A stretch of 47,446 nt of DNA, taken from contig JAJPHB010000080.1 of the NCBI GenBank assembly GCA_021325525.1, forward strand, positions 1 to 47,446, given 5' to 3'. The DNA comes from Alphaproteobacteria bacterium (lineage in GTDB: Bacteria > Pseudomonadota > Alphaproteobacteria > ATCC43930 > CGMCC-115725). The translations under genes were made by a program, and so were the position numbers. This document shows positions 1 to 47,446 of the stretch, piece by piece. Under the pieces are notes generated by a model. It did no database searches, had not been told where the DNA came from, and saw nothing but the letters and a program-made list of their open reading frames with translations. The stretch's first letter is position 1. The number at the start of each line of letters is the position of its first letter.

Positions 1-235
1 ATGTTGCCGCTTTGCCTCCAGACCGCTGGGATGGTTTTTGGACAACGGGTTTGCTATGCAGGACGGCCGCGGAGATAGCGCGGCCGCCGCAGCCGCGCAT
101 GATGCGACGCGCGAGAATGGTCAATCCGAGTTCACCGCCCGGAAACGGCCCGACTGGGTTATAGTCGGCGGAGCCAGTCGCAAGCATCGCCGCTCGACGC
201 GATGTTCTGCCGGAAATCGCCGCCGAGGGCCGTGC
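1..235. other. Left edge, no supported gene
   Basis: These bases hold no gene I can support. The reading frame of the LOG gene stays open back to about 38, but the extension is low-complexity (an alanine run, many arginines) and does not look like the family's N-terminus. A TATAGT at 160-165 could be a -10 element for the LOG gene, but no good -35 lies at the right distance. Confidence 0.4.
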
Positions 236-820
236 ATGGTTTCGATCAAGCGTGTTTGTGTCTATTGCGGCTCGTCCGACCGGGTCGATGCCGCCTACCG
301 CGACGCGGCGGTCCGGCTCGGCACGCTCCTCGCCGAGGCCGGCATCGAGCTCGTCTATGGCGGCGGGCGGATCGGCCTGATGGGGCTCGTCGCCAATGCC
401 GCCCTCGCTTCCGGCGGGCGCGTCACGGGGATCATCCCGGCCCATCTGCACGATGCCGAAGTCGGCCATCACGGCGTCAGCCAGCTCATGGTCGTCGGCA
501 GCATGCATGAGCGCAAGCAGCGCATGTTCGAAATGTCGGACGCCTTCGTCAGCCTGCCGGGCGGGCTCGGCACCCTCGATGAGACCTTCGAGATGCTCAC
601 CTGGAAGCAGCTCAGCCTCCATGACAAGCCGGTGATCGTCGTCGATGTCGCGGGCTATTGGGCGCCGCTCCAGCAGCTTGTCGAGCATGTCGTGGCGAAA
701 GGCTTTGCCGGCGCCGCCTCGCTCGGCCTCTACCGCATCGTGCCCAGCGTCGAGGACGTGCTGCCAGCGCTCGCCGAGAGCCGCGAGCCGGCGGTGTCGC
801 CGCAGCCGCGCCTCGTTTGA
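236..820 (+). CDS. LOG family protein (TIGR00730 Rossmann-fold nucleotide hydrolase)
   Basis: A 194-residue protein of the LOG family, cytoplasmic enzymes that cleave nucleoside 5'-monophosphates, classically cytokinin riboside monophosphates, into base and ribose 5-phosphate. Seen in sequence: VCVYCGSS at residues 7-14, YGGGRIGLMG at 41-50, and the family signature PGGLGTLDE at 108-116, with the arginine and lysine of HERKQRMF just before. The ATG at 236 is chosen because homologues begin this way (MVSIKRVCVYCGSS) and GAGGG lies about 7 bases upstream; the in-frame upstream extension is low-complexity. The gene stands alone, 147 bases ahead of icd. The bacterial substrate in vivo is usually unknown, so cytokinin production is not implied. 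Confidence 0.9.
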   Translation: MVSIKRVCVYCGSSDRVDAAYRDAAVRLGTLLAEAGIELVYGGGRIGLMGLVANAALASGGRVTGIIPAHLHDAEVGHHGVSQLMVVGSMHERKQRMFEMSDAFVSLPGGLGTLDETFEMLTWKQLSLHDKPVIVVDVAGYWAPLQQLVEHVVAKGFAGAASLGLYRIVPSVEDVLPALAESREPAVSPQPRLV

Positions 821-906
821 GCCCGAGAGGGCTGCGCCGCGCGGCGGCGCTCGCCGCGCTCGAGGAAGCGTCCGCCCCGCCCCCGCAGAGTGCCGGATTG
901 CGCGGC

Positions 907-934
907 TTGAATCGCGCCGCTCAGATGCTATGGT
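907..934 (+). promoter_or_regulatory. Candidate housekeeping promoter of icd
   Basis: TTGAAT at 907-912 and TATGGT at 929-934 are separated by 16 bases and lie about 35 bases before the icd start. This fits a sigma-70-type promoter; it is an inference from spacing and base match only. Confidence 0.45.
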
Positions 935-967
935 CCGGCGCCCCTACGAGACCTTCAGGAACCCGCG

Positions 968-2182
968 ATGGCCAAGATCAAGGTGAAGAATCCGATCGTC
1001 GAGCTCGATGGCGACGAGATGACCCGCATCATCTGGCAGTTCATCAAGGACAAGCTGATCCTGCCCTATCTCGAGGTCGACCTGAAATACTACGACCTCG
1101 GCATCGAGCATCGCGGCAAGACGGATGATCAGGTCACGGTCGACGCGGCGGAGGCGATCAAGAAGTACCGCGTCGGGGTGAAGTGCGCGACGATCACGCC
1201 CGACGAGGCGCGGGTGAAGGAATTCAACCTCAAGAAGATGTATCGCTCACCCAACGGCACGATCCGCAACATCGTCGGGGGCACCATCTTCCGCGAGCCC
1301 ATCATCTGCAAGAACGTGCCGCGCCTCGTCCCGGGCTGGACGGCGCCCATCGTCATCGGCCGCCACGCCTATGGCGACCAGTACCGCGCGACCGATTTCG
1401 TGGTGCCGGGCAAGGGCAAGCTCACCCTCACCTTCACGCCCGAGGGCGGCGGCAAGCCGATCGAATATACGGTCTTCGATTTCCCCGGCGGCGGCGTCGC
1501 GATGTCGATGTACAATCTCGACGACAGCATCATCGGCTTCGCCCGCTCCTGCTTCAATTACGGGCTGCAGCGCGGCTGGCCGGTCTACCTCTCGACCAAG
1601 AACACCATCCTCAAAGCCTATGACGGCCGCTTCAAGGATCTGTTCCAGAAGGTATACGACGAGGAATTCGCCGCCGAGTTCAAGAAGAAGGGCCTGACAT
1701 ACGAGCACCGCCTCATCGACGACATGGTGGCGGCGTCGCTGAAATGGAGCGGCAATTACGTCTGGGCCTGCAAGAACTACGATGGCGACGTTCAGTCGGA
1801 CACCGTGGCGCAAGGCTTCGGCTCGCTGGGTCTCATGACCTCGGTGCTGCTGACCCCCGACGGCAAGACGGTCGAAGCCGAAGCCGCGCACGGCACGGTG
1901 ACGCGGCACTACCGCCTCCACCAGCAGGGGAAGGAGACTTCGACGAACCCGATCGCCTCGATCTTCGCCTGGACGCGCGGCCTCTACTACCGCGGCACCT
2001 TCGATGGCACGCCCGAGGTCGTCCGCTTCGCCCAGGCGCTCGAGAAGGTCTGCGTCGAGACCGTCGAGGCCGGCCGCATGACGAAGGACCTCGCCATCCT
2101 CATCAGCCCGGACCAGCCCTGGCTGACGACGACGCAATTCCTCGACACGCTCGATGCCAATTTGCGGAAGGCGATGGCGTGA
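968..2182 (+). CDS. icd: NADP-dependent isocitrate dehydrogenase
   Basis: A 404-residue enzyme that oxidises isocitrate to 2-oxoglutarate in the TCA cycle, giving NADPH and CO2. It belongs to the homodimeric, eukaryote-like NADP-IDH subfamily typical of alphaproteobacteria, not the E. coli type: [13 protein letters not shown] near the N-terminus, the substrate-phosphate loop SPNGTIRN at residues 94-101, and a C-terminal region with [12 protein letters not shown] and [14 protein letters not shown]. The length is the family's usual one. The start has AGGAA about 7 bases upstream. The gene ends exactly where the convergent beta-helix gene ends: the two stop codons abut as TGATCA with no intergenic base. 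Confidence 0.97.
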
Positions 2183-3586
2183 TCACCGCCCTTTCAACGT
2201 CGCGGCGAGACGCCATCCCGGATTGCTGCCCGCGCCGGCGTAAGCACCGCGAAAGCAGCGATCGCCCTTGCTCGTGCCGTTGAAGTCGCGGTCGAAATCG
2301 AGCTCGCCCGCGAAAGGTGAAAGATCGAGGGGGCGGCCACGGACAGCGGCGCCGCGCGGAAAAAAGTCCATTTCGCCGAGGCGCGCCGAAGGCGCGTTGA
2401 CAAACCGCCGGGCCGCCGTCGGCCGCGCCAGAATGTTGCTCTCGGGCGGCGACGCCGCGCCGAGGAGCGGGGTTTCGGCGAAGACGAGATTGCCGAGAAC
2501 GACCTCGCTCTCGCGCGCCCGGCTTCCGAAGACGATCCCGAGCCGCGCGGTGAAGACCGTGTTGTTGTAAACATGGGCGAGCTTCAGCGGCAGATCGTGG
2601 TCGCGGAAGACGGCAGCGGCCGCGCCGCCATCGACGAGGATGTTGTCGTGAAAGCTGATCCGCCCCGAGCCCTGAAACAGCGCCTCGCGCGGGTTGCGGG
2701 CGAGAAAATTGCCGTAGATCTGGTAGAGGTCCTGCGCCCCCGGCCCCGCATCCGGAAAGCCTCCCACCAGCAGATTCGGCCGATCGCCGTCGGGTGAGGC
2801 GCGCCCGTTCTTGATGAAGACGTTGTTGCGAATGACAGTGGTCTGCGGCCCCTCAGGCATGCCCGGCAATCGCGGCCGCGATATCTGGAACTTGATCTCC
2901 ATGGCGTAGCCGATCGGGTCGATCACCAGATTGCCTTCGATGAGGCCAGCGATGAAGGGGTCGCTCCCGTCGGAATTGCCGAGATAGATGCCCGTCCCCG
3001 CGCCGATGATGGTGTTGCCGCGGATGATCCAATCCCACGTCGGCGTTTTCGTCGAGAGGCCGTCGGTCTGCTGCGTCGCACCCGCGCCGAGGATCGTGTT
3101 CCCTTCGAGGACGATGTGGTGCGTCGGCTCGCCAGCGGACTGCCCCGCCTTGATGCCGTCGGCGCCGAGATAGCCGTGGCTGTCGATCACGAGGTCGTGG
3201 ATCGCGAGATAGCTCGAATCGGCAATCTCGACCGTATTGCGCCCGAAGCTCCCGTCGATGATGGTGCGCCGGCCGCGCTTCGGGCCCGCGATGATGATGC
3301 AGCGACCGGGCGCGCCGCGCAGATTGGTGAGTGTCAGGCGATCGTAGTGACCGGGCGCCAGATCGAGCATGTCACCGGGTCGTAACGAGACCAGCAGGTC
3401 CCGGTAACTCGCCGGGGTGGCGTGGAGGACGCGACCACGCACGGCGGCGCTGCAGAAATCCCGCGGCTCGGCATAAGCCGGTTGCTCGGCGGCACCTGCG
3501 GGACACAGAGTCGCCACCGCCGCGACGATCGCGAGAAAGGCGCACCAATGGCGCCCGGCCTTATGGCCGGTCTCGATAGCGCGCAA
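2183..3586 (-). CDS. Secreted right-handed parallel beta-helix repeat protein
   Basis: A 467-residue protein with an N-terminal signal peptide (hydrophobic stretch AFLAIVAAVATLCPAGAA at roughly residues 16-33) followed by repeated short strands of the pectate-lyase/NosD beta-helix type: IVLEGNTI, WIIRGNTIIG, GLIEGNLVID, TVIRNNVFI, ISFHDNILVDGG, AHVYNNTVF. Such folds occur in polysaccharide lyases and in carbohydrate-binding surface proteins; no catalytic set can be assigned here. The substrate is unknown. The likely start is TTG at 3586, only 3 bases after the alaS stop, which suggests translational coupling with alaS; no strong ribosome binding site is seen. It meets icd tail to tail without a gap, so no dedicated terminator separates them. 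Confidence 0.8.
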   Translation of the reverse strand: MRAIETGHKAGRHWCAFLAIVAAVATLCPAGAAEQPAYAEPRDFCSAAVRGRVLHATPASYRDLLVSLRPGDMLDLAPGHYDRLTLTNLRGAPGRCIIIAGPKRGRRTIIDGSFGRNTVEIADSSYLAIHDLVIDSHGYLGADGIKAGQSAGEPTHHIVLEGNTILGAGATQQTDGLSTKTPTWDWIIRGNTIIGAGTGIYLGNSDGSDPFIAGLIEGNLVIDPIGYAMEIKFQISRPRLPGMPEGPQTTVIRNNVFIKNGRASPDGDRPNLLVGGFPDAGPGAQDLYQIYGNFLARNPREALFQGSGRISFHDNILVDGGAAAAVFRDHDLPLKLAHVYNNTVFTARLGIVFGSRARESEVVLGNLVFAETPLLGAASPPESNILARPTAARRFVNAPSARLGEMDFFPRGAAVRGRPLDLSPFAGELDFDRDFNGTSKGDRCFRGAYAGAGSNPGWRLAATLKGR

Positions 3587-3589
3587 TTG

Positions 3590-6253
3590 CTACTCTGCGG
3601 CCTGCGCCAGGCCGGCGACGGTAGCCTCGAGCGCGGCGATGGCGGCTTCGGCCTTGCCGGCGTCGGGACCGCCGGCCTGAGCCATGTCCGCCCGTCCGCC
3701 GCCGCCTTTGCCGCCCAGCGCCTCGGCGGCGATCTTGACCAGGGCGACGGCGTTGAAGCGCGCCGCCAAATCTTGCGTCGCCCCGACCACGACGGAGGCC
3801 TTGCCGCCCTCGCGGGAGACGACCGCGACCACGCCCGAGCCCACCTCTTTCTTGAGGTCGTCGGCGAGCGCCTTCAGCTCGCGGCCCGGCACGTTGTCGA
3901 CGATGCGGGCGGCGAATTTGATGCCGGCGATCTCCTTCGCTGCCGGCCCCATGGCGCCGCCGGTCGCGAGCTGGCGCCGCAGCTCGGCGAGCTCGCGTTC
4001 GAGGCGCTTGCGCTCCTCGACGAGGCCGAGGACGCGCGCCGGCAGCTCGTTCGGTGTCGCCTTCAGCGCCGATGCCGCTTGCCGGAGCAGCGCTTCCTCC
4101 TGCGCGACATAGGCTTCGGCGGCGGCGCCGGTCACCACCTCGATGCGTCGGACGCCGGCCGCGACGGCGCTTTCCGAGACGATCTTCGCGAGGCCGATAT
4201 CGCCGGTGCGGCGCACATGCGTCCCGCCGCAGAGCTCGACGGAGAAGGGGCGCTTGCCGGCGGGTTCGGCGCCGCCCATGGCGACGACCCGCACTTCCTC
4301 GCCGTATTTCTCGCCGAAGAGCGCGAGCGCCCCCGCCTCGACGGCCTTGTCCGGCGTCATCAGCCGCGTCGTCACCTCGCTGTTCTGGCGGATGCGCGCA
4401 TTCACCTCGTCTTCGACCCAGCGGATGTCCTCGGGAGACAGCGCCTTCGGATGGCTGAAATCGAAGCGCATGCGGTCGGCAGCCACGAGCGAGCCCTTCT
4501 GCGTCACATGCTCGCCGAGGCGCCGCCGCAACGCCTCGTGCAAGAGATGCGTCACCGAATGATTGGCGCGGAGCGCGGTGCGGCGCGGCAGGTCGATGCG
4601 GAGCTCAACGGCGTCGCCCGTCTTCAGCGTGCCGTGCGTCACGGTGCCGAGATGGACGAAGAGCTCGCCCGCCTTCTTGACCGTGTCGCGCACCGCGAAC
4701 TCGCCGCCGCCCGGCGAGAAGAGCACGCCGCTGTCGCCGACCTGCCCGCCCGATTCCGCGTAGAAGGGCGTCTGGTTGACGACGATCGCCGCCTCCTGCC
4801 CGGCGCCGGCCGCGGCGACCTGCTTGCCGTCGACGACGATCGCCTGCAGGCTCGCCTCCGCCGTATCCGCCTCGTAGCCGAGGAACTCCGTCGCGCCCAG
4901 CTTCTCGCGCAGCTCGAACCAGAGCTGCTCGGTCGCGGCCTCCCCCGACCCGATCCAGCTTCGCCGCGCCTCCGCGCGCTGCCGCTCCATCGCCGCCTCG
5001 AAGGCGTCGGTCGCGACCTTGCGGCCGCGCGCGCGCAGCACGTCCTGCGTCAGATCGAGCGGGAAGCCATAGGTGTCGTAGAGCTTGAAGGCGACCTCGC
5101 CGGGGAAATCATGGCCGGCGCCGAGTCGCGCTTCCTCTTCATCCAGAAGCTTAAGACCGCGTTCCAAGGTCTGCTTGAAGTTGGTTTCTTCGAGCTTCAG
5201 CGTCTCGGTGATGAGAGGCTGGGCGCGCACCAGCTCGGGATAGGCGCCGCCCATCTGGCGGACGAGCGCCGGAACGAGGCGCCACATCAGCGGCTCGGTG
5301 GCGCCGAGGAGGTGGGCGTGGCGCATCGCCCGCCGCATGATGCGGCGGAGGACATAGCCGCGCCCTTCCTTCGACGGCAGCACGCCGTCCGCGATGAGGA
5401 AGGAGGTGGCGCGCAGGTGATCGGCGATGACGCGGTGCGAGACCGCGTGCGGCCCGTCCGGATCCTTGTGCGAGGCCTCGGCCGAGGCGAGAATCAGCGC
5501 CCGCATCAAATCGGTGTCGTAATTGTCGTGCTTGCCCTGCAGCACGGCGGCGATGCGCTCGAGGCCCATGCCGGTATCGATCGAGGGCTTCGGCAGCGGC
5601 TGGCGCTTGCCCGGCTCGAGCTGCTCGAACTGCATGAAGACGAGATTCCAGATCTCGATGAAGCGGTCGCCATCGGCCTCGGGACTGCCCGGCGGGCCGC
5701 CCGGAATCTTGTCGCCATGGTCGAAGAAGATTTCGGAGCACGGCCCGCACGGGCCGGTATCGCCCATCTGCCAGAAATTGTCGGCGGTCGGGATGCGGAT
5801 CACCTTGTCGTCGGAGAGGCCGGCGATGCGCTTCCAATGCCCCGCCGCCTCGTCGTCCTCGGCAAAGACGGTGACGAGGAGGCGCTCCTTCGGCAGCCCG
5901 AACTCCTTGGTGACGAGGTTCCAGGCGAGCTCGATCGCGCGATCCTTGAAATAATCGCCGAAGGAGAAATTGCCGAGCATCTCGAAGAAAGTGTGGTGCC
6001 GCGCCGTATAGCCGACATTCTCGAGGTCGTTGTGCTTGCCGCCGGCGCGGACGCATTTCTGCGAGGTCGCGGCCCGCACATAGTCACGCTTCTCGAGGCC
6101 GGTGAAGACGTTCTTGAACTGCACCATCCCGGCATTGGTGAAGAGCAAGGTCGGGTCGTTGCGCGGCACGAGCGGGCTCGACGCCACGATCTCGTGGCCA
6201 TTGCGCGCGAAATAATCGAGGAAGGCGGCTCTGATGTCGTTCGCGGTCTGCAT
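3590..6253 (-). CDS. alaS: Alanyl-tRNA synthetase
   Basis: An 887-residue class II synthetase that charges tRNA-Ala and edits mischarged Ser/Gly. The order of domains is standard: catalytic core from [15 protein letters not shown] with [10 protein letters not shown] and [13 protein letters not shown], a middle tRNA-binding region, an editing domain with the H-x3-H pair at about residues 565-569 (HSVTH) and CGGTH at 675-679 completing the zinc site, then a glycine-rich C-terminal DHHA1 domain ([16 protein letters not shown]). The frame is open further upstream to 6640, but the family's N-terminus fixes the ATG at 6253. No convincing ribosome binding site precedes it. The gene diverges from the HerA-like gene and is followed after 3 bases by the beta-helix gene. 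Confidence 0.97.
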
Positions 6254-6557
6254 GGTCGAAATGTGGGTCTGTTGGAGCGCGCGGCCAAGCCGCCCGGCGC
6301 CGATGCACGGCCGCCGGGCGCAACTGACCGCTTGTAACGTGCGGCGCCGCACATTGTCCAGCCGCGGCGGCTGGGCAGGAATCGTCAGGGCGAGCCCAGC
6401 GAAGCCATCCCGAGAGGTTGGCGAAAATCCGAGCAGATCGGCCGCGATCTCCAGCAACCGTTTCAAAGGCCGCGCTTTTCCCGCCGCGGCGGCAACGGTT
6501 CTTAAGGATTGAAGCGGCAAGATGCGAGGGTGCCCCGCCGCAGAGCAGGTGACGAGC
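6254..6557. other. Divergent alaS / herA-like intergenic region with inverted repeats
   Basis: About 300 bases without a supported gene. It holds a stem of 9 pairs (CGCCCGGCG / CGCCGGGCG) at 6291-6320 in the alaS leader and a perfect palindrome GTGCGGCGCCGCAC at 6339-6352. Neither is followed by a T-run, so they are not classical terminators; they could shape the alaS leader RNA or bind a dimeric protein. No convincing -35/-10 pair was identified for either gene. Confidence 0.4.
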
Positions 6558-8213
6558 GTGGACCACATCGAGACGCAGCCCATCGACGCGCCCGCTGCGC
6601 CCTGCCTCGACCGGCAGGAGCGCAAGATCGGCATTGTCACGGCCGTCTCCGGCTTCCGCCTCTCCTGCCTGCTCTCGGTCGCCGAGCCCGGCAGCGCCGT
6701 CAGCGCCGCCTATGGCGCGGCGCAGATCGGCGCCATCGTCAAGGTGCCGACGCCGCGCTCGGTCGCCTTCGGCTTCATCGGCAGCCTCACCCTGCACAAT
6801 TCGGGCTCGGAAGATTCTGTGCAGAGCTTTGCCGTCGCCGAGATCGACCTGCTGGGCGAGATGGTGGAGTCGCGCACCGGCGCGCCGGTCTTCGCCCGCG
6901 GCGTTTCCGTCTTCCCGGTGCTGGGCAGCGCCGTCTTTGGCGCCAATCCCGCCGATCTTTCGCTCATCTATGCCCGGCCGAGCGCCTGGAACCTGCCGAT
7001 CGGCACGATCCACCAGAACGCGGCGCAGCCCGCCTATCTCCTCTCGCAGGAATTCCTCTGCAAGCATTCGGCGATCCTCGGGACGACGGGCTCCGGCAAA
7101 TCCTGCGCGGTGACGCTCATCCTGCGCTCGCTCTTGACCGCCCATCCTAACGGCCATGTCGTTCTGCTCGACCCGCATGGCGAATACGCGACGGCCTTCG
7201 CCGGCATGGCCGAGATCATCACGCCGCAGAATTTGCAGCTTCCCTATTGGCTCCTCAGCTTCGAGGAAATCGCCGAGGTGCTGTGCAGCCGCGATCCGGC
7301 GAGCCGGAGCCGCGAGGAGGGCATTCTCAAGGACCTCATCGTCCTCGCCAAGCGCGACTTCATCGGCGAGGGCGGGCAGGACGCCTTCATCACCGTCGAC
7401 ACCCCCGTTCCCTACCGCATCAACACGCTGGCGCAGCGCATCTCCGAGGCGATGGGCCGGCTCGACAAGCCGGACAGCACCCTCCCCTATCTGCGCCTGC
7501 TGACGACGATCGAAAACCTGCGCAAGGACCGCCGCTACGCCTTCATGTTCTCGGGTCTCACCGTGCGCGACAACATGGCCGAGATCCTCTCGCGCATCCT
7601 CCGCATCCCGGTCGAGGGCAAGCCGATCACCATCTTCGACATCTCGGTCATCCCCTCCGAGATCGTCGAGGTCGTGGTCGCCCTGCTCTGCCGCCTCGTC
7701 TTCGACTTCGCCCTGTGGAGCGACCACTCCGAATCGATCCCGGTGCTCCTCGTCTGCGACGAGGCGCACCGCTACATCCACGCCGATCACAGCATCGGCT
7801 TCGAGCCGGCGCGGCGCTCGATCGCGCGGATCGCCAAGGAGGGCCGCAAATACGGCGTCTCCCTGTGCCTCGTCAGCCAGCGCCCGTCAGAAATTTCCGA
7901 AACGATTCTATCGCAGTGCAGCACGATCTTCGCGCTGCGCATGAGCAACGACAAGGATCAGAGTTTCGTCCGCCGCACGCTCCCCGAAAGCGCCGCCGGC
8001 CTTCTCAACATCCTGCCGGCGCTGCGCCAGCAGGAGGCGATCGTGGTCGGCGAAGGCGTTTCGCATCCGATGCGCATCCGCTTCGCCGATCTCGCCGAGG
8101 CGCACCGGCCGCGCGGCGAATCGACGAACTTCCCGCAGGCCTGGCAGGAAGACAGCAACACGCGCGATTTCACGGCCCGCATCGTCGAGCGCTGGCGCCG
8201 CCAAGCGCGGTGA
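6558..8213 (+). CDS. HerA-like ATPase (DUF87/FtsK-HerA superfamily)
   Basis: A protein of about 551 residues in the HerA family of hexameric DNA-translocating ATPases. An N-terminal beta-barrel-like segment ([17 protein letters not shown], then [17 protein letters not shown]) resembles the HAS-barrel. The Walker A motif GTTGSGKS is at residues 175-182, with [10 protein letters not shown] shortly after, and the Walker B motif [11 protein letters not shown] near residue 400; [19 protein letters not shown] follows, as in HerA. The GTG at 6558 is preferred because AGGTGA lies 6 bases upstream; an in-frame ATG at 6522 is an alternative. HerA usually acts with the nuclease NurA or, in defence systems, with a SIR2 or DUF4297 partner; none is adjacent here. 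Function in this host is unknown. Confidence 0.85.
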
Positions 8214-8379
8214 CTGTCCGCGTAGACCTCATTATTCTGAACCGTATAGGCCCGCGGGTTCAAACAACTGACCGGTGGCGGGATATGAATACCCCTTCAC
8301 TGGTTCCCATATCTTCTCAACTTCATTTCCCCAGTTCGACCACCCGATCCTCCGCTGACAAGCAAACATAATCGGCGGC

Positions 8380-9453
<1,074 letters not shown>

Positions 9454-9502
9454 CCGCCGCTCCTTATTTCATAGGGTCATGAGCGATGCAATGCGGCGGA
9501 GT

Positions 9503-9517
9503 GTACATGGTTTGTTC
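9503..9517 (-). promoter_or_regulatory. Candidate LexA (SOS) box of recA
   Basis: On the recA strand the sequence is GAAC-N7-GTAC, one mismatch from the alphaproteobacterial LexA box GAAC-N7-GAAC (GTTC-N7-GTTC on the other strand). Its position 50-64 bases before the recA start is where LexA would block the promoter. Inferred from motif and position. Confidence 0.6.
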
Positions 9518-9543
9518 TCAGATGCAAGCACTACTTATAGATG

Positions 9544-10023
9544 TTATGGCAGGGCGATCGGGGCGGCCGCCATGAACGCCAAAATGGAGGCCGATGCTTC
9601 GGCCGATGGCGGGGTCCGGTAGCAGCCAAGCGCGCCCAGATGCTGCACGGCGCTCGCCGCCAGTTCCCAGTCCTCGCCTTCATCGACCTCGAACGGGTCC
9701 TCGCGATGAAAGGCGGCCAACACGGTCACGGCGCAGAGCTCTCGCAGCGGGCCCGCCGCCTGCCGCATCGCCGGCAGGACCGAATCGTTGCACCATGCCC
9801 ATTTCCAGGTGTGCGAGAGCGGCGAGTAGCTCCCGATATCGTTGAAGCTCGTGTCGAGCCGGAGACAGCCTTCGCGGTCGAAGAACTGCAAGCTCGCCGT
9901 TTCCTGGTCGAACCACCACCGCGCGAATCCGCCGATGCCGTAATCGTCCTGCAGCCGCCTTTGCTTCTCGCGCAGCTCTTCGATCGCGCAAGCGCGAAAC
10001 GCCTCCCACTCGTCCAGCTCCAT
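9544..10023 (-). CDS. DUF6882-type protein
   Basis: A 159-residue soluble acidic protein without signal peptide or membrane segment. The aromatic pattern FARWWFDQETASLQFFDREG and HTWKWAWCNDSVLP resembles the uncharacterised DUF6882 family, in which a W-x-W-x-W-x-N-x-S core is typical. No function is known. The gene starts 4 bases after the cckA stop, on the same strand, so it is probably translated from the cckA message; this is position only and does not prove a link to cell-cycle signalling. Confidence 0.65.
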   Translation of the reverse strand: MELDEWEAFRACAIEELREKQRRLQDDYGIGGFARWWFDQETASLQFFDREGCLRLDTSFNDIGSYSPLSHTWKWAWCNDSVLPAMRQAAGPLRELCAVTVLAAFHREDPFEVDEGEDWELAASAVQHLGALGCYRTPPSAEASASILAFMAAAPIALP

Positions 10024-10027
10024 CGCC

Positions 10028-12565
10028 CTAGCTCGCCCCGCCGCTCATCACCTCCTTCACCTTGCCGGCGAGCTGCTTCAGGCTGAAGGGCTTGGGGAGG
10101 AAGTGGATCTCGGCGTCGCTGTCGAGGCGCTTTCTGAAGGAATCCTCGGTGTAGCCCGAGATGAAGATGACCTTCATGTCGGGATGGGTCTCGCGCACCT
10201 CGCGGATGAGGCCGGGGCCGTCCATGCGCGGCATGACGACATCGGTGATGAGGAGATCGATCGCCTCGGTGCCGCGGTTGATGACTTCGAGCGCCGCCTC
10301 GCCGCTCTTCGCCTCGATGACGCGGTAGCCCTTGTTGCGCAAGGCGCGCGCGCTGAAGAGGCGCACCGGGTCCTCGTCCTCGACGAGCAGCACCGTGCCG
10401 GCGCCGGTGAGGTCGCGCGTCGTGACGCCGGCATCGGCGAGCTCGTTCTTCGCCGCGACGGCGGTCTCGGTCGTCTGGTGGCGCGGCAGGTAGATGGTGA
10501 AGCTGGCGCCCCGCCCCGGCGCGCTGTCGACGAAGACGAAGCCGCCCGTCTGCTTGACGATGCCGTAGACCGTCGAGAGGCCGAGGCCAGTGCCGGAGCC
10601 CACCTCTTTCGTCGAGAAGAACGGCTCGAAGATGCGCGCCAGATTCTCCTTCGGAATGCCGATGCCGGTATCGGTCACCTCGATGATGACGTAGTCGCCG
10701 GGCGGCATCACCTCGTGGCCGAGGCGCAGAGAATAGCTGTTCGAGAAGTTGCTGGTGCGGATCGTCAGCGAGCCGCCGCCCAGCATGGCATCGCGCGCAT
10801 TGACCGCGAGATTGATGATGACCTGCTCGAGCTGGCCCTGATCGACCTTGACGAGGCCGAGATCGCGGCCATGCACCATTTTGAGCTCGATATTCTCGCC
10901 GATGAGGCGGCGCAGAAGATGCGAGAGCTCGGCGAGGACGTCGGTGATGTTGAGGACCCGCGGCTGCAGCGTCTGCTGACGCGAGAAGGCGAGGAGCTGG
11001 CGGACGAGATTGGCGGCACGGTTGGCGTTCTGCTTGATCTGCATGATGTCGGCGAAGCTGGGATCGCCCGGCCGGAAGCGCAGCAGCAGGAGGTCGCAGA
11101 AGCCGATCATCGCCGTCAGCAGATTGTTGAAATCATGGGCGACGCCGCCGGCGAGCTGGCCCACCGCCTGCATCTTCTGCGACTGCGCGAACTGGACTTC
11201 GAGGTTCTTCTGCTCGGTCGCGTCGATGAAATGGAGGATGAGCCCGCCATCGCTCTGGTCGCCGGCGTCGAGCCGGCTGACGAAGACCGCGGCCGTCTTC
11301 TCGCGCGCCCCTTTGAGGCGCACCTCGACCGGCGCCGACAGGGTCCGCCCGCCGGCGACCTCGGCGAGCTTCGCCGCGACCGTGGCGCGGTCCTCCTCGC
11401 TGACGAAGCCGATCAGCGTCTCGCCAATGAGATCCTGCGGCGAGCTGTCGAAGAGCGCGCCGAGGGCCCGGTTCGCCTCGTCGAGGCGGCCTTCGCGATC
11501 GAGCAGGGCGATGCCGACCGGCGCATTGGCGAAGAAGCGCTGGAAGCGCTGGCGCGACAGGCGCAGCGCCTCCTCCCATTCGCGCTCCGGCGTCAGGTCG
11601 CGCACGACCGAGCGCGTGCGCAGATCCTCGCCGACTTGCACGATGCTCTGGCTGATCGAGGCGTAGATGATGCGGCCCTGCCGCCCCTTCAGCACCAGCT
11701 CGCCCGCCTGCGGGCCGCCCGCCGCCGGGTCGAAGGGCGCATGCGCCGGCGTACCCGCGGGAATGTCGCCGCTGATGAAATCCTGCAGCCGGGCGCCGCC
11801 GCGGACGATGTCGTCGGGCGAGCCGCCGAGCCACTGCGCCAGCGTCTCGTTGATGAAGAGGAAGCGCCCCTTGCCGTCGACGGAATAAAAGCCGATCGGG
11901 GCGTTGTCGAGAAAGTCGACGAGCTTGTTCTGCTCGTCGCGGATCACCTCCTCCATCTCGTGGCGGGCGGTGATGTCCTGGAAGCGCCAGAAGCTGTAGC
12001 CGCTGCGTCCGGCCAGCGGATGCACCGAGACCGTGAACCAGCCGCTCGCCTCGCCCGGCTCGCGGATCGGCAGCGCCGCCATCGCATGCCGACCCGCGCG
12101 CGCATGGGCGATGAGACGCTGGAATTCGTCCTGCGACTGGGCGCCGCCTTCGAGCCGCGCCGCGATCGCGTCGAGCGGCGCCGCCGCGAGGTCGGGAAAG
12201 AGGGTATGGAAGGTGGAATTGGCGTAGGCGAGCTTCTCGTTCGCCGCCAGGATGAGCTGGGCGTCGGACGAGGCTTCGAGGGCCTGGCTGAAGAGATCGA
12301 GCCGCTCCAAAAGAATGGATTGCGTGCGGTGCGCCGCGGCGGCCGCCGCCGCAGCCAGCCCGGCGAGGGCGACGAAGAGGATGGCCGCCGGCCAGACCGC
12401 CGCGCCGCTGACGACGTCGGCAAGCCCGAAGAGGCCGATGAGCCCCGCCGCCACCGCGCAGAAGACCGCGAGGCGGCCGAGCCGGCCGACCCAGACTTGC
12501 TCCTTCCGCTCGGTCAGCTCCGTCGAGACGGCACCGTCTCGCCGCTCGGCGCCGAGCACGGTCAT
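10028..12565 (-). CDS. cckA: Cell-cycle hybrid histidine kinase CckA
   Basis: CckA feeds phosphate through ChpT to CtrA and CpdR, controlling cell cycle and flagellar genes in alphaproteobacteria. The order is two N-terminal membrane segments (LAVFCAVAAGLIGLFGLADVV and WPAAILFVALAGLAAAAAAA), PAS-type modules, a HisKA domain with VAHDFNNLL (His about residue 477), the ATPase boxes INLAVNARDAM, VTDTGIGIP and GTGLGLSTVYGI, and a C-terminal receiver with phospho-acceptor Asp near residue 775 (LLITDVVMPRMDG) and the conserved Lys in FLPKPF. About 845 residues from the ATG at 12565, chosen for AGGA/GAG upstream; in-frame ATGs at 12613 and 12622 are possible. It follows flhB by 33-90 bases on the same strand, so it may be co-transcribed with the flgB-to-flhB operon. 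Confidence 0.95.
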   Translation of the reverse strand: MTVLGAERRDGAVSTELTERKEQVWVGRLGRLAVFCAVAAGLIGLFGLADVVSGAAVWPAAILFVALAGLAAAAAAAAHRTQSILLERLDLFSQALEASSDAQLILAANEKLAYANSTFHTLFPDLAAAPLDAIAARLEGGAQSQDEFQRLIAHARAGRHAMAALPIREPGEASGWFTVSVHPLAGRSGYSFWRFQDITARHEMEEVIRDEQNKLVDFLDNAPIGFYSVDGKGRFLFINETLAQWLGGSPDDIVRGGARLQDFISGDIPAGTPAHAPFDPAAGGPQAGELVLKGRQGRIIYASISQSIVQVGEDLRTRSVVRDLTPEREWEEALRLSRQRFQRFFANAPVGIALLDREGRLDEANRALGALFDSSPQDLIGETLIGFVSEEDRATVAAKLAEVAGGRTLSAPVEVRLKGAREKTAAVFVSRLDAGDQSDGGLILHFIDATEQKNLEVQFAQSQKMQAVGQLAGGVAHDFNNLLTAMIGFCDLLLLRFRPGDPSFADIMQIKQNANRAANLVRQLLAFSRQQTLQPRVLNITDVLAELSHLLRRLIGENIELKMVHGRDLGLVKVDQGQLEQVIINLAVNARDAMLGGGSLTIRTSNFSNSYSLRLGHEVMPPGDYVIIEVTDTGIGIPKENLARIFEPFFSTKEVGSGTGLGLSTVYGIVKQTGGFVFVDSAPGRGASFTIYLPRHQTTETAVAAKNELADAGVTTRDLTGAGTVLLVEDEDPVRLFSARALRNKGYRVIEAKSGEAALEVINRGTEAIDLLITDVVMPRMDGPGLIREVRETHPDMKVIFISGYTEDSFRKRLDSDAEIHFLPKPFSLKQLAGKVKEVMSGGAS

Positions 12566-12655
12566 GGATACGCTCGTTCCTGGTAGCGCATGGCTGCGCG
12601 ATGCATGGTCCATCTTTACCATAAAATGAGCGCCGGCGAGCCGTCTTCCGCGACG

Positions 12656-13732
12656 CTACCCCTTCGCGAGCTTGCCCTTGAGGCGGAAGACATAGCTGAT
12701 GATCTCGGCGACGGCTTTGTAGTGTTCGGGAGGAATTTCCTCGTCGATCTCGACCGTGGCGTAGAGGGCGCGCGCGACGGGCGGATTCTCGACGATGGGC
12801 ACGCCATGCTCGCGCGCGATGTCGCGAATGCGCGCGGCGATGAGATCCGCGCCCTTGGCGACGACCCGCGGCGCCCCGGCGCTCGCCATCTCGTATTGCA
12901 GCGCGACGGCGAAATGCGTCGGGTTGGTGACGACGACCGAGGCCTTCGGCACCGCCGCCATCATGCGCTTGCGCGCCCGCTGGGTGCGGATCTGCCGCAG
13001 CTTGCTCTTGATGAAGGGATCGCCCTCGGTCTGCTTGAACTCCTCTTTCAGCTCCTGCTTCGACATGCGCATCGAGCGCAGGAAGCTGAGGCGCTGATAG
13101 ATGTAATCGGCGATCGCGATCGCGGTCAGCACGGCAACGACGCCGCCGGCGAGGCGCAAGGTCACGTTTTCCATCTCGCCGGCGAGCGCGCCGACGCCGA
13201 TGCTGGGCAGGATTTGCAGGCGGCCCAGCTCCGGCATCAGGAGATAGGCGGCGACGAGGCCGACGACCGCGAGCTTCACGAGGCCCTTGGCGAATTCGAC
13301 GACGGCGCGCAGCGAGAACAGGCGCTGCACGCCTTCGAAGGGCGAGATGTGGTCGAGCTTCGGCACCAGCCTGTCCGGCGCGAACAGGATGCCGGTTTGC
13401 AGCACCGAGCCCGCGATCCCCATCGCCATCATGATGGCGATGGGGAAGAGAACGGCGGGCGCCAATTCATGCAAGGTGTCGAGGATCGCGGAGCCGAAGG
13501 CGGCGCCGTCGAGGCGCAGCGAGCCCGATTGCTCGACGAAGCGCGCCATCACCCGTTCCATGGTCGTGGCGAGGTTGGGCGCGGCGAGGAGAACGCTCGC
13601 CGCCATGCCGGTCAGCACGAACCAGTTGGTGACCTCGCGCGACTGCGCGACTTGCCCGCGGCTGCGCGCCTCGTCGAGCTTGCGCCAGGACGGTTCTTCG
13701 GTCTTTTGGCTGTCATCGGCGTCTTCGGCCAT
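12656..13732 (-). CDS. flhB: Flagellar export switch protein FlhB
   Basis: A 358-residue inner-membrane component of the flagellar type III export gate. It switches export from rod/hook to filament substrates after self-cleavage. The N-terminal EEPSWRKLDEARSRGQVAQSREV is the family signature, four hydrophobic segments follow, and the cytoplasmic domain carries the autocleavage motif NPTH at residues 270-273 (VVVTNPTHFAVALQYE). The length is typical. It lies 13 bases downstream of fliR and upstream of cckA. A paralogue of its C-terminal domain is encoded at 16169-16489. Confidence 0.97.
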   Translation of the reverse strand: MAEDADDSQKTEEPSWRKLDEARSRGQVAQSREVTNWFVLTGMAASVLLAAPNLATTMERVMARFVEQSGSLRLDGAAFGSAILDTLHELAPAVLFPIAIMMAMGIAGSVLQTGILFAPDRLVPKLDHISPFEGVQRLFSLRAVVEFAKGLVKLAVVGLVAAYLLMPELGRLQILPSIGVGALAGEMENVTLRLAGGVVAVLTAIAIADYIYQRLSFLRSMRMSKQELKEEFKQTEGDPFIKSKLRQIRTQRARKRMMAAVPKASVVVTNPTHFAVALQYEMASAGAPRVVAKGADLIAARIRDIAREHGVPIVENPPVARALYATVEIDEEIPPEHYKAVAEIISYVFRLKGKLAKG

Positions 13733-13745
13733 GGCGACCTGCCGC

Positions 13746-14516
13746 TCAGAGAGGCAGCGCCTGACCGAAGACGGCGGTGAAGCCGCCGAGGAACCAGCGC
13801 ATCACCGCATAGAGCGTGATGGCGAAGACCGCGAGCCCGCCCGCGATCTGCACCGGCAGCACGACGAAGAAAATCTGCAGCTGGGGCATGAGGCGCGAGA
13901 GCAGGCCCATGGCGACATAGAAGATCGTGCCGACGACGATGACCGGCGCCGACAGCTCGACGCCGAGGCGGAACGCATCCGCCACCACATGGGCCACCGT
14001 GTTGGAGAGATCGCCGATGACCGGAAAGCCCCCCGGCGCGAAGAGGTCGTAGCTGCCGACGAGGGCGCGCAGCATCAGAAGGTGCGTGTTGGTGAGGAAG
14101 AGGACGAGCACGCCGAGCACGGTCATGAAGGCGCCGGTGATCGCGCCCTGCTGTGCCGCCGCCGGGTTGAAGACTTGCGCCGCCGATATGCCGAGCTGGA
14201 AAGCGATGATCATGCCGGCCGTGTCGAGCGCGCCGAGGAGAATGCGGCCGATGGTGCCGAGGAAGACGCCGACGACGATCTCGCCGCCGAGAAGCTGGAA
14301 GAGCTGCGCCACCTCGCCGGGCGGCGCCGGCAGAAGGCGGCCCAGCGCCGAGGCGACGAGCGCCGACAAGAGCAAGGCGAGAAGAAGGCGATAGCGCTGC
14401 GGCACGTAGAGGTCGCCGAAGCCGGGCAGCAGCATCAGCGCCGCGCCGGTACGGCAGAAGACGAGCATGACGGCGAAGACATTGGCCGGCAGCAGCTGCG
14501 CCAGCGCCGCCGTCAT
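13746..14516 (-). CDS. fliR: Flagellar export gate protein FliR
   Basis: A 256-residue polytopic membrane protein of the flagellar export gate, which assembles with FliP and FliQ. It shows several hydrophobic helices, beginning with LLPANVFAVMLVFCRTGAALMLLPGFGD, a typical FliR start. Its ATG overlaps the fliQ stop as ATGA, indicating translational coupling. It is the fifth gene of the flgB-C-fliE-Q-R-flhB series. Confidence 0.95.
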   Translation of the reverse strand: MTAALAQLLPANVFAVMLVFCRTGAALMLLPGFGDLYVPQRYRLLLALLLSALVASALGRLLPAPPGEVAQLFQLLGGEIVVGVFLGTIGRILLGALDTAGMIIAFQLGISAAQVFNPAAAQQGAITGAFMTVLGVLVLFLTNTHLLMLRALVGSYDLFAPGGFPVIGDLSNTVAHVVADAFRLGVELSAPVIVVGTIFYVAMGLLSRLMPQLQIFFVVLPVQIAGGLAVFAITLYAVMRWFLGGFTAVFGQALPL

Positions 14517-14776
14517 CCCGAGATGACCCGGTCGAACAGCCGGTCGGTGAAGTTCTGCAGAGTCGTCAGCATGAAGGGCAGCAGCACGAGCAGCGCCAGC
14601 ATGATGGCGACGATCTTCGGCACATAGGTCAGCGTCATCTCCTGAATCTGCGTCAGCGCCTGGAAGAGCGAGATGACGAGGCCGACGGCAAGGGCGAGGA
14701 GCATGATCGGGCCGCCCAGCTTCAGCGACACGATGATGGCATCGCGGCCGATATCCATGGCGTCGTTGGCGGTCAT
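14513..14776 (-). CDS. fliQ: Flagellar export gate protein FliQ
   Basis: An 87-residue protein with two membrane helices (LGGPIMLLALAVGLVISLFQ and IVAIMLALLVLLPFMLTTL) separated by ALTQIQEMTLTYVPK, the conserved FliQ loop. It forms part of the FliPQR export channel at the base of the flagellum. It overlaps fliR by 4 bases and follows fliE by 36 bases. Confidence 0.96.
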   Translation of the reverse strand: MTANDAMDIGRDAIIVSLKLGGPIMLLALAVGLVISLFQALTQIQEMTLTYVPKIVAIMLALLVLLPFMLTTLQNFTDRLFDRVISG

Positions 14777-14812
14777 GCGGCGCGCTGCCCCTGTCCCTCG
14801 ATCGGCGATGCC

Positions 14813-15115
14813 TCAGATCGGCATCCGCATGATGTCCTGATAGGCGGAGATGACGCGGTCGCGCACGGCGGTCACCGTCTGCAAGGTGAGCTCGGCATTG
14901 GAGACGGCGGTCACGACCTCGCTGATATCGGCCTTGCCGGCGAGCGCCTGCGCGCTCACGCTCTCGCCTTCCTTCAGGGTTCCGATGGCGCTCTCGGCCG
15001 CCTGCTTCAAGAGGTCGCCGAAGCTGCCGCCGCTCTCGCGCGCGGCCAAGCCCGGAGCTGCGGGTTTGGCCGCATTGGCATAGGCGGCCGCGGCGCTGGC
15101 GAGTCCGATCGTCAT
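14813..15115 (-). CDS. fliE: Flagellar hook-basal body protein FliE
   Basis: A 100-residue rod/MS-ring junction protein, among the first exported through the flagellar gate. The C-terminal block ADISEVVTAVSNAELTLQTV and AVRDRVISAYQDIMRMPI is characteristic. It lies 33 bases after flgC on the same strand, upstream of fliQ. Confidence 0.95.
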   Translation of the reverse strand: MTIGLASAAAAYANAAKPAAPGLAARESGGSFGDLLKQAAESAIGTLKEGESVSAQALAGKADISEVVTAVSNAELTLQTVTAVRDRVISAYQDIMRMPI

Positions 15116-15148
15116 GGCGAAGATCCTCCTAAACCGCCGCCAAACCGA

Positions 15149-15559
15149 TCAGCCATGCAGCAGGTCGATCGCACGGCTGATCATGCTTTTGGCGGCATCG
15201 ATGACATTGAGGTTCGCGGCGTAGCTCTGCTGCGCCTCCCGCATATCCATCATTTCGATGAGCGGGTTGACATTGGGCATGAGGACGTAGCCCTGGGCGT
15301 CGGCGGCGGGGTGCGTCGGATCGTATTTGCGCTGGAAATCGCCGCCGGCCGCCTGGACGGTGCCGGGCTTCACCTCTTTGACGCCGTAAGTCCGGTCGAG
15401 CACGCTGCGGAAGGTGATGACTTGCCGGCGGTAGGGTTCCGCCCCCGGCGTCGTCCCCGTCGAATCGGCATTGGCAAGGTTCTCCGCGATGACGCGGAGC
15501 CGCGCGCTCTCGGCCGTCAATCCCGAAGCCGCGACGCGGATCGCATTTTCGAGTTCCAT
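15149..15559 (-). CDS. flgC: Flagellar proximal rod protein FlgC
   Basis: A 136-residue rod subunit. The N-terminal AIRVAASGLTAESARLRVIA with ENLANADST is the axial-protein motif, and the C-terminus has VNPLIEMMDMREAQQSYAAN. The frame stays open far upstream to 16618, but the family N-terminus places the start at the ATG at 15559, 20 bases after the flgB stop. Confidence 0.96.
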   Translation of the reverse strand: MELENAIRVAASGLTAESARLRVIAENLANADSTGTTPGAEPYRRQVITFRSVLDRTYGVKEVKPGTVQAAGGDFQRKYDPTHPAADAQGYVLMPNVNPLIEMMDMREAQQSYAANLNVIDAAKSMISRAIDLLHG

Positions 15560-15579
15560 CGCTTCCGCCCCGCCCCGGC

Positions 15580-15981
15580 TCACTCGCTCTTGCCGAGCAC
15601 CAGGCGCAGCATGGCGAGGTGCTGGCGATAGAGGTTCGTCGTCAGCGCGTAGTCGTTGGCCGTCCCCGATACCTTCAGCATCTCGCTCTCGATATGGACG
15701 GCATTCCCCGAGGGAGAGACTTCGCCGGTCTTGTCGGTTTGCTCCGCGAAGGGCGAGGCGTCGCCCTGCCCGGCGAGATGGTTCGGCTGGGTCGCCGCCA
15801 GCCGCAGCTTGCCGCCCGTTTCGCCGATCAGCTCGCGAAAGCTCGGCACTTTCAGATCGCGCGGCCGGTAATTGGGCGTGTCGGCATTGGCGACATTTTC
15901 GGCCAGCACCTTCTGGCGCTGGCTGAGCCACGCCATGCGCTGCGTCATCGCCTTGAAGAGCGGAATGTCGTTGAGGTCCAT
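15580..15981 (-). CDS. flgB: Flagellar proximal rod protein FlgB
   Basis: A 133-residue rod subunit with the axial N-terminal motif LSQRQKVLAENVANADTPNYRPRD and a C-terminal helix (NDYALTTNLYRQHLAMLRLVLG). First gene of the minus-strand series running through flgC, fliE, fliQ, fliR and flhB to cckA. Near-consensus CtrA-type sites lie upstream at 16036-16050 and 16101-16116. Confidence 0.95.
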   Translation of the reverse strand: MDLNDIPLFKAMTQRMAWLSQRQKVLAENVANADTPNYRPRDLKVPSFRELIGETGGKLRLAATQPNHLAGQGDASPFAEQTDKTGEVSPSGNAVHIESEMLKVSGTANDYALTTNLYRQHLAMLRLVLGKSE

Positions 15982-16035
15982 CGGCTGGTCGGCGCGGCTC
16001 CGGGCGGGGCGATGCCCGATCCTGTCCGCCTCTGA

Positions 16036-16050
16036 TTAAGAAGCGGTAAA
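16036..16050. promoter_or_regulatory. Near-consensus CtrA-type box before flgB
   Basis: TTAA-N7-TAAA, one base from TTAA-N7-TTAA, 55-69 bases before the flgB start. A second pair, TTAA at 16101 and TTAA at 16113, has an 8-base spacer, one too long for the canonical site, and lies nearer the plus-strand export-gene operon. Together they suggest CtrA control of one or both divergent operons; inference only. Confidence 0.45.
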
Positions 16051-16168
16051 ACCACGGCGCGAGCAGCCCTTGCGCGAAGCCACGTAGCCGGATCGGCGCG
16101 TTAAACGGAAAATTAAGCGTAATGGCGCAATTTTTCGGCGATCTCTTCGCCGCGCCGGACTCCTCTCC

Positions 16169-16489
16169 TTGCCTCACGACAGCGCCGCCGCCAATCGGAA
16201 GCCCGGGCAGACGATCGCCGTCGCCCTGGAGCACGCGCCGGACTCGGAAGCGGCGCCGCGCGTCGTCGCCAGCGGTCGCGGCTTCACCGCCGACCGCATT
16301 CTCGAAATCGCCTTCGCCAAGGGGGTGAAGGTGCGCGAGGATGCCGACCTCGCCGAGATGCTGGCGGCCGTCGACATCGGCGCCGAGATCCCCTTCGCCG
16401 CCTTTGCCGCGGTCGCCGAGATCCTGTCCTACATCTACCGTGCCAACCAAGCCGCGCCCGAGGCCGGCGCCGAGGCGCGCGCGCCATGA
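16169..16489 (+). CDS. FlhB C-terminal-domain paralogue (FhlB/EscU-YscU-HrcU-like)
   Basis: A 106-residue protein aligning only to the cytoplasmic end of FlhB: IAVALEHAPDSEAAPRVVASG matches FAVALQYEMASAGAPRVVAKG of the FlhB at 12656-13732, and EIPFAAFAAVAEILSYIYRAN matches EIPPEHYKAVAEIISYVFRLK. The membrane part and the NPTH autocleavage site are absent; the protein begins just where mature cleaved FlhB-C would. Homologues are known in other bacteria as stand-alone FlhB-C proteins that can replace the cleaved fragment in export switching. The start is probably TTG at 16169; no strong ribosome binding site is visible. It overlaps the next gene by 4 bases (ATGA). Confidence 0.85.
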   Translation: MPHDSAAANRKPGQTIAVALEHAPDSEAAPRVVASGRGFTADRILEIAFAKGVKVREDADLAEMLAAVDIGAEIPFAAFAAVAEILSYIYRANQAAPEAGAEARAP

Positions 16490-16806
16490 ATGCGCGCCAG
16501 CTCTGCCGGGGCTGCACGGAGAGCATCGCCGCGGCGCGCGCGAGCGTGGCGGCAGGCGCCGTCCTCGACCTGGCGGGCCTCGATGCGGAAACCGCGCGCA
16601 TGTGCGAGGCCCTTCCACAACTCCCCCCCGCCGAGCGGCAAGCGGCAGCGCAGGAGCTCCGGCAGCTCATCACCGAGCTCGACCTTCTGACCGAAGCGCT
16701 GCGCCAGCAGCACGACCTCTTCGAAGCCGCCGCGCGCCGGAATGCCCGCGATCGCGCGGCCGAGGCCTATACGCAAGCCGCCGCGAGCGGGCGCGAGGAC
16801 AGATGA
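16486..16806 (+). CDS. Small coiled-coil protein in the fliO-fliP operon
   Basis: A 106-residue protein, mostly alpha-helical and charged, with a likely coiled coil (AAAQELRQLITELDLLTEALRQQHDLFEAAARRN). No family is recognised. Size, helicity and a position overlapping the FlhB-C paralogue upstream (ATGA) and fliO downstream (ATGA) suggest an export-related or chaperone-like role (FlgN/FliT class); this is inference from context. Confidence 0.65.
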   Translation: MNARQLCRGCTESIAAARASVAAGAVLDLAGLDAETARMCEALPQLPPAERQAAAQELRQLITELDLLTEALRQQHDLFEAAARRNARDRAAEAYTQAAASGREDR

Positions 16807-17114
16807 GCATCGGCCTCTACATTCAGTCCGTTCTGGCGCTTGTCGCCGTGCTCGCGCTTCTCGCCGTCTGCGGCTGGCTCGCGCGCCGCTACGGCGTCGC
16901 CGGGCGGGCGCTCGGAGCGCGGGGGCAGCGGCGCCTTTCCGTCGTCGAAGTCGCGCCGATCGACGGCAAGCGCCGCCTGGTGCTGCTGCGGCGCGATGCA
17001 ACCGAGCATCTCGTCCTTCTCGGCAGCGACAGCGCCACCGTGATCGAGCGCGGCATCGCGCCGCCGCAAGCGGCTCCGGGATTCGCCGCGATGGTCGAGG
17101 GAACGAAGCGATGA
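16803..17114 (+). CDS. fliO: Flagellar biosynthesis protein FliO
   Basis: A 103-residue protein with one N-terminal membrane helix (SVLALVAVLALLAVCGWLARR) and a small cytoplasmic domain (RRLSVVEVAPIDGKRRLVLLRRD) typical of FliO, which helps FliP assemble. The ATG at 16803 overlaps the preceding stop and its own stop overlaps the fliP start (ATGA), so the four genes form a tightly coupled unit. Confidence 0.88.
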   Translation: MSIGLYIQSVLALVAVLALLAVCGWLARRYGVAGRALGARGQRRLSVVEVAPIDGKRRLVLLRRDATEHLVLLGSDSATVIERGIAPPQAAPGFAAMVEGTKR

Positions 17115-17872
17115 GGCGCCCTCACCCGGTGCGCCTCTTTCCCGCGGCGGCGTTGGCGGCTCTGCTCGTCCTGCTCCTCGTCGAGCCGGCGGCCGCGCAA
17201 TCGGTGACGCTCGACCTCGGCGAAGGCGGCTCGGCGACCGGCCGCATCATCCAGCTCCTGGCGCTCATCACGGTGCTGAGCCTCGCGCCGGCCATTCTCG
17301 TGACCGTCACTTCCTTCACGCGCATCATCATCGTGCTCTCGTTCCTGCGCAACGCGCTCGGCATCCAGCAGACGCCGCCCAATACCGTCCTCGTCAGCCT
17401 CGCCCTCTTCCTCACCGCCTTCGTCATGGCGCCGACCTTCGAGGCCTCCTACCATGACGGCATCGCCCCGCTCATCGAGGACAAGATGAGCGAAGGCGAG
17501 GCGATGACGAAGGCCGTGGCGCCGCTCCACGCCTTCATGATCCGCAATGTGCGTCCGCACGATCTGAAGCTCTTCGCCGACATCGCCAAGATGGAGCCGG
17601 TGGCGGCGCCCGAGGACGTGCCGCTCCGCGTCCTCGTTCCCGCCTTCATGATCAGCGAGCTGCGCCGCGCCTTCGAAATCGGCTTCCTTCTCTTCCTGCC
17701 CTTCCTCATCATCGACATGGTGGTCGCCTCCATCCTCATGTCGATGGGCATGATGATGCTGCCCTCGGCGGTCATCTCCCTGCCCTTCAAGATCATCTTC
17801 TTCGTCCTCATCGACGGCTGGTACCTCGTCGCCGGCAGCCTCGTGCAAAGCTTCGCGGGGGCGGGCGGGTAG
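17111..17872 (+). CDS. fliP: Flagellar export gate protein FliP
   Basis: A 253-residue core channel protein of the export gate. It has a cleavable signal (LFPAAALAALLVLLLVEPAAA), then the conserved blocks FTRIIIVLSFLRNALGIQQTPPN and LRVLVPAFMISELRRAFEIGFLLFLPFLIIDMVVAS, and ends with MMLPSAVISLPFKIIFFVLIDGW. The start overlaps fliO by 4 bases. In this genome fliP is split from fliQ and fliR, which lie on the opposite strand 2.3-4.1 kb away. Confidence 0.97.
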   Translation: MRRPHPVRLFPAAALAALLVLLLVEPAAAQSVTLDLGEGGSATGRIIQLLALITVLSLAPAILVTVTSFTRIIIVLSFLRNALGIQQTPPNTVLVSLALFLTAFVMAPTFEASYHDGIAPLIEDKMSEGEAMTKAVAPLHAFMIRNVRPHDLKLFADIAKMEPVAAPEDVPLRVLVPAFMISELRRAFEIGFLLFLPFLIIDMVVASILMSMGMMMLPSAVISLPFKIIFFVLIDGWYLVAGSLVQSFAGAGG

Positions 17873-17940
17873 AAGGTTCTCGGCCGCTTCCTCGCCTCAC
17901 GGCGGCGACGAAGGCAGCATCGCGGCATTCCGCAGAGGCC

Positions 17941-17954
17941 GGGGCGTACGCCCC
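17941..17954. terminator. Palindrome between convergent fliP and TPR gene
   Basis: GGGGCGTACGCCCC is a perfect 14-base palindrome immediately before the stop of the minus-strand TPR gene and 69 bases after fliP. It lacks a T-run. It may act as a bidirectional end-of-transcript hairpin. Confidence 0.35.
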
Positions 17955-20900
17955 CTAATTGATCGCGCTCAGCGATTTCGCTGACAGCTTCTGGCGGTAG
18001 CCGGCCATGAAGCTTTGGAGATCGCCCACTTGCGCCACCTTGCCGACAAGCTGGCGGATGTCGCCCTCCGCCGCCGACGGATCGCCGGCGACGACGCGGA
18101 AGGCTTCGCGGAAGGGGCTCGCATCCATCGCCGCGGCATAGGTCTTCGCCAGCCGCGCAACGCCGTCGCGGTCGCCCGTCAGGGTGAGCGCCGTCGCCCA
18201 ATCGAGGATCGTCTGAGCATCGTCCTTGGCGAGCTTGCCGGCGGCGTCGGGGAGAACCGCGAGGCGCTCGAAAATCTGGGCCGCGGCATGCCAATCCTTG
18301 GTCCGCCACGCAATGTCGGCGCGCAGGCGCTCGGCATCGCGGCTGTCGTCGCCCTCGAGGATCTTCAGCGCCTCCGCCGTCTTGCCGAGATCGGAGAGCG
18401 CCCGCGCCCGCAATTGCTGGCGCTGGCGTTCGAGGTCGGGATCGATGGCAGTCCCGACATCGATGTCGAGCGCGGCGATCGCCTGCTGCGGCTTGTGGTC
18501 AAGCAGCCGCACCAGGGCGAGGCGGGCGGCGACGCGCGCCTTGTCGCGCCCGGCGAGGCGGTTGCGCACCTGATCCTCGAGAAGAGTTGCGGCACGATCC
18601 AGCAGATCCATGGCGACGAGGCGGTCGGCAAGGCGGCGGATGATCTCGTCGCCTTTTCCGCCGCTCGGCATCAGACCCTTGAACTCGTCGTAAAGAGCGA
18701 GGGCCTTCAGCGGCGGAATGCTGTCGGCGTCATTGCCGATGAAGATGTCGGAGAAGGCATCGCTGAGCTGCTGCTGCACGGCGCCACGCTCGGGATGGTT
18801 CGGAAAATTCTCGAGCGCCTGGCGCAGCGCCGCGAAGCCGGCGCGATAGTTGCCGTCCTTGATCTCGAGCTCGGCGAGGCGGCGCAGCAAGGTCAGCTCG
18901 AAATCATCGCCTCGCCAGGCGAAGCGCAGGGCGTCGAGCGCCTTGATGGCGGCGCCGCGCGAGATCTTGCCCTCGCCGAGATCGTCGAGCGTGCGCGCGA
19001 GCTGGGCGCGGGCGCGGGTCTCGCGGTCATTGCCCATGGCGAGGCGATCCAGAATGGCCCGTGCGGAATCGCCCTCGCCGCCGAGCTGGAGAGCGCGCGC
19101 GACGAGGAACTTCGCCTCCGCCGCCTCGCCCGGGTTCGGCGCGTCCTTGACGAGGGCGAGGTAGTCTTGCGCGTCGTCCGGCTGGCCGATGGCGATCGCG
19201 GCCTCGGCGGCTTCGAGCGCGAAGCGGTGGCGCAGGCGCTTCGGATAGAAGCGGAGAATTGCCGCCGCCTTGCCGAACTCAGCGGCCGCCCGCGGAAAAT
19301 CGTGCTTCGCATAGGCGACGCCGCCGCGCCATAGCCCGATCTCGGCCTCGCCATCGAGCGCCGGCAAGCCGAGCTCGCCTCCCGCCTCGTCCGGGCGGTC
19401 GGTCAGCAAGAGCGCGCCGCCGGTGACGGCGCGCACGCGCGGATCGGCGGCGAAAGCGGGATCGTCGCGCTGAATGGCGGCAAGGACGCCGAGCGCCTCG
19501 GCGCCGAGACCGTGCGCGAAGTAGAAATGCGCGAGGTCGAGGCGGGCGCCCGAGCGCGCGGCGGGCGCCGCCGCGACGATGTTCTGCTCGAGCGCCCGCC
19601 GTTCGGCCAGGACATCGCCGTCCCTGGGCCCGTACCAATCGGCGAAATCGAAGAGCCGCTGCGGCGTGTCGCCGCGGCGCAGCGCGCGGTCGTGCTCGCC
19701 GGAAAGGATGAGGCCTGTCGTGCTCGTGACCTCGACCCCATTGGGCAACGGCTTCGCTTCGATGCCGTCGCTCGCCGGGCGCAAGGCGATGCCTTGTGCC
19801 GTCATCAGGAGGGTGACGTCGACGAGGTCCTGCTCGCGCGCGACGCCCTGCCCCGCCTGCACCACGGGAACGGCGATCAGGGTTTCCCCCAGCTCCGGAT
19901 CGCGGAAGCGCACGGGCGCGCCCGGCTCGTGAATGCCGAGGAGGATGCGCGGCGGCTGCGCCGTCGGCTGGATGCTGACGCCGATCGGCGCGTCCGGCTG
20001 CAGCAATTGCCGCCGCAGATCGACGACCCAGCCGGTCTCGGAGCGGCGGACCGAAGGGTTGAACCCACCCGCCGTGGCGACGCGCAGGATGGTGGCCGCA
20101 TCGCTCGGCACGCGGTCGATGCTGCGGACCACATCCTGGCCTTGGGCGCGCAGATCGGCGAGATCGATCGCGACCGGCGCGCCGAAAACGATCCACAGGG
20201 CGGCGCCTTCGCGGAAGATCGCGGCAGGCACGGGCTTGTGGAGCTCGAAGCGGAGCGTCGCCCCGTCATCGCTCGTCGCCACCCGCGGCGGCAATGGCGC
20301 CGGCTCGTCCGGCAGGGCGGCGAGGCCGGCGGAGGCGTCGGGCGCTTCGGCCATCGCCGCCGCTGCGGCGACCGGCATGGCCGGCGGAGCGGCTACGCGG
20401 GCGGCCGGCGGAACGAGCGGGGTCGGCGGGGCCGCGGCGGGTTTCGGCACAGCGGCGGCAGGCGCCGGCGCCGCCGGCGCCTTGTCGTCGGCGCCGCCTT
20501 TGCTTGCCGCCGTCGTGATCATCGCCACGACGCTGCGGCCCTCGCGGACGGCCTTGATATGGCTGCCCGGCGGCAGGCGAAGCGTCACCGTGAGGTCGCG
20601 GCCATGTCGCTTCGCCTGCGGCGACAGATCGGGCGCCTCGGCGGCGAGGTGCGCGATATCGGTCGGGCCCGATCGCTTGAAGCGCAGCTCGGCCTCGCCG
20701 CCTTTGACGGTCAGCGCATAGGCCACCTCTTTCGGCCAATCGAAGACGATGCGTCGCCCCCCTGCCTCGGTCGCGACCTCGATCTTGGCAGAGGCGGGCG
20801 CCGCCTCGTGCGCGGCGGCATCCGGCGACCGCGGCGGCGCCGGCTGCGCGCCGGGCTGGTCGAGAAGATCGACGACGACCTTGTCCTCGGTCGCGAAGCT

Positions 20901-21224
20901 GCGCAGGGCGACAGACCGGCGGAGCGTCGCCACGACATCCGAATCGCCGTTCTTCGCCACGGTTTCGACGTAGTCGTCGATGCGCCGCGCGATGACGGCG
21001 AGATCGGCGGTGAAGGGCCGCGCGAAGTGGATCGCCAGCTTGCCGCCCTCCAGCTTTGCCGCAAAGCCGACCTTCGCCGGCCAGGCGAAGACGATGCGCG
21101 CATAGCCGTCATGGAGGCCGGCATCGACGCCGACCCGCTCGCCGGCCGCGGCCGGCGCCGCGAGCAGCAAAAGGGCGAGCGCGGCCGGCGCCAGGCGATA
21201 TGCCGCGCCTCGCCAGCCCCGCAT
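17955..21224 (-). CDS. Large exported tetratricopeptide-repeat protein of the motility cluster
   Basis: A 1089-residue protein with a clear signal peptide (ALALLLLAAPAAAGE, residues about 17-31), placing it in the periplasm or envelope. Residues about 30-250 look beta-rich (FAAKLEGGKLAIHFARPF; FATEDKVVVDLLDQPGAQ) and resemble AMIN-like segments. A proline/alanine-rich linker of about 100 residues follows, then a second beta-rich part. From about residue 530 onward it is helical with TPR-like repeats (e.g. ALGVLAAIQRDDPAFAADP; AALRQALENFPNHPERG). It sits 11 bases after cheZ and downstream of fliL-fliM-DUF6468-motE, so a role in flagellar or stator function is likely. I do not recognise a characterised family. 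Confidence 0.8.
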   Translation of the reverse strand: MRGWRGAAYRLAPAALALLLLAAPAAAGERVGVDAGLHDGYARIVFAWPAKVGFAAKLEGGKLAIHFARPFTADLAVIARRIDDYVETVAKNGDSDVVATLRRSVALRSFATEDKVVVDLLDQPGAQPAPPRSPDAAAHEAAPASAKIEVATEAGGRRIVFDWPKEVAYALTVKGGEAELRFKRSGPTDIAHLAAEAPDLSPQAKRHGRDLTVTLRLPPGSHIKAVREGRSVVAMITTAASKGGADDKAPAAPAPAAAVPKPAAAPPTPLVPPAARVAAPPAMPVAAAAAMAEAPDASAGLAALPDEPAPLPPRVATSDDGATLRFELHKPVPAAIFREGAALWIVFGAPVAIDLADLRAQGQDVVRSIDRVPSDAATILRVATAGGFNPSVRRSETGWVVDLRRQLLQPDAPIGVSIQPTAQPPRILLGIHEPGAPVRFRDPELGETLIAVPVVQAGQGVAREQDLVDVTLLMTAQGIALRPASDGIEAKPLPNGVEVTSTTGLILSGEHDRALRRGDTPQRLFDFADWYGPRDGDVLAERRALEQNIVAAAPAARSGARLDLAHFYFAHGLGAEALGVLAAIQRDDPAFAADPRVRAVTGGALLLTDRPDEAGGELGLPALDGEAEIGLWRGGVAYAKHDFPRAAAEFGKAAAILRFYPKRLRHRFALEAAEAAIAIGQPDDAQDYLALVKDAPNPGEAAEAKFLVARALQLGGEGDSARAILDRLAMGNDRETRARAQLARTLDDLGEGKISRGAAIKALDALRFAWRGDDFELTLLRRLAELEIKDGNYRAGFAALRQALENFPNHPERGAVQQQLSDAFSDIFIGNDADSIPPLKALALYDEFKGLMPSGGKGDEIIRRLADRLVAMDLLDRAATLLEDQVRNRLAGRDKARVAARLALVRLLDHKPQQAIAALDIDVGTAIDPDLERQRQQLRARALSDLGKTAEALKILEGDDSRDAERLRADIAWRTKDWHAAAQIFERLAVLPDAAGKLAKDDAQTILDWATALTLTGDRDGVARLAKTYAAAMDASPFREAFRVVAGDPSAAEGDIRQLVGKVAQVGDLQSFMAGYRQKLSAKSLSAIN

Positions 21225-21235
21225 TGCCGCCCGCC

Positions 21236-21889
21236 CTAGTCGAAGCTCGCCAGGATGGCGTCGATATCGGCCTGCGAATTGGTGGCGGCCGATGGCAGCG
21301 CCGGCCCGTTGAGGAGCTTGTCGTCGGCCGCCTCCGCCTCGGCCGGCGCCGCGCCGACGAGATCGGCGCCGAAGACGGCGAGCAGCGCGTCGATCTTGCC
21401 CTCGATGTGCTTCAGCGCCCGCACCACCTTGGTGATGCGCTGACCCGTGATGTCCTGGAAGCTGCAGGCTTCATAGACGCGGACGACGGCATCGGCGATC
21501 TGCTTTGCCTGTTTGGGCGGCAGCTCGGCTGCCATCCGCTCAAATTCTTCCATGGCGCCGAGGATGATTCCCGTCGCCTCGGCGGTCGCGCTGACGACGG
21601 CGTCGAGCTCGTCGGTAGCCATCGGAATATGGCGCTCGCGGATGTCGTCGGGACGCACGCCCGCGATCTCGCGGCGCGCCGTCTGGATGTATTCGGCGAG
21701 GGTCTCGACCTCGCGATAGAGCTGCAGATCGGCCAGCGAGACGCCGCCGGAGAGGCTCGAGACGACGCTCGCCACCATCTGCTCGAGCACGGCGGCGTCC
21801 GGGGCGGGCGCCGCCGGACGGCGGAGTTCGCCGAGGCGGGCTTCGAAACGCGTGTCGGACGCAACACGGGATGCGCTTGATCGAGCCAT
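21236..21889 (-). CDS. cheZ: Chemotaxis phosphatase CheZ-family protein
   Basis: A 217-residue helical protein of the CheZ family, which dephosphorylates CheY-P and so ends chemotactic signalling. The segment ACSFQDITGQRITKVVRAL carries the conserved D-x-x-G-Q active-site pattern, and the C-terminus (SQADIDAILASFD) matches the CheY-binding tail of CheZ, which ends in DDLLxxLGF-like residues. The ATG at 21889 is chosen for AAGG 6-8 bases upstream; the frame is open to 21913. A perfect CtrA-type box lies about 90 bases upstream. The TPR gene follows after 11 bases. Confidence 0.85.
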   Translation of the reverse strand: MARSSASRVASDTRFEARLGELRRPAAPAPDAAVLEQMVASVVSSLSGGVSLADLQLYREVETLAEYIQTARREIAGVRPDDIRERHIPMATDELDAVVSATAEATGIILGAMEEFERMAAELPPKQAKQIADAVVRVYEACSFQDITGQRITKVVRALKHIEGKIDALLAVFGADLVGAAPAEAEAADDKLLNGPALPSAATNSQADIDAILASFD

Positions 21890-21977
21890 GGTGGACCTTG
21901 CCTGCGCGCCCATCGCCGCGGCGCGCCGGCCGTCGGCAGGGTCGGTTGAATTTGCCCTATATTTGATCGATTTAGGG

Positions 21978-21992
21978 TTAAGCGCCCGTTAA
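21978..21992 (-). promoter_or_regulatory. CtrA-type box before cheZ
   Basis: TTAA-N7-TTAA, exact, with TTAACC at the downstream half on the cheZ strand as in the best Caulobacter sites. It lies between the motE-like stop and cheZ, so cheZ and the TPR gene probably have their own CtrA-dependent promoter within the fliL series. Confidence 0.7.
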
Positions 21993-22017
21993 GTCCGGCC
22001 ACCCCGCCCATCGCCCG

Positions 22018-22695
22018 CTATGGCTGCTTGAGCTCGGGAGACGGCCGGCGTTCGGCGAGGGCGAGCGTCACGGCCTTGGCTTTTCCGGGATTCATTGCCG
22101 CAAGAATGGGCGCCGTCTTGCGCTCCTTCATGCGTTCGAGGACCTCGAGCAGAACGGGCATGTCGAGCTGCTCGAAGATCCGCGCCGCGTCCTGCGGCTT
22201 CATCGTCTCGTAAATCTTGACGAGGCTCTGGAGCTTCGCGTCGTCCTGCTGGTCCTGCTTGGTGAAGGCCGCATCGATCGCCTTCTGCATCTCCTGCAGC
22301 TTGGCGATCTTGTCGTTGATGCGCTGCTCGGCGGCTTGCAGCAGCGCCTCGCGCTGATCGACCTCGCCCGCGCGCTTGTCGAGTTCGTCCCGCCGATGCG
22401 CGAGCGCCTGGAGGAGCGCGATTTCCTGTGGGCTGAACTGCGTCGGGTCTTCGCCGGATTTCGCCGCAGCGCCGGCGCCGGGTGCCGCCGGAGCCTGGGC
22501 GGAGGCTTCGGCCGGCGCGGCCGCCGCAGAGGGCGTGGCCGCAGACGGCTTCGCCGGCGCCGCCGGCGCGGTCTGGGCCCGCGCGGCGCCCATCGGATCG
22601 AGGCCAATCGCGAAGCCGAGATCGACGACCTTGGCGCAGAAAAGCACCGCCGAGGCGCCGATGAGCGCCGGCAGGAGCCGCAGATGCCCGCGCAT
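22018..22695 (-). CDS. motE: MotE-family periplasmic chaperone
   Basis: A 225-residue exported protein: N-terminal hydrophobic anchor/signal (LLPALIGASAVLFCAKVVDLGF), an Ala/Pro-rich stretch, a coiled coil (LAHRRDELDKRAGEVDQREALLQAAEQRINDKIAKLQEMQ) and the C-terminal MgtE-N-like domain (YETMKPQDAARIFEQLDMPVL; PILAAMNPGKAKAVTLAL). This is the layout of MotE, shown in Sinorhizobium to chaperone the periplasmic motility protein MotC. No motC is in the window; the exported TPR protein two genes downstream could be a client, which is speculation. It begins 8 bases after the DUF6468 gene. Confidence 0.85.
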   Translation of the reverse strand: MRGHLRLLPALIGASAVLFCAKVVDLGFAIGLDPMGAARAQTAPAAPAKPSAATPSAAAAPAEASAQAPAAPGAGAAAKSGEDPTQFSPQEIALLQALAHRRDELDKRAGEVDQREALLQAAEQRINDKIAKLQEMQKAIDAAFTKQDQQDDAKLQSLVKIYETMKPQDAARIFEQLDMPVLLEVLERMKERKTAPILAAMNPGKAKAVTLALAERRPSPELKQP

Positions 22696-22703
22696 GACGA
22701 GCG

Positions 22704-23246
22704 CTACCGCCGCGTCTCGAGCGCCCGCCGCAGCAGGCGTTCGGCGCGCGAAGGAAAGCCGGCGACCCGGGACGGCGCGTCATCGCCTTGGCGGGCCCCC
22801 TCGTCGTCGGCGGAAGGCAGCCCGTTCGGCGCCGGCGCGGCCGCGCTGTCGCGGCGACGCGGCTTGCCGGGCGCATCGGCCAGGGCGGCGTCGCCCGTCG
22901 CGGCGGCCGGCTGCTTCGCGCCCTCGCGCTTGGCGCGGATCACGCCTTCGAGACGGTCGGCGAGATTGCCGCCCAAATCGATAATATAGCCGAGGTCGGC
23001 TTTGAGGCTCTCGGCGCGGTCGAGACGCTGCTGCAGCTGCCGACCCATCTCATCGGCCGCGGTGCCGAGGGCGGCGATGCCGCCTTCCGCTCGCCGCACC
23101 GAGTCATCGAGGCTGCGGACCAGGGCTTCGAGCTGCTGCTTGTCGTTGCGCAACGCCCCGAGGCGGCGGCTGAGGAGCATCGCGTAGACGATCGTGACGA
23201 CGAGCAATACCGCCACAACCGCGTCGAGAAAAACCGTGAGGCTCAT
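22704..23246 (-). CDS. DUF6468 flagellar-cluster membrane protein
   Basis: A 180-residue protein with one N-terminal membrane helix (FLDAVVAVLLVVTIVYAMLL), a coiled coil (LEALVRSLDDSVRRAEGGIAALG and LQQRLDRAESLKADLGYIID) and a disordered charged tail. It matches the uncharacterised DUF6468 family, typically found after fliM in alphaproteobacteria. The ATG at 23246 overlaps the fliM stop (ATGA). The frame stays open far upstream through fliM, but only this part is coding. Confidence 0.82.
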   Translation of the reverse strand: MSLTVFLDAVVAVLLVVTIVYAMLLSRRLGALRNDKQQLEALVRSLDDSVRRAEGGIAALGTAADEMGRQLQQRLDRAESLKADLGYIIDLGGNLADRLEGVIRAKREGAKQPAAATGDAALADAPGKPRRRDSAAAPAPNGLPSADDEGARQGDDAPSRVAGFPSRAERLLRRALETRR

Positions 23247-24316
23247 GGCGTGTTCCGGCTCTTCTCGATCTTCTCGGCGATGCGGACCGCAATATTGCCG
23301 CCCCGGCGTCCCATCTTGCCGGAGAACATGGGGACGTCGCCGCAGAGGAGGCGGATGTCGCTGTCCGGCGTCGCATTCAGCGTCAAGCGCGTGCCGACCT
23401 CCCAATTGATGACGTCGCGCAAGGAATATTCGAAGGTGTCGAGCACGGCCTGCAGCGGCACGTTGGTGTTCCAGAGCTCGCCGGCCAAATGCGCTTCCCA
23501 GATGGAATCGCGGCCGAACTTCTCGCCCATGAACATCTGGAGGAGAAGCTCGCGGACGGGTTCGAGCGTCGCATAAGGCAGCAGCAGTTCGAGGCGGCCG
23601 CCGCGATCCTCCATGTCGACGCGCATGCGCGCCAGCACCGCGGCGTTTGCCGGCCGCGCGATGGTCGCGAAGCGCGGGTTGGTCTCGAGCCGCTCGAAGC
23701 GGAAATTGACCGGGCTCAGCGGATCGAAAGCGGCGGAGAGGTCGGCGAGGACGACGCTCACCATGCGCTCGACGAGATTGCGCTCGATCGTCGTGTAGGG
23801 CCGCCCCTCGATGCGCATCGCGGCGGTGCCGCGGCGGCCGCCGAGCAGCACGTCGACGATCGAATAGATGAGAGCGCTGTCGATGGTGAGGAGGCCGTAA
23901 TTGTCCCATTCCTCGGCGCGGAAGACGCTGAGCATCGCCGGCAGCGGAATCGAGTTGAGATAGTCGCCGAAGCGGATCGAAGTGATGTTGTCGATCGAGA
24001 CCTCGACATTGTCTGATGTGAAGTTGCGCAGGCTCGTCGTCATCATGCGCACGAGGCGATCGAAGACGACTTCGAGCATCGGCAAGCGCTCGTAGGAGAC
24101 GAGCGCCGAATCGATGATCGCGCGGATGCCGGAATTGTCGCGATTGGCGCCGTCGCCATCGCCGAAGCCGAGGAGGCTGTCGATCTCGTTCTGGTTGAGA
24201 ACGCGCGCGGTCGTCCCGGCGGCATCGGCGCCCTCCGCGCCATCGGCACCGCCGCCCGCCATCGCCGCCCAATCGGCGGCGATCTTGTCGTCCTCTTTGA
24301 GCGCCTCGTCGGCCAT
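23243..24316 (-). CDS. fliM: Flagellar motor switch protein FliM
   Basis: A 357-residue C-ring component that binds CheY-P and sets rotation direction. The N-terminal region contains the CheY-binding-like peptide LNQNEIDSLLGFGDGD. The middle CheC-like domain (LPMLEVVFDRLVRMMTTSLRNFT) and the C-terminal SpoA domain (INWEVGTRLTLNATPDSDIRLLCGD) follow. Typical length. Preceded by fliL 47 bases upstream and overlapping the DUF6468 gene. Confidence 0.96.
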   Translation of the reverse strand: MADEALKEDDKIAADWAAMAGGGADGAEGADAAGTTARVLNQNEIDSLLGFGDGDGANRDNSGIRAIIDSALVSYERLPMLEVVFDRLVRMMTTSLRNFTSDNVEVSIDNITSIRFGDYLNSIPLPAMLSVFRAEEWDNYGLLTIDSALIYSIVDVLLGGRRGTAAMRIEGRPYTTIERNLVERMVSVVLADLSAAFDPLSPVNFRFERLETNPRFATIARPANAAVLARMRVDMEDRGGRLELLLPYATLEPVRELLLQMFMGEKFGRDSIWEAHLAGELWNTNVPLQAVLDTFEYSLRDVINWEVGTRLTLNATPDSDIRLLCGDVPMFSGKMGRRGGNIAVRIAEKIEKSRNTP

Positions 24317-24363
24317 TCGCCTTCCCTATTCCCTGCTTGCCGCGACGCCGGCCCGCTGCCCGC

Positions 24364-24888
24364 TCACTGGACCAGCATCTCCTTGAACAGGACATCGTCG
24401 ATCTTCGCCGGGGCCGCGGCGGCGTTGACGCGGATCAGCAGCTCTTCGCGCAAGCGGTAGAGCCCGGCCGATCCTTTGAGGTCCTCGACGCGCAGCTCGC
24501 GCAGATAGACCTGGAAATTGTCGATGATGCGCGGCATCACCGCCTGGACGCGCGCGACATCCACCGGGTTTTCGAGCTCGAGGCTGACCGACATCTTGAG
24601 GAAGCTCGGCTTGCGCCCCGGGCTGTTGAGATTCACCAGCAGGTCGGGCAGGTCGTAGAAGACCGCCTGCTTCGGCGCCGCCGGCTTCTCCTCCGCCGCG
24701 CTCTTGCCGCCGACGAAGCGGCCCAGCACGCCGGTGAAATAGAGGCCGGCGACGATGAGGAGCAGCGCCAGCACCGGCGCCGCGACGAAGATCAGCAGCT
24801 TCTTGCGGTCGAAGCGCGGCGCAGCTTCCCTGACCTCCTGTTCGGCGGCTTCTTCCGCCTCCTCGGCGGTGATCGATTGATCGGTCAT
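24364..24888 (-). CDS. fliL: Flagellar basal body protein FliL
   Basis: A 174-residue inner-membrane protein that surrounds and supports the stator units. It has a cytoplasmic acidic tail, a membrane helix at about residues 30-52 (LLIFVAAPVLALLLIVAGLYF) and a periplasmic stomatin-like domain (FYDLPDLLVNLNSPGRKPSFLKMSVSLEL; DDVLFKEMLVQ). The ATG at 24888 fits the family N-terminus. First gene of the minus-strand series to the TPR gene. Confidence 0.94.
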   Translation of the reverse strand: MTDQSITAEEAEEAAEQEVREAAPRFDRKKLLIFVAAPVLALLLIVAGLYFTGVLGRFVGGKSAAEEKPAAPKQAVFYDLPDLLVNLNSPGRKPSFLKMSVSLELENPVDVARVQAVMPRIIDNFQVYLRELRVEDLKGSAGLYRLREELLIRVNAAAAPAKIDDVLFKEMLVQ

Positions 24889-24951
24889 TGGCAGCGGCTT
24901 CGCACCCTCGGCGCCGCGCAAGCGGCGGCGGCGAGGATAGAAAGAGGGTCG

Positions 24952-24966
24952 TTAACAACTGATTGA
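24952..24966. promoter_or_regulatory. Near-consensus CtrA-type box between fliL and flgF
   Basis: TTAA-N7-TTGA, one mismatch, reading TTAAC on the fliL strand. It lies 64-78 bases before fliL, a suitable position for fliL-operon control by CtrA. Confidence 0.5.
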
Positions 24967-25009
24967 GGGAGGCTTGCCCAGCTCGCGCCGCCGGCGCGCC
25001 TGCCGACCC

Positions 25010-25036
25010 GGCAAGAACTGCCCGGCAAGGCCTGCC
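25010..25036. promoter_or_regulatory. Tandem GGCA-N5-TGCC inverted repeats (FlbD-type enhancer) before flgF
   Basis: Two 13-base inverted repeats, GGCAAGAACTGCC at 25010-25022 and GGCAAGGCCTGCC at 25024-25036, lie about 75-100 bases upstream of a sigma-54-type element. The same repeat occurs before flgI, flgE and fliK. The arrangement matches the ftr enhancers bound by FlbD in Caulobacter as I remember them; binding here is inferred. Confidence 0.65.
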
Positions 25037-25111
25037 CCGGCGCCCCCGCCGGAGCGCTGCGGCGAGCGCGCCGGGCCGCGGATTGCTTGCTCCCGCACGA
25101 CGCCTTCGGCT

Positions 25112-25127
25112 TGGCACGCGGCGTGCA
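25112..25127 (+). promoter_or_regulatory. Sigma-54-type promoter of flgF
   Basis: TGGCACG-N4-GTGCA: an exact -24 block and a -12 block with one mismatch to TTGCA, GG and GC ten bases apart. Transcription would start near 25138, about 29 bases before flgF. Confidence 0.68.
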
Positions 25128-25166
25128 ACGAGGGCAGCGACGCCACACGAGGATCAGCGAAACCGC

Positions 25167-25883
25167 ATGCAAGCCGCGACTTATATCGCCCTTTCGAGCC
25201 AGATGGCGCTCAGCCGCCAGATGGACGTCGTCGCCAACAACCTGGCGAATGCCTCGACGCCCTCCTTCAAGGCCGAGCGTGTGCTCTTCGCCGAATATCT
25301 CGACCGGAAAGGCTCGACGCCGCTCGCCTTCGTGCAGGATTTCGGCTCGTCCCGCGACACGAGCCAGGGACCTCTTTCGCGGACCGGCAACTCCCTCGAC
25401 ATCGCCTTGCAAGGCGAGGGCTATCTGAAAGTCGACACGCCCTTCGGGACGCGCTACACGCGCAACGGCCGCCTGCTGCTCGATGCGACCGGCCAGCTCG
25501 TCACCGCGCAGGGCTACGCCGTGCTCGGCGCCGGCGACCAGCCGATCAACATCCCGACCAACGCCAAGAACATCGCGATCACCCGCGACGGCACGATCTC
25601 GACCGACCAGGGCGAGGCCGGACAGATCGAGATCGTGCAATTCCCCGATGAGCGCGCGCTGCGGCCCTCCGCCGGCGGGCTCTACGTCACCGAGGCGCAG
25701 CCGGTTCCCGCCAGCAACACCCTCGTCCTCCAAGGCATGATCGAGGGGTCCAACGTCGAGCCGATCATCGAGATGACGCGGCTGATGAAGATCGCACAGA
25801 GCTACAGCTCGGCCAAGGATTTGATGGATGGCGAGAACACGCGCATCACCAACGCCATCGACAAGCTCGGAAAAGTTGCATAG
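25167..25883 (+). CDS. flgF: Flagellar rod protein FlgF
   Basis: A 238-residue proximal-rod protein exported by the flagellar gate. It starts MQAATYIALSSQMALSRQMD followed by VVANNLANASTPSFKAERV, the axial-protein motif, has the central GEGYLKVDTPFGTRYTRNGRLLLD block and ends with SNVEPIIEMTRLMKIAQSY. First gene of the plus-strand series flgF-G-A-H, behind a sigma-54-type element. Confidence 0.95.
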   Translation: MQAATYIALSSQMALSRQMDVVANNLANASTPSFKAERVLFAEYLDRKGSTPLAFVQDFGSSRDTSQGPLSRTGNSLDIALQGEGYLKVDTPFGTRYTRNGRLLLDATGQLVTAQGYAVLGAGDQPINIPTNAKNIAITRDGTISTDQGEAGQIEIVQFPDERALRPSAGGLYVTEAQPVPASNTLVLQGMIEGSNVEPIIEMTRLMKIAQSYSSAKDLMDGENTRITNAIDKLGKVA

Positions 25884-25904
25884 CGCTCCCAGGAGATCCC
25901 AGCA

Positions 25905-26690
25905 ATGCGCTCCATGGACATCGCCGCGACCGGCATGCTGGCTCAGCAGCTCAATGTCGAGGTCATTTCCAACAACATCGCCAACCTCAACACCACCGGC
26001 TTCAAGCGCAACCGCGCCGAATTCCAGGATCTGCTCTATCAGAACGAGCGCAAGGTCGGCTCGAACTCCTCCGACCAGGGGACGATCGTGCCCGCCGGCG
26101 TGCAGGTCGGCATCGGCGTCAAGGCCGCCGCCGTCTACCGCATCACCGAGCAGGGCAACCTGTCGCCGACCAACAACCCGCTCGACGTCGCCATCCAGGG
26201 CCGCGGCTATTTCCAGATCAAGATGCCAGACGGCACCACCGCCTATACCCGCGCCGGCTCCTTCCAGCTGAGCCCGACCGGCGAGATCGTCACGGCGGAC
26301 GGGCTCGTCGTCCAGCCCGGGATCACCATCCCCGCCGACACGACCGCGATCTCGATCAATGCGAGCGGTCAGGTGCTGGCGACGATCTCGGGGCAGATCC
26401 AGCCGCAGACCGTCGGCCAATTCGAGCTCGCGACCTTCGCCAACGAGGCGGGCCTCAGCAATCTCGGCAACAACCTCCTGGCCGAGACCCCGGCTTCGGG
26501 CTCGCCCGTCACGGGCGCCCCCTCCTCCGTCGGCTTCGGCGCCTTGCAGCAGGGCTTCCTCGAAACCTCGAACGTCAACGTCGTCACCGAGATCACCAAC
26601 CTCATCACGGCCCAGCGCTCCTACGAGATGAACTCCAAGGTCATTCAGGTCTCCGACCAGATGTCGAACACGCTCAACAACTTCCGCTGA
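25905..26690 (+). CDS. flgG: Flagellar distal rod protein FlgG
   Basis: A 261-residue distal-rod subunit. N-terminus SMDIAATGMLAQQLNVEVISN with NIANLNTTGFKRNRAEF, central NPLDVAIQGRGYFQIKMPDG and C-terminus NVNVVTEITNLITAQRSYEM are diagnostic. AGGAG lies about 8 bases before the ATG; 21 bases separate it from flgF. Confidence 0.97.
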   Translation: MRSMDIAATGMLAQQLNVEVISNNIANLNTTGFKRNRAEFQDLLYQNERKVGSNSSDQGTIVPAGVQVGIGVKAAAVYRITEQGNLSPTNNPLDVAIQGRGYFQIKMPDGTTAYTRAGSFQLSPTGEIVTADGLVVQPGITIPADTTAISINASGQVLATISGQIQPQTVGQFELATFANEAGLSNLGNNLLAETPASGSPVTGAPSSVGFGALQQGFLETSNVNVVTEITNLITAQRSYEMNSKVIQVSDQMSNTLNNFR

Positions 26691-26712
26691 TCCGCCGGAG
26701 GAGAGAACCGCC

Positions 26713-27666
26713 ATGCGGATGCTGCTGCTTCTGGCCGCCCTGCTGCCGGCCGTCATCCTGTCGCCCGCTGTCAGCGCCGAGCCGGCTTTGCGCCCGAACA
26801 TCGTCGTCTCGGCCCCGGTCGTCCGCCTCGGCGATCTCTTCTCCGATGCCGGCGCCCATGCCGACGCGGCGGTCGCCCCGGCGCCGCCGCCCGGCGGCAA
26901 GGCCGTTTACGATGCCGCCTGGCTCGCCGCCCGGGCGCGCGAGCAGGATCTCGATTGGCAGCCGCGCTCGCGCTACGACCAAGCGACGGTCGAGCGGGCG
27001 AGCCAGACGATCACCGCCGAGGCGATCGCCGGCGAGCTGAAGCGCGCCCTCGGCAGCCGGCTGCCGCAAGGGCCGGTCCGCCTCGACCTCGACAATGCGG
27101 CATTGCGGCTCTTCGCGCCGGCCGGAGCGGCGCCGACGCTCGCCGTCGACAATCTCACCTATGATGCACGCAGCGGCCGCTTGTCGGCACTCGTCTCTGT
27201 GCCGGTCGATGGCGACACCATCGAACCTGTACGCGTCACCGGCCGCGTCTCCCGCATGGTCGATCTGCCGGTGCTGGCGCGGCCGGTCGCGCCGGGCGAG
27301 ATCATCGCCGCCGGCGATCTCGACACCGTCGAGCTGCGCGCCGACCGGATGACCGAGACCTATGTGACCGATTCCGCGGAGCTCATCGGCAAGACTCCGC
27401 GCCGCGCCATCCGTCCGGGCGAGCCGGTCCGGCCGAGCGATGTCCAGATGCCGATCGTCATCCGCAGGGGTGAGCTCGTCACGCTCGTCCTGCAAACCCC
27501 CACCATGCTTCTGACCGCGACGGCGAAGGCGCTCGAAGACGGCGCCGAGGGCGCCGCGATCCGCGTCAGCAATACGCGCTCCGGCCGGATGCTCGACGCC
27601 GTCGTCACCGGACCCGGCCGGGCCGCCGTCACGGTCCCCGCCGCGTCGGCCGTCGCCGCGCGCTAG
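26713..27666 (+). CDS. flgA: P-ring assembly chaperone FlgA
   Basis: A 317-residue periplasmic protein with signal peptide (MLLLLAALLPAVILSPAVSA) that helps FlgI form the P ring. The C-terminal SAF-type domain shows VARPVAPGEIIAAGDLDTVEL, KTPRRAIRPGEPVRPSDVQ and a final VSNTRSGRMLDAVVTGPGRA. It is longer than E. coli FlgA, as usual in alphaproteobacteria, with an extra N-terminal domain. GGAGGAGAG precedes the start. Confidence 0.93.
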   Translation: MRMLLLLAALLPAVILSPAVSAEPALRPNIVVSAPVVRLGDLFSDAGAHADAAVAPAPPPGGKAVYDAAWLAARAREQDLDWQPRSRYDQATVERASQTITAEAIAGELKRALGSRLPQGPVRLDLDNAALRLFAPAGAAPTLAVDNLTYDARSGRLSALVSVPVDGDTIEPVRVTGRVSRMVDLPVLARPVAPGEIIAAGDLDTVELRADRMTETYVTDSAELIGKTPRRAIRPGEPVRPSDVQMPIVIRRGELVTLVLQTPTMLLTATAKALEDGAEGAAIRVSNTRSGRMLDAVVTGPGRAAVTVPAASAVAAR

Positions 27667-27676
27667 GAGAGAAGCC

Positions 27677-28432
27677 ATGCCGACCCCCTCCCCGCTCCCG
27701 CGCGCCTTGGCCCTCATCGGCCTTGCCGCGCTGCTCGGCGGCTGCAATGCCTTGACGCGGATCTCCGAGATCGGCGAGGCGCCGCCGCTCACGACCATCC
27801 AGGACCCGCAGCGGCAGCCGGGATACCGCCCGGTGTCCCTGCCCATGCCGGCGCCGATCACGGCCGAGCGCCGCCCCAACTCCCTCTGGCAGGCCGGCAC
27901 CCGCGCCTTCTTCAAGGATCAGCGCGCCTCGCAAGTCGGCGACATCCTCACCGTCGTCATCAACATCAACGACCAGGCGAAGCTCTCGAACGAGACGGTG
28001 CGGAACCGGACGAACTCGGAGAATACCGGCATCAACAATGCGATGGGCTTCGAAACGCAGCTTCAGAAAATCCTGCCCCACGCCGCCAACCCGGCGAGCC
28101 TTCTCAACGCCAGCACCAACAGCAAGTCGGACGGCGTCGGCTCGATCGCGCGCACCGACCAGGTCACGGTCGAGATGGCGATGCTGGTCACCCAAGTGCT
28201 GCCGAACGGCGACCTCGTCGTCATGGGGCATCAGGAGATGCGGGTCAATTACGACATCCGCGACCTCCAGATCACCGGCGTCATCCGGCCGCAGGACATC
28301 AGCGCCACCAACACCATCACCCTCGACAAGATCGCCGAGGCGCGCGTCTCCTATGGCGGCCGCGGCCAGCTCATGGACGCGCAGCAGCCGCGCTACGGCC
28401 AGCAGCTCTTCGATATCATTGCGCCGTTCTAG
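27677..28432 (+). CDS. flgH: Flagellar L-ring lipoprotein FlgH
   Basis: A 251-residue outer-membrane L-ring protein. It has a lipoprotein signal with lipobox LLGGC (cysteine near residue 24), SLWQAGTRAFFKDQRASQVGDILTVVI, and the C-terminal GVIRPQDISATNTI and RVSYGGRGQLMDAQQPRYGQQ blocks. AGGAGA lies 6 bases before the ATG. Last gene of the flgF-G-A-H series; it converges with dksA. Confidence 0.96.
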   Translation: MPTPSPLPRALALIGLAALLGGCNALTRISEIGEAPPLTTIQDPQRQPGYRPVSLPMPAPITAERRPNSLWQAGTRAFFKDQRASQVGDILTVVININDQAKLSNETVRNRTNSENTGINNAMGFETQLQKILPHAANPASLLNASTNSKSDGVGSIARTDQVTVEMAMLVTQVLPNGDLVVMGHQEMRVNYDIRDLQITGVIRPQDISATNTITLDKIAEARVSYGGRGQLMDAQQPRYGQQLFDIIAPF

Positions 28433-28453
28433 GAAAGCGGCGGATCAGGGGTC

Positions 28454-28495
28454 GTTGCAAGAAGGCGAAGCAACCCGTCCGGGGCGGCCGCCCCG
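28454..28495. terminator. Hairpins between convergent flgH and dksA
   Basis: Two inverted repeats fill the 63-base gap: GTTGC/GCAAC around 28454-28474 and the perfect palindrome CGGGGCGGCCGCCCCG at 28480-28495, which abuts the dksA stop codon. No T-run follows. The position suits a shared bidirectional terminator. Confidence 0.45.
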
Positions 28496-28912
28496 TCAAT
28501 CGTCGCGGTGGGTGCGCTCCATGCGCTCATGCCGCTCCTGCGCGTCGAGGCTGAGCGTCGCGATCGGCCGCGCCTCGAGGCGGCGCAGGCCGATGGGCTC
28601 GTCCGATTCCTCGCAGAAGCCATAGCTGCCGTCCTCGATCCGGCTCAGCGCCGAATCGATCTTGGCGATCAGCTTGCGCTCGCGGTCGCGCGTGCGCAGC
28701 TCGATTGCCCGCTCCGTCTCCAACGACGCCCGGTCGGTCAGATCGGGCTTCAGGAGGCTCTCCTCTTTGAGGTGCTGGAGGGTTTCCGTCGATTCCGCCA
28801 GCAGCTCGGCCCGCCAGCGCAGCAGCTTTTGCCGAAAGTACTCGAGCTGCATGGGGTTCATGAATTCTTCGTCTTCCGATGGACGGTAGTCCGGGGGAAG
28901 CTGCGGGCGCAT
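28496..28912 (-). CDS. dksA: RNA polymerase-binding transcription factor DksA
   Basis: A 138-residue DksA, which binds in the RNA polymerase secondary channel and acts with ppGpp. The coiled-coil part (LEYFRQKLLRWRAELLAES; DRASLETERAIELRTRDRERKLIAKIDSAL) leads to a degenerate zinc finger, YGFCEESDEPIGLRRLEARPIATLSLDAQ, with a single cysteine in place of four, as in many alphaproteobacterial DksAs. The ATG at 28912 has GGAG 6 bases upstream and lies downstream of a good promoter, which excludes the longer open frame to 28999. It follows fliX on the same strand, a linkage common in this class. Confidence 0.93.
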   Translation of the reverse strand: MRPQLPPDYRPSEDEEFMNPMQLEYFRQKLLRWRAELLAESTETLQHLKEESLLKPDLTDRASLETERAIELRTRDRERKLIAKIDSALSRIEDGSYGFCEESDEPIGLRRLEARPIATLSLDAQERHERMERTHRDD

Positions 28913-28963
28913 CAACGACTCCGTAAGGACCAACAGGCGCGGAAGCTGAAAAATGCGCGCGGG

Positions 28964-28992
28964 AGTATATGAATCGCCATGGCTCGGGGCAA
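28964..28992 (-). promoter_or_regulatory. Candidate housekeeping promoter of dksA
   Basis: On the minus strand TTGCCC (28987-28992) and TATACT (28964-28969) are 17 bases apart, giving a start near 28957 and a leader of about 45 bases before the ATG at 28912. Confidence 0.6.
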
Positions 28993-29002
28993 GCGCCACG
29001 AT

Positions 29003-29016
29003 CTTGAAAATTCAAG
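29003..29016. repeat. AT-rich palindrome between fliX and dksA
   Basis: CTTGAAAATTCAAG is a perfect 14-base palindrome directly upstream of the dksA -35 element and 15 bases after the fliX stop. It could be an operator for dksA or a weak end-of-transcript hairpin for fliX. Confidence 0.4.
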
Positions 29017-29030
29017 CGGATTTTGCAGAC

Positions 29031-29444
29031 CTACAATGCATCCGAGAGCTTCGCCAGCTCGACAGCGGCGCGCAGCTCGATCTCGTCGAGCAGCTGCTCG
29101 AGGCCCGGATCTGCCGTTTCCGACCGGGCCGCCTTGGCCTGGGCGGCGAGATCGGCGAGCGCGCTGCGGTCGAGGGTGCCCGAGAGAAGGCCGTGCTGAA
29201 GCTCGCGAAGGCGGTCCAGGATGCGGCCGCCGCGCGCCACCGCCTTGCGCCGTTCCGCCGTCGCATCTTCGACTTCCTGCAGGGCGAAGAGGCCGCCGAC
29301 GGCGCAGGCCGGCGCCGGTTTGGCCGCCGCGGCCGTGGGTTCGCTGCCGAGCTGCTCGGCGAAGCCGCCGCCGCCGATGCTCGCCGCCTTGTCGCCGCGG
29401 CGGCCGATGGCGGGACGGAGCGGGCTATTCGCATCGACTCTCAT
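29031..29444 (-). CDS. fliX: Flagellar assembly regulator FliX
   Basis: A 137-residue protein of the FliX family, known from Caulobacter as the partner that links early flagellar assembly to activity of the sigma-54 activator FlbD. The variable N-terminal half is Ala/Gly-rich; the C-terminal half LRELQHGLLSGTLDRSALADLAAQ and LEQLLDEIELRAAVELAKL is the conserved part. The start at 29444 gives MRVDANSPLR, a usual FliX N-terminus. It diverges from flgI across a shared regulatory region with an exact CtrA-type box 42 bases upstream. This flgI/fliX arrangement is the one known in Caulobacter. Confidence 0.92.
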   Translation of the reverse strand: MRVDANSPLRPAIGRRGDKAASIGGGGFAEQLGSEPTAAAAKPAPACAVGGLFALQEVEDATAERRKAVARGGRILDRLRELQHGLLSGTLDRSALADLAAQAKAARSETADPGLEQLLDEIELRAAVELAKLSDAL

Positions 29445-29485
29445 TCGCAGTCCTCTCGACCCGGCGGCACCTTCGCAACCGTGAA

Positions 29486-29500
29486 TTAAGAATGGCTTAA
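29486..29500. promoter_or_regulatory. CtrA-type box between fliX and flgI
   Basis: Exact TTAA-N7-TTAA, 42-56 bases before fliX. It probably serves fliX, since flgI has its own sigma-54-type element further on. Confidence 0.7.
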
Positions 29501-29516
29501 GCCTGGCGCACGCGTC

Positions 29517-29551
29517 GGCAGAAATTGCCGGCGGTCCCGGCAGGTTCTGCC
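29517..29551. promoter_or_regulatory. Paired GGCA-N5-TGCC repeats (FlbD-type enhancer) before flgI
   Basis: GGCAGAAATTGCC at 29517-29529 and GGCAGGTTCTGCC at 29539-29551 have centres 22 bases (about two helical turns) apart and lie 54-88 bases upstream of the flgI sigma-54-type element. The first also sits about 75 bases before fliX and could act there, next to the CtrA box. Confidence 0.65.
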
Positions 29552-29604
29552 CGGCGGCGGCAACCCGTGGGCCCAGCGAGCGCGGCCGGCCGCGGCGCCG
29601 GCGC

Positions 29605-29620
29605 TGGCACGGATTTCGCA
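29605..29620 (+). promoter_or_regulatory. Sigma-54-type promoter of flgI
   Basis: TGGCACG-N4-TCGCA: exact -24 block and one mismatch (TTGC to TCGC) in the -12 block, correct spacing. Transcription would begin near 29631, which supports the later flgI start at 29662 over in-frame ATGs at 29620 and 29632. Confidence 0.62.
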
Positions 29621-29661
29621 TGTGGCCCGGTATGAAGATTTTCTCCAGAGGCCCGAGCGCG

Positions 29662-30870
29662 ATGACCGCGAGCCGCCGCGTCCGCCGCCTTGCCGCGCCC
29701 TTGCTGCTGGCCGTGACGCTCGCCTGGGCCACCTCGGCCACCGCCGCCTCGCGCGTCAAGGATATCGCGGATTTCGAAGGCATCCGCGAGAACATGCTGG
29801 TCGGCTACGGGCTCGTCGTCGGATTGAACGGCACCGGCGACTCCCTCAACCGCTCGATCTTCACCCGCGAGAGCCTTATCGGCATGCTGGAGCGGCTGGG
29901 CGTCAACGCCCGCGACGACTCCCTGCGCACCGCCAATGTCGCCGCGGTGATGGTGACGGCGAATTTGCCGCCCTTCGCGCGCCAGGGAACGCATATCGAC
30001 GTCACCGTCTCGGCCCTCGGAGACGCCAAGAGCCTCTTGGGCGGGACCCTGCTCGTCACGCCGATGCTCGGCGCCGATGGCGAGGTCTATGCGGTGGCGC
30101 AAGGCTCGGTGCAGACAGGCCTCGTCGCCAAGGGAGCCGCCGCCTCGGTCACCAAGGGCGTGCCGACCTCCGGGCGCGTTGCCAATGGCGCCATCGTCGA
30201 GCGCGAGATCGCCTTCGAGATGGCGAGCCTCAAAAGCGTCAACATCATGCTGCACAACCCCGACCTGACGACGGCGCGGCGCATCGCGCAGGTGATCAAC
30301 GGCTATCTGCGCGCGCCGGCGGCGCGGCCGCTCGACCCGTCGACCGTGCTTCTCACCCTGCCGGCGAACTTCCAGGGCGACATCGTCAGCCTCGTTACCG
30401 ACATCGAGCAGCTCCGCGTCGAGCCCGACCAGCCGGCGCGCGTCGTCATCGACGAGCAGAACGGCGTCATCGTCATGGGCGAGAACGTCCGCATCAGCAC
30501 CGTCGCGATCGCCCAAGGCAACCTCACGGTCAAGGTCACCGAGACGCCGCAAGTCTCGCAACCCAACCCCTTCGCGCCGACGGGCCAGGCTCCCGTCGTC
30601 GACCCGGCGACCGGCAAGCCGGCGGCCGGCGGCAAGGGCGGCGTGCAATTCGCGCCCAATGGCGGCGGCCAGACCGTCGTCGTGCCGCGCACCGAAATCC
30701 AGGTCGACGAGCAGTCCGAGCGGCGCATGGCGGTCTTGCCCGAAGGCGTGAGCCTGCAGGAGCTCGTCAACAGCCTCAACGCGCTCGGCGTCGGACCGCG
30801 CGACATGATCAGCATCCTGCAGGCGATCAAGGCGGCGGGCGCCCTGCAGGCCGATATCGAGGTCATGTGA
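29662..30870 (+). CDS. flgI: Flagellar P-ring protein FlgI
   Basis: A 402-residue periplasmic P-ring subunit with signal peptide (LAAPLLLAVTLAWATSATA) followed by SRVKDIADFEGIRENMLVGYGLVVGLNGTGDS, the invariant FlgI start of the mature protein. Further blocks are VTVSALGDAKSLLGGTLLVTP and the C-terminal LQELVNSLNALGVGPRDMISILQAIKAAGALQA. The start at 29662 is chosen for GAGG 10 bases upstream, a compact signal peptide, and the sigma-54-type element that ends at 29620. It overlaps flgJ by one base (TGATG). Confidence 0.95.
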   Translation: MTASRRVRRLAAPLLLAVTLAWATSATAASRVKDIADFEGIRENMLVGYGLVVGLNGTGDSLNRSIFTRESLIGMLERLGVNARDDSLRTANVAAVMVTANLPPFARQGTHIDVTVSALGDAKSLLGGTLLVTPMLGADGEVYAVAQGSVQTGLVAKGAAASVTKGVPTSGRVANGAIVEREIAFEMASLKSVNIMLHNPDLTTARRIAQVINGYLRAPAARPLDPSTVLLTLPANFQGDIVSLVTDIEQLRVEPDQPARVVIDEQNGVIVMGENVRISTVAIAQGNLTVKVTETPQVSQPNPFAPTGQAPVVDPATGKPAAGGKGGVQFAPNGGGQTVVVPRTEIQVDEQSERRMAVLPEGVSLQELVNSLNALGVGPRDMISILQAIKAAGALQADIEVM

Positions 30871-31172
30871 TGGAGGCGGGCAAGCCGATCGCGGCGCCGC
30901 TCGCCGCCGCTCCCGCCGCGGCCTCGCCCCGCCCGTCCGCCGAGGATGCGCGGAAATCGGCCGAAGACTTCGCCGCCTTCTTCTTCAGCCAGAGCCTCGA
31001 GAGCATGTTCTCGAGCATCGGCAGCGACACGCTCTTCGGGGGCGGCAGCAGCGAGGCGGTCTATCGATCCCTGATGCTGCAGGAATACGGCAAGGTGGCG
31101 GCCCGCTCCGGCGGGCTCGGCATCACCGATGCCGTGCAGCGCGAAATTCTTCGTCTACAGGAGGGCAAATGA
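30870..31172 (+). CDS. flgJ: Rod-binding protein FlgJ (N-domain only)
   Basis: A 100-residue protein matching only the rod-capping domain of FlgJ: AEDFAAFFFSQSLESMFSSI, FGGGSSEAVYRSLMLQEYGK and GLGITDAVQREIL. The muramidase domain of enteric FlgJ is absent, as normal in alphaproteobacteria, where a separate hydrolase is needed to open the wall. Start and stop overlap flgI and the FlgN-like gene, so the three are translationally coupled. Confidence 0.88.
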   Translation: MEAGKPIAAPLAAAPAAASPRPSAEDARKSAEDFAAFFFSQSLESMFSSIGSDTLFGGGSSEAVYRSLMLQEYGKVAARSGGLGITDAVQREILRLQEGK

Positions 31173-31651
31173 CGCAAGACCCGGCGAGCGCCGCGCCGCA
31201 GGAAGGCGCCGCTCCATCGCCATCGGCAGAAGCGCTTGCCCGGGCCTTGACCGGCCTTGCGGCGCGCCTCGGCGAGCTCATGGTGAAGGAAACGGCGCTG
31301 CTGCGCGCCGGCCGCCTCGGCGAGATCGCCGTGCTGCAAGCGGAGAAGAAGGATCTGGCGCGGGCCTATGCCGGGCGCTGGGCGCAGCTCAAGGCCGATC
31401 AAGCCGGCGCATCGAGCCTGCCGCAGGGCCTCGCCGATGCCCTTCGCGCGCAGGTGACGCGCCTTGCCGCGGCAACCGCGGAGAACGAGAAGGCGCTTCG
31501 CTTGATGCAGAACGCCGTCAACCGCGTCCTCGGCATCATCGCCAAGGCGGTGCGCGAACAGCGCGCGACGATGGCCGGCTACAATGCGCGGCGGACACGG
31601 CCGCGCCGCACGCCGGAGATTCTCGGCGTCAGTTGCGATCGAAGCCTGTGA
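31169..31651 (+). CDS. FlgN-like flagellar export chaperone
   Basis: A 160-residue helical protein with coiled-coil stretches (LARALTGLAARLGELMVKETALL; RAQVTRLAAATAENEKALRLMQNAVNRVLGIIAKAVRE). Size, helicity and position directly after flgI-flgJ (ATGA overlap) fit FlgN, the chaperone for hook-filament junction proteins FlgK and FlgL. The sequence family is very divergent, so the call depends partly on context. Confidence 0.72.
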   Translation: MTQDPASAAPQEGAAPSPSAEALARALTGLAARLGELMVKETALLRAGRLGEIAVLQAEKKDLARAYAGRWAQLKADQAGASSLPQGLADALRAQVTRLAAATAENEKALRLMQNAVNRVLGIIAKAVREQRATMAGYNARRTRPRRTPEILGVSCDRSL

Positions 31652-31658
31652 ACGCCGG

Positions 31659-31883
31659 TCAGACGACGAGCGACAGGCGCGTGCCGGCGGTGGCGGCGCC
31701 TCCGGCCGATGACGAAGAGCGGCCAGCCAGCGCGGCCTCGTCCTCGCTGCGCAAGGTCGCCTCGGTCGGCACCTGATACGATTCCTCTCCGGTCGCCGGG
31801 TCGCGATGCTCGACGACAACGACTTGCGCCAGCGCGTCGAAGCGGACCACCGGCGTCGGATAGGTATTGTTCGAGATCTGCAT
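31659..31883 (-). CDS. Small FlaG-like protein
   Basis: A 74-residue protein. The core VVRFDALAQVVVVEHRDPATGEESYQVP fits the FlaG pattern, a short strand-rich C-terminal domain with V-x-V-x-D-x-x-T-G-E-x-x-x-Q-I/V-P; the rest is a Ser/Ala/Gly-rich tail. FlaG proteins are linked to filament length or export control in other bacteria. The ATG at 31883 has AGGGGA about 6 bases upstream. It ends 8 bases from the convergent FlgN-like gene and diverges from the DUF1217 gene. Confidence 0.6.
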   Translation of the reverse strand: MQISNNTYPTPVVRFDALAQVVVVEHRDPATGEESYQVPTEATLRSEDEAALAGRSSSSAGGAATAGTRLSLVV

Positions 31884-32001
31884 TGGACGTCCCCTGCGGC
31901 GCTCGGCGCCGCCCGATCGATATCTCCCCATTAACAGGATGGCAACATCTTTCAGAATATATTTGAACATGATCTCGTTTTCAAGCGGTGAATACTTATA
32001 G

Positions 32002-32016
32002 TTAATCTCGTATTAA
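32002..32016 (+). promoter_or_regulatory. CtrA-type box before the DUF1217 gene
   Basis: Exact TTAA-N7-TTAA within an AT-rich stretch (31920-32030), 40 bases before the DUF1217 start. Divergent from the FlaG-like gene, so it could act on both. Confidence 0.68.
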
Positions 32017-32055
32017 TTTGGTTATTACTTCACATGTGAGCGCAGGATACGGAAC

Positions 32056-34686
32056 ATGGTCACCGCCGTCGGCCTTCCGGTCGTCGATTTCCAGCTTGCT
32101 CAGCAAAACCAGGCGCAGCTCCTGGCGCAATTCCAGAGGACGCCGAGCTATGCGCAGTCCGTCGCGTATTATCAGGCCAATATCGGCAAGGTGAAAACGG
32201 TCGACGACCTCATGAAAGACCCGCGGCTCCTCGCCGTCGCCTTGTCCGCCTTCCAGCTCGAGGACGCCGCCAGCGAAACCGGCATCATCCGCAAATTGCT
32301 GAGCCAAGACCCGAATGCGAAGGGCTCGCTCGCCCAGCAGCTCATCGACCCGCGCTTCCTCGCCTTCGCCCGGGCCTTCGCGTCGCTGCGCGGGGATGGG
32401 GGAGCGGCGATCAGCAGCGCTGCCGGCATCAATACGGTCCTCGCGAAATACCAGGAGAACCAGTTCCAGATCTGGCTCAGCAACAATGACGGCGACCCGG
32501 CGCTCCGGCAAGCGCTCTTCTTCCAGCAGACCATCGAGGACACGATCGACTTCTCCGATGCGGGAAAGCTCTTCGCGCAATACCAGCAATCCTCGGCGAC
32601 CGCGCAGGCGGCGGCCGCTTTCAAGCAAGGGATCGGCTCGATCACCTCGATCACGCAGCTCGTCAACAACCGGTCATTGCTCGATTTCGCCCTCACCGCC
32701 TTCAACATCGATCCCTCGACCGTCTCGACCGACACAGTTCAGCAGATCATCGCTGAGGGTCCCAATTCCGGAGATCCGCTGCTCGCCGAGGATCCGCGCT
32801 ATCGCCAATTCGCCCAGGCCTTCGCCGCTCTCGCGCAAGGCACCGCGCTCTCGCAGAGCAGCATCGATGAAATCGTCGCCGCGTCCGAGACCGCCTCCTT
32901 TGCGCAGCTGGCTGCGGGCGGCAATTCGGCAGCCGTAACCGCAAGTCTCGGCAGCGGTGGCGCAAATACGATCAGCACTCTCTTGACCGATTTCCGGAAC
33001 AGCTCCGGCGTCGGCCAGGCCATCGCCTATTATCAGAGCCATATCGGCCGCGTCACCTCCGTCGATCAGCTTGTCGGCGACGCGCAGCTCCTCAACGTCG
33101 CGCTCGGCGCCTTCAATCTCGATTCGACGAAAGTCTCGGCCGCCGTCGCGAAGCAGCTCATCCTCGATGACCCCAACGCGCCGGCGAGCGTCCAGGCGCA
33201 GGCCAACGCCCTGCTGCTCAACGATCCCGATGTCGCGCGCTTCGTTCAGGCATTCAGCGCGCTCAATCCCGGGGGAAAGACGCAGCTCGCCCAGATCGGT
33301 GGCCTCTATCAGCAATTCACCAAGCTGTCGAGCGTCGCCCAAGCGGTGGCGAGCTATCAGCAGAACATCCTGACCATCAAATCGGTCAGCGATTTCACCA
33401 ACAATTCACAGGTGCTCAACTTCGCGCTCACCGCCTTCGGCATCGATCCGTCGAGCGTCTCCAGCACGACGATCAATCAGATTCTGACCGAGACGCCAGC
33501 GCAGCAAGCGACGGACCCGCTTCTCACCTCCGATCCGCGCTTTGCCCAGTTCGCGCATGTCTTCTCCTCGCTGAACAGCGACGGGGGCACGCTCGTCCAT
33601 CAGCAGAGCACGATCAACTCGATCGTTACCACCTATCAGACGAACCTCTTCGCCCAGACGCTCGCGACCGGGAGCCAGAACACTCTCTCGGCCGATTTCG
33701 GCGCGTCCGGCGCCGCGACGGTGGGGGCGCTCGTCGCCGCCTTCCAGAGCAGCACGGGCAATTCACAGGCCGTCAGCTACTACGAAGGCAATATCGGCGG
33801 CGTGACGGGCGTCAGCGACCTCGTCAACAATACGCAGCTTCTCACGGTCGCGCTCGGCGCCTTCGGCATCGGCCCCAACGACATCCCGACCAGCACCATC
33901 AGCCGCGTCCTCACGGAGACGCCGGCGCAGCAGGCCTCCGACCCGCTCGTCACCGCCAATCACAACTTCGCCAAATTCGTGCAGGCTTTCGGCTCGCTCA
34001 ACACCGATCATGGCGCGGCCATCCATCAGGCAAGCAGCATCAGCAGCATCACCGCCAGCTTCACCACGAACCAGTTCCAGCAATCGGTCGCGGCGCAGGC
34101 CGAAGAGATCGCCGCCAACCCGGTCCTCGCCTCGCCCGGGACGACGCCGGTCACCGCCGCGAGCGCTGTCGCCGCGATCACCGCCGCCTATCAAGCGAAC
34201 CAGTTCCGCAACTCGATCGCCGCCCAGGTCCAGGCGGTCCTCTCCAATCCGGCCAACGGCAAGCTGTCGACCATTCAGCTTCTCGGCAACCGCACGCTCT
34301 CGGCGGTGACGCTCGGCGCGCTCGGGCTGCCGCCTCAGACCGGGGCACTCGATCCCAGCCAGCAGATCCAGATTCTGACCAATGCCGGCTTCGATCCGAA
34401 GAAGCTGCTCGACCCGAAATTCCTCAACACCTTCATTCAGCAGTTCCTGGTCAATGCCGGGCCGCAGCAAGGCGCGCAGGGCACCGATCCGGCGAGCGTC
34501 GGGCTCGCCGCGCTCACCGGCATCACCGCGGGGGGCGGCGGCACCGATCCGGGGAGCGTCGCGCTCAGCCTTCTCGCCGGGATCGGGGGCGGCAGCGGGA
34601 GCGCAGGCGGCGGCAGCAGCGCCGGCCCGGTGCCGCTCGACCTCTCCTTCCTGGCGAATGGCAGCAGCGTCAACCTGATCGCCTGA
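32056..34686 (+). CDS. Multi-repeat DUF1217 protein of the flagellar cluster
   Basis: An 876-residue protein built of about five tandem DUF1217-type units beginning near residues 24, 172, 309, 417 and 559, plus a degenerate sixth near 737. Each unit shows a helix with a YY or SYQ motif (AQSVAYYQANIGKVKTVDDL; GQAIAYYQSHIGRVTSVDQL; SQAVSYYEGNIGGVTGVSDL), a [LF][NT]-x-AL-x-AF-[GN]-[IL] helix (LLNVALGAFNLD; VLNFALTAFGID), and a D-P-x-x-x-x-F-x-x-x-F helix (DPRFAQFAHVFSSLN). Many units end with a helix containing YQ-x-N-x-F. The C-terminus is Gly/Ser-rich. No signal peptide. DUF1217 proteins occur in rhizobial flagellar regions, commonly with fewer units; the function is unknown. Export through the flagellar gate and association with the axial structure is a reasonable guess. 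Confidence 0.85.
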   Translation: MVTAVGLPVVDFQLAQQNQAQLLAQFQRTPSYAQSVAYYQANIGKVKTVDDLMKDPRLLAVALSAFQLEDAASETGIIRKLLSQDPNAKGSLAQQLIDPRFLAFARAFASLRGDGGAAISSAAGINTVLAKYQENQFQIWLSNNDGDPALRQALFFQQTIEDTIDFSDAGKLFAQYQQSSATAQAAAAFKQGIGSITSITQLVNNRSLLDFALTAFNIDPSTVSTDTVQQIIAEGPNSGDPLLAEDPRYRQFAQAFAALAQGTALSQSSIDEIVAASETASFAQLAAGGNSAAVTASLGSGGANTISTLLTDFRNSSGVGQAIAYYQSHIGRVTSVDQLVGDAQLLNVALGAFNLDSTKVSAAVAKQLILDDPNAPASVQAQANALLLNDPDVARFVQAFSALNPGGKTQLAQIGGLYQQFTKLSSVAQAVASYQQNILTIKSVSDFTNNSQVLNFALTAFGIDPSSVSSTTINQILTETPAQQATDPLLTSDPRFAQFAHVFSSLNSDGGTLVHQQSTINSIVTTYQTNLFAQTLATGSQNTLSADFGASGAATVGALVAAFQSSTGNSQAVSYYEGNIGGVTGVSDLVNNTQLLTVALGAFGIGPNDIPTSTISRVLTETPAQQASDPLVTANHNFAKFVQAFGSLNTDHGAAIHQASSISSITASFTTNQFQQSVAAQAEEIAANPVLASPGTTPVTAASAVAAITAAYQANQFRNSIAAQVQAVLSNPANGKLSTIQLLGNRTLSAVTLGALGLPPQTGALDPSQQIQILTNAGFDPKKLLDPKFLNTFIQQFLVNAGPQQGAQGTDPASVGLAALTGITAGGGGTDPGSVALSLLAGIGGGSGSAGGGSSAGPVPLDLSFLANGSSVNLIA

Positions 34687-34709
34687 CGGCGCGCCGCGCG
34701 AAGCGGCGG

Positions 34710-36371
34710 TCAGCCGCGAGGCGCGGTCGCGACATGCTCGACGAGCGCGCGGCGTACATCCTCGATGACGCGTTCCCACGACCGGTCCGGGCGCTGGCGG
34801 AAGATCCGCATGCTCGGGTACCACGGGCTGTCCGTGCGCCGCAGCAGCCAGCGCCAGCAACCGTCGAGGCGCGAGAGCATCCAGACCGGCCTTCCCATGC
34901 CGCCGACGAGATGGCAGACTGAGGTGTCGACGCAGATGACGAGGTCGAGCACCTCGACCAGCGCCGCCGTATCGGCGAAGGTCTTGAGCTCGGGATCGGC
35001 ATCGTAGACGCGCCCCGCCCCGGCCGCGCGCAATTGCGCGGCGCCTTCACCCTTCTGCAGCGAGACGAAGCTGACGCCCGGCACTTCGAGCAAGGGCTGC
35101 AGCGCCGCGAACTTGATCGAGCGCCGGGCATCGGGGCTGCGCATGTCGAATTTGTAGGCATGGCGCGGATTGCCCGCCCAGACGAGGCCGACGCGCAGGT
35201 CCGATGCCGGCAAGTGCTGCAGCCGGGAGCGCCATTCGGCGACCTTGGCGGGGTCGGCGCGCAGATAGGGCGCCGCCGGGATCGTCTGCGGCGTCGTTCC
35301 GAAGATGCGCGGCAGGCTCAGCAGCGGGCAATGCGCATCGACCGGCGGCAGTCCGCTCATGCCCGGATAGTCGGTGGCGAGCCGCACGACTTCGACCGCC
35401 TCGGAGCCGAGGCTGAACGCGATGAGCGACAAGAGCTCCGGCTGCACTTCGAGAATGACGCGATGGCCCCGCGCCGCGACCATCGGCGCGTATCGGCAGA
35501 ACTGCAGCGTGTCGCCGAGGCCTTGCTCGGCATGGAGGAGAATTGTCCGCGGCTCCGCCGCTCCCTCCCAGCGCGGCACCCCGTCCGGGCGGCGCAGCTC
35601 CTTCAAGATCGCCTGCCAGCGGTATTCGTACTCGCGGAACCCCTCGCCGTATTCGCCGAGCTGCAGCAGCGCCGTGCCGAGGTTCATGTGGATCTCGGGC
35701 ATGTCCGGCTTCAGCGCCAGCGCCCGGCGGAAGGCCGCGACCGCATCCTCCGTGCGGGCGTAGATCATCATCAGATTGCCGAAATTGTTCCAGGCGGCGT
35801 AGGAATTCGGCGACAGGCGCAGCGCCTCCTGGAAGAGATGGAAGGCCTTGTCATACTCGCCGCGGGCCTTGACGACGACGGCAAGGTTCTCGAAGGCCTC
35901 CGGCAAGTTCGGATCGAGCCGGATCGCCGCGACCGCCGCCGCGACCGCCTCGTCCCAGCGCTCGAGGGCGCGCAGGCATCCGGCGAGGCAGTTGAACGCC
36001 ACTGCATCGCGCGGATCGAGGCGCGTCGCCAGGCGGAAGGCCTCGGCCGCCTCTTCGAACATCTTCAGCTCGTTGAGGGTGACCCCGAGATTGCGCAGCG
36101 AGCTGGCGCTCTGCGGGTCGGCAGCGACGGCGCGGCGAAAGTAGTCGAGAGCGCGCGGCAGATCCCCTTCCTCGAAGGCGATGCCGCCGAGGCAATCGAG
36201 GCTCTTGGCGTGGCCGGGATGCGCCGCGACGATGCGCTCGAAGGTGCGGCGCGTCGCGGCATGGTTGCCCTTTTCGTAGAGCTTGAGCGCCTTGGCAAAT
36301 TCCGCATCGGGCGAGCGCCCGTTGCGGTGCCGGCGCCGGCCTTCCTCGACGAATGCCGCTGACTGGCTCAT
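34710..36371 (-). CDS. TPR-glycosyltransferase, FlmG-like (flagellin modification)
   Basis: A 553-residue cytoplasmic protein. Residues about 20-265 hold six or seven TPR units (e.g. ALDYFRRAVAADPQSASSLRNLG; AFHLFQEALRLSPNSYAAWNNFG), and about 290-540 a GT-B glycosyltransferase half with HAEQGLGDTLQFCRYAPMV, VGLVWAGNPRH and ICVDTSVCHLVGGMGRPVW. This is the layout of FlmG of Caulobacter, which glycosylates flagellin using its TPR part to bind it. The gene lies directly after flagellin, has its own exact CtrA-type box, and GGAG before the ATG at 36371, all supporting flagellin as the substrate. The donor sugar cannot be told; no pseudaminic or legionaminic acid genes are in the window. Confidence 0.82.
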   Translation of the reverse strand: MSQSAAFVEEGRRRHRNGRSPDAEFAKALKLYEKGNHAATRRTFERIVAAHPGHAKSLDCLGGIAFEEGDLPRALDYFRRAVAADPQSASSLRNLGVTLNELKMFEEAAEAFRLATRLDPRDAVAFNCLAGCLRALERWDEAVAAAVAAIRLDPNLPEAFENLAVVVKARGEYDKAFHLFQEALRLSPNSYAAWNNFGNLMMIYARTEDAVAAFRRALALKPDMPEIHMNLGTALLQLGEYGEGFREYEYRWQAILKELRRPDGVPRWEGAAEPRTILLHAEQGLGDTLQFCRYAPMVAARGHRVILEVQPELLSLIAFSLGSEAVEVVRLATDYPGMSGLPPVDAHCPLLSLPRIFGTTPQTIPAAPYLRADPAKVAEWRSRLQHLPASDLRVGLVWAGNPRHAYKFDMRSPDARRSIKFAALQPLLEVPGVSFVSLQKGEGAAQLRAAGAGRVYDADPELKTFADTAALVEVLDLVICVDTSVCHLVGGMGRPVWMLSRLDGCWRWLLRRTDSPWYPSMRIFRQRPDRSWERVIEDVRRALVEHVATAPRG

Positions 36372-36430
36372 CTCGCGCTCTCTCCTGCCGAACACAGAAA
36401 AACAGGAGAATCCACACTGCGCGCGATAGC

Positions 36431-36445
36431 TTAAGGCGCGATTAA
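36431..36445 (-). promoter_or_regulatory. CtrA-type box before the TPR-glycosyltransferase
   Basis: Exact TTAA-N7-TTAA, 60-74 bases before the glycosyltransferase start and beyond the flagellin terminator, so the glycosyltransferase probably has its own CtrA-dependent promoter. Confidence 0.68.
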
Positions 36446-36477
36446 GCGCGGCAGGTTTCGCGCCGACCGAAGGAAAC

Positions 36478-36503
36478 GGCGCCGGCACTGTCGTGCCGGC
36501 GCC
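36478..36503 (-). terminator. Flagellin terminator
   Basis: An 11-pair stem (GGCGCCGGCAC / GTGCCGGCGCC) with a 4-base loop, 25 bases after the flagellin stop and followed on the minus strand by the T-rich GTTTCCTTC. A convincing intrinsic terminator separating flagellin from the glycosyltransferase gene. Confidence 0.75.
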
Positions 36504-36528
36504 GCCTGCTGGACCTATGCTACGCGGT

Positions 36529-37362
36529 TTACCGGAACAGGGACAGGACGGCGCCCGGCCCCTGGTTGGCGATCGAGAGAGCCTGAATACCGAGCTGCTG
36601 CTTCGTCTGCAGAGCCTGGAGGTTGGCGCTCTCCGCCGCCAGGTTCGCATCGACCAGGTCGCCGACGCCGGTCGTCAGCGAATCCGTCAGGGTGGTGACG
36701 AAATTCGCCTGCGTCGTGATCTGGTTGCTCGCCGTGCCGAGCTTGCTGAGCGCGGTCTTCACGGTGTTGATCGCCGTGTTGATGGTGTTCAGCGCAGCGC
36801 TCGCATTGGCGACCGTGCTGACGCTGATCGTGCTGATCGAAAGACCGGTCGTGCTCGACAGGTCTTCGGCCGCGACGGTGATGAACGCCGCGCTGACGAC
36901 CGTCGAGGAGGTCCGGTTGAGGGACGACAGGAAGGTCTGGGCGGTGGCGCCGGTCTTCAGCAGGTTGACGCCGTTGAACTGCGCCGCGGCCGTGGTCGAG
37001 TCGATCTGCGCGATGAGCGAGCTCACGTCCGTCTGAAGGGCGTTGCCGTCCGAGGTCGGGTCCTGCGCCTGCACGGCCTTGGCCTCGAGCTCGTTCAGGA
37101 TGTTCGAGATCGTGGTCGCACCCTGGAGAGCGACGTTCACCGCCGCGGTCGCCTCGCCGAGCGCGTCGCTCACCGCCTGGAAGCCGGCGATGTCGCCGCG
37201 CTGGCCCTGGGCGATGGCGAAGGTCGAGGCGTTGTCGGCAGCGCTCGAGACTTTGAGGCCGGTGCTGACCCGGTTCTGAGTCTGCGTCAGCTGCTGCTGC
37301 GTGAGGTTGAGGGTCTCGAGAGCAGCGAGGGCGTTCGTGTTGGTGTTGACCGAGAACGTCAT
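36529..37362 (-). CDS. Flagellin
   Basis: A 277-residue filament subunit. The N-terminal D0/D1 region (FSVNTNTNALAALETLNLTQ; LTQTQNRVSTGLKVSSAADN) and the C-terminal D1/D0 region (NFVTTLTDSLTTGVGDLVDANLAAESANLQALQTKQQLGIQALSIANQ) are conserved; the middle is short and Ser/Thr-rich, offering many sites for O-glycosylation. It has a strong ribosome binding site (GGGAGA) 5 bases before the ATG, an upstream exact CtrA-type box, an intrinsic terminator, and leader palindromes that may be the target of FlbT. It is the only flagellin gene in the window. Confidence 0.97.
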   Translation of the reverse strand: MTFSVNTNTNALAALETLNLTQQQLTQTQNRVSTGLKVSSAADNASTFAIAQGQRGDIAGFQAVSDALGEATAAVNVALQGATTISNILNELEAKAVQAQDPTSDGNALQTDVSSLIAQIDSTTAAAQFNGVNLLKTGATAQTFLSSLNRTSSTVVSAAFITVAAEDLSSTTGLSISTISVSTVANASAALNTINTAINTVKTALSKLGTASNQITTQANFVTTLTDSLTTGVGDLVDANLAAESANLQALQTKQQLGIQALSIANQGPGAVLSLFR

Positions 37363-37367
37363 AAAAA

Positions 37368-37380
37368 TCTCCCGTGTGGA
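37368..37380 (-). promoter_or_regulatory. Small hairpin over the flagellin ribosome binding site
   Basis: On the flagellin strand CTCC-ACACG-GGAG lets the Shine-Dalgarno GGAG pair with CTCC just upstream. The stem has only 4 pairs, so it is weak on its own, but it would place translation under control of anything that stabilises it. Confidence 0.4.
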
Positions 37381-37408
37381 GGCTATCCGGCGCCTTGTGG
37401 ACCGGAAC

Positions 37409-37422
37409 CGGACAAATGTCCG
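37409..37422. promoter_or_regulatory. Perfect palindrome in the flagellin leader
   Basis: CGGACAAATGTCCG, 47-60 bases before the flagellin ATG, is self-complementary over 14 bases. In RNA it would fold as a short stem; in DNA it could bind a dimeric regulator. FlbT, encoded at 40147-40545, is known in Caulobacter to act on the 5' untranslated region of flagellin mRNA, so this is a candidate target. Confidence 0.45.
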
Positions 37423-37448
37423 ATGCGGGAGATTTGATCCGAAATGTT

Positions 37449-37487
37449 TTAAGCGGAGCTAAATAATATTAGTTAAGGCAAGATTAA
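37449..37487 (-). promoter_or_regulatory. CtrA-type boxes before flagellin
   Basis: An exact TTAA-N7-TTAA at 37473-37487 and a one-mismatch TTAA-N7-TAAA at 37449-37463, in an AT-rich segment 87-125 bases before the flagellin start. No sigma-54 or sigma-28 consensus was found here. Confidence 0.65.
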
Positions 37488-37575
37488 TTTCGGAGGATTG
37501 TCTATGATTTTATCTATTTACTTTGAGTGATCTGCCAATGCCGGAGCGTATACGGGAACAGTTAAGCCAATGCTC

Positions 37576-37617
37576 ACCGGCACCGGCGCGGCGATCCGCG
37601 CCGGCGCCGGTGCCGGT
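37576..37617 (-). terminator. Long inverted repeat after flgL
   Basis: Arms ACCGGCACCGGCGCGG and its complement, the right arm carrying a 6-base insertion, around a CGAT loop. It lies 17 bases after the flgL stop, between flgL and flagellin. No clear T-run; probably a transcript end or an RNA-stabilising hairpin. Confidence 0.45.
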
Positions 37618-37633
37618 TTACGCCGGATCGAGC

Positions 37634-38665
37634 CTAGGCGACGCTCGGCGGCGGCAGGAAGTTGACGAGGCTGAGGCCCTGGAGGCTGGCGACGATGTGG
37701 TAGGAGGCCTGGAGCTGCGTCTGAAGCTGGGTCAGCCGCGTCGAGGCATCGGGAAGGCTGACGAGCTCGATATTGTCGATCTGCGTCTGCAGGATCGTCA
37801 GCGTCGCGTTATGCGTATTGGTCTCGTCGCTCAGCATCTTCTCGTTGTCGCCGTTCTTCTCGACCAGGCCTTCGAGCTGCGAGAGGCCGCTCGAGATCTG
37901 GCTGGCGGCCGCTTGCGCCGTCGCATCGAACTGGCTGTCGGAGATATTGGGCGGCGCCGCCACCGGCCCGACCGGTTGCGGCAGCGCCGCCAGCGTGTAG
38001 AGCCCGGTCAGAATCGTGAGGAAGGCGGGGTCACTCGCGGTGATGCTGTCATTGATGGTGAGACCCTGGTCGATCTGGGTCGGCGGATAGGCGGGGCCGC
38101 CCGTGTAGTAGGCGGCGGCCGAGGAGAAGACGCCGGCCACCGCCGCCTGAATCGCCGCCGGAACGTTGGGCGGCCCGCCCGCCAGCGCCGTATTGATCGC
38201 GGTCTGCACCGTCGGCAGCAGGGTCGCGAGGCCGATCATCGGGTTCCCCAGCGTCTGGGTGCCGCCGAAGAGGTTGCGCCCGTCGGCCGCCGCCTGAAGC
38301 TGCTGCGTGATCTGATTGATCGCCGCCTGCGCCGAGCTCACCACCTCGATGCGCTGCGATGGCTGGTTCGAGACGAAGGCGAGGTTCTGCACGTTGAGCG
38401 CCGAATCGTGAATGATGTTGAGGCTGGACTCGATGAGCTTGGTGCGCACCTGGAGCTGGCTGATGGTGTTGTTGAAGTCGTCGATCACATCGGCCTGCTG
38501 CCGGAGATTGATGTCGAGAGAGGCCTGCGCGCCGAGGTCGCCGAAGACCTGCGCCTTGTCGCCCGTCGCCACTTGATTCTGAACCTGCTGGATCTGGCCT
38601 TGCAGCGCCGTGAACTCGCTGCGCAGGAGGTCATTCTGCCCGAGCGTCGAAAGGGTTGCGACCAT
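37634..38665 (-). CDS. flgL: Flagellar hook-filament junction protein FlgL
   Basis: A 343-residue flagellin-related junction protein (HAP3). N-terminal helices ALQGQIQQVQNQVATGDKAQVFGDLG and the segment ADGRNLFGGTQT are typical of FlgL, and the C-terminus ends with DASTRLTQLQTQLQASYHIVASLQGLSLVNFL. It lies 19 bases after flgK and ahead of flagellin on the same strand. Confidence 0.93.
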   Translation of the reverse strand: MVATLSTLGQNDLLRSEFTALQGQIQQVQNQVATGDKAQVFGDLGAQASLDINLRQQADVIDDFNNTISQLQVRTKLIESSLNIIHDSALNVQNLAFVSNQPSQRIEVVSSAQAAINQITQQLQAAADGRNLFGGTQTLGNPMIGLATLLPTVQTAINTALAGGPPNVPAAIQAAVAGVFSSAAAYYTGGPAYPPTQIDQGLTINDSITASDPAFLTILTGLYTLAALPQPVGPVAAPPNISDSQFDATAQAAASQISSGLSQLEGLVEKNGDNEKMLSDETNTHNATLTILQTQIDNIELVSLPDASTRLTQLQTQLQASYHIVASLQGLSLVNFLPPPSVA

Positions 38666-38684
38666 CAGGGTCTCCCGTCACCTG

Positions 38685-40121
38685 TCAAGCCATCGACTGG
38701 AACAAGATGTCGAACAAGGCCTTGCTCGTCGTCAGCACGCGCGCATTGGCGGAATAGGCATTCTGCAAGGCCTGGAGCTGCGCCACCTCGTTGTCGATAT
38801 TGACGCCGCTCTGGGTCGAGATCTTGTTCTTGATCGTCTGGATCAGCGCATTCTCGCTGTCGAGCGAGCTCTGCGTATTCGCCCGCAGCGCCGAGGTCGC
38901 GGTCACGAATTGGGTGGTCACCTGGACGAAGCTGCCGCTCGCCGGCAGGCCAGTCGTGGCCGTGAAGGCGATGTTCGTCCGGTTGAAGAGGGCGAGCGCA
39001 TTGTTGATGACCGTCGTGTCGCCCGGGGCGAGGGCCGGCGCCGCGGCGGTCAGGTTGGGCGGCACCGCGCCGTCATGCAGGATGGAGGGCGTCGCGACCA
39101 CCGCCAGATTGACGGCGATGCGGGCGGCGTAGCCTGTCACCTGCGCCGGGTTGGCGGGATTGGTCTCGGTCGCGGGCTGTGCCGCGAATGCCGTCCCGTT
39201 GAGAGCCGAGGTGCCGCCGTCGCTGAAGAGCGGCACATTCACCGTGTTGAACTCGACCGTGAGCGCGCGCGCGATGTCGTCGAGCTGCGACTGGATCTGC
39301 GGCAAAGTCGTGTTCTGGAGACCGAGAAGGCCGGCAAGCGTCCCGGTCGAGACGGCGATCGGCAGCGGCGGCTGGTTCGGGATCGACCAGGTGATGCCGG
39401 TCGTGCCGCCGACCGCGAGCGTCGCCACCGTCGCATCGACGAGCGGCTTGCCGTCGGTCGTATAGACCGCGAGCTCGCCATCCGCCTTGGTGAAGGTCGT
39501 CACGCCGATGAGCCCGGACAAGGTGCTGACGAGCTGATCGCGCTGATCCTCCTCGTCCGTCACATCCTCATTGCCGGTGTGCTGCGCGATTTGCTGATTG
39601 ATGTCGGCGATGCTCTGCAGCGTCGTGTTGATCGTCGTCACGTCCTGCTGGATCTGCTGCTGGGCATCGGTGTTCGTATCCGTCACCGTCTGCGAGAGCT
39701 TGTTGAGAGTGCGTGCGAGGGTGCCCGCCGCATTGATGACCGAGGTCAACCCCGCGCTCTGCTCGGGATTGGTCGAGAGGTCCTGGAAGGCGTTCTGCAG
39801 GTTCGAGATCGAGGCGCTGAGCGAGGTGTCGGCATTGGGCGCGCCGAACGAGGATTCGATGTTCGACAGCAGGTTGACGGTAACCGTGAGCTGGTTCGCG
39901 TTCGCCGTCGCCGAATTCAACGAATTCTGGAGGAATGCGTCGACGTTGCGCGTGACCGGCGACAGTTCGGCAACACCGAGCGTCCCCGTCGTCTGCGCCT
40001 GCGTCTTTTCGGTGTAGCCGGGATTCTGCGCGTTCGAGATGTTGCGCGCCAGCGTGTCGATCCGGGCCTTGGTGACGTCAATTCCGGCGAGCGCGAGGGT
40101 GAGCGCGTCGGTCGAGGTCAT
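38685..40121 (-). CDS. flgK: Flagellar hook-associated protein FlgK
   Basis: A 478-residue HAP1 that joins hook and filament. The N-terminus has LALAGIDVTKARIDTLARNISNAQNPGYTEKTQ, the axial motif with NISNAQNPGY; the C-terminus is VNIDNEVAQLQALQNAYSANARVLTTSKALFDILFQ. The centre is Thr/Ala-rich and variable. It starts 25 bases after the flbT stop. Confidence 0.95.
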   Translation of the reverse strand: MTSTDALTLALAGIDVTKARIDTLARNISNAQNPGYTEKTQAQTTGTLGVAELSPVTRNVDAFLQNSLNSATANANQLTVTVNLLSNIESSFGAPNADTSLSASISNLQNAFQDLSTNPEQSAGLTSVINAAGTLARTLNKLSQTVTDTNTDAQQQIQQDVTTINTTLQSIADINQQIAQHTGNEDVTDEEDQRDQLVSTLSGLIGVTTFTKADGELAVYTTDGKPLVDATVATLAVGGTTGITWSIPNQPPLPIAVSTGTLAGLLGLQNTTLPQIQSQLDDIARALTVEFNTVNVPLFSDGGTSALNGTAFAAQPATETNPANPAQVTGYAARIAVNLAVVATPSILHDGAVPPNLTAAAPALAPGDTTVINNALALFNRTNIAFTATTGLPASGSFVQVTTQFVTATSALRANTQSSLDSENALIQTIKNKISTQSGVNIDNEVAQLQALQNAYSANARVLTTSKALFDILFQSMA

Positions 40122-40146
40122 CGCGGTTCTCCTTTACCGGGCGGCG

Positions 40147-40545
40147 TCATTGGGCCGCGTCGAGCAGTCGCCGCTCCGCCGGCAGGGCGGCGCGCAAGGC
40201 GCTGAGCGCGCGGTAGAAGTCGCCGGACGCCACATGCGTCAGCGTCTGGGTGATGGCGCCTCTGATCTGCGCGTTGGAGGTCGCCGCGAAGAGCTCGGTG
40301 GCGAACTCCATGAACAGCTTGCGGTGGTTCTCCGCGCCCTCGGCATCGAGATACATGCATTGAAGGGCGAAATAGGTGCGCAGCAGCGGCGTATTCGCCT
40401 CCTCCGGCAGGAGCACGTCCTTTTGCTGGAGGAGCTGCGCCTTGTTGTGGAAGGTGAGCGTGACGGCGCGAGGCGAGTTGTTGCTCAGCACCGCGCCGTT
40501 GACGATCAGCTTCTCCTGCGGCTTCAAGGTGAGGTTCAGCGGCAT
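40147..40545 (-). CDS. flbT: Flagellin post-transcriptional regulator FlbT
   Basis: A 132-residue FlbT, which in Caulobacter binds the flagellin mRNA leader and promotes decay until the hook is complete, and in Brucella and others acts positively. MPLNLTLKPQEKLIVNGAVLSNNSPRAVTLTFHN is the family N-terminus; LQCMYLDAEGAENHRKLFMEF and LTHVASGDFYRALSALRAAL follow. The ATG at 40545 has AAGGAG 6 bases upstream, excluding the longer frame to 40605. It usually neighbours flaF; no flaF is seen in the window. Confidence 0.94.
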   Translation of the reverse strand: MPLNLTLKPQEKLIVNGAVLSNNSPRAVTLTFHNKAQLLQQKDVLLPEEANTPLLRTYFALQCMYLDAEGAENHRKLFMEFATELFAATSNAQIRGAITQTLTHVASGDFYRALSALRAALPAERRLLDAAQ

Positions 40546-40571
40546 TGTGCGCTCCTTCCCGTCTCCGATCG

Positions 40572-40594
40572 GCGCGCCCCCTTCTGGGGCGCGC
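40572..40594 (-). terminator. Strong hairpin between flgE and flbT
   Basis: GCGCGCCCC and GGGGCGCGC form a 9-pair GC stem with a 5-base loop, about 40 bases after the flgE stop and 27 bases before the flbT start. No T-run. It may reduce read-through from the abundant hook transcript or protect the flgE mRNA end. Confidence 0.5.
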
Positions 40595-40633
40595 GCATGC
40601 TGCATGGTATGCGGAAATCATTACCAATTCAGA

Positions 40634-42361
40634 CTACTGGATGAGGTTGTTGGTTTCCTGAAGGAGCTGGTTCGTCGTCGTCACCACCTTGGTGTTCGCC
40701 TCATAGGCGCGCTGCGTCTGGATGAGCTTCGTGAACTCGGCGGCGATGTCGACATTGGAGCCCTCGACGCTCGACGGCACGATGGTGCCCGTGCCGTTGT
40801 CGCCCGGCGACTGCACCGAAGGCGTGCCGCTCGCCACCGTCGTCGAATAGGCGTTGCCGTTCTGCGACTGCAGGCCGTTCGGGTCCGAGAAGCTGGCGAG
40901 CGGAACCTGAAACTCGGTCTTGCGCGCGCCATTGTCGTAGTTGAGCGTGATGTTGCCGTGCGAATCGATGTTGAGGTCCCGGAACGAGCCGGGCGGCAGA
41001 CCGTCCTGCTGCGCCGAGATGAAGTTGATGTCGGTGCCGGTGAACATCGTCGTCTGCGAGGCGATGCCGTAGCTGCCGAGGTTGAAGTTGATGGGCTGGC
41101 TGGTCGGCGTCGTGCCGTTGAAATTGACGGTGAGCGGCACCGTCGCCGCCGTGCCGACGCCACCCGCTACGCCGTTGATGCTCTTGATGCTGCCGGCCTT
41201 GGCGCCGGTCAGCGCATTGTCGACGACGTTGAAGACGACGGTCGTCGGCGTGATCGGCAGGATGCTCGTGATGGTGGGGTCGGTCGAGGTATAGGTCACG
41301 GTGTAAGTGTCGTTGGTGCCCGAGACCTTCGTCCAGTTGACGTTGACGACATGCGCCGCGCCTTGCGCGTCGAAAAAGTTGACCGTGCTCGGCGCGAACT
41401 GGATGTTGGCGGGAATCGTCGCCGCGGAGGTCGTCGTGCCGGCGAGGGCCGCGCCGCCCGTGCTCACCGCGGTCACCGGGTTCGAGGGCGTCCCGTCGAT
41501 CGTCAGGTTCGAATTCGAGGCGTCGATCGAGCTTGAAAAGCCGTTCTGGGTCAGGCTGGTGGCGAGGAGGCTCAGAATCTGCGAGGGCGTGTTGGTGACG
41601 CCGCCGACATTGAAGTTGACCTGCACCTGGCCGGGACCGGCCGTCGCGGCGCCGGCGCCGAGGCTCTGATCGCTGAGCACGAAGGTGACGGCGGGCCCGG
41701 TCGTCGGCGTCACGGTGATCGTGTTGCCGTTGGCGAAATTGGGGGCCGAGGGTGTCGTCGGCCAGGTCAGGGTCCGCCCGACCGTGATCGGCGCCGTCGG
41801 GCCCGTATTGAGCGTCGACGGCGGGTTGGTCGGGAGATTGGCGGAATAGGTGATGTTCGCGGTCGCCACGGGATTGGTCTTGAGCTGGTTGAGCTGAATG
41901 GGCACGACCGCATTCTTCAACACCTGGCCCGTCTTCTGGTCGATGGCGAAGCCGTTGAGGACGTAGCCGGCGTTGTTGACGAGGAAACCGTTGTTGTCGA
42001 CGCTGAAGTCGCCGGCGCGAGTGAAGAGCGGATCGGGCGCGAAGCTCGGCAGGCCCTGGCCGTTCACCGAGGTGATCTGGCTCACCGAGAAGAAGCCGTC
42101 GCCGGAGATGGCGAGGTTCGTCTCGACGCTCGTCTGCTGCACATTGCCCTGAATGCCGTTGGTGTAGAGCGGCTTGCTGGTGACGCCGCCCGGATCATGG
42201 ACGAGCGCATTGGAGACGGTCAGCAGCGTCGAGAACTGCGTGTCGACCCGCTTGTAGCCGGTCGTCTGCGAGTTGGAGATGTTGTCGGAGATCGCTCCCA
42301 GCGCCTGCGACTGGGCATCGATGCCGGTGACCGCCGAGGTCAAAGCGCCGCTCAAACTCAT
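40634..42361 (-). CDS. flgE: Flagellar hook protein FlgE
   Basis: A 575-residue hook subunit with SLSGALTSAVTGIDAQSQALGAISDNISNSQTTGYKRVD at the N-terminus and EGSNVDIAAEFTKLIQTQRAYEANTKVVTTTNQLLQE at the C-terminus. The central region is long and Thr/Pro/Asn-rich with FlgE D2-like NFFDAQGAAHVVNVNWTKVSG; it exceeds enteric FlgE (about 400 residues), as usual in alphaproteobacteria. It has its own exact sigma-54-type promoter and enhancer repeat. Confidence 0.96.
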   Translation of the reverse strand: MSLSGALTSAVTGIDAQSQALGAISDNISNSQTTGYKRVDTQFSTLLTVSNALVHDPGGVTSKPLYTNGIQGNVQQTSVETNLAISGDGFFSVSQITSVNGQGLPSFAPDPLFTRAGDFSVDNNGFLVNNAGYVLNGFAIDQKTGQVLKNAVVPIQLNQLKTNPVATANITYSANLPTNPPSTLNTGPTAPITVGRTLTWPTTPSAPNFANGNTITVTPTTGPAVTFVLSDQSLGAGAATAGPGQVQVNFNVGGVTNTPSQILSLLATSLTQNGFSSSIDASNSNLTIDGTPSNPVTAVSTGGAALAGTTTSAATIPANIQFAPSTVNFFDAQGAAHVVNVNWTKVSGTNDTYTVTYTSTDPTITSILPITPTTVVFNVVDNALTGAKAGSIKSINGVAGGVGTAATVPLTVNFNGTTPTSQPINFNLGSYGIASQTTMFTGTDINFISAQQDGLPPGSFRDLNIDSHGNITLNYDNGARKTEFQVPLASFSDPNGLQSQNGNAYSTTVASGTPSVQSPGDNGTGTIVPSSVEGSNVDIAAEFTKLIQTQRAYEANTKVVTTTNQLLQETNNLIQ

Positions 42362-42404
42362 GGTCTACTCCTCTTTCTGAGGGATGCCGCTCCGCAGGTC
42401 CCCC

Positions 42405-42420
42405 TGCAAATCGCAGGCCA
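42405..42420 (-). promoter_or_regulatory. Sigma-54-type promoter of flgE
   Basis: On the minus strand TGGCCTG-N4-TTGCA, with GG and GC exactly ten bases apart and a full TTGCA -12 block. The start would lie near 42393, about 30 bases before the flgE ATG. Confidence 0.72.
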
Positions 42421-42494
42421 GATCGGAACGTCCGGCATCGCCTCGCTTGGTTGCCAGTTGAGGCCCCTTGCCCGGCCCTTCCGGCCGAGCTCCG

Positions 42495-42507
42495 GGCAAA
42501 ACCTGCC
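42495..42507. promoter_or_regulatory. GGCA-N5-TGCC repeat (FlbD-type enhancer) before flgE
   Basis: GGCAAAACCTGCC, 75-87 bases upstream of the flgE sigma-54-type element, just beyond the flgD stop. Only one clear copy is seen here, against two at the other promoters. Confidence 0.6.
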
Positions 42508-42513
42508 GCCTCG

Positions 42514-43185
42514 TCACGAGGTGATCGCGACGATCTTGCCCAGCGGCTCGCTCACGCCGTTGATGCGGACGCTGGTCGTGCCGTTGCTGAACTGCACGGA
42601 ATCGACCTTGCCGAAGCTGGTGTCGGTCGCAGTGATCGCGCTGCCATCGGACGCCGTGGCGGAAACATTGAAGGTGTAGGTGCCGTCGGGAAGCTGGCCG
42701 CCATCCGAGCCGTGGCCGTCCCAGCTGAAGGTGTGCGCGCCGGCGGCCGTGTCGCCCTGGCCTTGGAAGACGATCTTGCCGCTCGCGTCGGAGACGGTGA
42801 TCACCGCTTGCGAGGCCTGCGAGGGGAGCGTGTAGGCGAACTGCGCCGAACCGTCCACGAGCGGCAGCTTGTTGTCGCTGAACTGCACGGTGTGGCCGAC
42901 AAGCGGCAGTGCCGCCACGGACTGATCGGCCGATTGCAGCGCGATGAGGTTGTCGAGCTTGGTGTTGGTATTGATCGCCTGCTCGACCTGGCTGAAGCTG
43001 ACGAGCTGCTGCGTGAATTGGTTGGTGTCGAGCGGCGATTCCGGATCCTGGTTCTGGAGCTGCGTCGTCAGCAGCTTGAGGAAGGTGTTGAGATCCGAGC
43101 CGAGCGTCGCCTGCGCCGCGCTCGTCGTCTGCCCCGAGGTCGTGGGCGCCGGGGTCGGCGTATTCGATCCGATGCTTGCGGTCAT
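42514..43185 (-). CDS. flgD: Hook-capping protein FlgD
   Basis: A 223-residue scaffold that caps the growing hook. The N-terminal block LGSDLNTFLKLLTTQLQNQDPESPLDTNQFTQQLVSFSQVEQAINTN is diagnostic, followed by Ig-like FlgD domains (GTYTFNVSATASDGS). It starts 28 bases after fliK and is probably co-transcribed with it from the fliK sigma-54-type promoter. Confidence 0.95.
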   Translation of the reverse strand: MTASIGSNTPTPAPTTSGQTTSAAQATLGSDLNTFLKLLTTQLQNQDPESPLDTNQFTQQLVSFSQVEQAINTNTKLDNLIALQSADQSVAALPLVGHTVQFSDNKLPLVDGSAQFAYTLPSQASQAVITVSDASGKIVFQGQGDTAAGAHTFSWDGHGSDGGQLPDGTYTFNVSATASDGSAITATDTSFGKVDSVQFSNGTTSVRINGVSEPLGKIVAITS

Positions 43186-43213
43186 GTGCAGCTCCGTGCC
43201 GAGTGAGTGTCGA

Positions 43214-45145
43214 TCAGACGTGGATGTCGATATCGCCGTGATGCCGGGCGAGCCGCGGCGGCGCCGCCGTCGCCGTCACGGGCGCGCGCGCATCGTTTGC
43301 GGGCGTCCGCAGCACGGTGCGGCCGGCGCCGGATTGCGCGAATTGCTGCTGCCCCGCTCCGGTTTCGCCGCCTCGCAGGTTGAAGCTCAACGAGCCGCTA
43401 TTGGCGCTGAGCCCCGCATCACGCAGCGACTGTTCGAGGGCGTGAGATTCGCTGTGGAGGAGATGCAGCGTCTCCGGCCGGTCGGCCGAGATCGCGGCGC
43501 TGAAATGCCCATCGCGCGTGAAGTCGAGCCGCACCTCGATCTTGCCGAGGCTCGCCGGGTTGAGCTCGATCTGGATCTGGTTGGCGCCAGCCTTGATGGC
43601 GCGCTTTAGATTGACGGCGACTTGCTCGGCGATCGGGGCGAGCGGCACGGCCGGCGCTGCCGGCGCGGTGGCGGGCGGATTGCCCGGTCCGGAGCCGTTG
43701 GCAATGACCGGTGGCGCGGCGGGCGCGCTGAGCGCAACGGCCGCGTCATGCGCCGGGCCAGCGCCGGAAGCTCCCGGATCCGCCGCCGGAGCGGAAGCCG
43801 CCGGTGGGGCGCTCATCAAAGGCTGCGCCTTGCCGGAAGCGGCGGTCGGCGCGGTGGCGGCCGGCGCGGGCGCCGGATCGAGATGTTCCGACAAAGGACC
43901 GGAGGGCGGGCCCGCCGCCGGTGCCTCGCCGGTCTTGCCGGCGGATGGGGCAGAGCCGCCGGTGCCGGCATGCGGCGCTTGCGGCGGGATGACCGCTCCC
44001 GCGAATTTCGGCGTGAGGTCGACGGTGTTGGCAACCGCCGGAAGCGGCGTGCCCGGGCCGTTGCTCGCTGCGGCCGGGATGGCCGCTCCTTGCCCGCTCG
44101 CACCCGCGACGGCGACGACGCCATTGGGTCCAGCGGCGGCCAGCGTCGGCGCGACCGGAGGCGCTGCGGCGGGCGGCGCGGGCGTAGCGCTCGGCGTGGC
44201 CGCGATGGGCTGCGCTGGCGCTGGAGCGCTCGGCCCGGCGGTGATATGGGCGAGCAGCGCCGCCGCTTGCGGCCGAAGCGCGGCGGCGGAGGGCGCCGCC
44301 ATGGCGGGGCCGCCCGCCTGGGCCACCGGCACAGATACAGTCGCGGCGCCGGCGAGGGGCGCGAGGGAAAATCCCGAAGGAGCGATCGGTATCGCCGAAG
44401 GCGTCGCTTGCTGCGCCGCAGCGGCAAGGAGAGGCGCCGGAGCCGGCGCCGAGCCCTGGGCCGGGATCGAAGACTCGGTTTGCAACGCCGCCGGAGCCGG
44501 CGGCGAGGCGGGCGCGGCGATGGTCGGCCGAAGCGTGGGCTGAACCGCGGGTGAGCCGGCCGGCATCGGCGACGGCAAAGTCGTGATGCCGGCCGGTTGC
44601 AGCGCCGATGCCGCCGCGACGAGCGCAGTGCCGGGGCGGGGCGGGCTCGGGAACGCGCCTGGAATGCTCGGCGCCGCTGCTCGCGTCGCGTCAGCGGCGG
44701 CGCGAAGGACAATCGCCGGCGAAGCGGCTGTCGCGGCGGCGAGCGCAACAGGGGGCAGCGACTGAGCCGCATATCCGGGCAAAGGTGCGGGGCTCGCGGG
44801 GCTCTGGAACACAGCGGCGGGGGCGACCGGAAACCCGGCAAGCGGAAAGGAGGCGGTGGCCGTGGTCCCGCCGGGCGATGCCGCCGACGCATCCTGCTGG
44901 GTTTGCGCGCCATGGCCAGCGGCCGTGCCGCTCTTGGCTGCCGCCGTGGTTTTCGGCGCCGCCGAGGGTGCCGCCGCCCCGGCCCGGAGGCGCGGCGGCG
45001 GTGCAGTGGCCACAGTCGCAGACGCGCCCGCCGCACCCAGAAACTGAGCGAAAGACGCCCCGCCACCCGCCGGCACGCTTATCGCGGCGGGCGCTTGGGC
45101 GCCGATCGAGGGTTGAAGTTCGATGATCATCGTCGGGGGCTGCAC
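43214..45145 (-). CDS. fliK: Flagellar hook-length control protein FliK
   Basis: A 643-residue protein whose first 500 residues are extremely rich in Ala and Pro (low complexity, as in FliK molecular rulers). The C-terminal domain contains QIQIELNPASLGKIEVRLDFTRDGHFSAAISADRPETLHLLHSE, the Flg_hook/FliK_C core that touches FlhB to switch export. The GTG at 45145 has GAGGGGG about 6 bases upstream; an ATG at 45130 is an alternative and would fit better if the sigma-54-type start near 45153 is correct. The gene precedes flgD and diverges from the SDR gene. Confidence 0.88.
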   Translation of the reverse strand: MQPPTMIIELQPSIGAQAPAAISVPAGGGASFAQFLGAAGASATVATAPPPRLRAGAAAPSAAPKTTAAAKSGTAAGHGAQTQQDASAASPGGTTATASFPLAGFPVAPAAVFQSPASPAPLPGYAAQSLPPVALAAATAASPAIVLRAAADATRAAAPSIPGAFPSPPRPGTALVAAASALQPAGITTLPSPMPAGSPAVQPTLRPTIAAPASPPAPAALQTESSIPAQGSAPAPAPLLAAAAQQATPSAIPIAPSGFSLAPLAGAATVSVPVAQAGGPAMAAPSAAALRPQAAALLAHITAGPSAPAPAQPIAATPSATPAPPAAAPPVAPTLAAAGPNGVVAVAGASGQGAAIPAAASNGPGTPLPAVANTVDLTPKFAGAVIPPQAPHAGTGGSAPSAGKTGEAPAAGPPSGPLSEHLDPAPAPAATAPTAASGKAQPLMSAPPAASAPAADPGASGAGPAHDAAVALSAPAAPPVIANGSGPGNPPATAPAAPAVPLAPIAEQVAVNLKRAIKAGANQIQIELNPASLGKIEVRLDFTRDGHFSAAISADRPETLHLLHSESHALEQSLRDAGLSANSGSLSFNLRGGETGAGQQQFAQSGAGRTVLRTPANDARAPVTATAAPPRLARHHGDIDIHV

Positions 45146-45163
45146 TGTCTTCCCCCTCGCCGA

Positions 45164-45179
45164 AGCAAGCGCCGGGCCA
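45164..45179 (-). promoter_or_regulatory. Sigma-54-type promoter of fliK-flgD
   Basis: Minus strand TGGCCCG-N4-TTGCT, correct 10-base GG/GC spacing and a full TTGC. The predicted start near 45153 falls within the Shine-Dalgarno of the GTG start, so the leader would be very short or the ATG at 45130 used. Confidence 0.65.
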
Positions 45180-45255
45180 AAGCCGGGCTATGCCGCTAAG
45201 TCGTTGAAACGGTTCTCCTCGCCGCGCGGCGCACCGCGCCGGTACGCGGCTTTCC

Positions 45256-45289
45256 GGCAATCCCTACCCGGCCAGCGGCAAGATTTGCC
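45256..45289. promoter_or_regulatory. Paired GGCA-N5-TGCC repeats (FlbD-type enhancer) before fliK
   Basis: GGCAAGATTTGCC at 45277-45289 and a one-mismatch copy GGCAATCCCTACC at 45256-45268, centres 21 bases apart, 77-110 bases upstream of the fliK sigma-54-type element. The spacing repeats that at flgI. Confidence 0.62.
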
Positions 45290-45396
45290 GACAGCGGCCT
45301 TCATGACCACGGGCGGCCCGCCGCGACGAATTTGCATCGGCGAGGCGCGTCCGGCATAAAAGCCGGCGGGGTCACTTGCGGCACAAGGCGGATGAC

Positions 45397-46167
45397 ATGA
45401 GCCTGTTCGATCTCGGCGGACGCGTTGCAATTGTCACCGGTTCCTCGCGCGGCATCGGCCGAGCCATTGCCATGGGTCTCGCGCAAGCCGGCGCCAAGGT
45501 CGTGATCTCGAGCCGGAAGGCCCCCGCTTGCGAAGCGGTCGCGGCCGAGATTGCCAAAGCGGGCGGCACCGCCATCAGCCTGCCCTGCAACATCGGCCAC
45601 AAGGACCAGCTCGAAGCCCTCGTCGCTGAGACCAGAAAGCGGCTCGGCGCCATCGACATTCTCGTCTGCAATGCCGCGGTCAATCCCTATTACGGGCCGC
45701 TCGCGGAGATCCCGGACGATGCCTTCGACCGCATCATGGCAAGCAATGTCCGCAGCAATCTCTGGCTCTGCCGCATGGTGCAGCCCGATATGGCCGCCAA
45801 GCGCGAGGGCTCGATCATCATCATTTCCAGCATCGCCGCCGTGAAGGGCACGCCGACGCTGGGCGCCTACGCCATCTCCAAGGCCGCCGATTTCCAGCTC
45901 GCCCGCAATCTCGCCGTCGAATGGGGGCGGCACAACATCCGCGTCAACTGCATCGCCCCCGGCCTCGTCAAGACCGATTTCGCGCGCGCTCTTTGGGAGA
46001 ACCAGGAGCTGCTCCAGCGCACCATCGCAGCAACCCCCTTGGGCCGCATCGGCGATCCCGAGGACATGACCGGCCTCGCCGTCTTCCTCGCCTCTCCCGC
46101 GGCGGCCTTCATCACGGGCCAGGCGATCATCGCCGATGGCGGCGTCACGGTGACCGGCGCGGTGTAG
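45397..46167 (+). CDS. SDR family oxidoreductase
   Basis: A 256-residue classical short-chain dehydrogenase/reductase. It has the cofactor loop TGSSRGIG at residues 14-21, CNAA at 91-94, catalytic Ser 145, Tyr 158 and Lys 162 (YAISK), and the C-terminal PEDMTGLAVFLASPAAAFITGQAIIADGG typical of FabG-like enzymes. An Arg in the ISSRK segment after the second strand suggests NADP(H). The substrate is unknown. The ATG at 45397 has AAGGCGG upstream; the frame opens slightly earlier. It is not part of the flagellar set. Confidence 0.93.
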   Translation: MSLFDLGGRVAIVTGSSRGIGRAIAMGLAQAGAKVVISSRKAPACEAVAAEIAKAGGTAISLPCNIGHKDQLEALVAETRKRLGAIDILVCNAAVNPYYGPLAEIPDDAFDRIMASNVRSNLWLCRMVQPDMAAKREGSIIIISSIAAVKGTPTLGAYAISKAADFQLARNLAVEWGRHNIRVNCIAPGLVKTDFARALWENQELLQRTIAATPLGRIGDPEDMTGLAVFLASPAAAFITGQAIIADGGVTVTGAV

Positions 46168-46208
46168 CGGCCGGCGGACGCCGAGATCCGGCCCAAGGTG
46201 GCTCGGGC

Positions 46209-46703
46209 TCAGTCGGCGGCGGCGCGCCCGTTATCCGGAGCGCCGCTGCGGCGCAGGAGCTCCGTCGCATACCAGCCCAAGGACACTGCCATCACCGGCT
46301 GCCGGCCGGTGAGGAGATGAACGGCCGCCATCGCCAAAAGGCCGCAGGAAGCGAGCGTTGCCAGATCCATCTCGCCATTGGTGACGCGCCGGACGGTCTC
46401 GTCGATGGTCGCGATCTCGGTGCGCACCGTCCGCGCCAGCGGCGGCGAGCCGAGGACGATCTCGACAAGCTTGCCGACATCGTTTCCGAACGCCGCACGG
46501 GCGAGATCGGCGATTTCGCCCTGGTGATGCACGAGGACGCTCGCGGTGACCGGATTTGTTTTTACATGGTCGACTCCGTCGAGGCGCCTCAGGCATTGCT
46601 CCACCTCGCCGAAGAACTTCGCATCGCCGCGGCGCTCGGGGACCCTGAACCGAATGCGCCCGGGGACGCGGTGCACCGCGTAAGCTTTCGCCCGGCTCGC
46701 CAT
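46209..46703 (-). CDS. HMA2-domain membrane protein
   Basis: A 164-residue protein. Residues 1-75 form an HMA2-type ferredoxin-like domain (YAVHRVPGRIRFRVPERRGD; VEQCLRRLDGVDHVKTNPVTASVLVHH) without the metal-binding C-x-x-C of true heavy-metal domains. Residues about 115-150 carry one or two hydrophobic helices (LATLASCGLLAMAAVHLLTG; PVMAVSLGWYATELL). The ATG overlaps the stop of the DUF5132 gene (ATGA). Such pairs are often near metal P-type ATPases; none is in the window. Confidence 0.8.
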   Translation of the reverse strand: MASRAKAYAVHRVPGRIRFRVPERRGDAKFFGEVEQCLRRLDGVDHVKTNPVTASVLVHHQGEIADLARAAFGNDVGKLVEIVLGSPPLARTVRTEIATIDETVRRVTNGEMDLATLASCGLLAMAAVHLLTGRQPVMAVSLGWYATELLRRSGAPDNGRAAAD

Positions 46704-47011
46704 CAATGCACCGCCGGTCGCTCCGCCGCGGGCGTTTCCGCCGCCGCGGCCGCATAGGTCGCCGCCGTCGGCGGGACCTCGACGGAGGCGGCCTGTAGCT
46801 CGGCGGTGACATCCTCGATCGTCTCTTGGAGCTCGGCCGCGACCTCCTGTCCGCGGCGATAGACCGCCAGCCCCGCCTTCAGCGCCGCTCTCGCCGCCGG
46901 GCGCATCATGCGCGCGAGCGCCGGCGTCACGATGGGGGCAAGGAAGATGCCGACCGCTCCGCCGGCAAGCATCGCAGCCATCGCGCCTCGCCATCGTCTC
47001 GCTTCCGCCAT
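46703..47011 (-). CDS. DUF5132 protein
   Basis: A 102-residue protein with one hydrophobic N-terminal segment (AMAAMLAGGAVGIFLAPIVTPAL) and an amphipathic charged helix (ALKAGLAVYRRGQEVAAELQETIEDVTAELQA), ending in an Ala/Pro-rich tail. It matches the uncharacterised DUF5132 family. It overlaps the HMA2 gene by 4 bases, implying a joint function. A second member of the family starts divergently at 47189. Confidence 0.75.
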   Translation of the reverse strand: MAEARRWRGAMAAMLAGGAVGIFLAPIVTPALARMMRPAARAALKAGLAVYRRGQEVAAELQETIEDVTAELQAASVEVPPTAATYAAAAAETPAAERPAVH

Positions 47012-47188
47012 GGCTTCCTCCCCTCTCGCTGGATTGCTCGTGGCGGATGAGAACGCCGCCGGGGCGCCGACGCTCCCCGACCCGATGGCCGCCGGCGCGG
47101 TGCGGATCGGATTATTGTCGGTCACGATCGAACGACGGGCGCGCGCCGGCGTTTCATTGTTGCTGAACGGACGACAGGGAGACGAAAC

Positions 47189-47446
47189 GTGGCTCTCTTC
47201 GAGAAGGCTGTGGAGGGAGTATTCGAGGGCGGCGTGCTGACCGGTGTCGCGGTGGGCGTCGGCGTCCTCATGCTGGCGCCGGGCTTGCTCCCCGCCATCG
47301 GTCGCGCGATGCGGCCGCTTGCGGTCAGCGCGATCAGAACCGGGATGACCGTCTACAACCGGACCGCTTCGACCTTGCGCGAGACGACCGAGGATCTCCT
47401 CGCCGAGGCACGGGCGGAGCTCGAGGCGCATGACCAGGGCGGCGGC
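47189..47446 (+). CDS. DUF5132 protein, cut by the window end
   Basis: An open frame of 86 codons running off the right edge, starting at GTG 47189 with AGGGAGA 6-7 bases upstream. ALFEKAVEGVFEGGVLTGVAV and LAPGLLPAIGRAMRPLAVSAIRTGMTVYNRT match the DUF5132 core and align with LAPIVTPALARMMRPAARAALKAG of the divergent gene at 46703-47011, so the two are paralogues. The 177 bases between them must hold divergent promoters; none was clearly recognised. Confidence 0.75.
   Translation, partial: MALFEKAVEGVFEGGVLTGVAVGVGVLMLAPGLLPAIGRAMRPLAVSAIRTGMTVYNRTASTLRETTEDLLAEARAELEAHDQGGG

Follow-up and report, generated by a model that had tools for sequence, protein, structure and literature searches.

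Inverted repeats at four alphaproteobacterial flagellar promoters are very probably the sites by which FlbD switches on mid-stage flagellum building

Enhancers of the NtrC type are paired inverted repeats, ~60–120 bp upstream of sigma-54 promoters, that act through DNA looping and are phased with the helix. For Caulobacter crescentus, PMC3930126 and PMC3096577 describe FlbD as working from ftr sites, where it activates the middle and late sigma-54 genes and, via ftr4, represses fliF, and FliX as the gate of FlbD; the flagellins of this organism are described as RpoN-dependent and FlbD-regulated (PMC3930126), and its promoters with FlbD binding sites were listed by Fumeaux et al., as cited in PMC12421884. 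An FlbD–FliX regulon is also on record for Bradyrhizobium diazoefficiens (Dardis 2021, cited in PMC8921679).

The stretch analysed here, referred to as the window, comprises 47,446 nucleotides of alphaproteobacterial DNA. Four of its promoters, those of flgF, flgI, flgE and fliK, bear boxes of the form GGCA-N5-TGCC, which are very probably where FlbD acts to start the middle stage of flagellum building. The relevant features are as follows (the four sigma-54 elements were assigned with a hand-made sigma-54 score, and the CtrA-like sites by sequence match):

24364..24921, minus strand: fliL, divergent from flgF (Pfam FliL)
24952..24966: CtrA-like site TTAA-N7-TTGA, fliL side of the divergent region
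25010..25022: distal box, flgF promoter, GGCAAGAACTGCC, centre 96 bp from the sigma-54 element
25024..25036: proximal box, flgF promoter, GGCAAGGCCTGCC, centre 82 bp from the element
25112..25127, plus strand: sigma-54 −24/−12 element of flgF, TGGCACGCGGCGTGCA
25167..25883, plus strand: flgF, proximal rod (Pfam LlgE_F_G_D1 and Flg_bb_rod; separated from flgG by gene order)
29046..29444, minus strand: fliX, class II flagellar assembly regulator (Pfam PF10768, 127 bits)
29486..29500: CtrA-like site TTAA-N7-TTAA, fliX side
29517..29529: distal box, flgI promoter, GGCAGAAATTGCC, centre 82 bp from the element
29539..29551: proximal box, flgI promoter, GGCAGGTTCTGCC, centre 60 bp from the element
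29605..29620, plus strand: sigma-54 element of flgI, TGGCACGGATTTCGCA, with an off-consensus TCGC −12
29620..30870, plus strand: flgI, P ring (NCBIfam FlgI)
40634..42361, minus strand: flgE, hook (NCBIfam FlgE models)
42405..42420, minus strand: sigma-54 element of flgE, TGGCCTGCGATTTGCA
42495..42507: box, flgE promoter, GGCAAAACCTGCC, centre 81 bp from the element
43214..45145, minus strand: fliK, hook length (Pfam Flg_hook)
45164..45179, minus strand: sigma-54 element of fliK, TGGCCCGGCGCTTGCT
45256..45268: proximal box, fliK promoter, one mismatch, GGCAATCCCTACC, 83 bp from the element (taken from positions)
45277..45289: distal box, fliK promoter, GGCAAGATTTGCC, centre 104 bp from the element

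The Pfam and NCBIfam matches agree with the gene names at the four boxed promoters, and the sigma-54-type elements lie where an earlier sequence-only reading had placed them. That reading had also ascribed the full repeat to seven copies; six are exact (25010, 25024, 29517, 29539, 42495 and 45277), whereas the copy at 45256 is GGCA-N5-TACC, with one mismatch. All six exact boxes lie 60–104 bp upstream of one of the four elements and the window holds no exact copy elsewhere; shuffled versions of the window contain a mean of 1.47 (sd 1.18), and six were reached in 1 of 100 shuffles. For the sigma-54 score, weights were set by hand from the sigma-54 consensus, rather than taken from a trained matrix; a loose scan returned far too many sites, and a stricter one was used instead. 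Eight sites in the window score at least 16.5, and exact boxes are found 30–200 bp upstream of such sites at flgF, flgI, flgE and fliK only. The paired boxes are spaced by 22 bp at flgI and 21 bp at fliK, the two helical turns or so that had been proposed, and by 14 bp at flgF. The ATG of flgI at 29620 overlaps the −12 element and, therefore, the true start is probably at 29662, judging from the sequence. The CtrA-like sites at 24952..24966 and 29486..29500 are defined by what we take to be the CtrA consensus. A further CtrA-like site is present upstream of the flagellin gene at 36529–37362, where the 278 bp searched contained neither a box (up to one mismatch) nor a sigma-54 element.

Genome-wide, the bare repeat is close to chance frequency, with 173 copies in the 4.79-Mb genome versus 143 for the reversed control, and a strong sigma-54 element was seen at 40–160 bp in 1 of 15 loci examined; the bare-motif scan was, therefore, dropped as a regulon finder. 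Thus, the concern that the motif might be frequent in unrelated DNA is borne out for the bare repeat, but not for a box followed 48–108 bases on by the canonical element TGGC-N8-TGC, which occurs at 12 places versus 3 for the control. Four of these are in the window (two at flgF, and one each at flgE and fliK; the TCGC −12 of flgI escapes this pattern), and four are on C28, C14 and C45 (two); the remaining four, on C74, C119 (two) and C165, may well be chance, as the control itself gives three. A rule with a looser −12 and purine/pyrimidine positions gave a small excess in the genome itself (13 versus 9), and the same rule gave none when summed over 31 genomes (this one and its relatives; 208 versus 227). 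Because of this, 49 places from the looser pattern, in this genome and its relatives, were selected by eye because their promoters looked plausible, the others being set aside; the selection is thus a success-biased set: 33 have a recognised target (flgI 9, flgF 7, fliK 3, flagellin 2, fliF 3 and homologues of the three new targets 9), and 16 have none (L279–L281, L283, L285, L288, L290, L292, L295, L302, L304, L307, L311, L321, L325 and L327), a sigma-54 element being absent by the rule used from at least L307, L321 and L327. The near-chance count of the bare repeat and the lack of an overall excess for the loose pattern are what would be expected if the boxes were chance inverted repeats in G+C-rich DNA. 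Against this stand the positioning of the window boxes relative to sigma-54 elements, the comparative data for flgI and flgF, and the helical phasing given below; a chance origin was rejected, and we regard it as extremely unlikely.

Upstream of flgI, the exact box is found in 60 of 93 regions from FliX-bearing Alphaproteobacteria, as against 0–4 for seven control dyads and a shuffle mean of 0.34, and GGCA-N5-TGCC ranks first among all 256 four-base dyads with gaps of 0–12 in these regions. The consensus is, thus, class-wide, and the earlier description of it as species-specific no longer holds. Allowing one mismatch at 45–130 bp upstream raises the count to 81 of 93 (1–5 for six controls); 33 regions are without an exact box and 12 without even a one-mismatch box at that distance. 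In three FliX-less genomes with flgI, the exact box was absent before that gene in all. Off-consensus −12 elements are conserved at both flgI and flgF: the former is TCGC in 76 of 93 regions, and the latter has the form VTGC in 44 of the 45 flgF promoters among the named records. For flgE and fliF, the same records yielded 0 regions. A sigma-54 element was lacking, by the rule used, from 13 of 67 named flgI regions, all of them Azospirillum records; the exact box nevertheless lies between fliX and flgI in 6/6 of those inspected, as it does in A. cavernae, and either the sigma-54 rule fails there or the promoter differs.

The box-to-promoter distances show a 10.5-bp periodicity (R=0.577, n=77), which persists with one distance per family, the families having been grouped by hand (R=0.51, n=47, median p 6e-6). 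Paired flgI boxes are spaced by 18–23 bp (12 pairs) or 30–32 bp (5 pairs), with none at 24–29 bp; one pair among the named records has a spacing of 43 bp. The 14-bp spacing at flgF is a misfit to whole helical turns, and yet, among the named records, 7 of the 11 flgF promoters with two boxes have it as well. As inverted repeats in intergenic DNA, the boxes might instead act in RNA, as leader hairpins or attenuators, or terminate the neighbouring genes. However, their stems would have four bases and their loops five, the transcription start that the sigma-54 element predicts lies downstream of them, which places them outside the leader of the downstream gene, and phasing at 10.5 bp to the promoter is a property of the DNA helix; a hairpin origin was rejected, and we consider it extremely unlikely. 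The phasing and the pair spacings fit FlbD bound on one face of the DNA.

Boxes also occur beyond the window. An exact pair lies at C172:3928 and 3948, 72–92 bp before fliF and 5 bp from a CtrA-like site; the vicinity lacks a sigma-54 element reaching a score of 16.5. Three relatives picked by hand (L284, L287 and L306) likewise have a box before this gene. A box pair beside a CtrA-like site and without such an element is what would be expected for feedback repression by FlbD. A diguanylate cyclase gene, and the gene for an uncharacterised 300-aa protein whose occurrence goes with that of FliX, are each preceded by a box and a sigma-54 element, in relatives too. Of 240 genomes sampled, 96 have the uncharacterised protein, and its profile had no convincing relative among solved structures (the best match, E 0.014, was a designed protein); it may be a component of the flagellum or a regulator. 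Altogether, the box rule gives three candidate targets that are not among the known flagellar genes.

The regulators that FlbD control would need are encoded in the genome. There is a single rpoN (one PF04552 match, 222.7 bits), and one FlbD orthologue (NCBIfam NF050807.1, 719.5 bits, E 1.6e-216, model positions 24–451 of 454), which lies directly upstream of flhA (FHIPEP), followed by genes for an SRP54-type GTPase (flhF-like) and a MinD/ParA-type ATPase (flhG-like). The orthologue falls below the model cut-off of 750, we assume because the contig edge removes its N-terminus, including the first 23 model positions; GAFTGA and a Fis-type HTH are present, and the receiver domain was checked in part. 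The PF10768 gene, fliX, adjoins the flgI boxes, as had been noted.

Strong matches to Sigma54_activat are seen in six proteins of the genome, FlbD and five others, of which three have GAFTGA and one GAFTDA, and sites of the NtrC type are likewise spaced inverted repeats; hence, the boxes might be sigma-54 enhancers that bind a different activator of the NtrC, NtrX or another Fis type. We judge this very unlikely, as the boxes precede rod, ring, hook and hook-length genes and adjoin fliX across the class, whereas the exact box is missing before flgI in the three FliX-less genomes. Moreover, the fliF box pair matches the position of the known FlbD site ftr4, as described in PMC3930126.

In all likelihood, then, the boxes are ftr-type enhancer sites for an FlbD dimer that activates the rod, ring, hook and hook-length promoters; the assignment to FlbD, made earlier from the motif, is supported by the presence of flbD, fliX and rpoN, by class-wide conservation and by the phasing; binding, activation, repression of fliF and the FliX gate, which is described for Caulobacter, are inferred. 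With the MS ring, the switch and the export gate in place, FliX would release FlbD to act. FlbD would occupy one or two boxes ~60–115 bp upstream, on the face of the DNA that permits looping to the sigma-54 polymerase, and its AAA+ domain would open the promoters of flgF (rod), flgI (P-ring), flgE (hook) and fliK (hook length), whereas the box pair at fliF, adjoining a CtrA-like site and without a sigma-54 element, would turn the early operon off. The regulon would extend beyond structural genes to the diguanylate cyclase and the uncharacterised conserved protein.

A wider reading, whose chances we put at about even, would make the FlbD boxes an assembly-checkpoint regulon, widespread in FliX-bearing Alphaproteobacteria, in which completion of the export apparatus triggers a dedicated diguanylate cyclase, and so a stage-tied pulse of c-di-GMP, together with the widespread uncharacterised flagellum-associated protein; pairs at divergent loci would turn the later gene on and the CtrA-driven neighbour (fliX or fliL) off, and the weak, conserved −12 elements of flgI and flgF would impose dependence on tethered FlbD. 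The candidate link from flagellar assembly stage to diguanylate cyclase is directly testable. More generally, box, helical spacing and sigma-54 element provide a testable rule by which FlbD targets can be put forward in hitherto untested genomes, although the loose pattern alone is too unspecific for the purpose.

The boxes resemble NtrC-type enhancers in layout, and differ from them in half-site sequence and regulator. Most likely, they correspond to the ftr element of Caulobacter, the motif identity resting on what we presume to be the ftr consensus. The FlbD–FliX regulon of B. diazoefficiens, in the passage of PMC8921679 that cites it, is given without mention of a diguanylate cyclase target. 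The flagellin gene at 36529–37362 differs from those of Caulobacter, which are described as being under RpoN and FlbD control, in having a CtrA-like site and neither box nor sigma-54 element; flagellin control by sigma-54 and FlbD is a Caulobacter trait, rather than part of the box itself. The FlbD and FliX partners and the target class are the same as in Caulobacter, and a box pair at fliF is found here too.

The inverted repeat GGCA-N5-TGCC (the box) occurs in six exact copies in the 47,446-base window by pattern scan, all of them at the promoters of flgF, flgI, flgE and fliK and none elsewhere, as the sequence-only reading had proposed; shuffled versions of the window contain 1.47 copies on average, and six were reached in one of 100 shuffles. 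A seventh copy counted in that reading, at 45256, is imperfect (GGCA-N5-TACC). Measured from the box centre to the first base of the sigma-54-type element, the boxes lie 60–104 bp upstream of each of the four elements: 96 and 82 bp for flgF, 82 and 60 bp for flgI, 81 bp for flgE, and 104 bp (exact copy) and 83 bp (mismatched copy, from its position) for fliK. Eight places in the window reach a sigma-54 score of at least 16.5, and these four elements are the ones with exact boxes upstream. Pfam and NCBIfam matches confirm the genes as encoding FliX, FliL, FlgI, FlgE, FlgF/FlgG type, FliK (Flg_hook), FlgD, FlbT and flagellin; a 1089-residue ORF (17955–21224), between the flagellar and chemotaxis genes, has no Pfam match at E 1e-5. 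For flgI, the more likely start is the ATG at 29662, which by eye opens a signal-peptide-like N-terminus, because the ATG at 29620 overlaps the −12 element.

Both flbD and rpoN were found in the genome (4.79 Mb, 172 contigs), which has one rpoN, one fliX and six strong sigma-54 activators, with five further matches weak (20–27 bits). One of the six strong activators, on contig 124, scores 719.5 bits against the NCBIfam FlbD model (positions 24–451 of 454); the model cut-off is 750, and the contig edge truncates the start of this gene. Downstream of it lie flhA (FHIPEP) and genes for an FlhF-like GTPase of the SRP54 type and an FlhG-like ATPase of the MinD/ParA type. Contig 172 has, near its end, the consecutive genes fliF, fliG, one with no Pfam match, and fliN. 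The two contigs may adjoin, on the model of the Caulobacter fliF operon.

The consensus, which had been thought species-specific, proved to be class-wide. Of 240 genomes sampled from the class, 132 have FliX, and 110 of the 132 matches were retained as fliX neighbourhoods (window's own excluded; 22 rows, mostly weak or partial, removed by hand). flgI adjoins fliX in 94 of these, making 95 regions with the window, and the 93 with a sigma-54 element by the rule used were analysed. In 60 of the 93, the 200 bp upstream of the element contain an exact box, against 0–4 for seven control dyads; mononucleotide shuffles give a mean of 0.34 boxed regions (maximum 2 in 200), and the box ranks first among all 256 four-base dyads with gaps of 0–12. 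By family (grouped by hand), 47 of 65 have an exact box before flgI. If one mismatch is allowed, at a distance of 45–130, the count rises to 81/93, versus 1–5 for six control dyads. Of 77 boxes, 70 have a purine at position 5 and 70 a pyrimidine at position 9. Twenty of the 108 FliX-less genomes were searched for flgI; the three regions found have neither an exact box nor an element at threshold (one has a weak 15.8 match far upstream). A second set comprises 80 named records from Azospirillum, Nitrospirillum, Desertibaculum, Kiloniellaceae and other taxa; many are metagenome bins, and some may also be in the unnamed set. This named set has boxes in 35 of 54 flgI regions with an element (67 inspected) and in 31/45 flgF regions. 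The 13 named flgI regions lacking an element by this rule are all from Azospirillum, and an exact box is present in all six inspected (loci L174, L177, L181, L186, L193 and L222).

The distances from box to element at flgI cluster near 60, 71, 82, 91, 103 and 113 bp. Phasing at 10.5 bp gives a Rayleigh R of 0.577 (n = 77, p ~1e-11, uncorrected for kinship), with one distance per family R is 0.51 (n = 47, median p 6e-6), and the named set yields 0.55 (n = 42, p 3e-6); for flgF in the named set R is 0.46 (n = 42, p 1e-4), somewhat stronger at 11 bp. The 17 exact flgI pairs are spaced by 18–23 bp (12) or 30–32 bp (5), never 24–29, and those of the named set by 18–23 bp (six) or 43 bp (one). This is the pattern that would be expected of activator dimers placed on one face of looping DNA. 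At flgF the spacing of the paired boxes is 14 bp in the window and seven of 11 paired named records (L171, L177–L180, L191 and L214), and 21 bp in the other four; the recurrent 14-bp pair (25010–25036 in the window) departs from the whole-turn spacing at flgI. The fliK promoters of two relatives (L294 and L298) each carry four successive boxes, 82–194 bp upstream of the element.

Genome-wide, the expectation of boxes near sigma-54 elements held for a strict pattern and not for the bare motif, which occurs at 173 places against 143 for the reversed pattern. The motif followed by TGGC-N8-TGC 48–108 bases on is found at 12 places versus three for the control. The window accounts for four of them (two at flgF, one each at flgE and fliK; the TCGC −12 hides flgI from this pattern), and the others are at C28:18905, C45:28090 and 28122, C14:7021, C74, two on C119, and C165 (contigs of this genome). 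A looser pattern (GGCAR-N3-YTGCC, 44–104 bases, TGGC-N9-GC) gives 13 places versus nine for the control in this genome and, over 31 genomes together, 208 versus 227, with no excess. Single matches therefore require other evidence; the tests based on loci are untouched, because the negative counts concern the loose scan. The genes discussed below are as follows.

C45:28247-28933 (locus L040, 7248-7934), GGDEF protein, 228 residues
C28:19013-19915 (locus L039, 7014-7916), 300-residue protein
C14:7152-7808, secreted-looking 218-residue protein, no Pfam match
C172:2156-3856, fliF

The GGDEF protein, a diguanylate cyclase, has intact GGDEF and RxxD motifs, and its promoter has two boxes and a near-perfect element, TGGCACGGTCCTTGCT. 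Homologues at E ≤ 1e-30 occur in 14 of 39 family genomes (16 matches). Each of the nine closest (E ≤ 5e-49, counting this genome's own gene) has an element of at least 16.4 within 500 bp upstream, and seven have exact boxes 40–160 bp from it; its own gene and three others were first found by pattern searches, and among the other five the element is present in 5/5 and the boxes in 3/5. None of the seven more distant homologues has an element or box (0/5 among those with complete flanks). The promoter of the 300-residue protein has a box, an adjoining near-box GGCAAATTTGCC and the element TGGCACCGCCCTTGCA. This protein has no Pfam or NCBIfam match, and a profile search found no convincing relative of solved structure. 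Of 240 genomes, 96 encode its conserved domain, and 86 of these also have FliX (FliX only, 46; this protein only, 10; neither, 98; Fisher p 5e-20, uncorrected for kinship). The best 30 of its loci include 26 complete ones; an element is present in 21 and a box paired to it in 12, against 0–1 for ten control dyads. The 218-residue protein is preceded by one box and the element TGGCGCGCGATTTGCA, and its homologue in one relative (L326) also has a box. Hand-picked matches in the family also include flagellins, TPR proteins and PilZ/methyltransferase-like proteins; the latter two kinds lie downstream of box and element at L280, L285, L288, L292 and L295 and might, speculatively, act in flagellin modification.

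Upstream of fliF, two exact boxes spaced by 20 bp lie 72–92 bp before the start, with a CtrA-like TTAA-N7-TTTA five bases away, and no strong sigma-54 element was found near them; a box also occurs on the side of fliF in three hand-picked relatives (L284, L287 and L306). In Caulobacter, the passages of PMC3930126 describe repression of fliF by FlbD via ftr4. Where fliL and flgF, and fliX and flgI, diverge, the box pair is flanked by a CtrA-like site belonging to the early gene on one side and the later gene's element on the other. A single pair could act on both genes, with opposite effects; of the 93 fliX/flgI regions, 16 contain exact TTAA-N7-TTAA, so most lack this exact form. The window (67.5% G+C) has five exact copies of this CtrA-like site (21978, 29486, 32002, 36431 and 37473; 0.02 expected from base composition), four of which precede cheZ, fliX, a DUF1217 gene and flagellin, and encodes at 10028–12622 a hybrid histidine kinase whose make-up resembles that of CckA. 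The region upstream of the window's flagellin gene (region 37363–37640) has a CtrA-like site, but no box or sigma-54 element; flagellin genes of the family relatives L312 and L320 have both.

Boxes before these genes as FlbD sites is right as far as sequence can tell, with flbD, fliX and rpoN present and the box conserved across the class. Between them, FlbD passages in the literature (PMC3096577, PMC3930126, PMC4287350, PMC7064773, PMC12421884, PMC6180460, PMC8921679, PMC10274813 and PMC12363192) describe a protein that binds ftr sites, acting as an activator of middle and late genes and as a repressor of fliF, with FliX as its gate; an ftr consensus or a cyclase target is absent from these passages. 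Those of PMC6180460 report flbD missing from the Rhodobacteraceae compared there and state that FlbD is phosphorylated, which is unsupported by those of PMC3930126 and PMC3096577. The main text of PMC7591256 has no mention of FlbD. A class-wide motif, phasing or a cyclase was not recognised among literature titles, which is weak evidence of novelty, subscription papers being mostly outside the search. The box itself is of a known kind, a putative ftr-type FlbD enhancer; beyond the original finding are its class-wide form, the helical rule and the conserved weak −12 elements, together with a predicted regulon that also takes in the diguanylate cyclase and the uncharacterised 300-residue protein.

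As to the weak elements, the −12 of flgI is TCGC, not TTGC, in 76 of the 93 regions (including the window, 29605–29620; L055–L164) and in 46/54 named regions; this form was not favoured by the search, because the score penalises TCGC. At flgF it is [ACG]TGC in 44 of 45 named regions. The canonical TTGC is found for the cyclase in 8/9 and for the 300-residue protein in 21/21. Such class-wide conservation suggests that the weakening of the flgI and flgF promoters is functional. The nifH promoter provides a precedent for a weak element that ties a promoter to a DNA-bound activator and, by analogy, the weak −12 may enforce the same dependence here.
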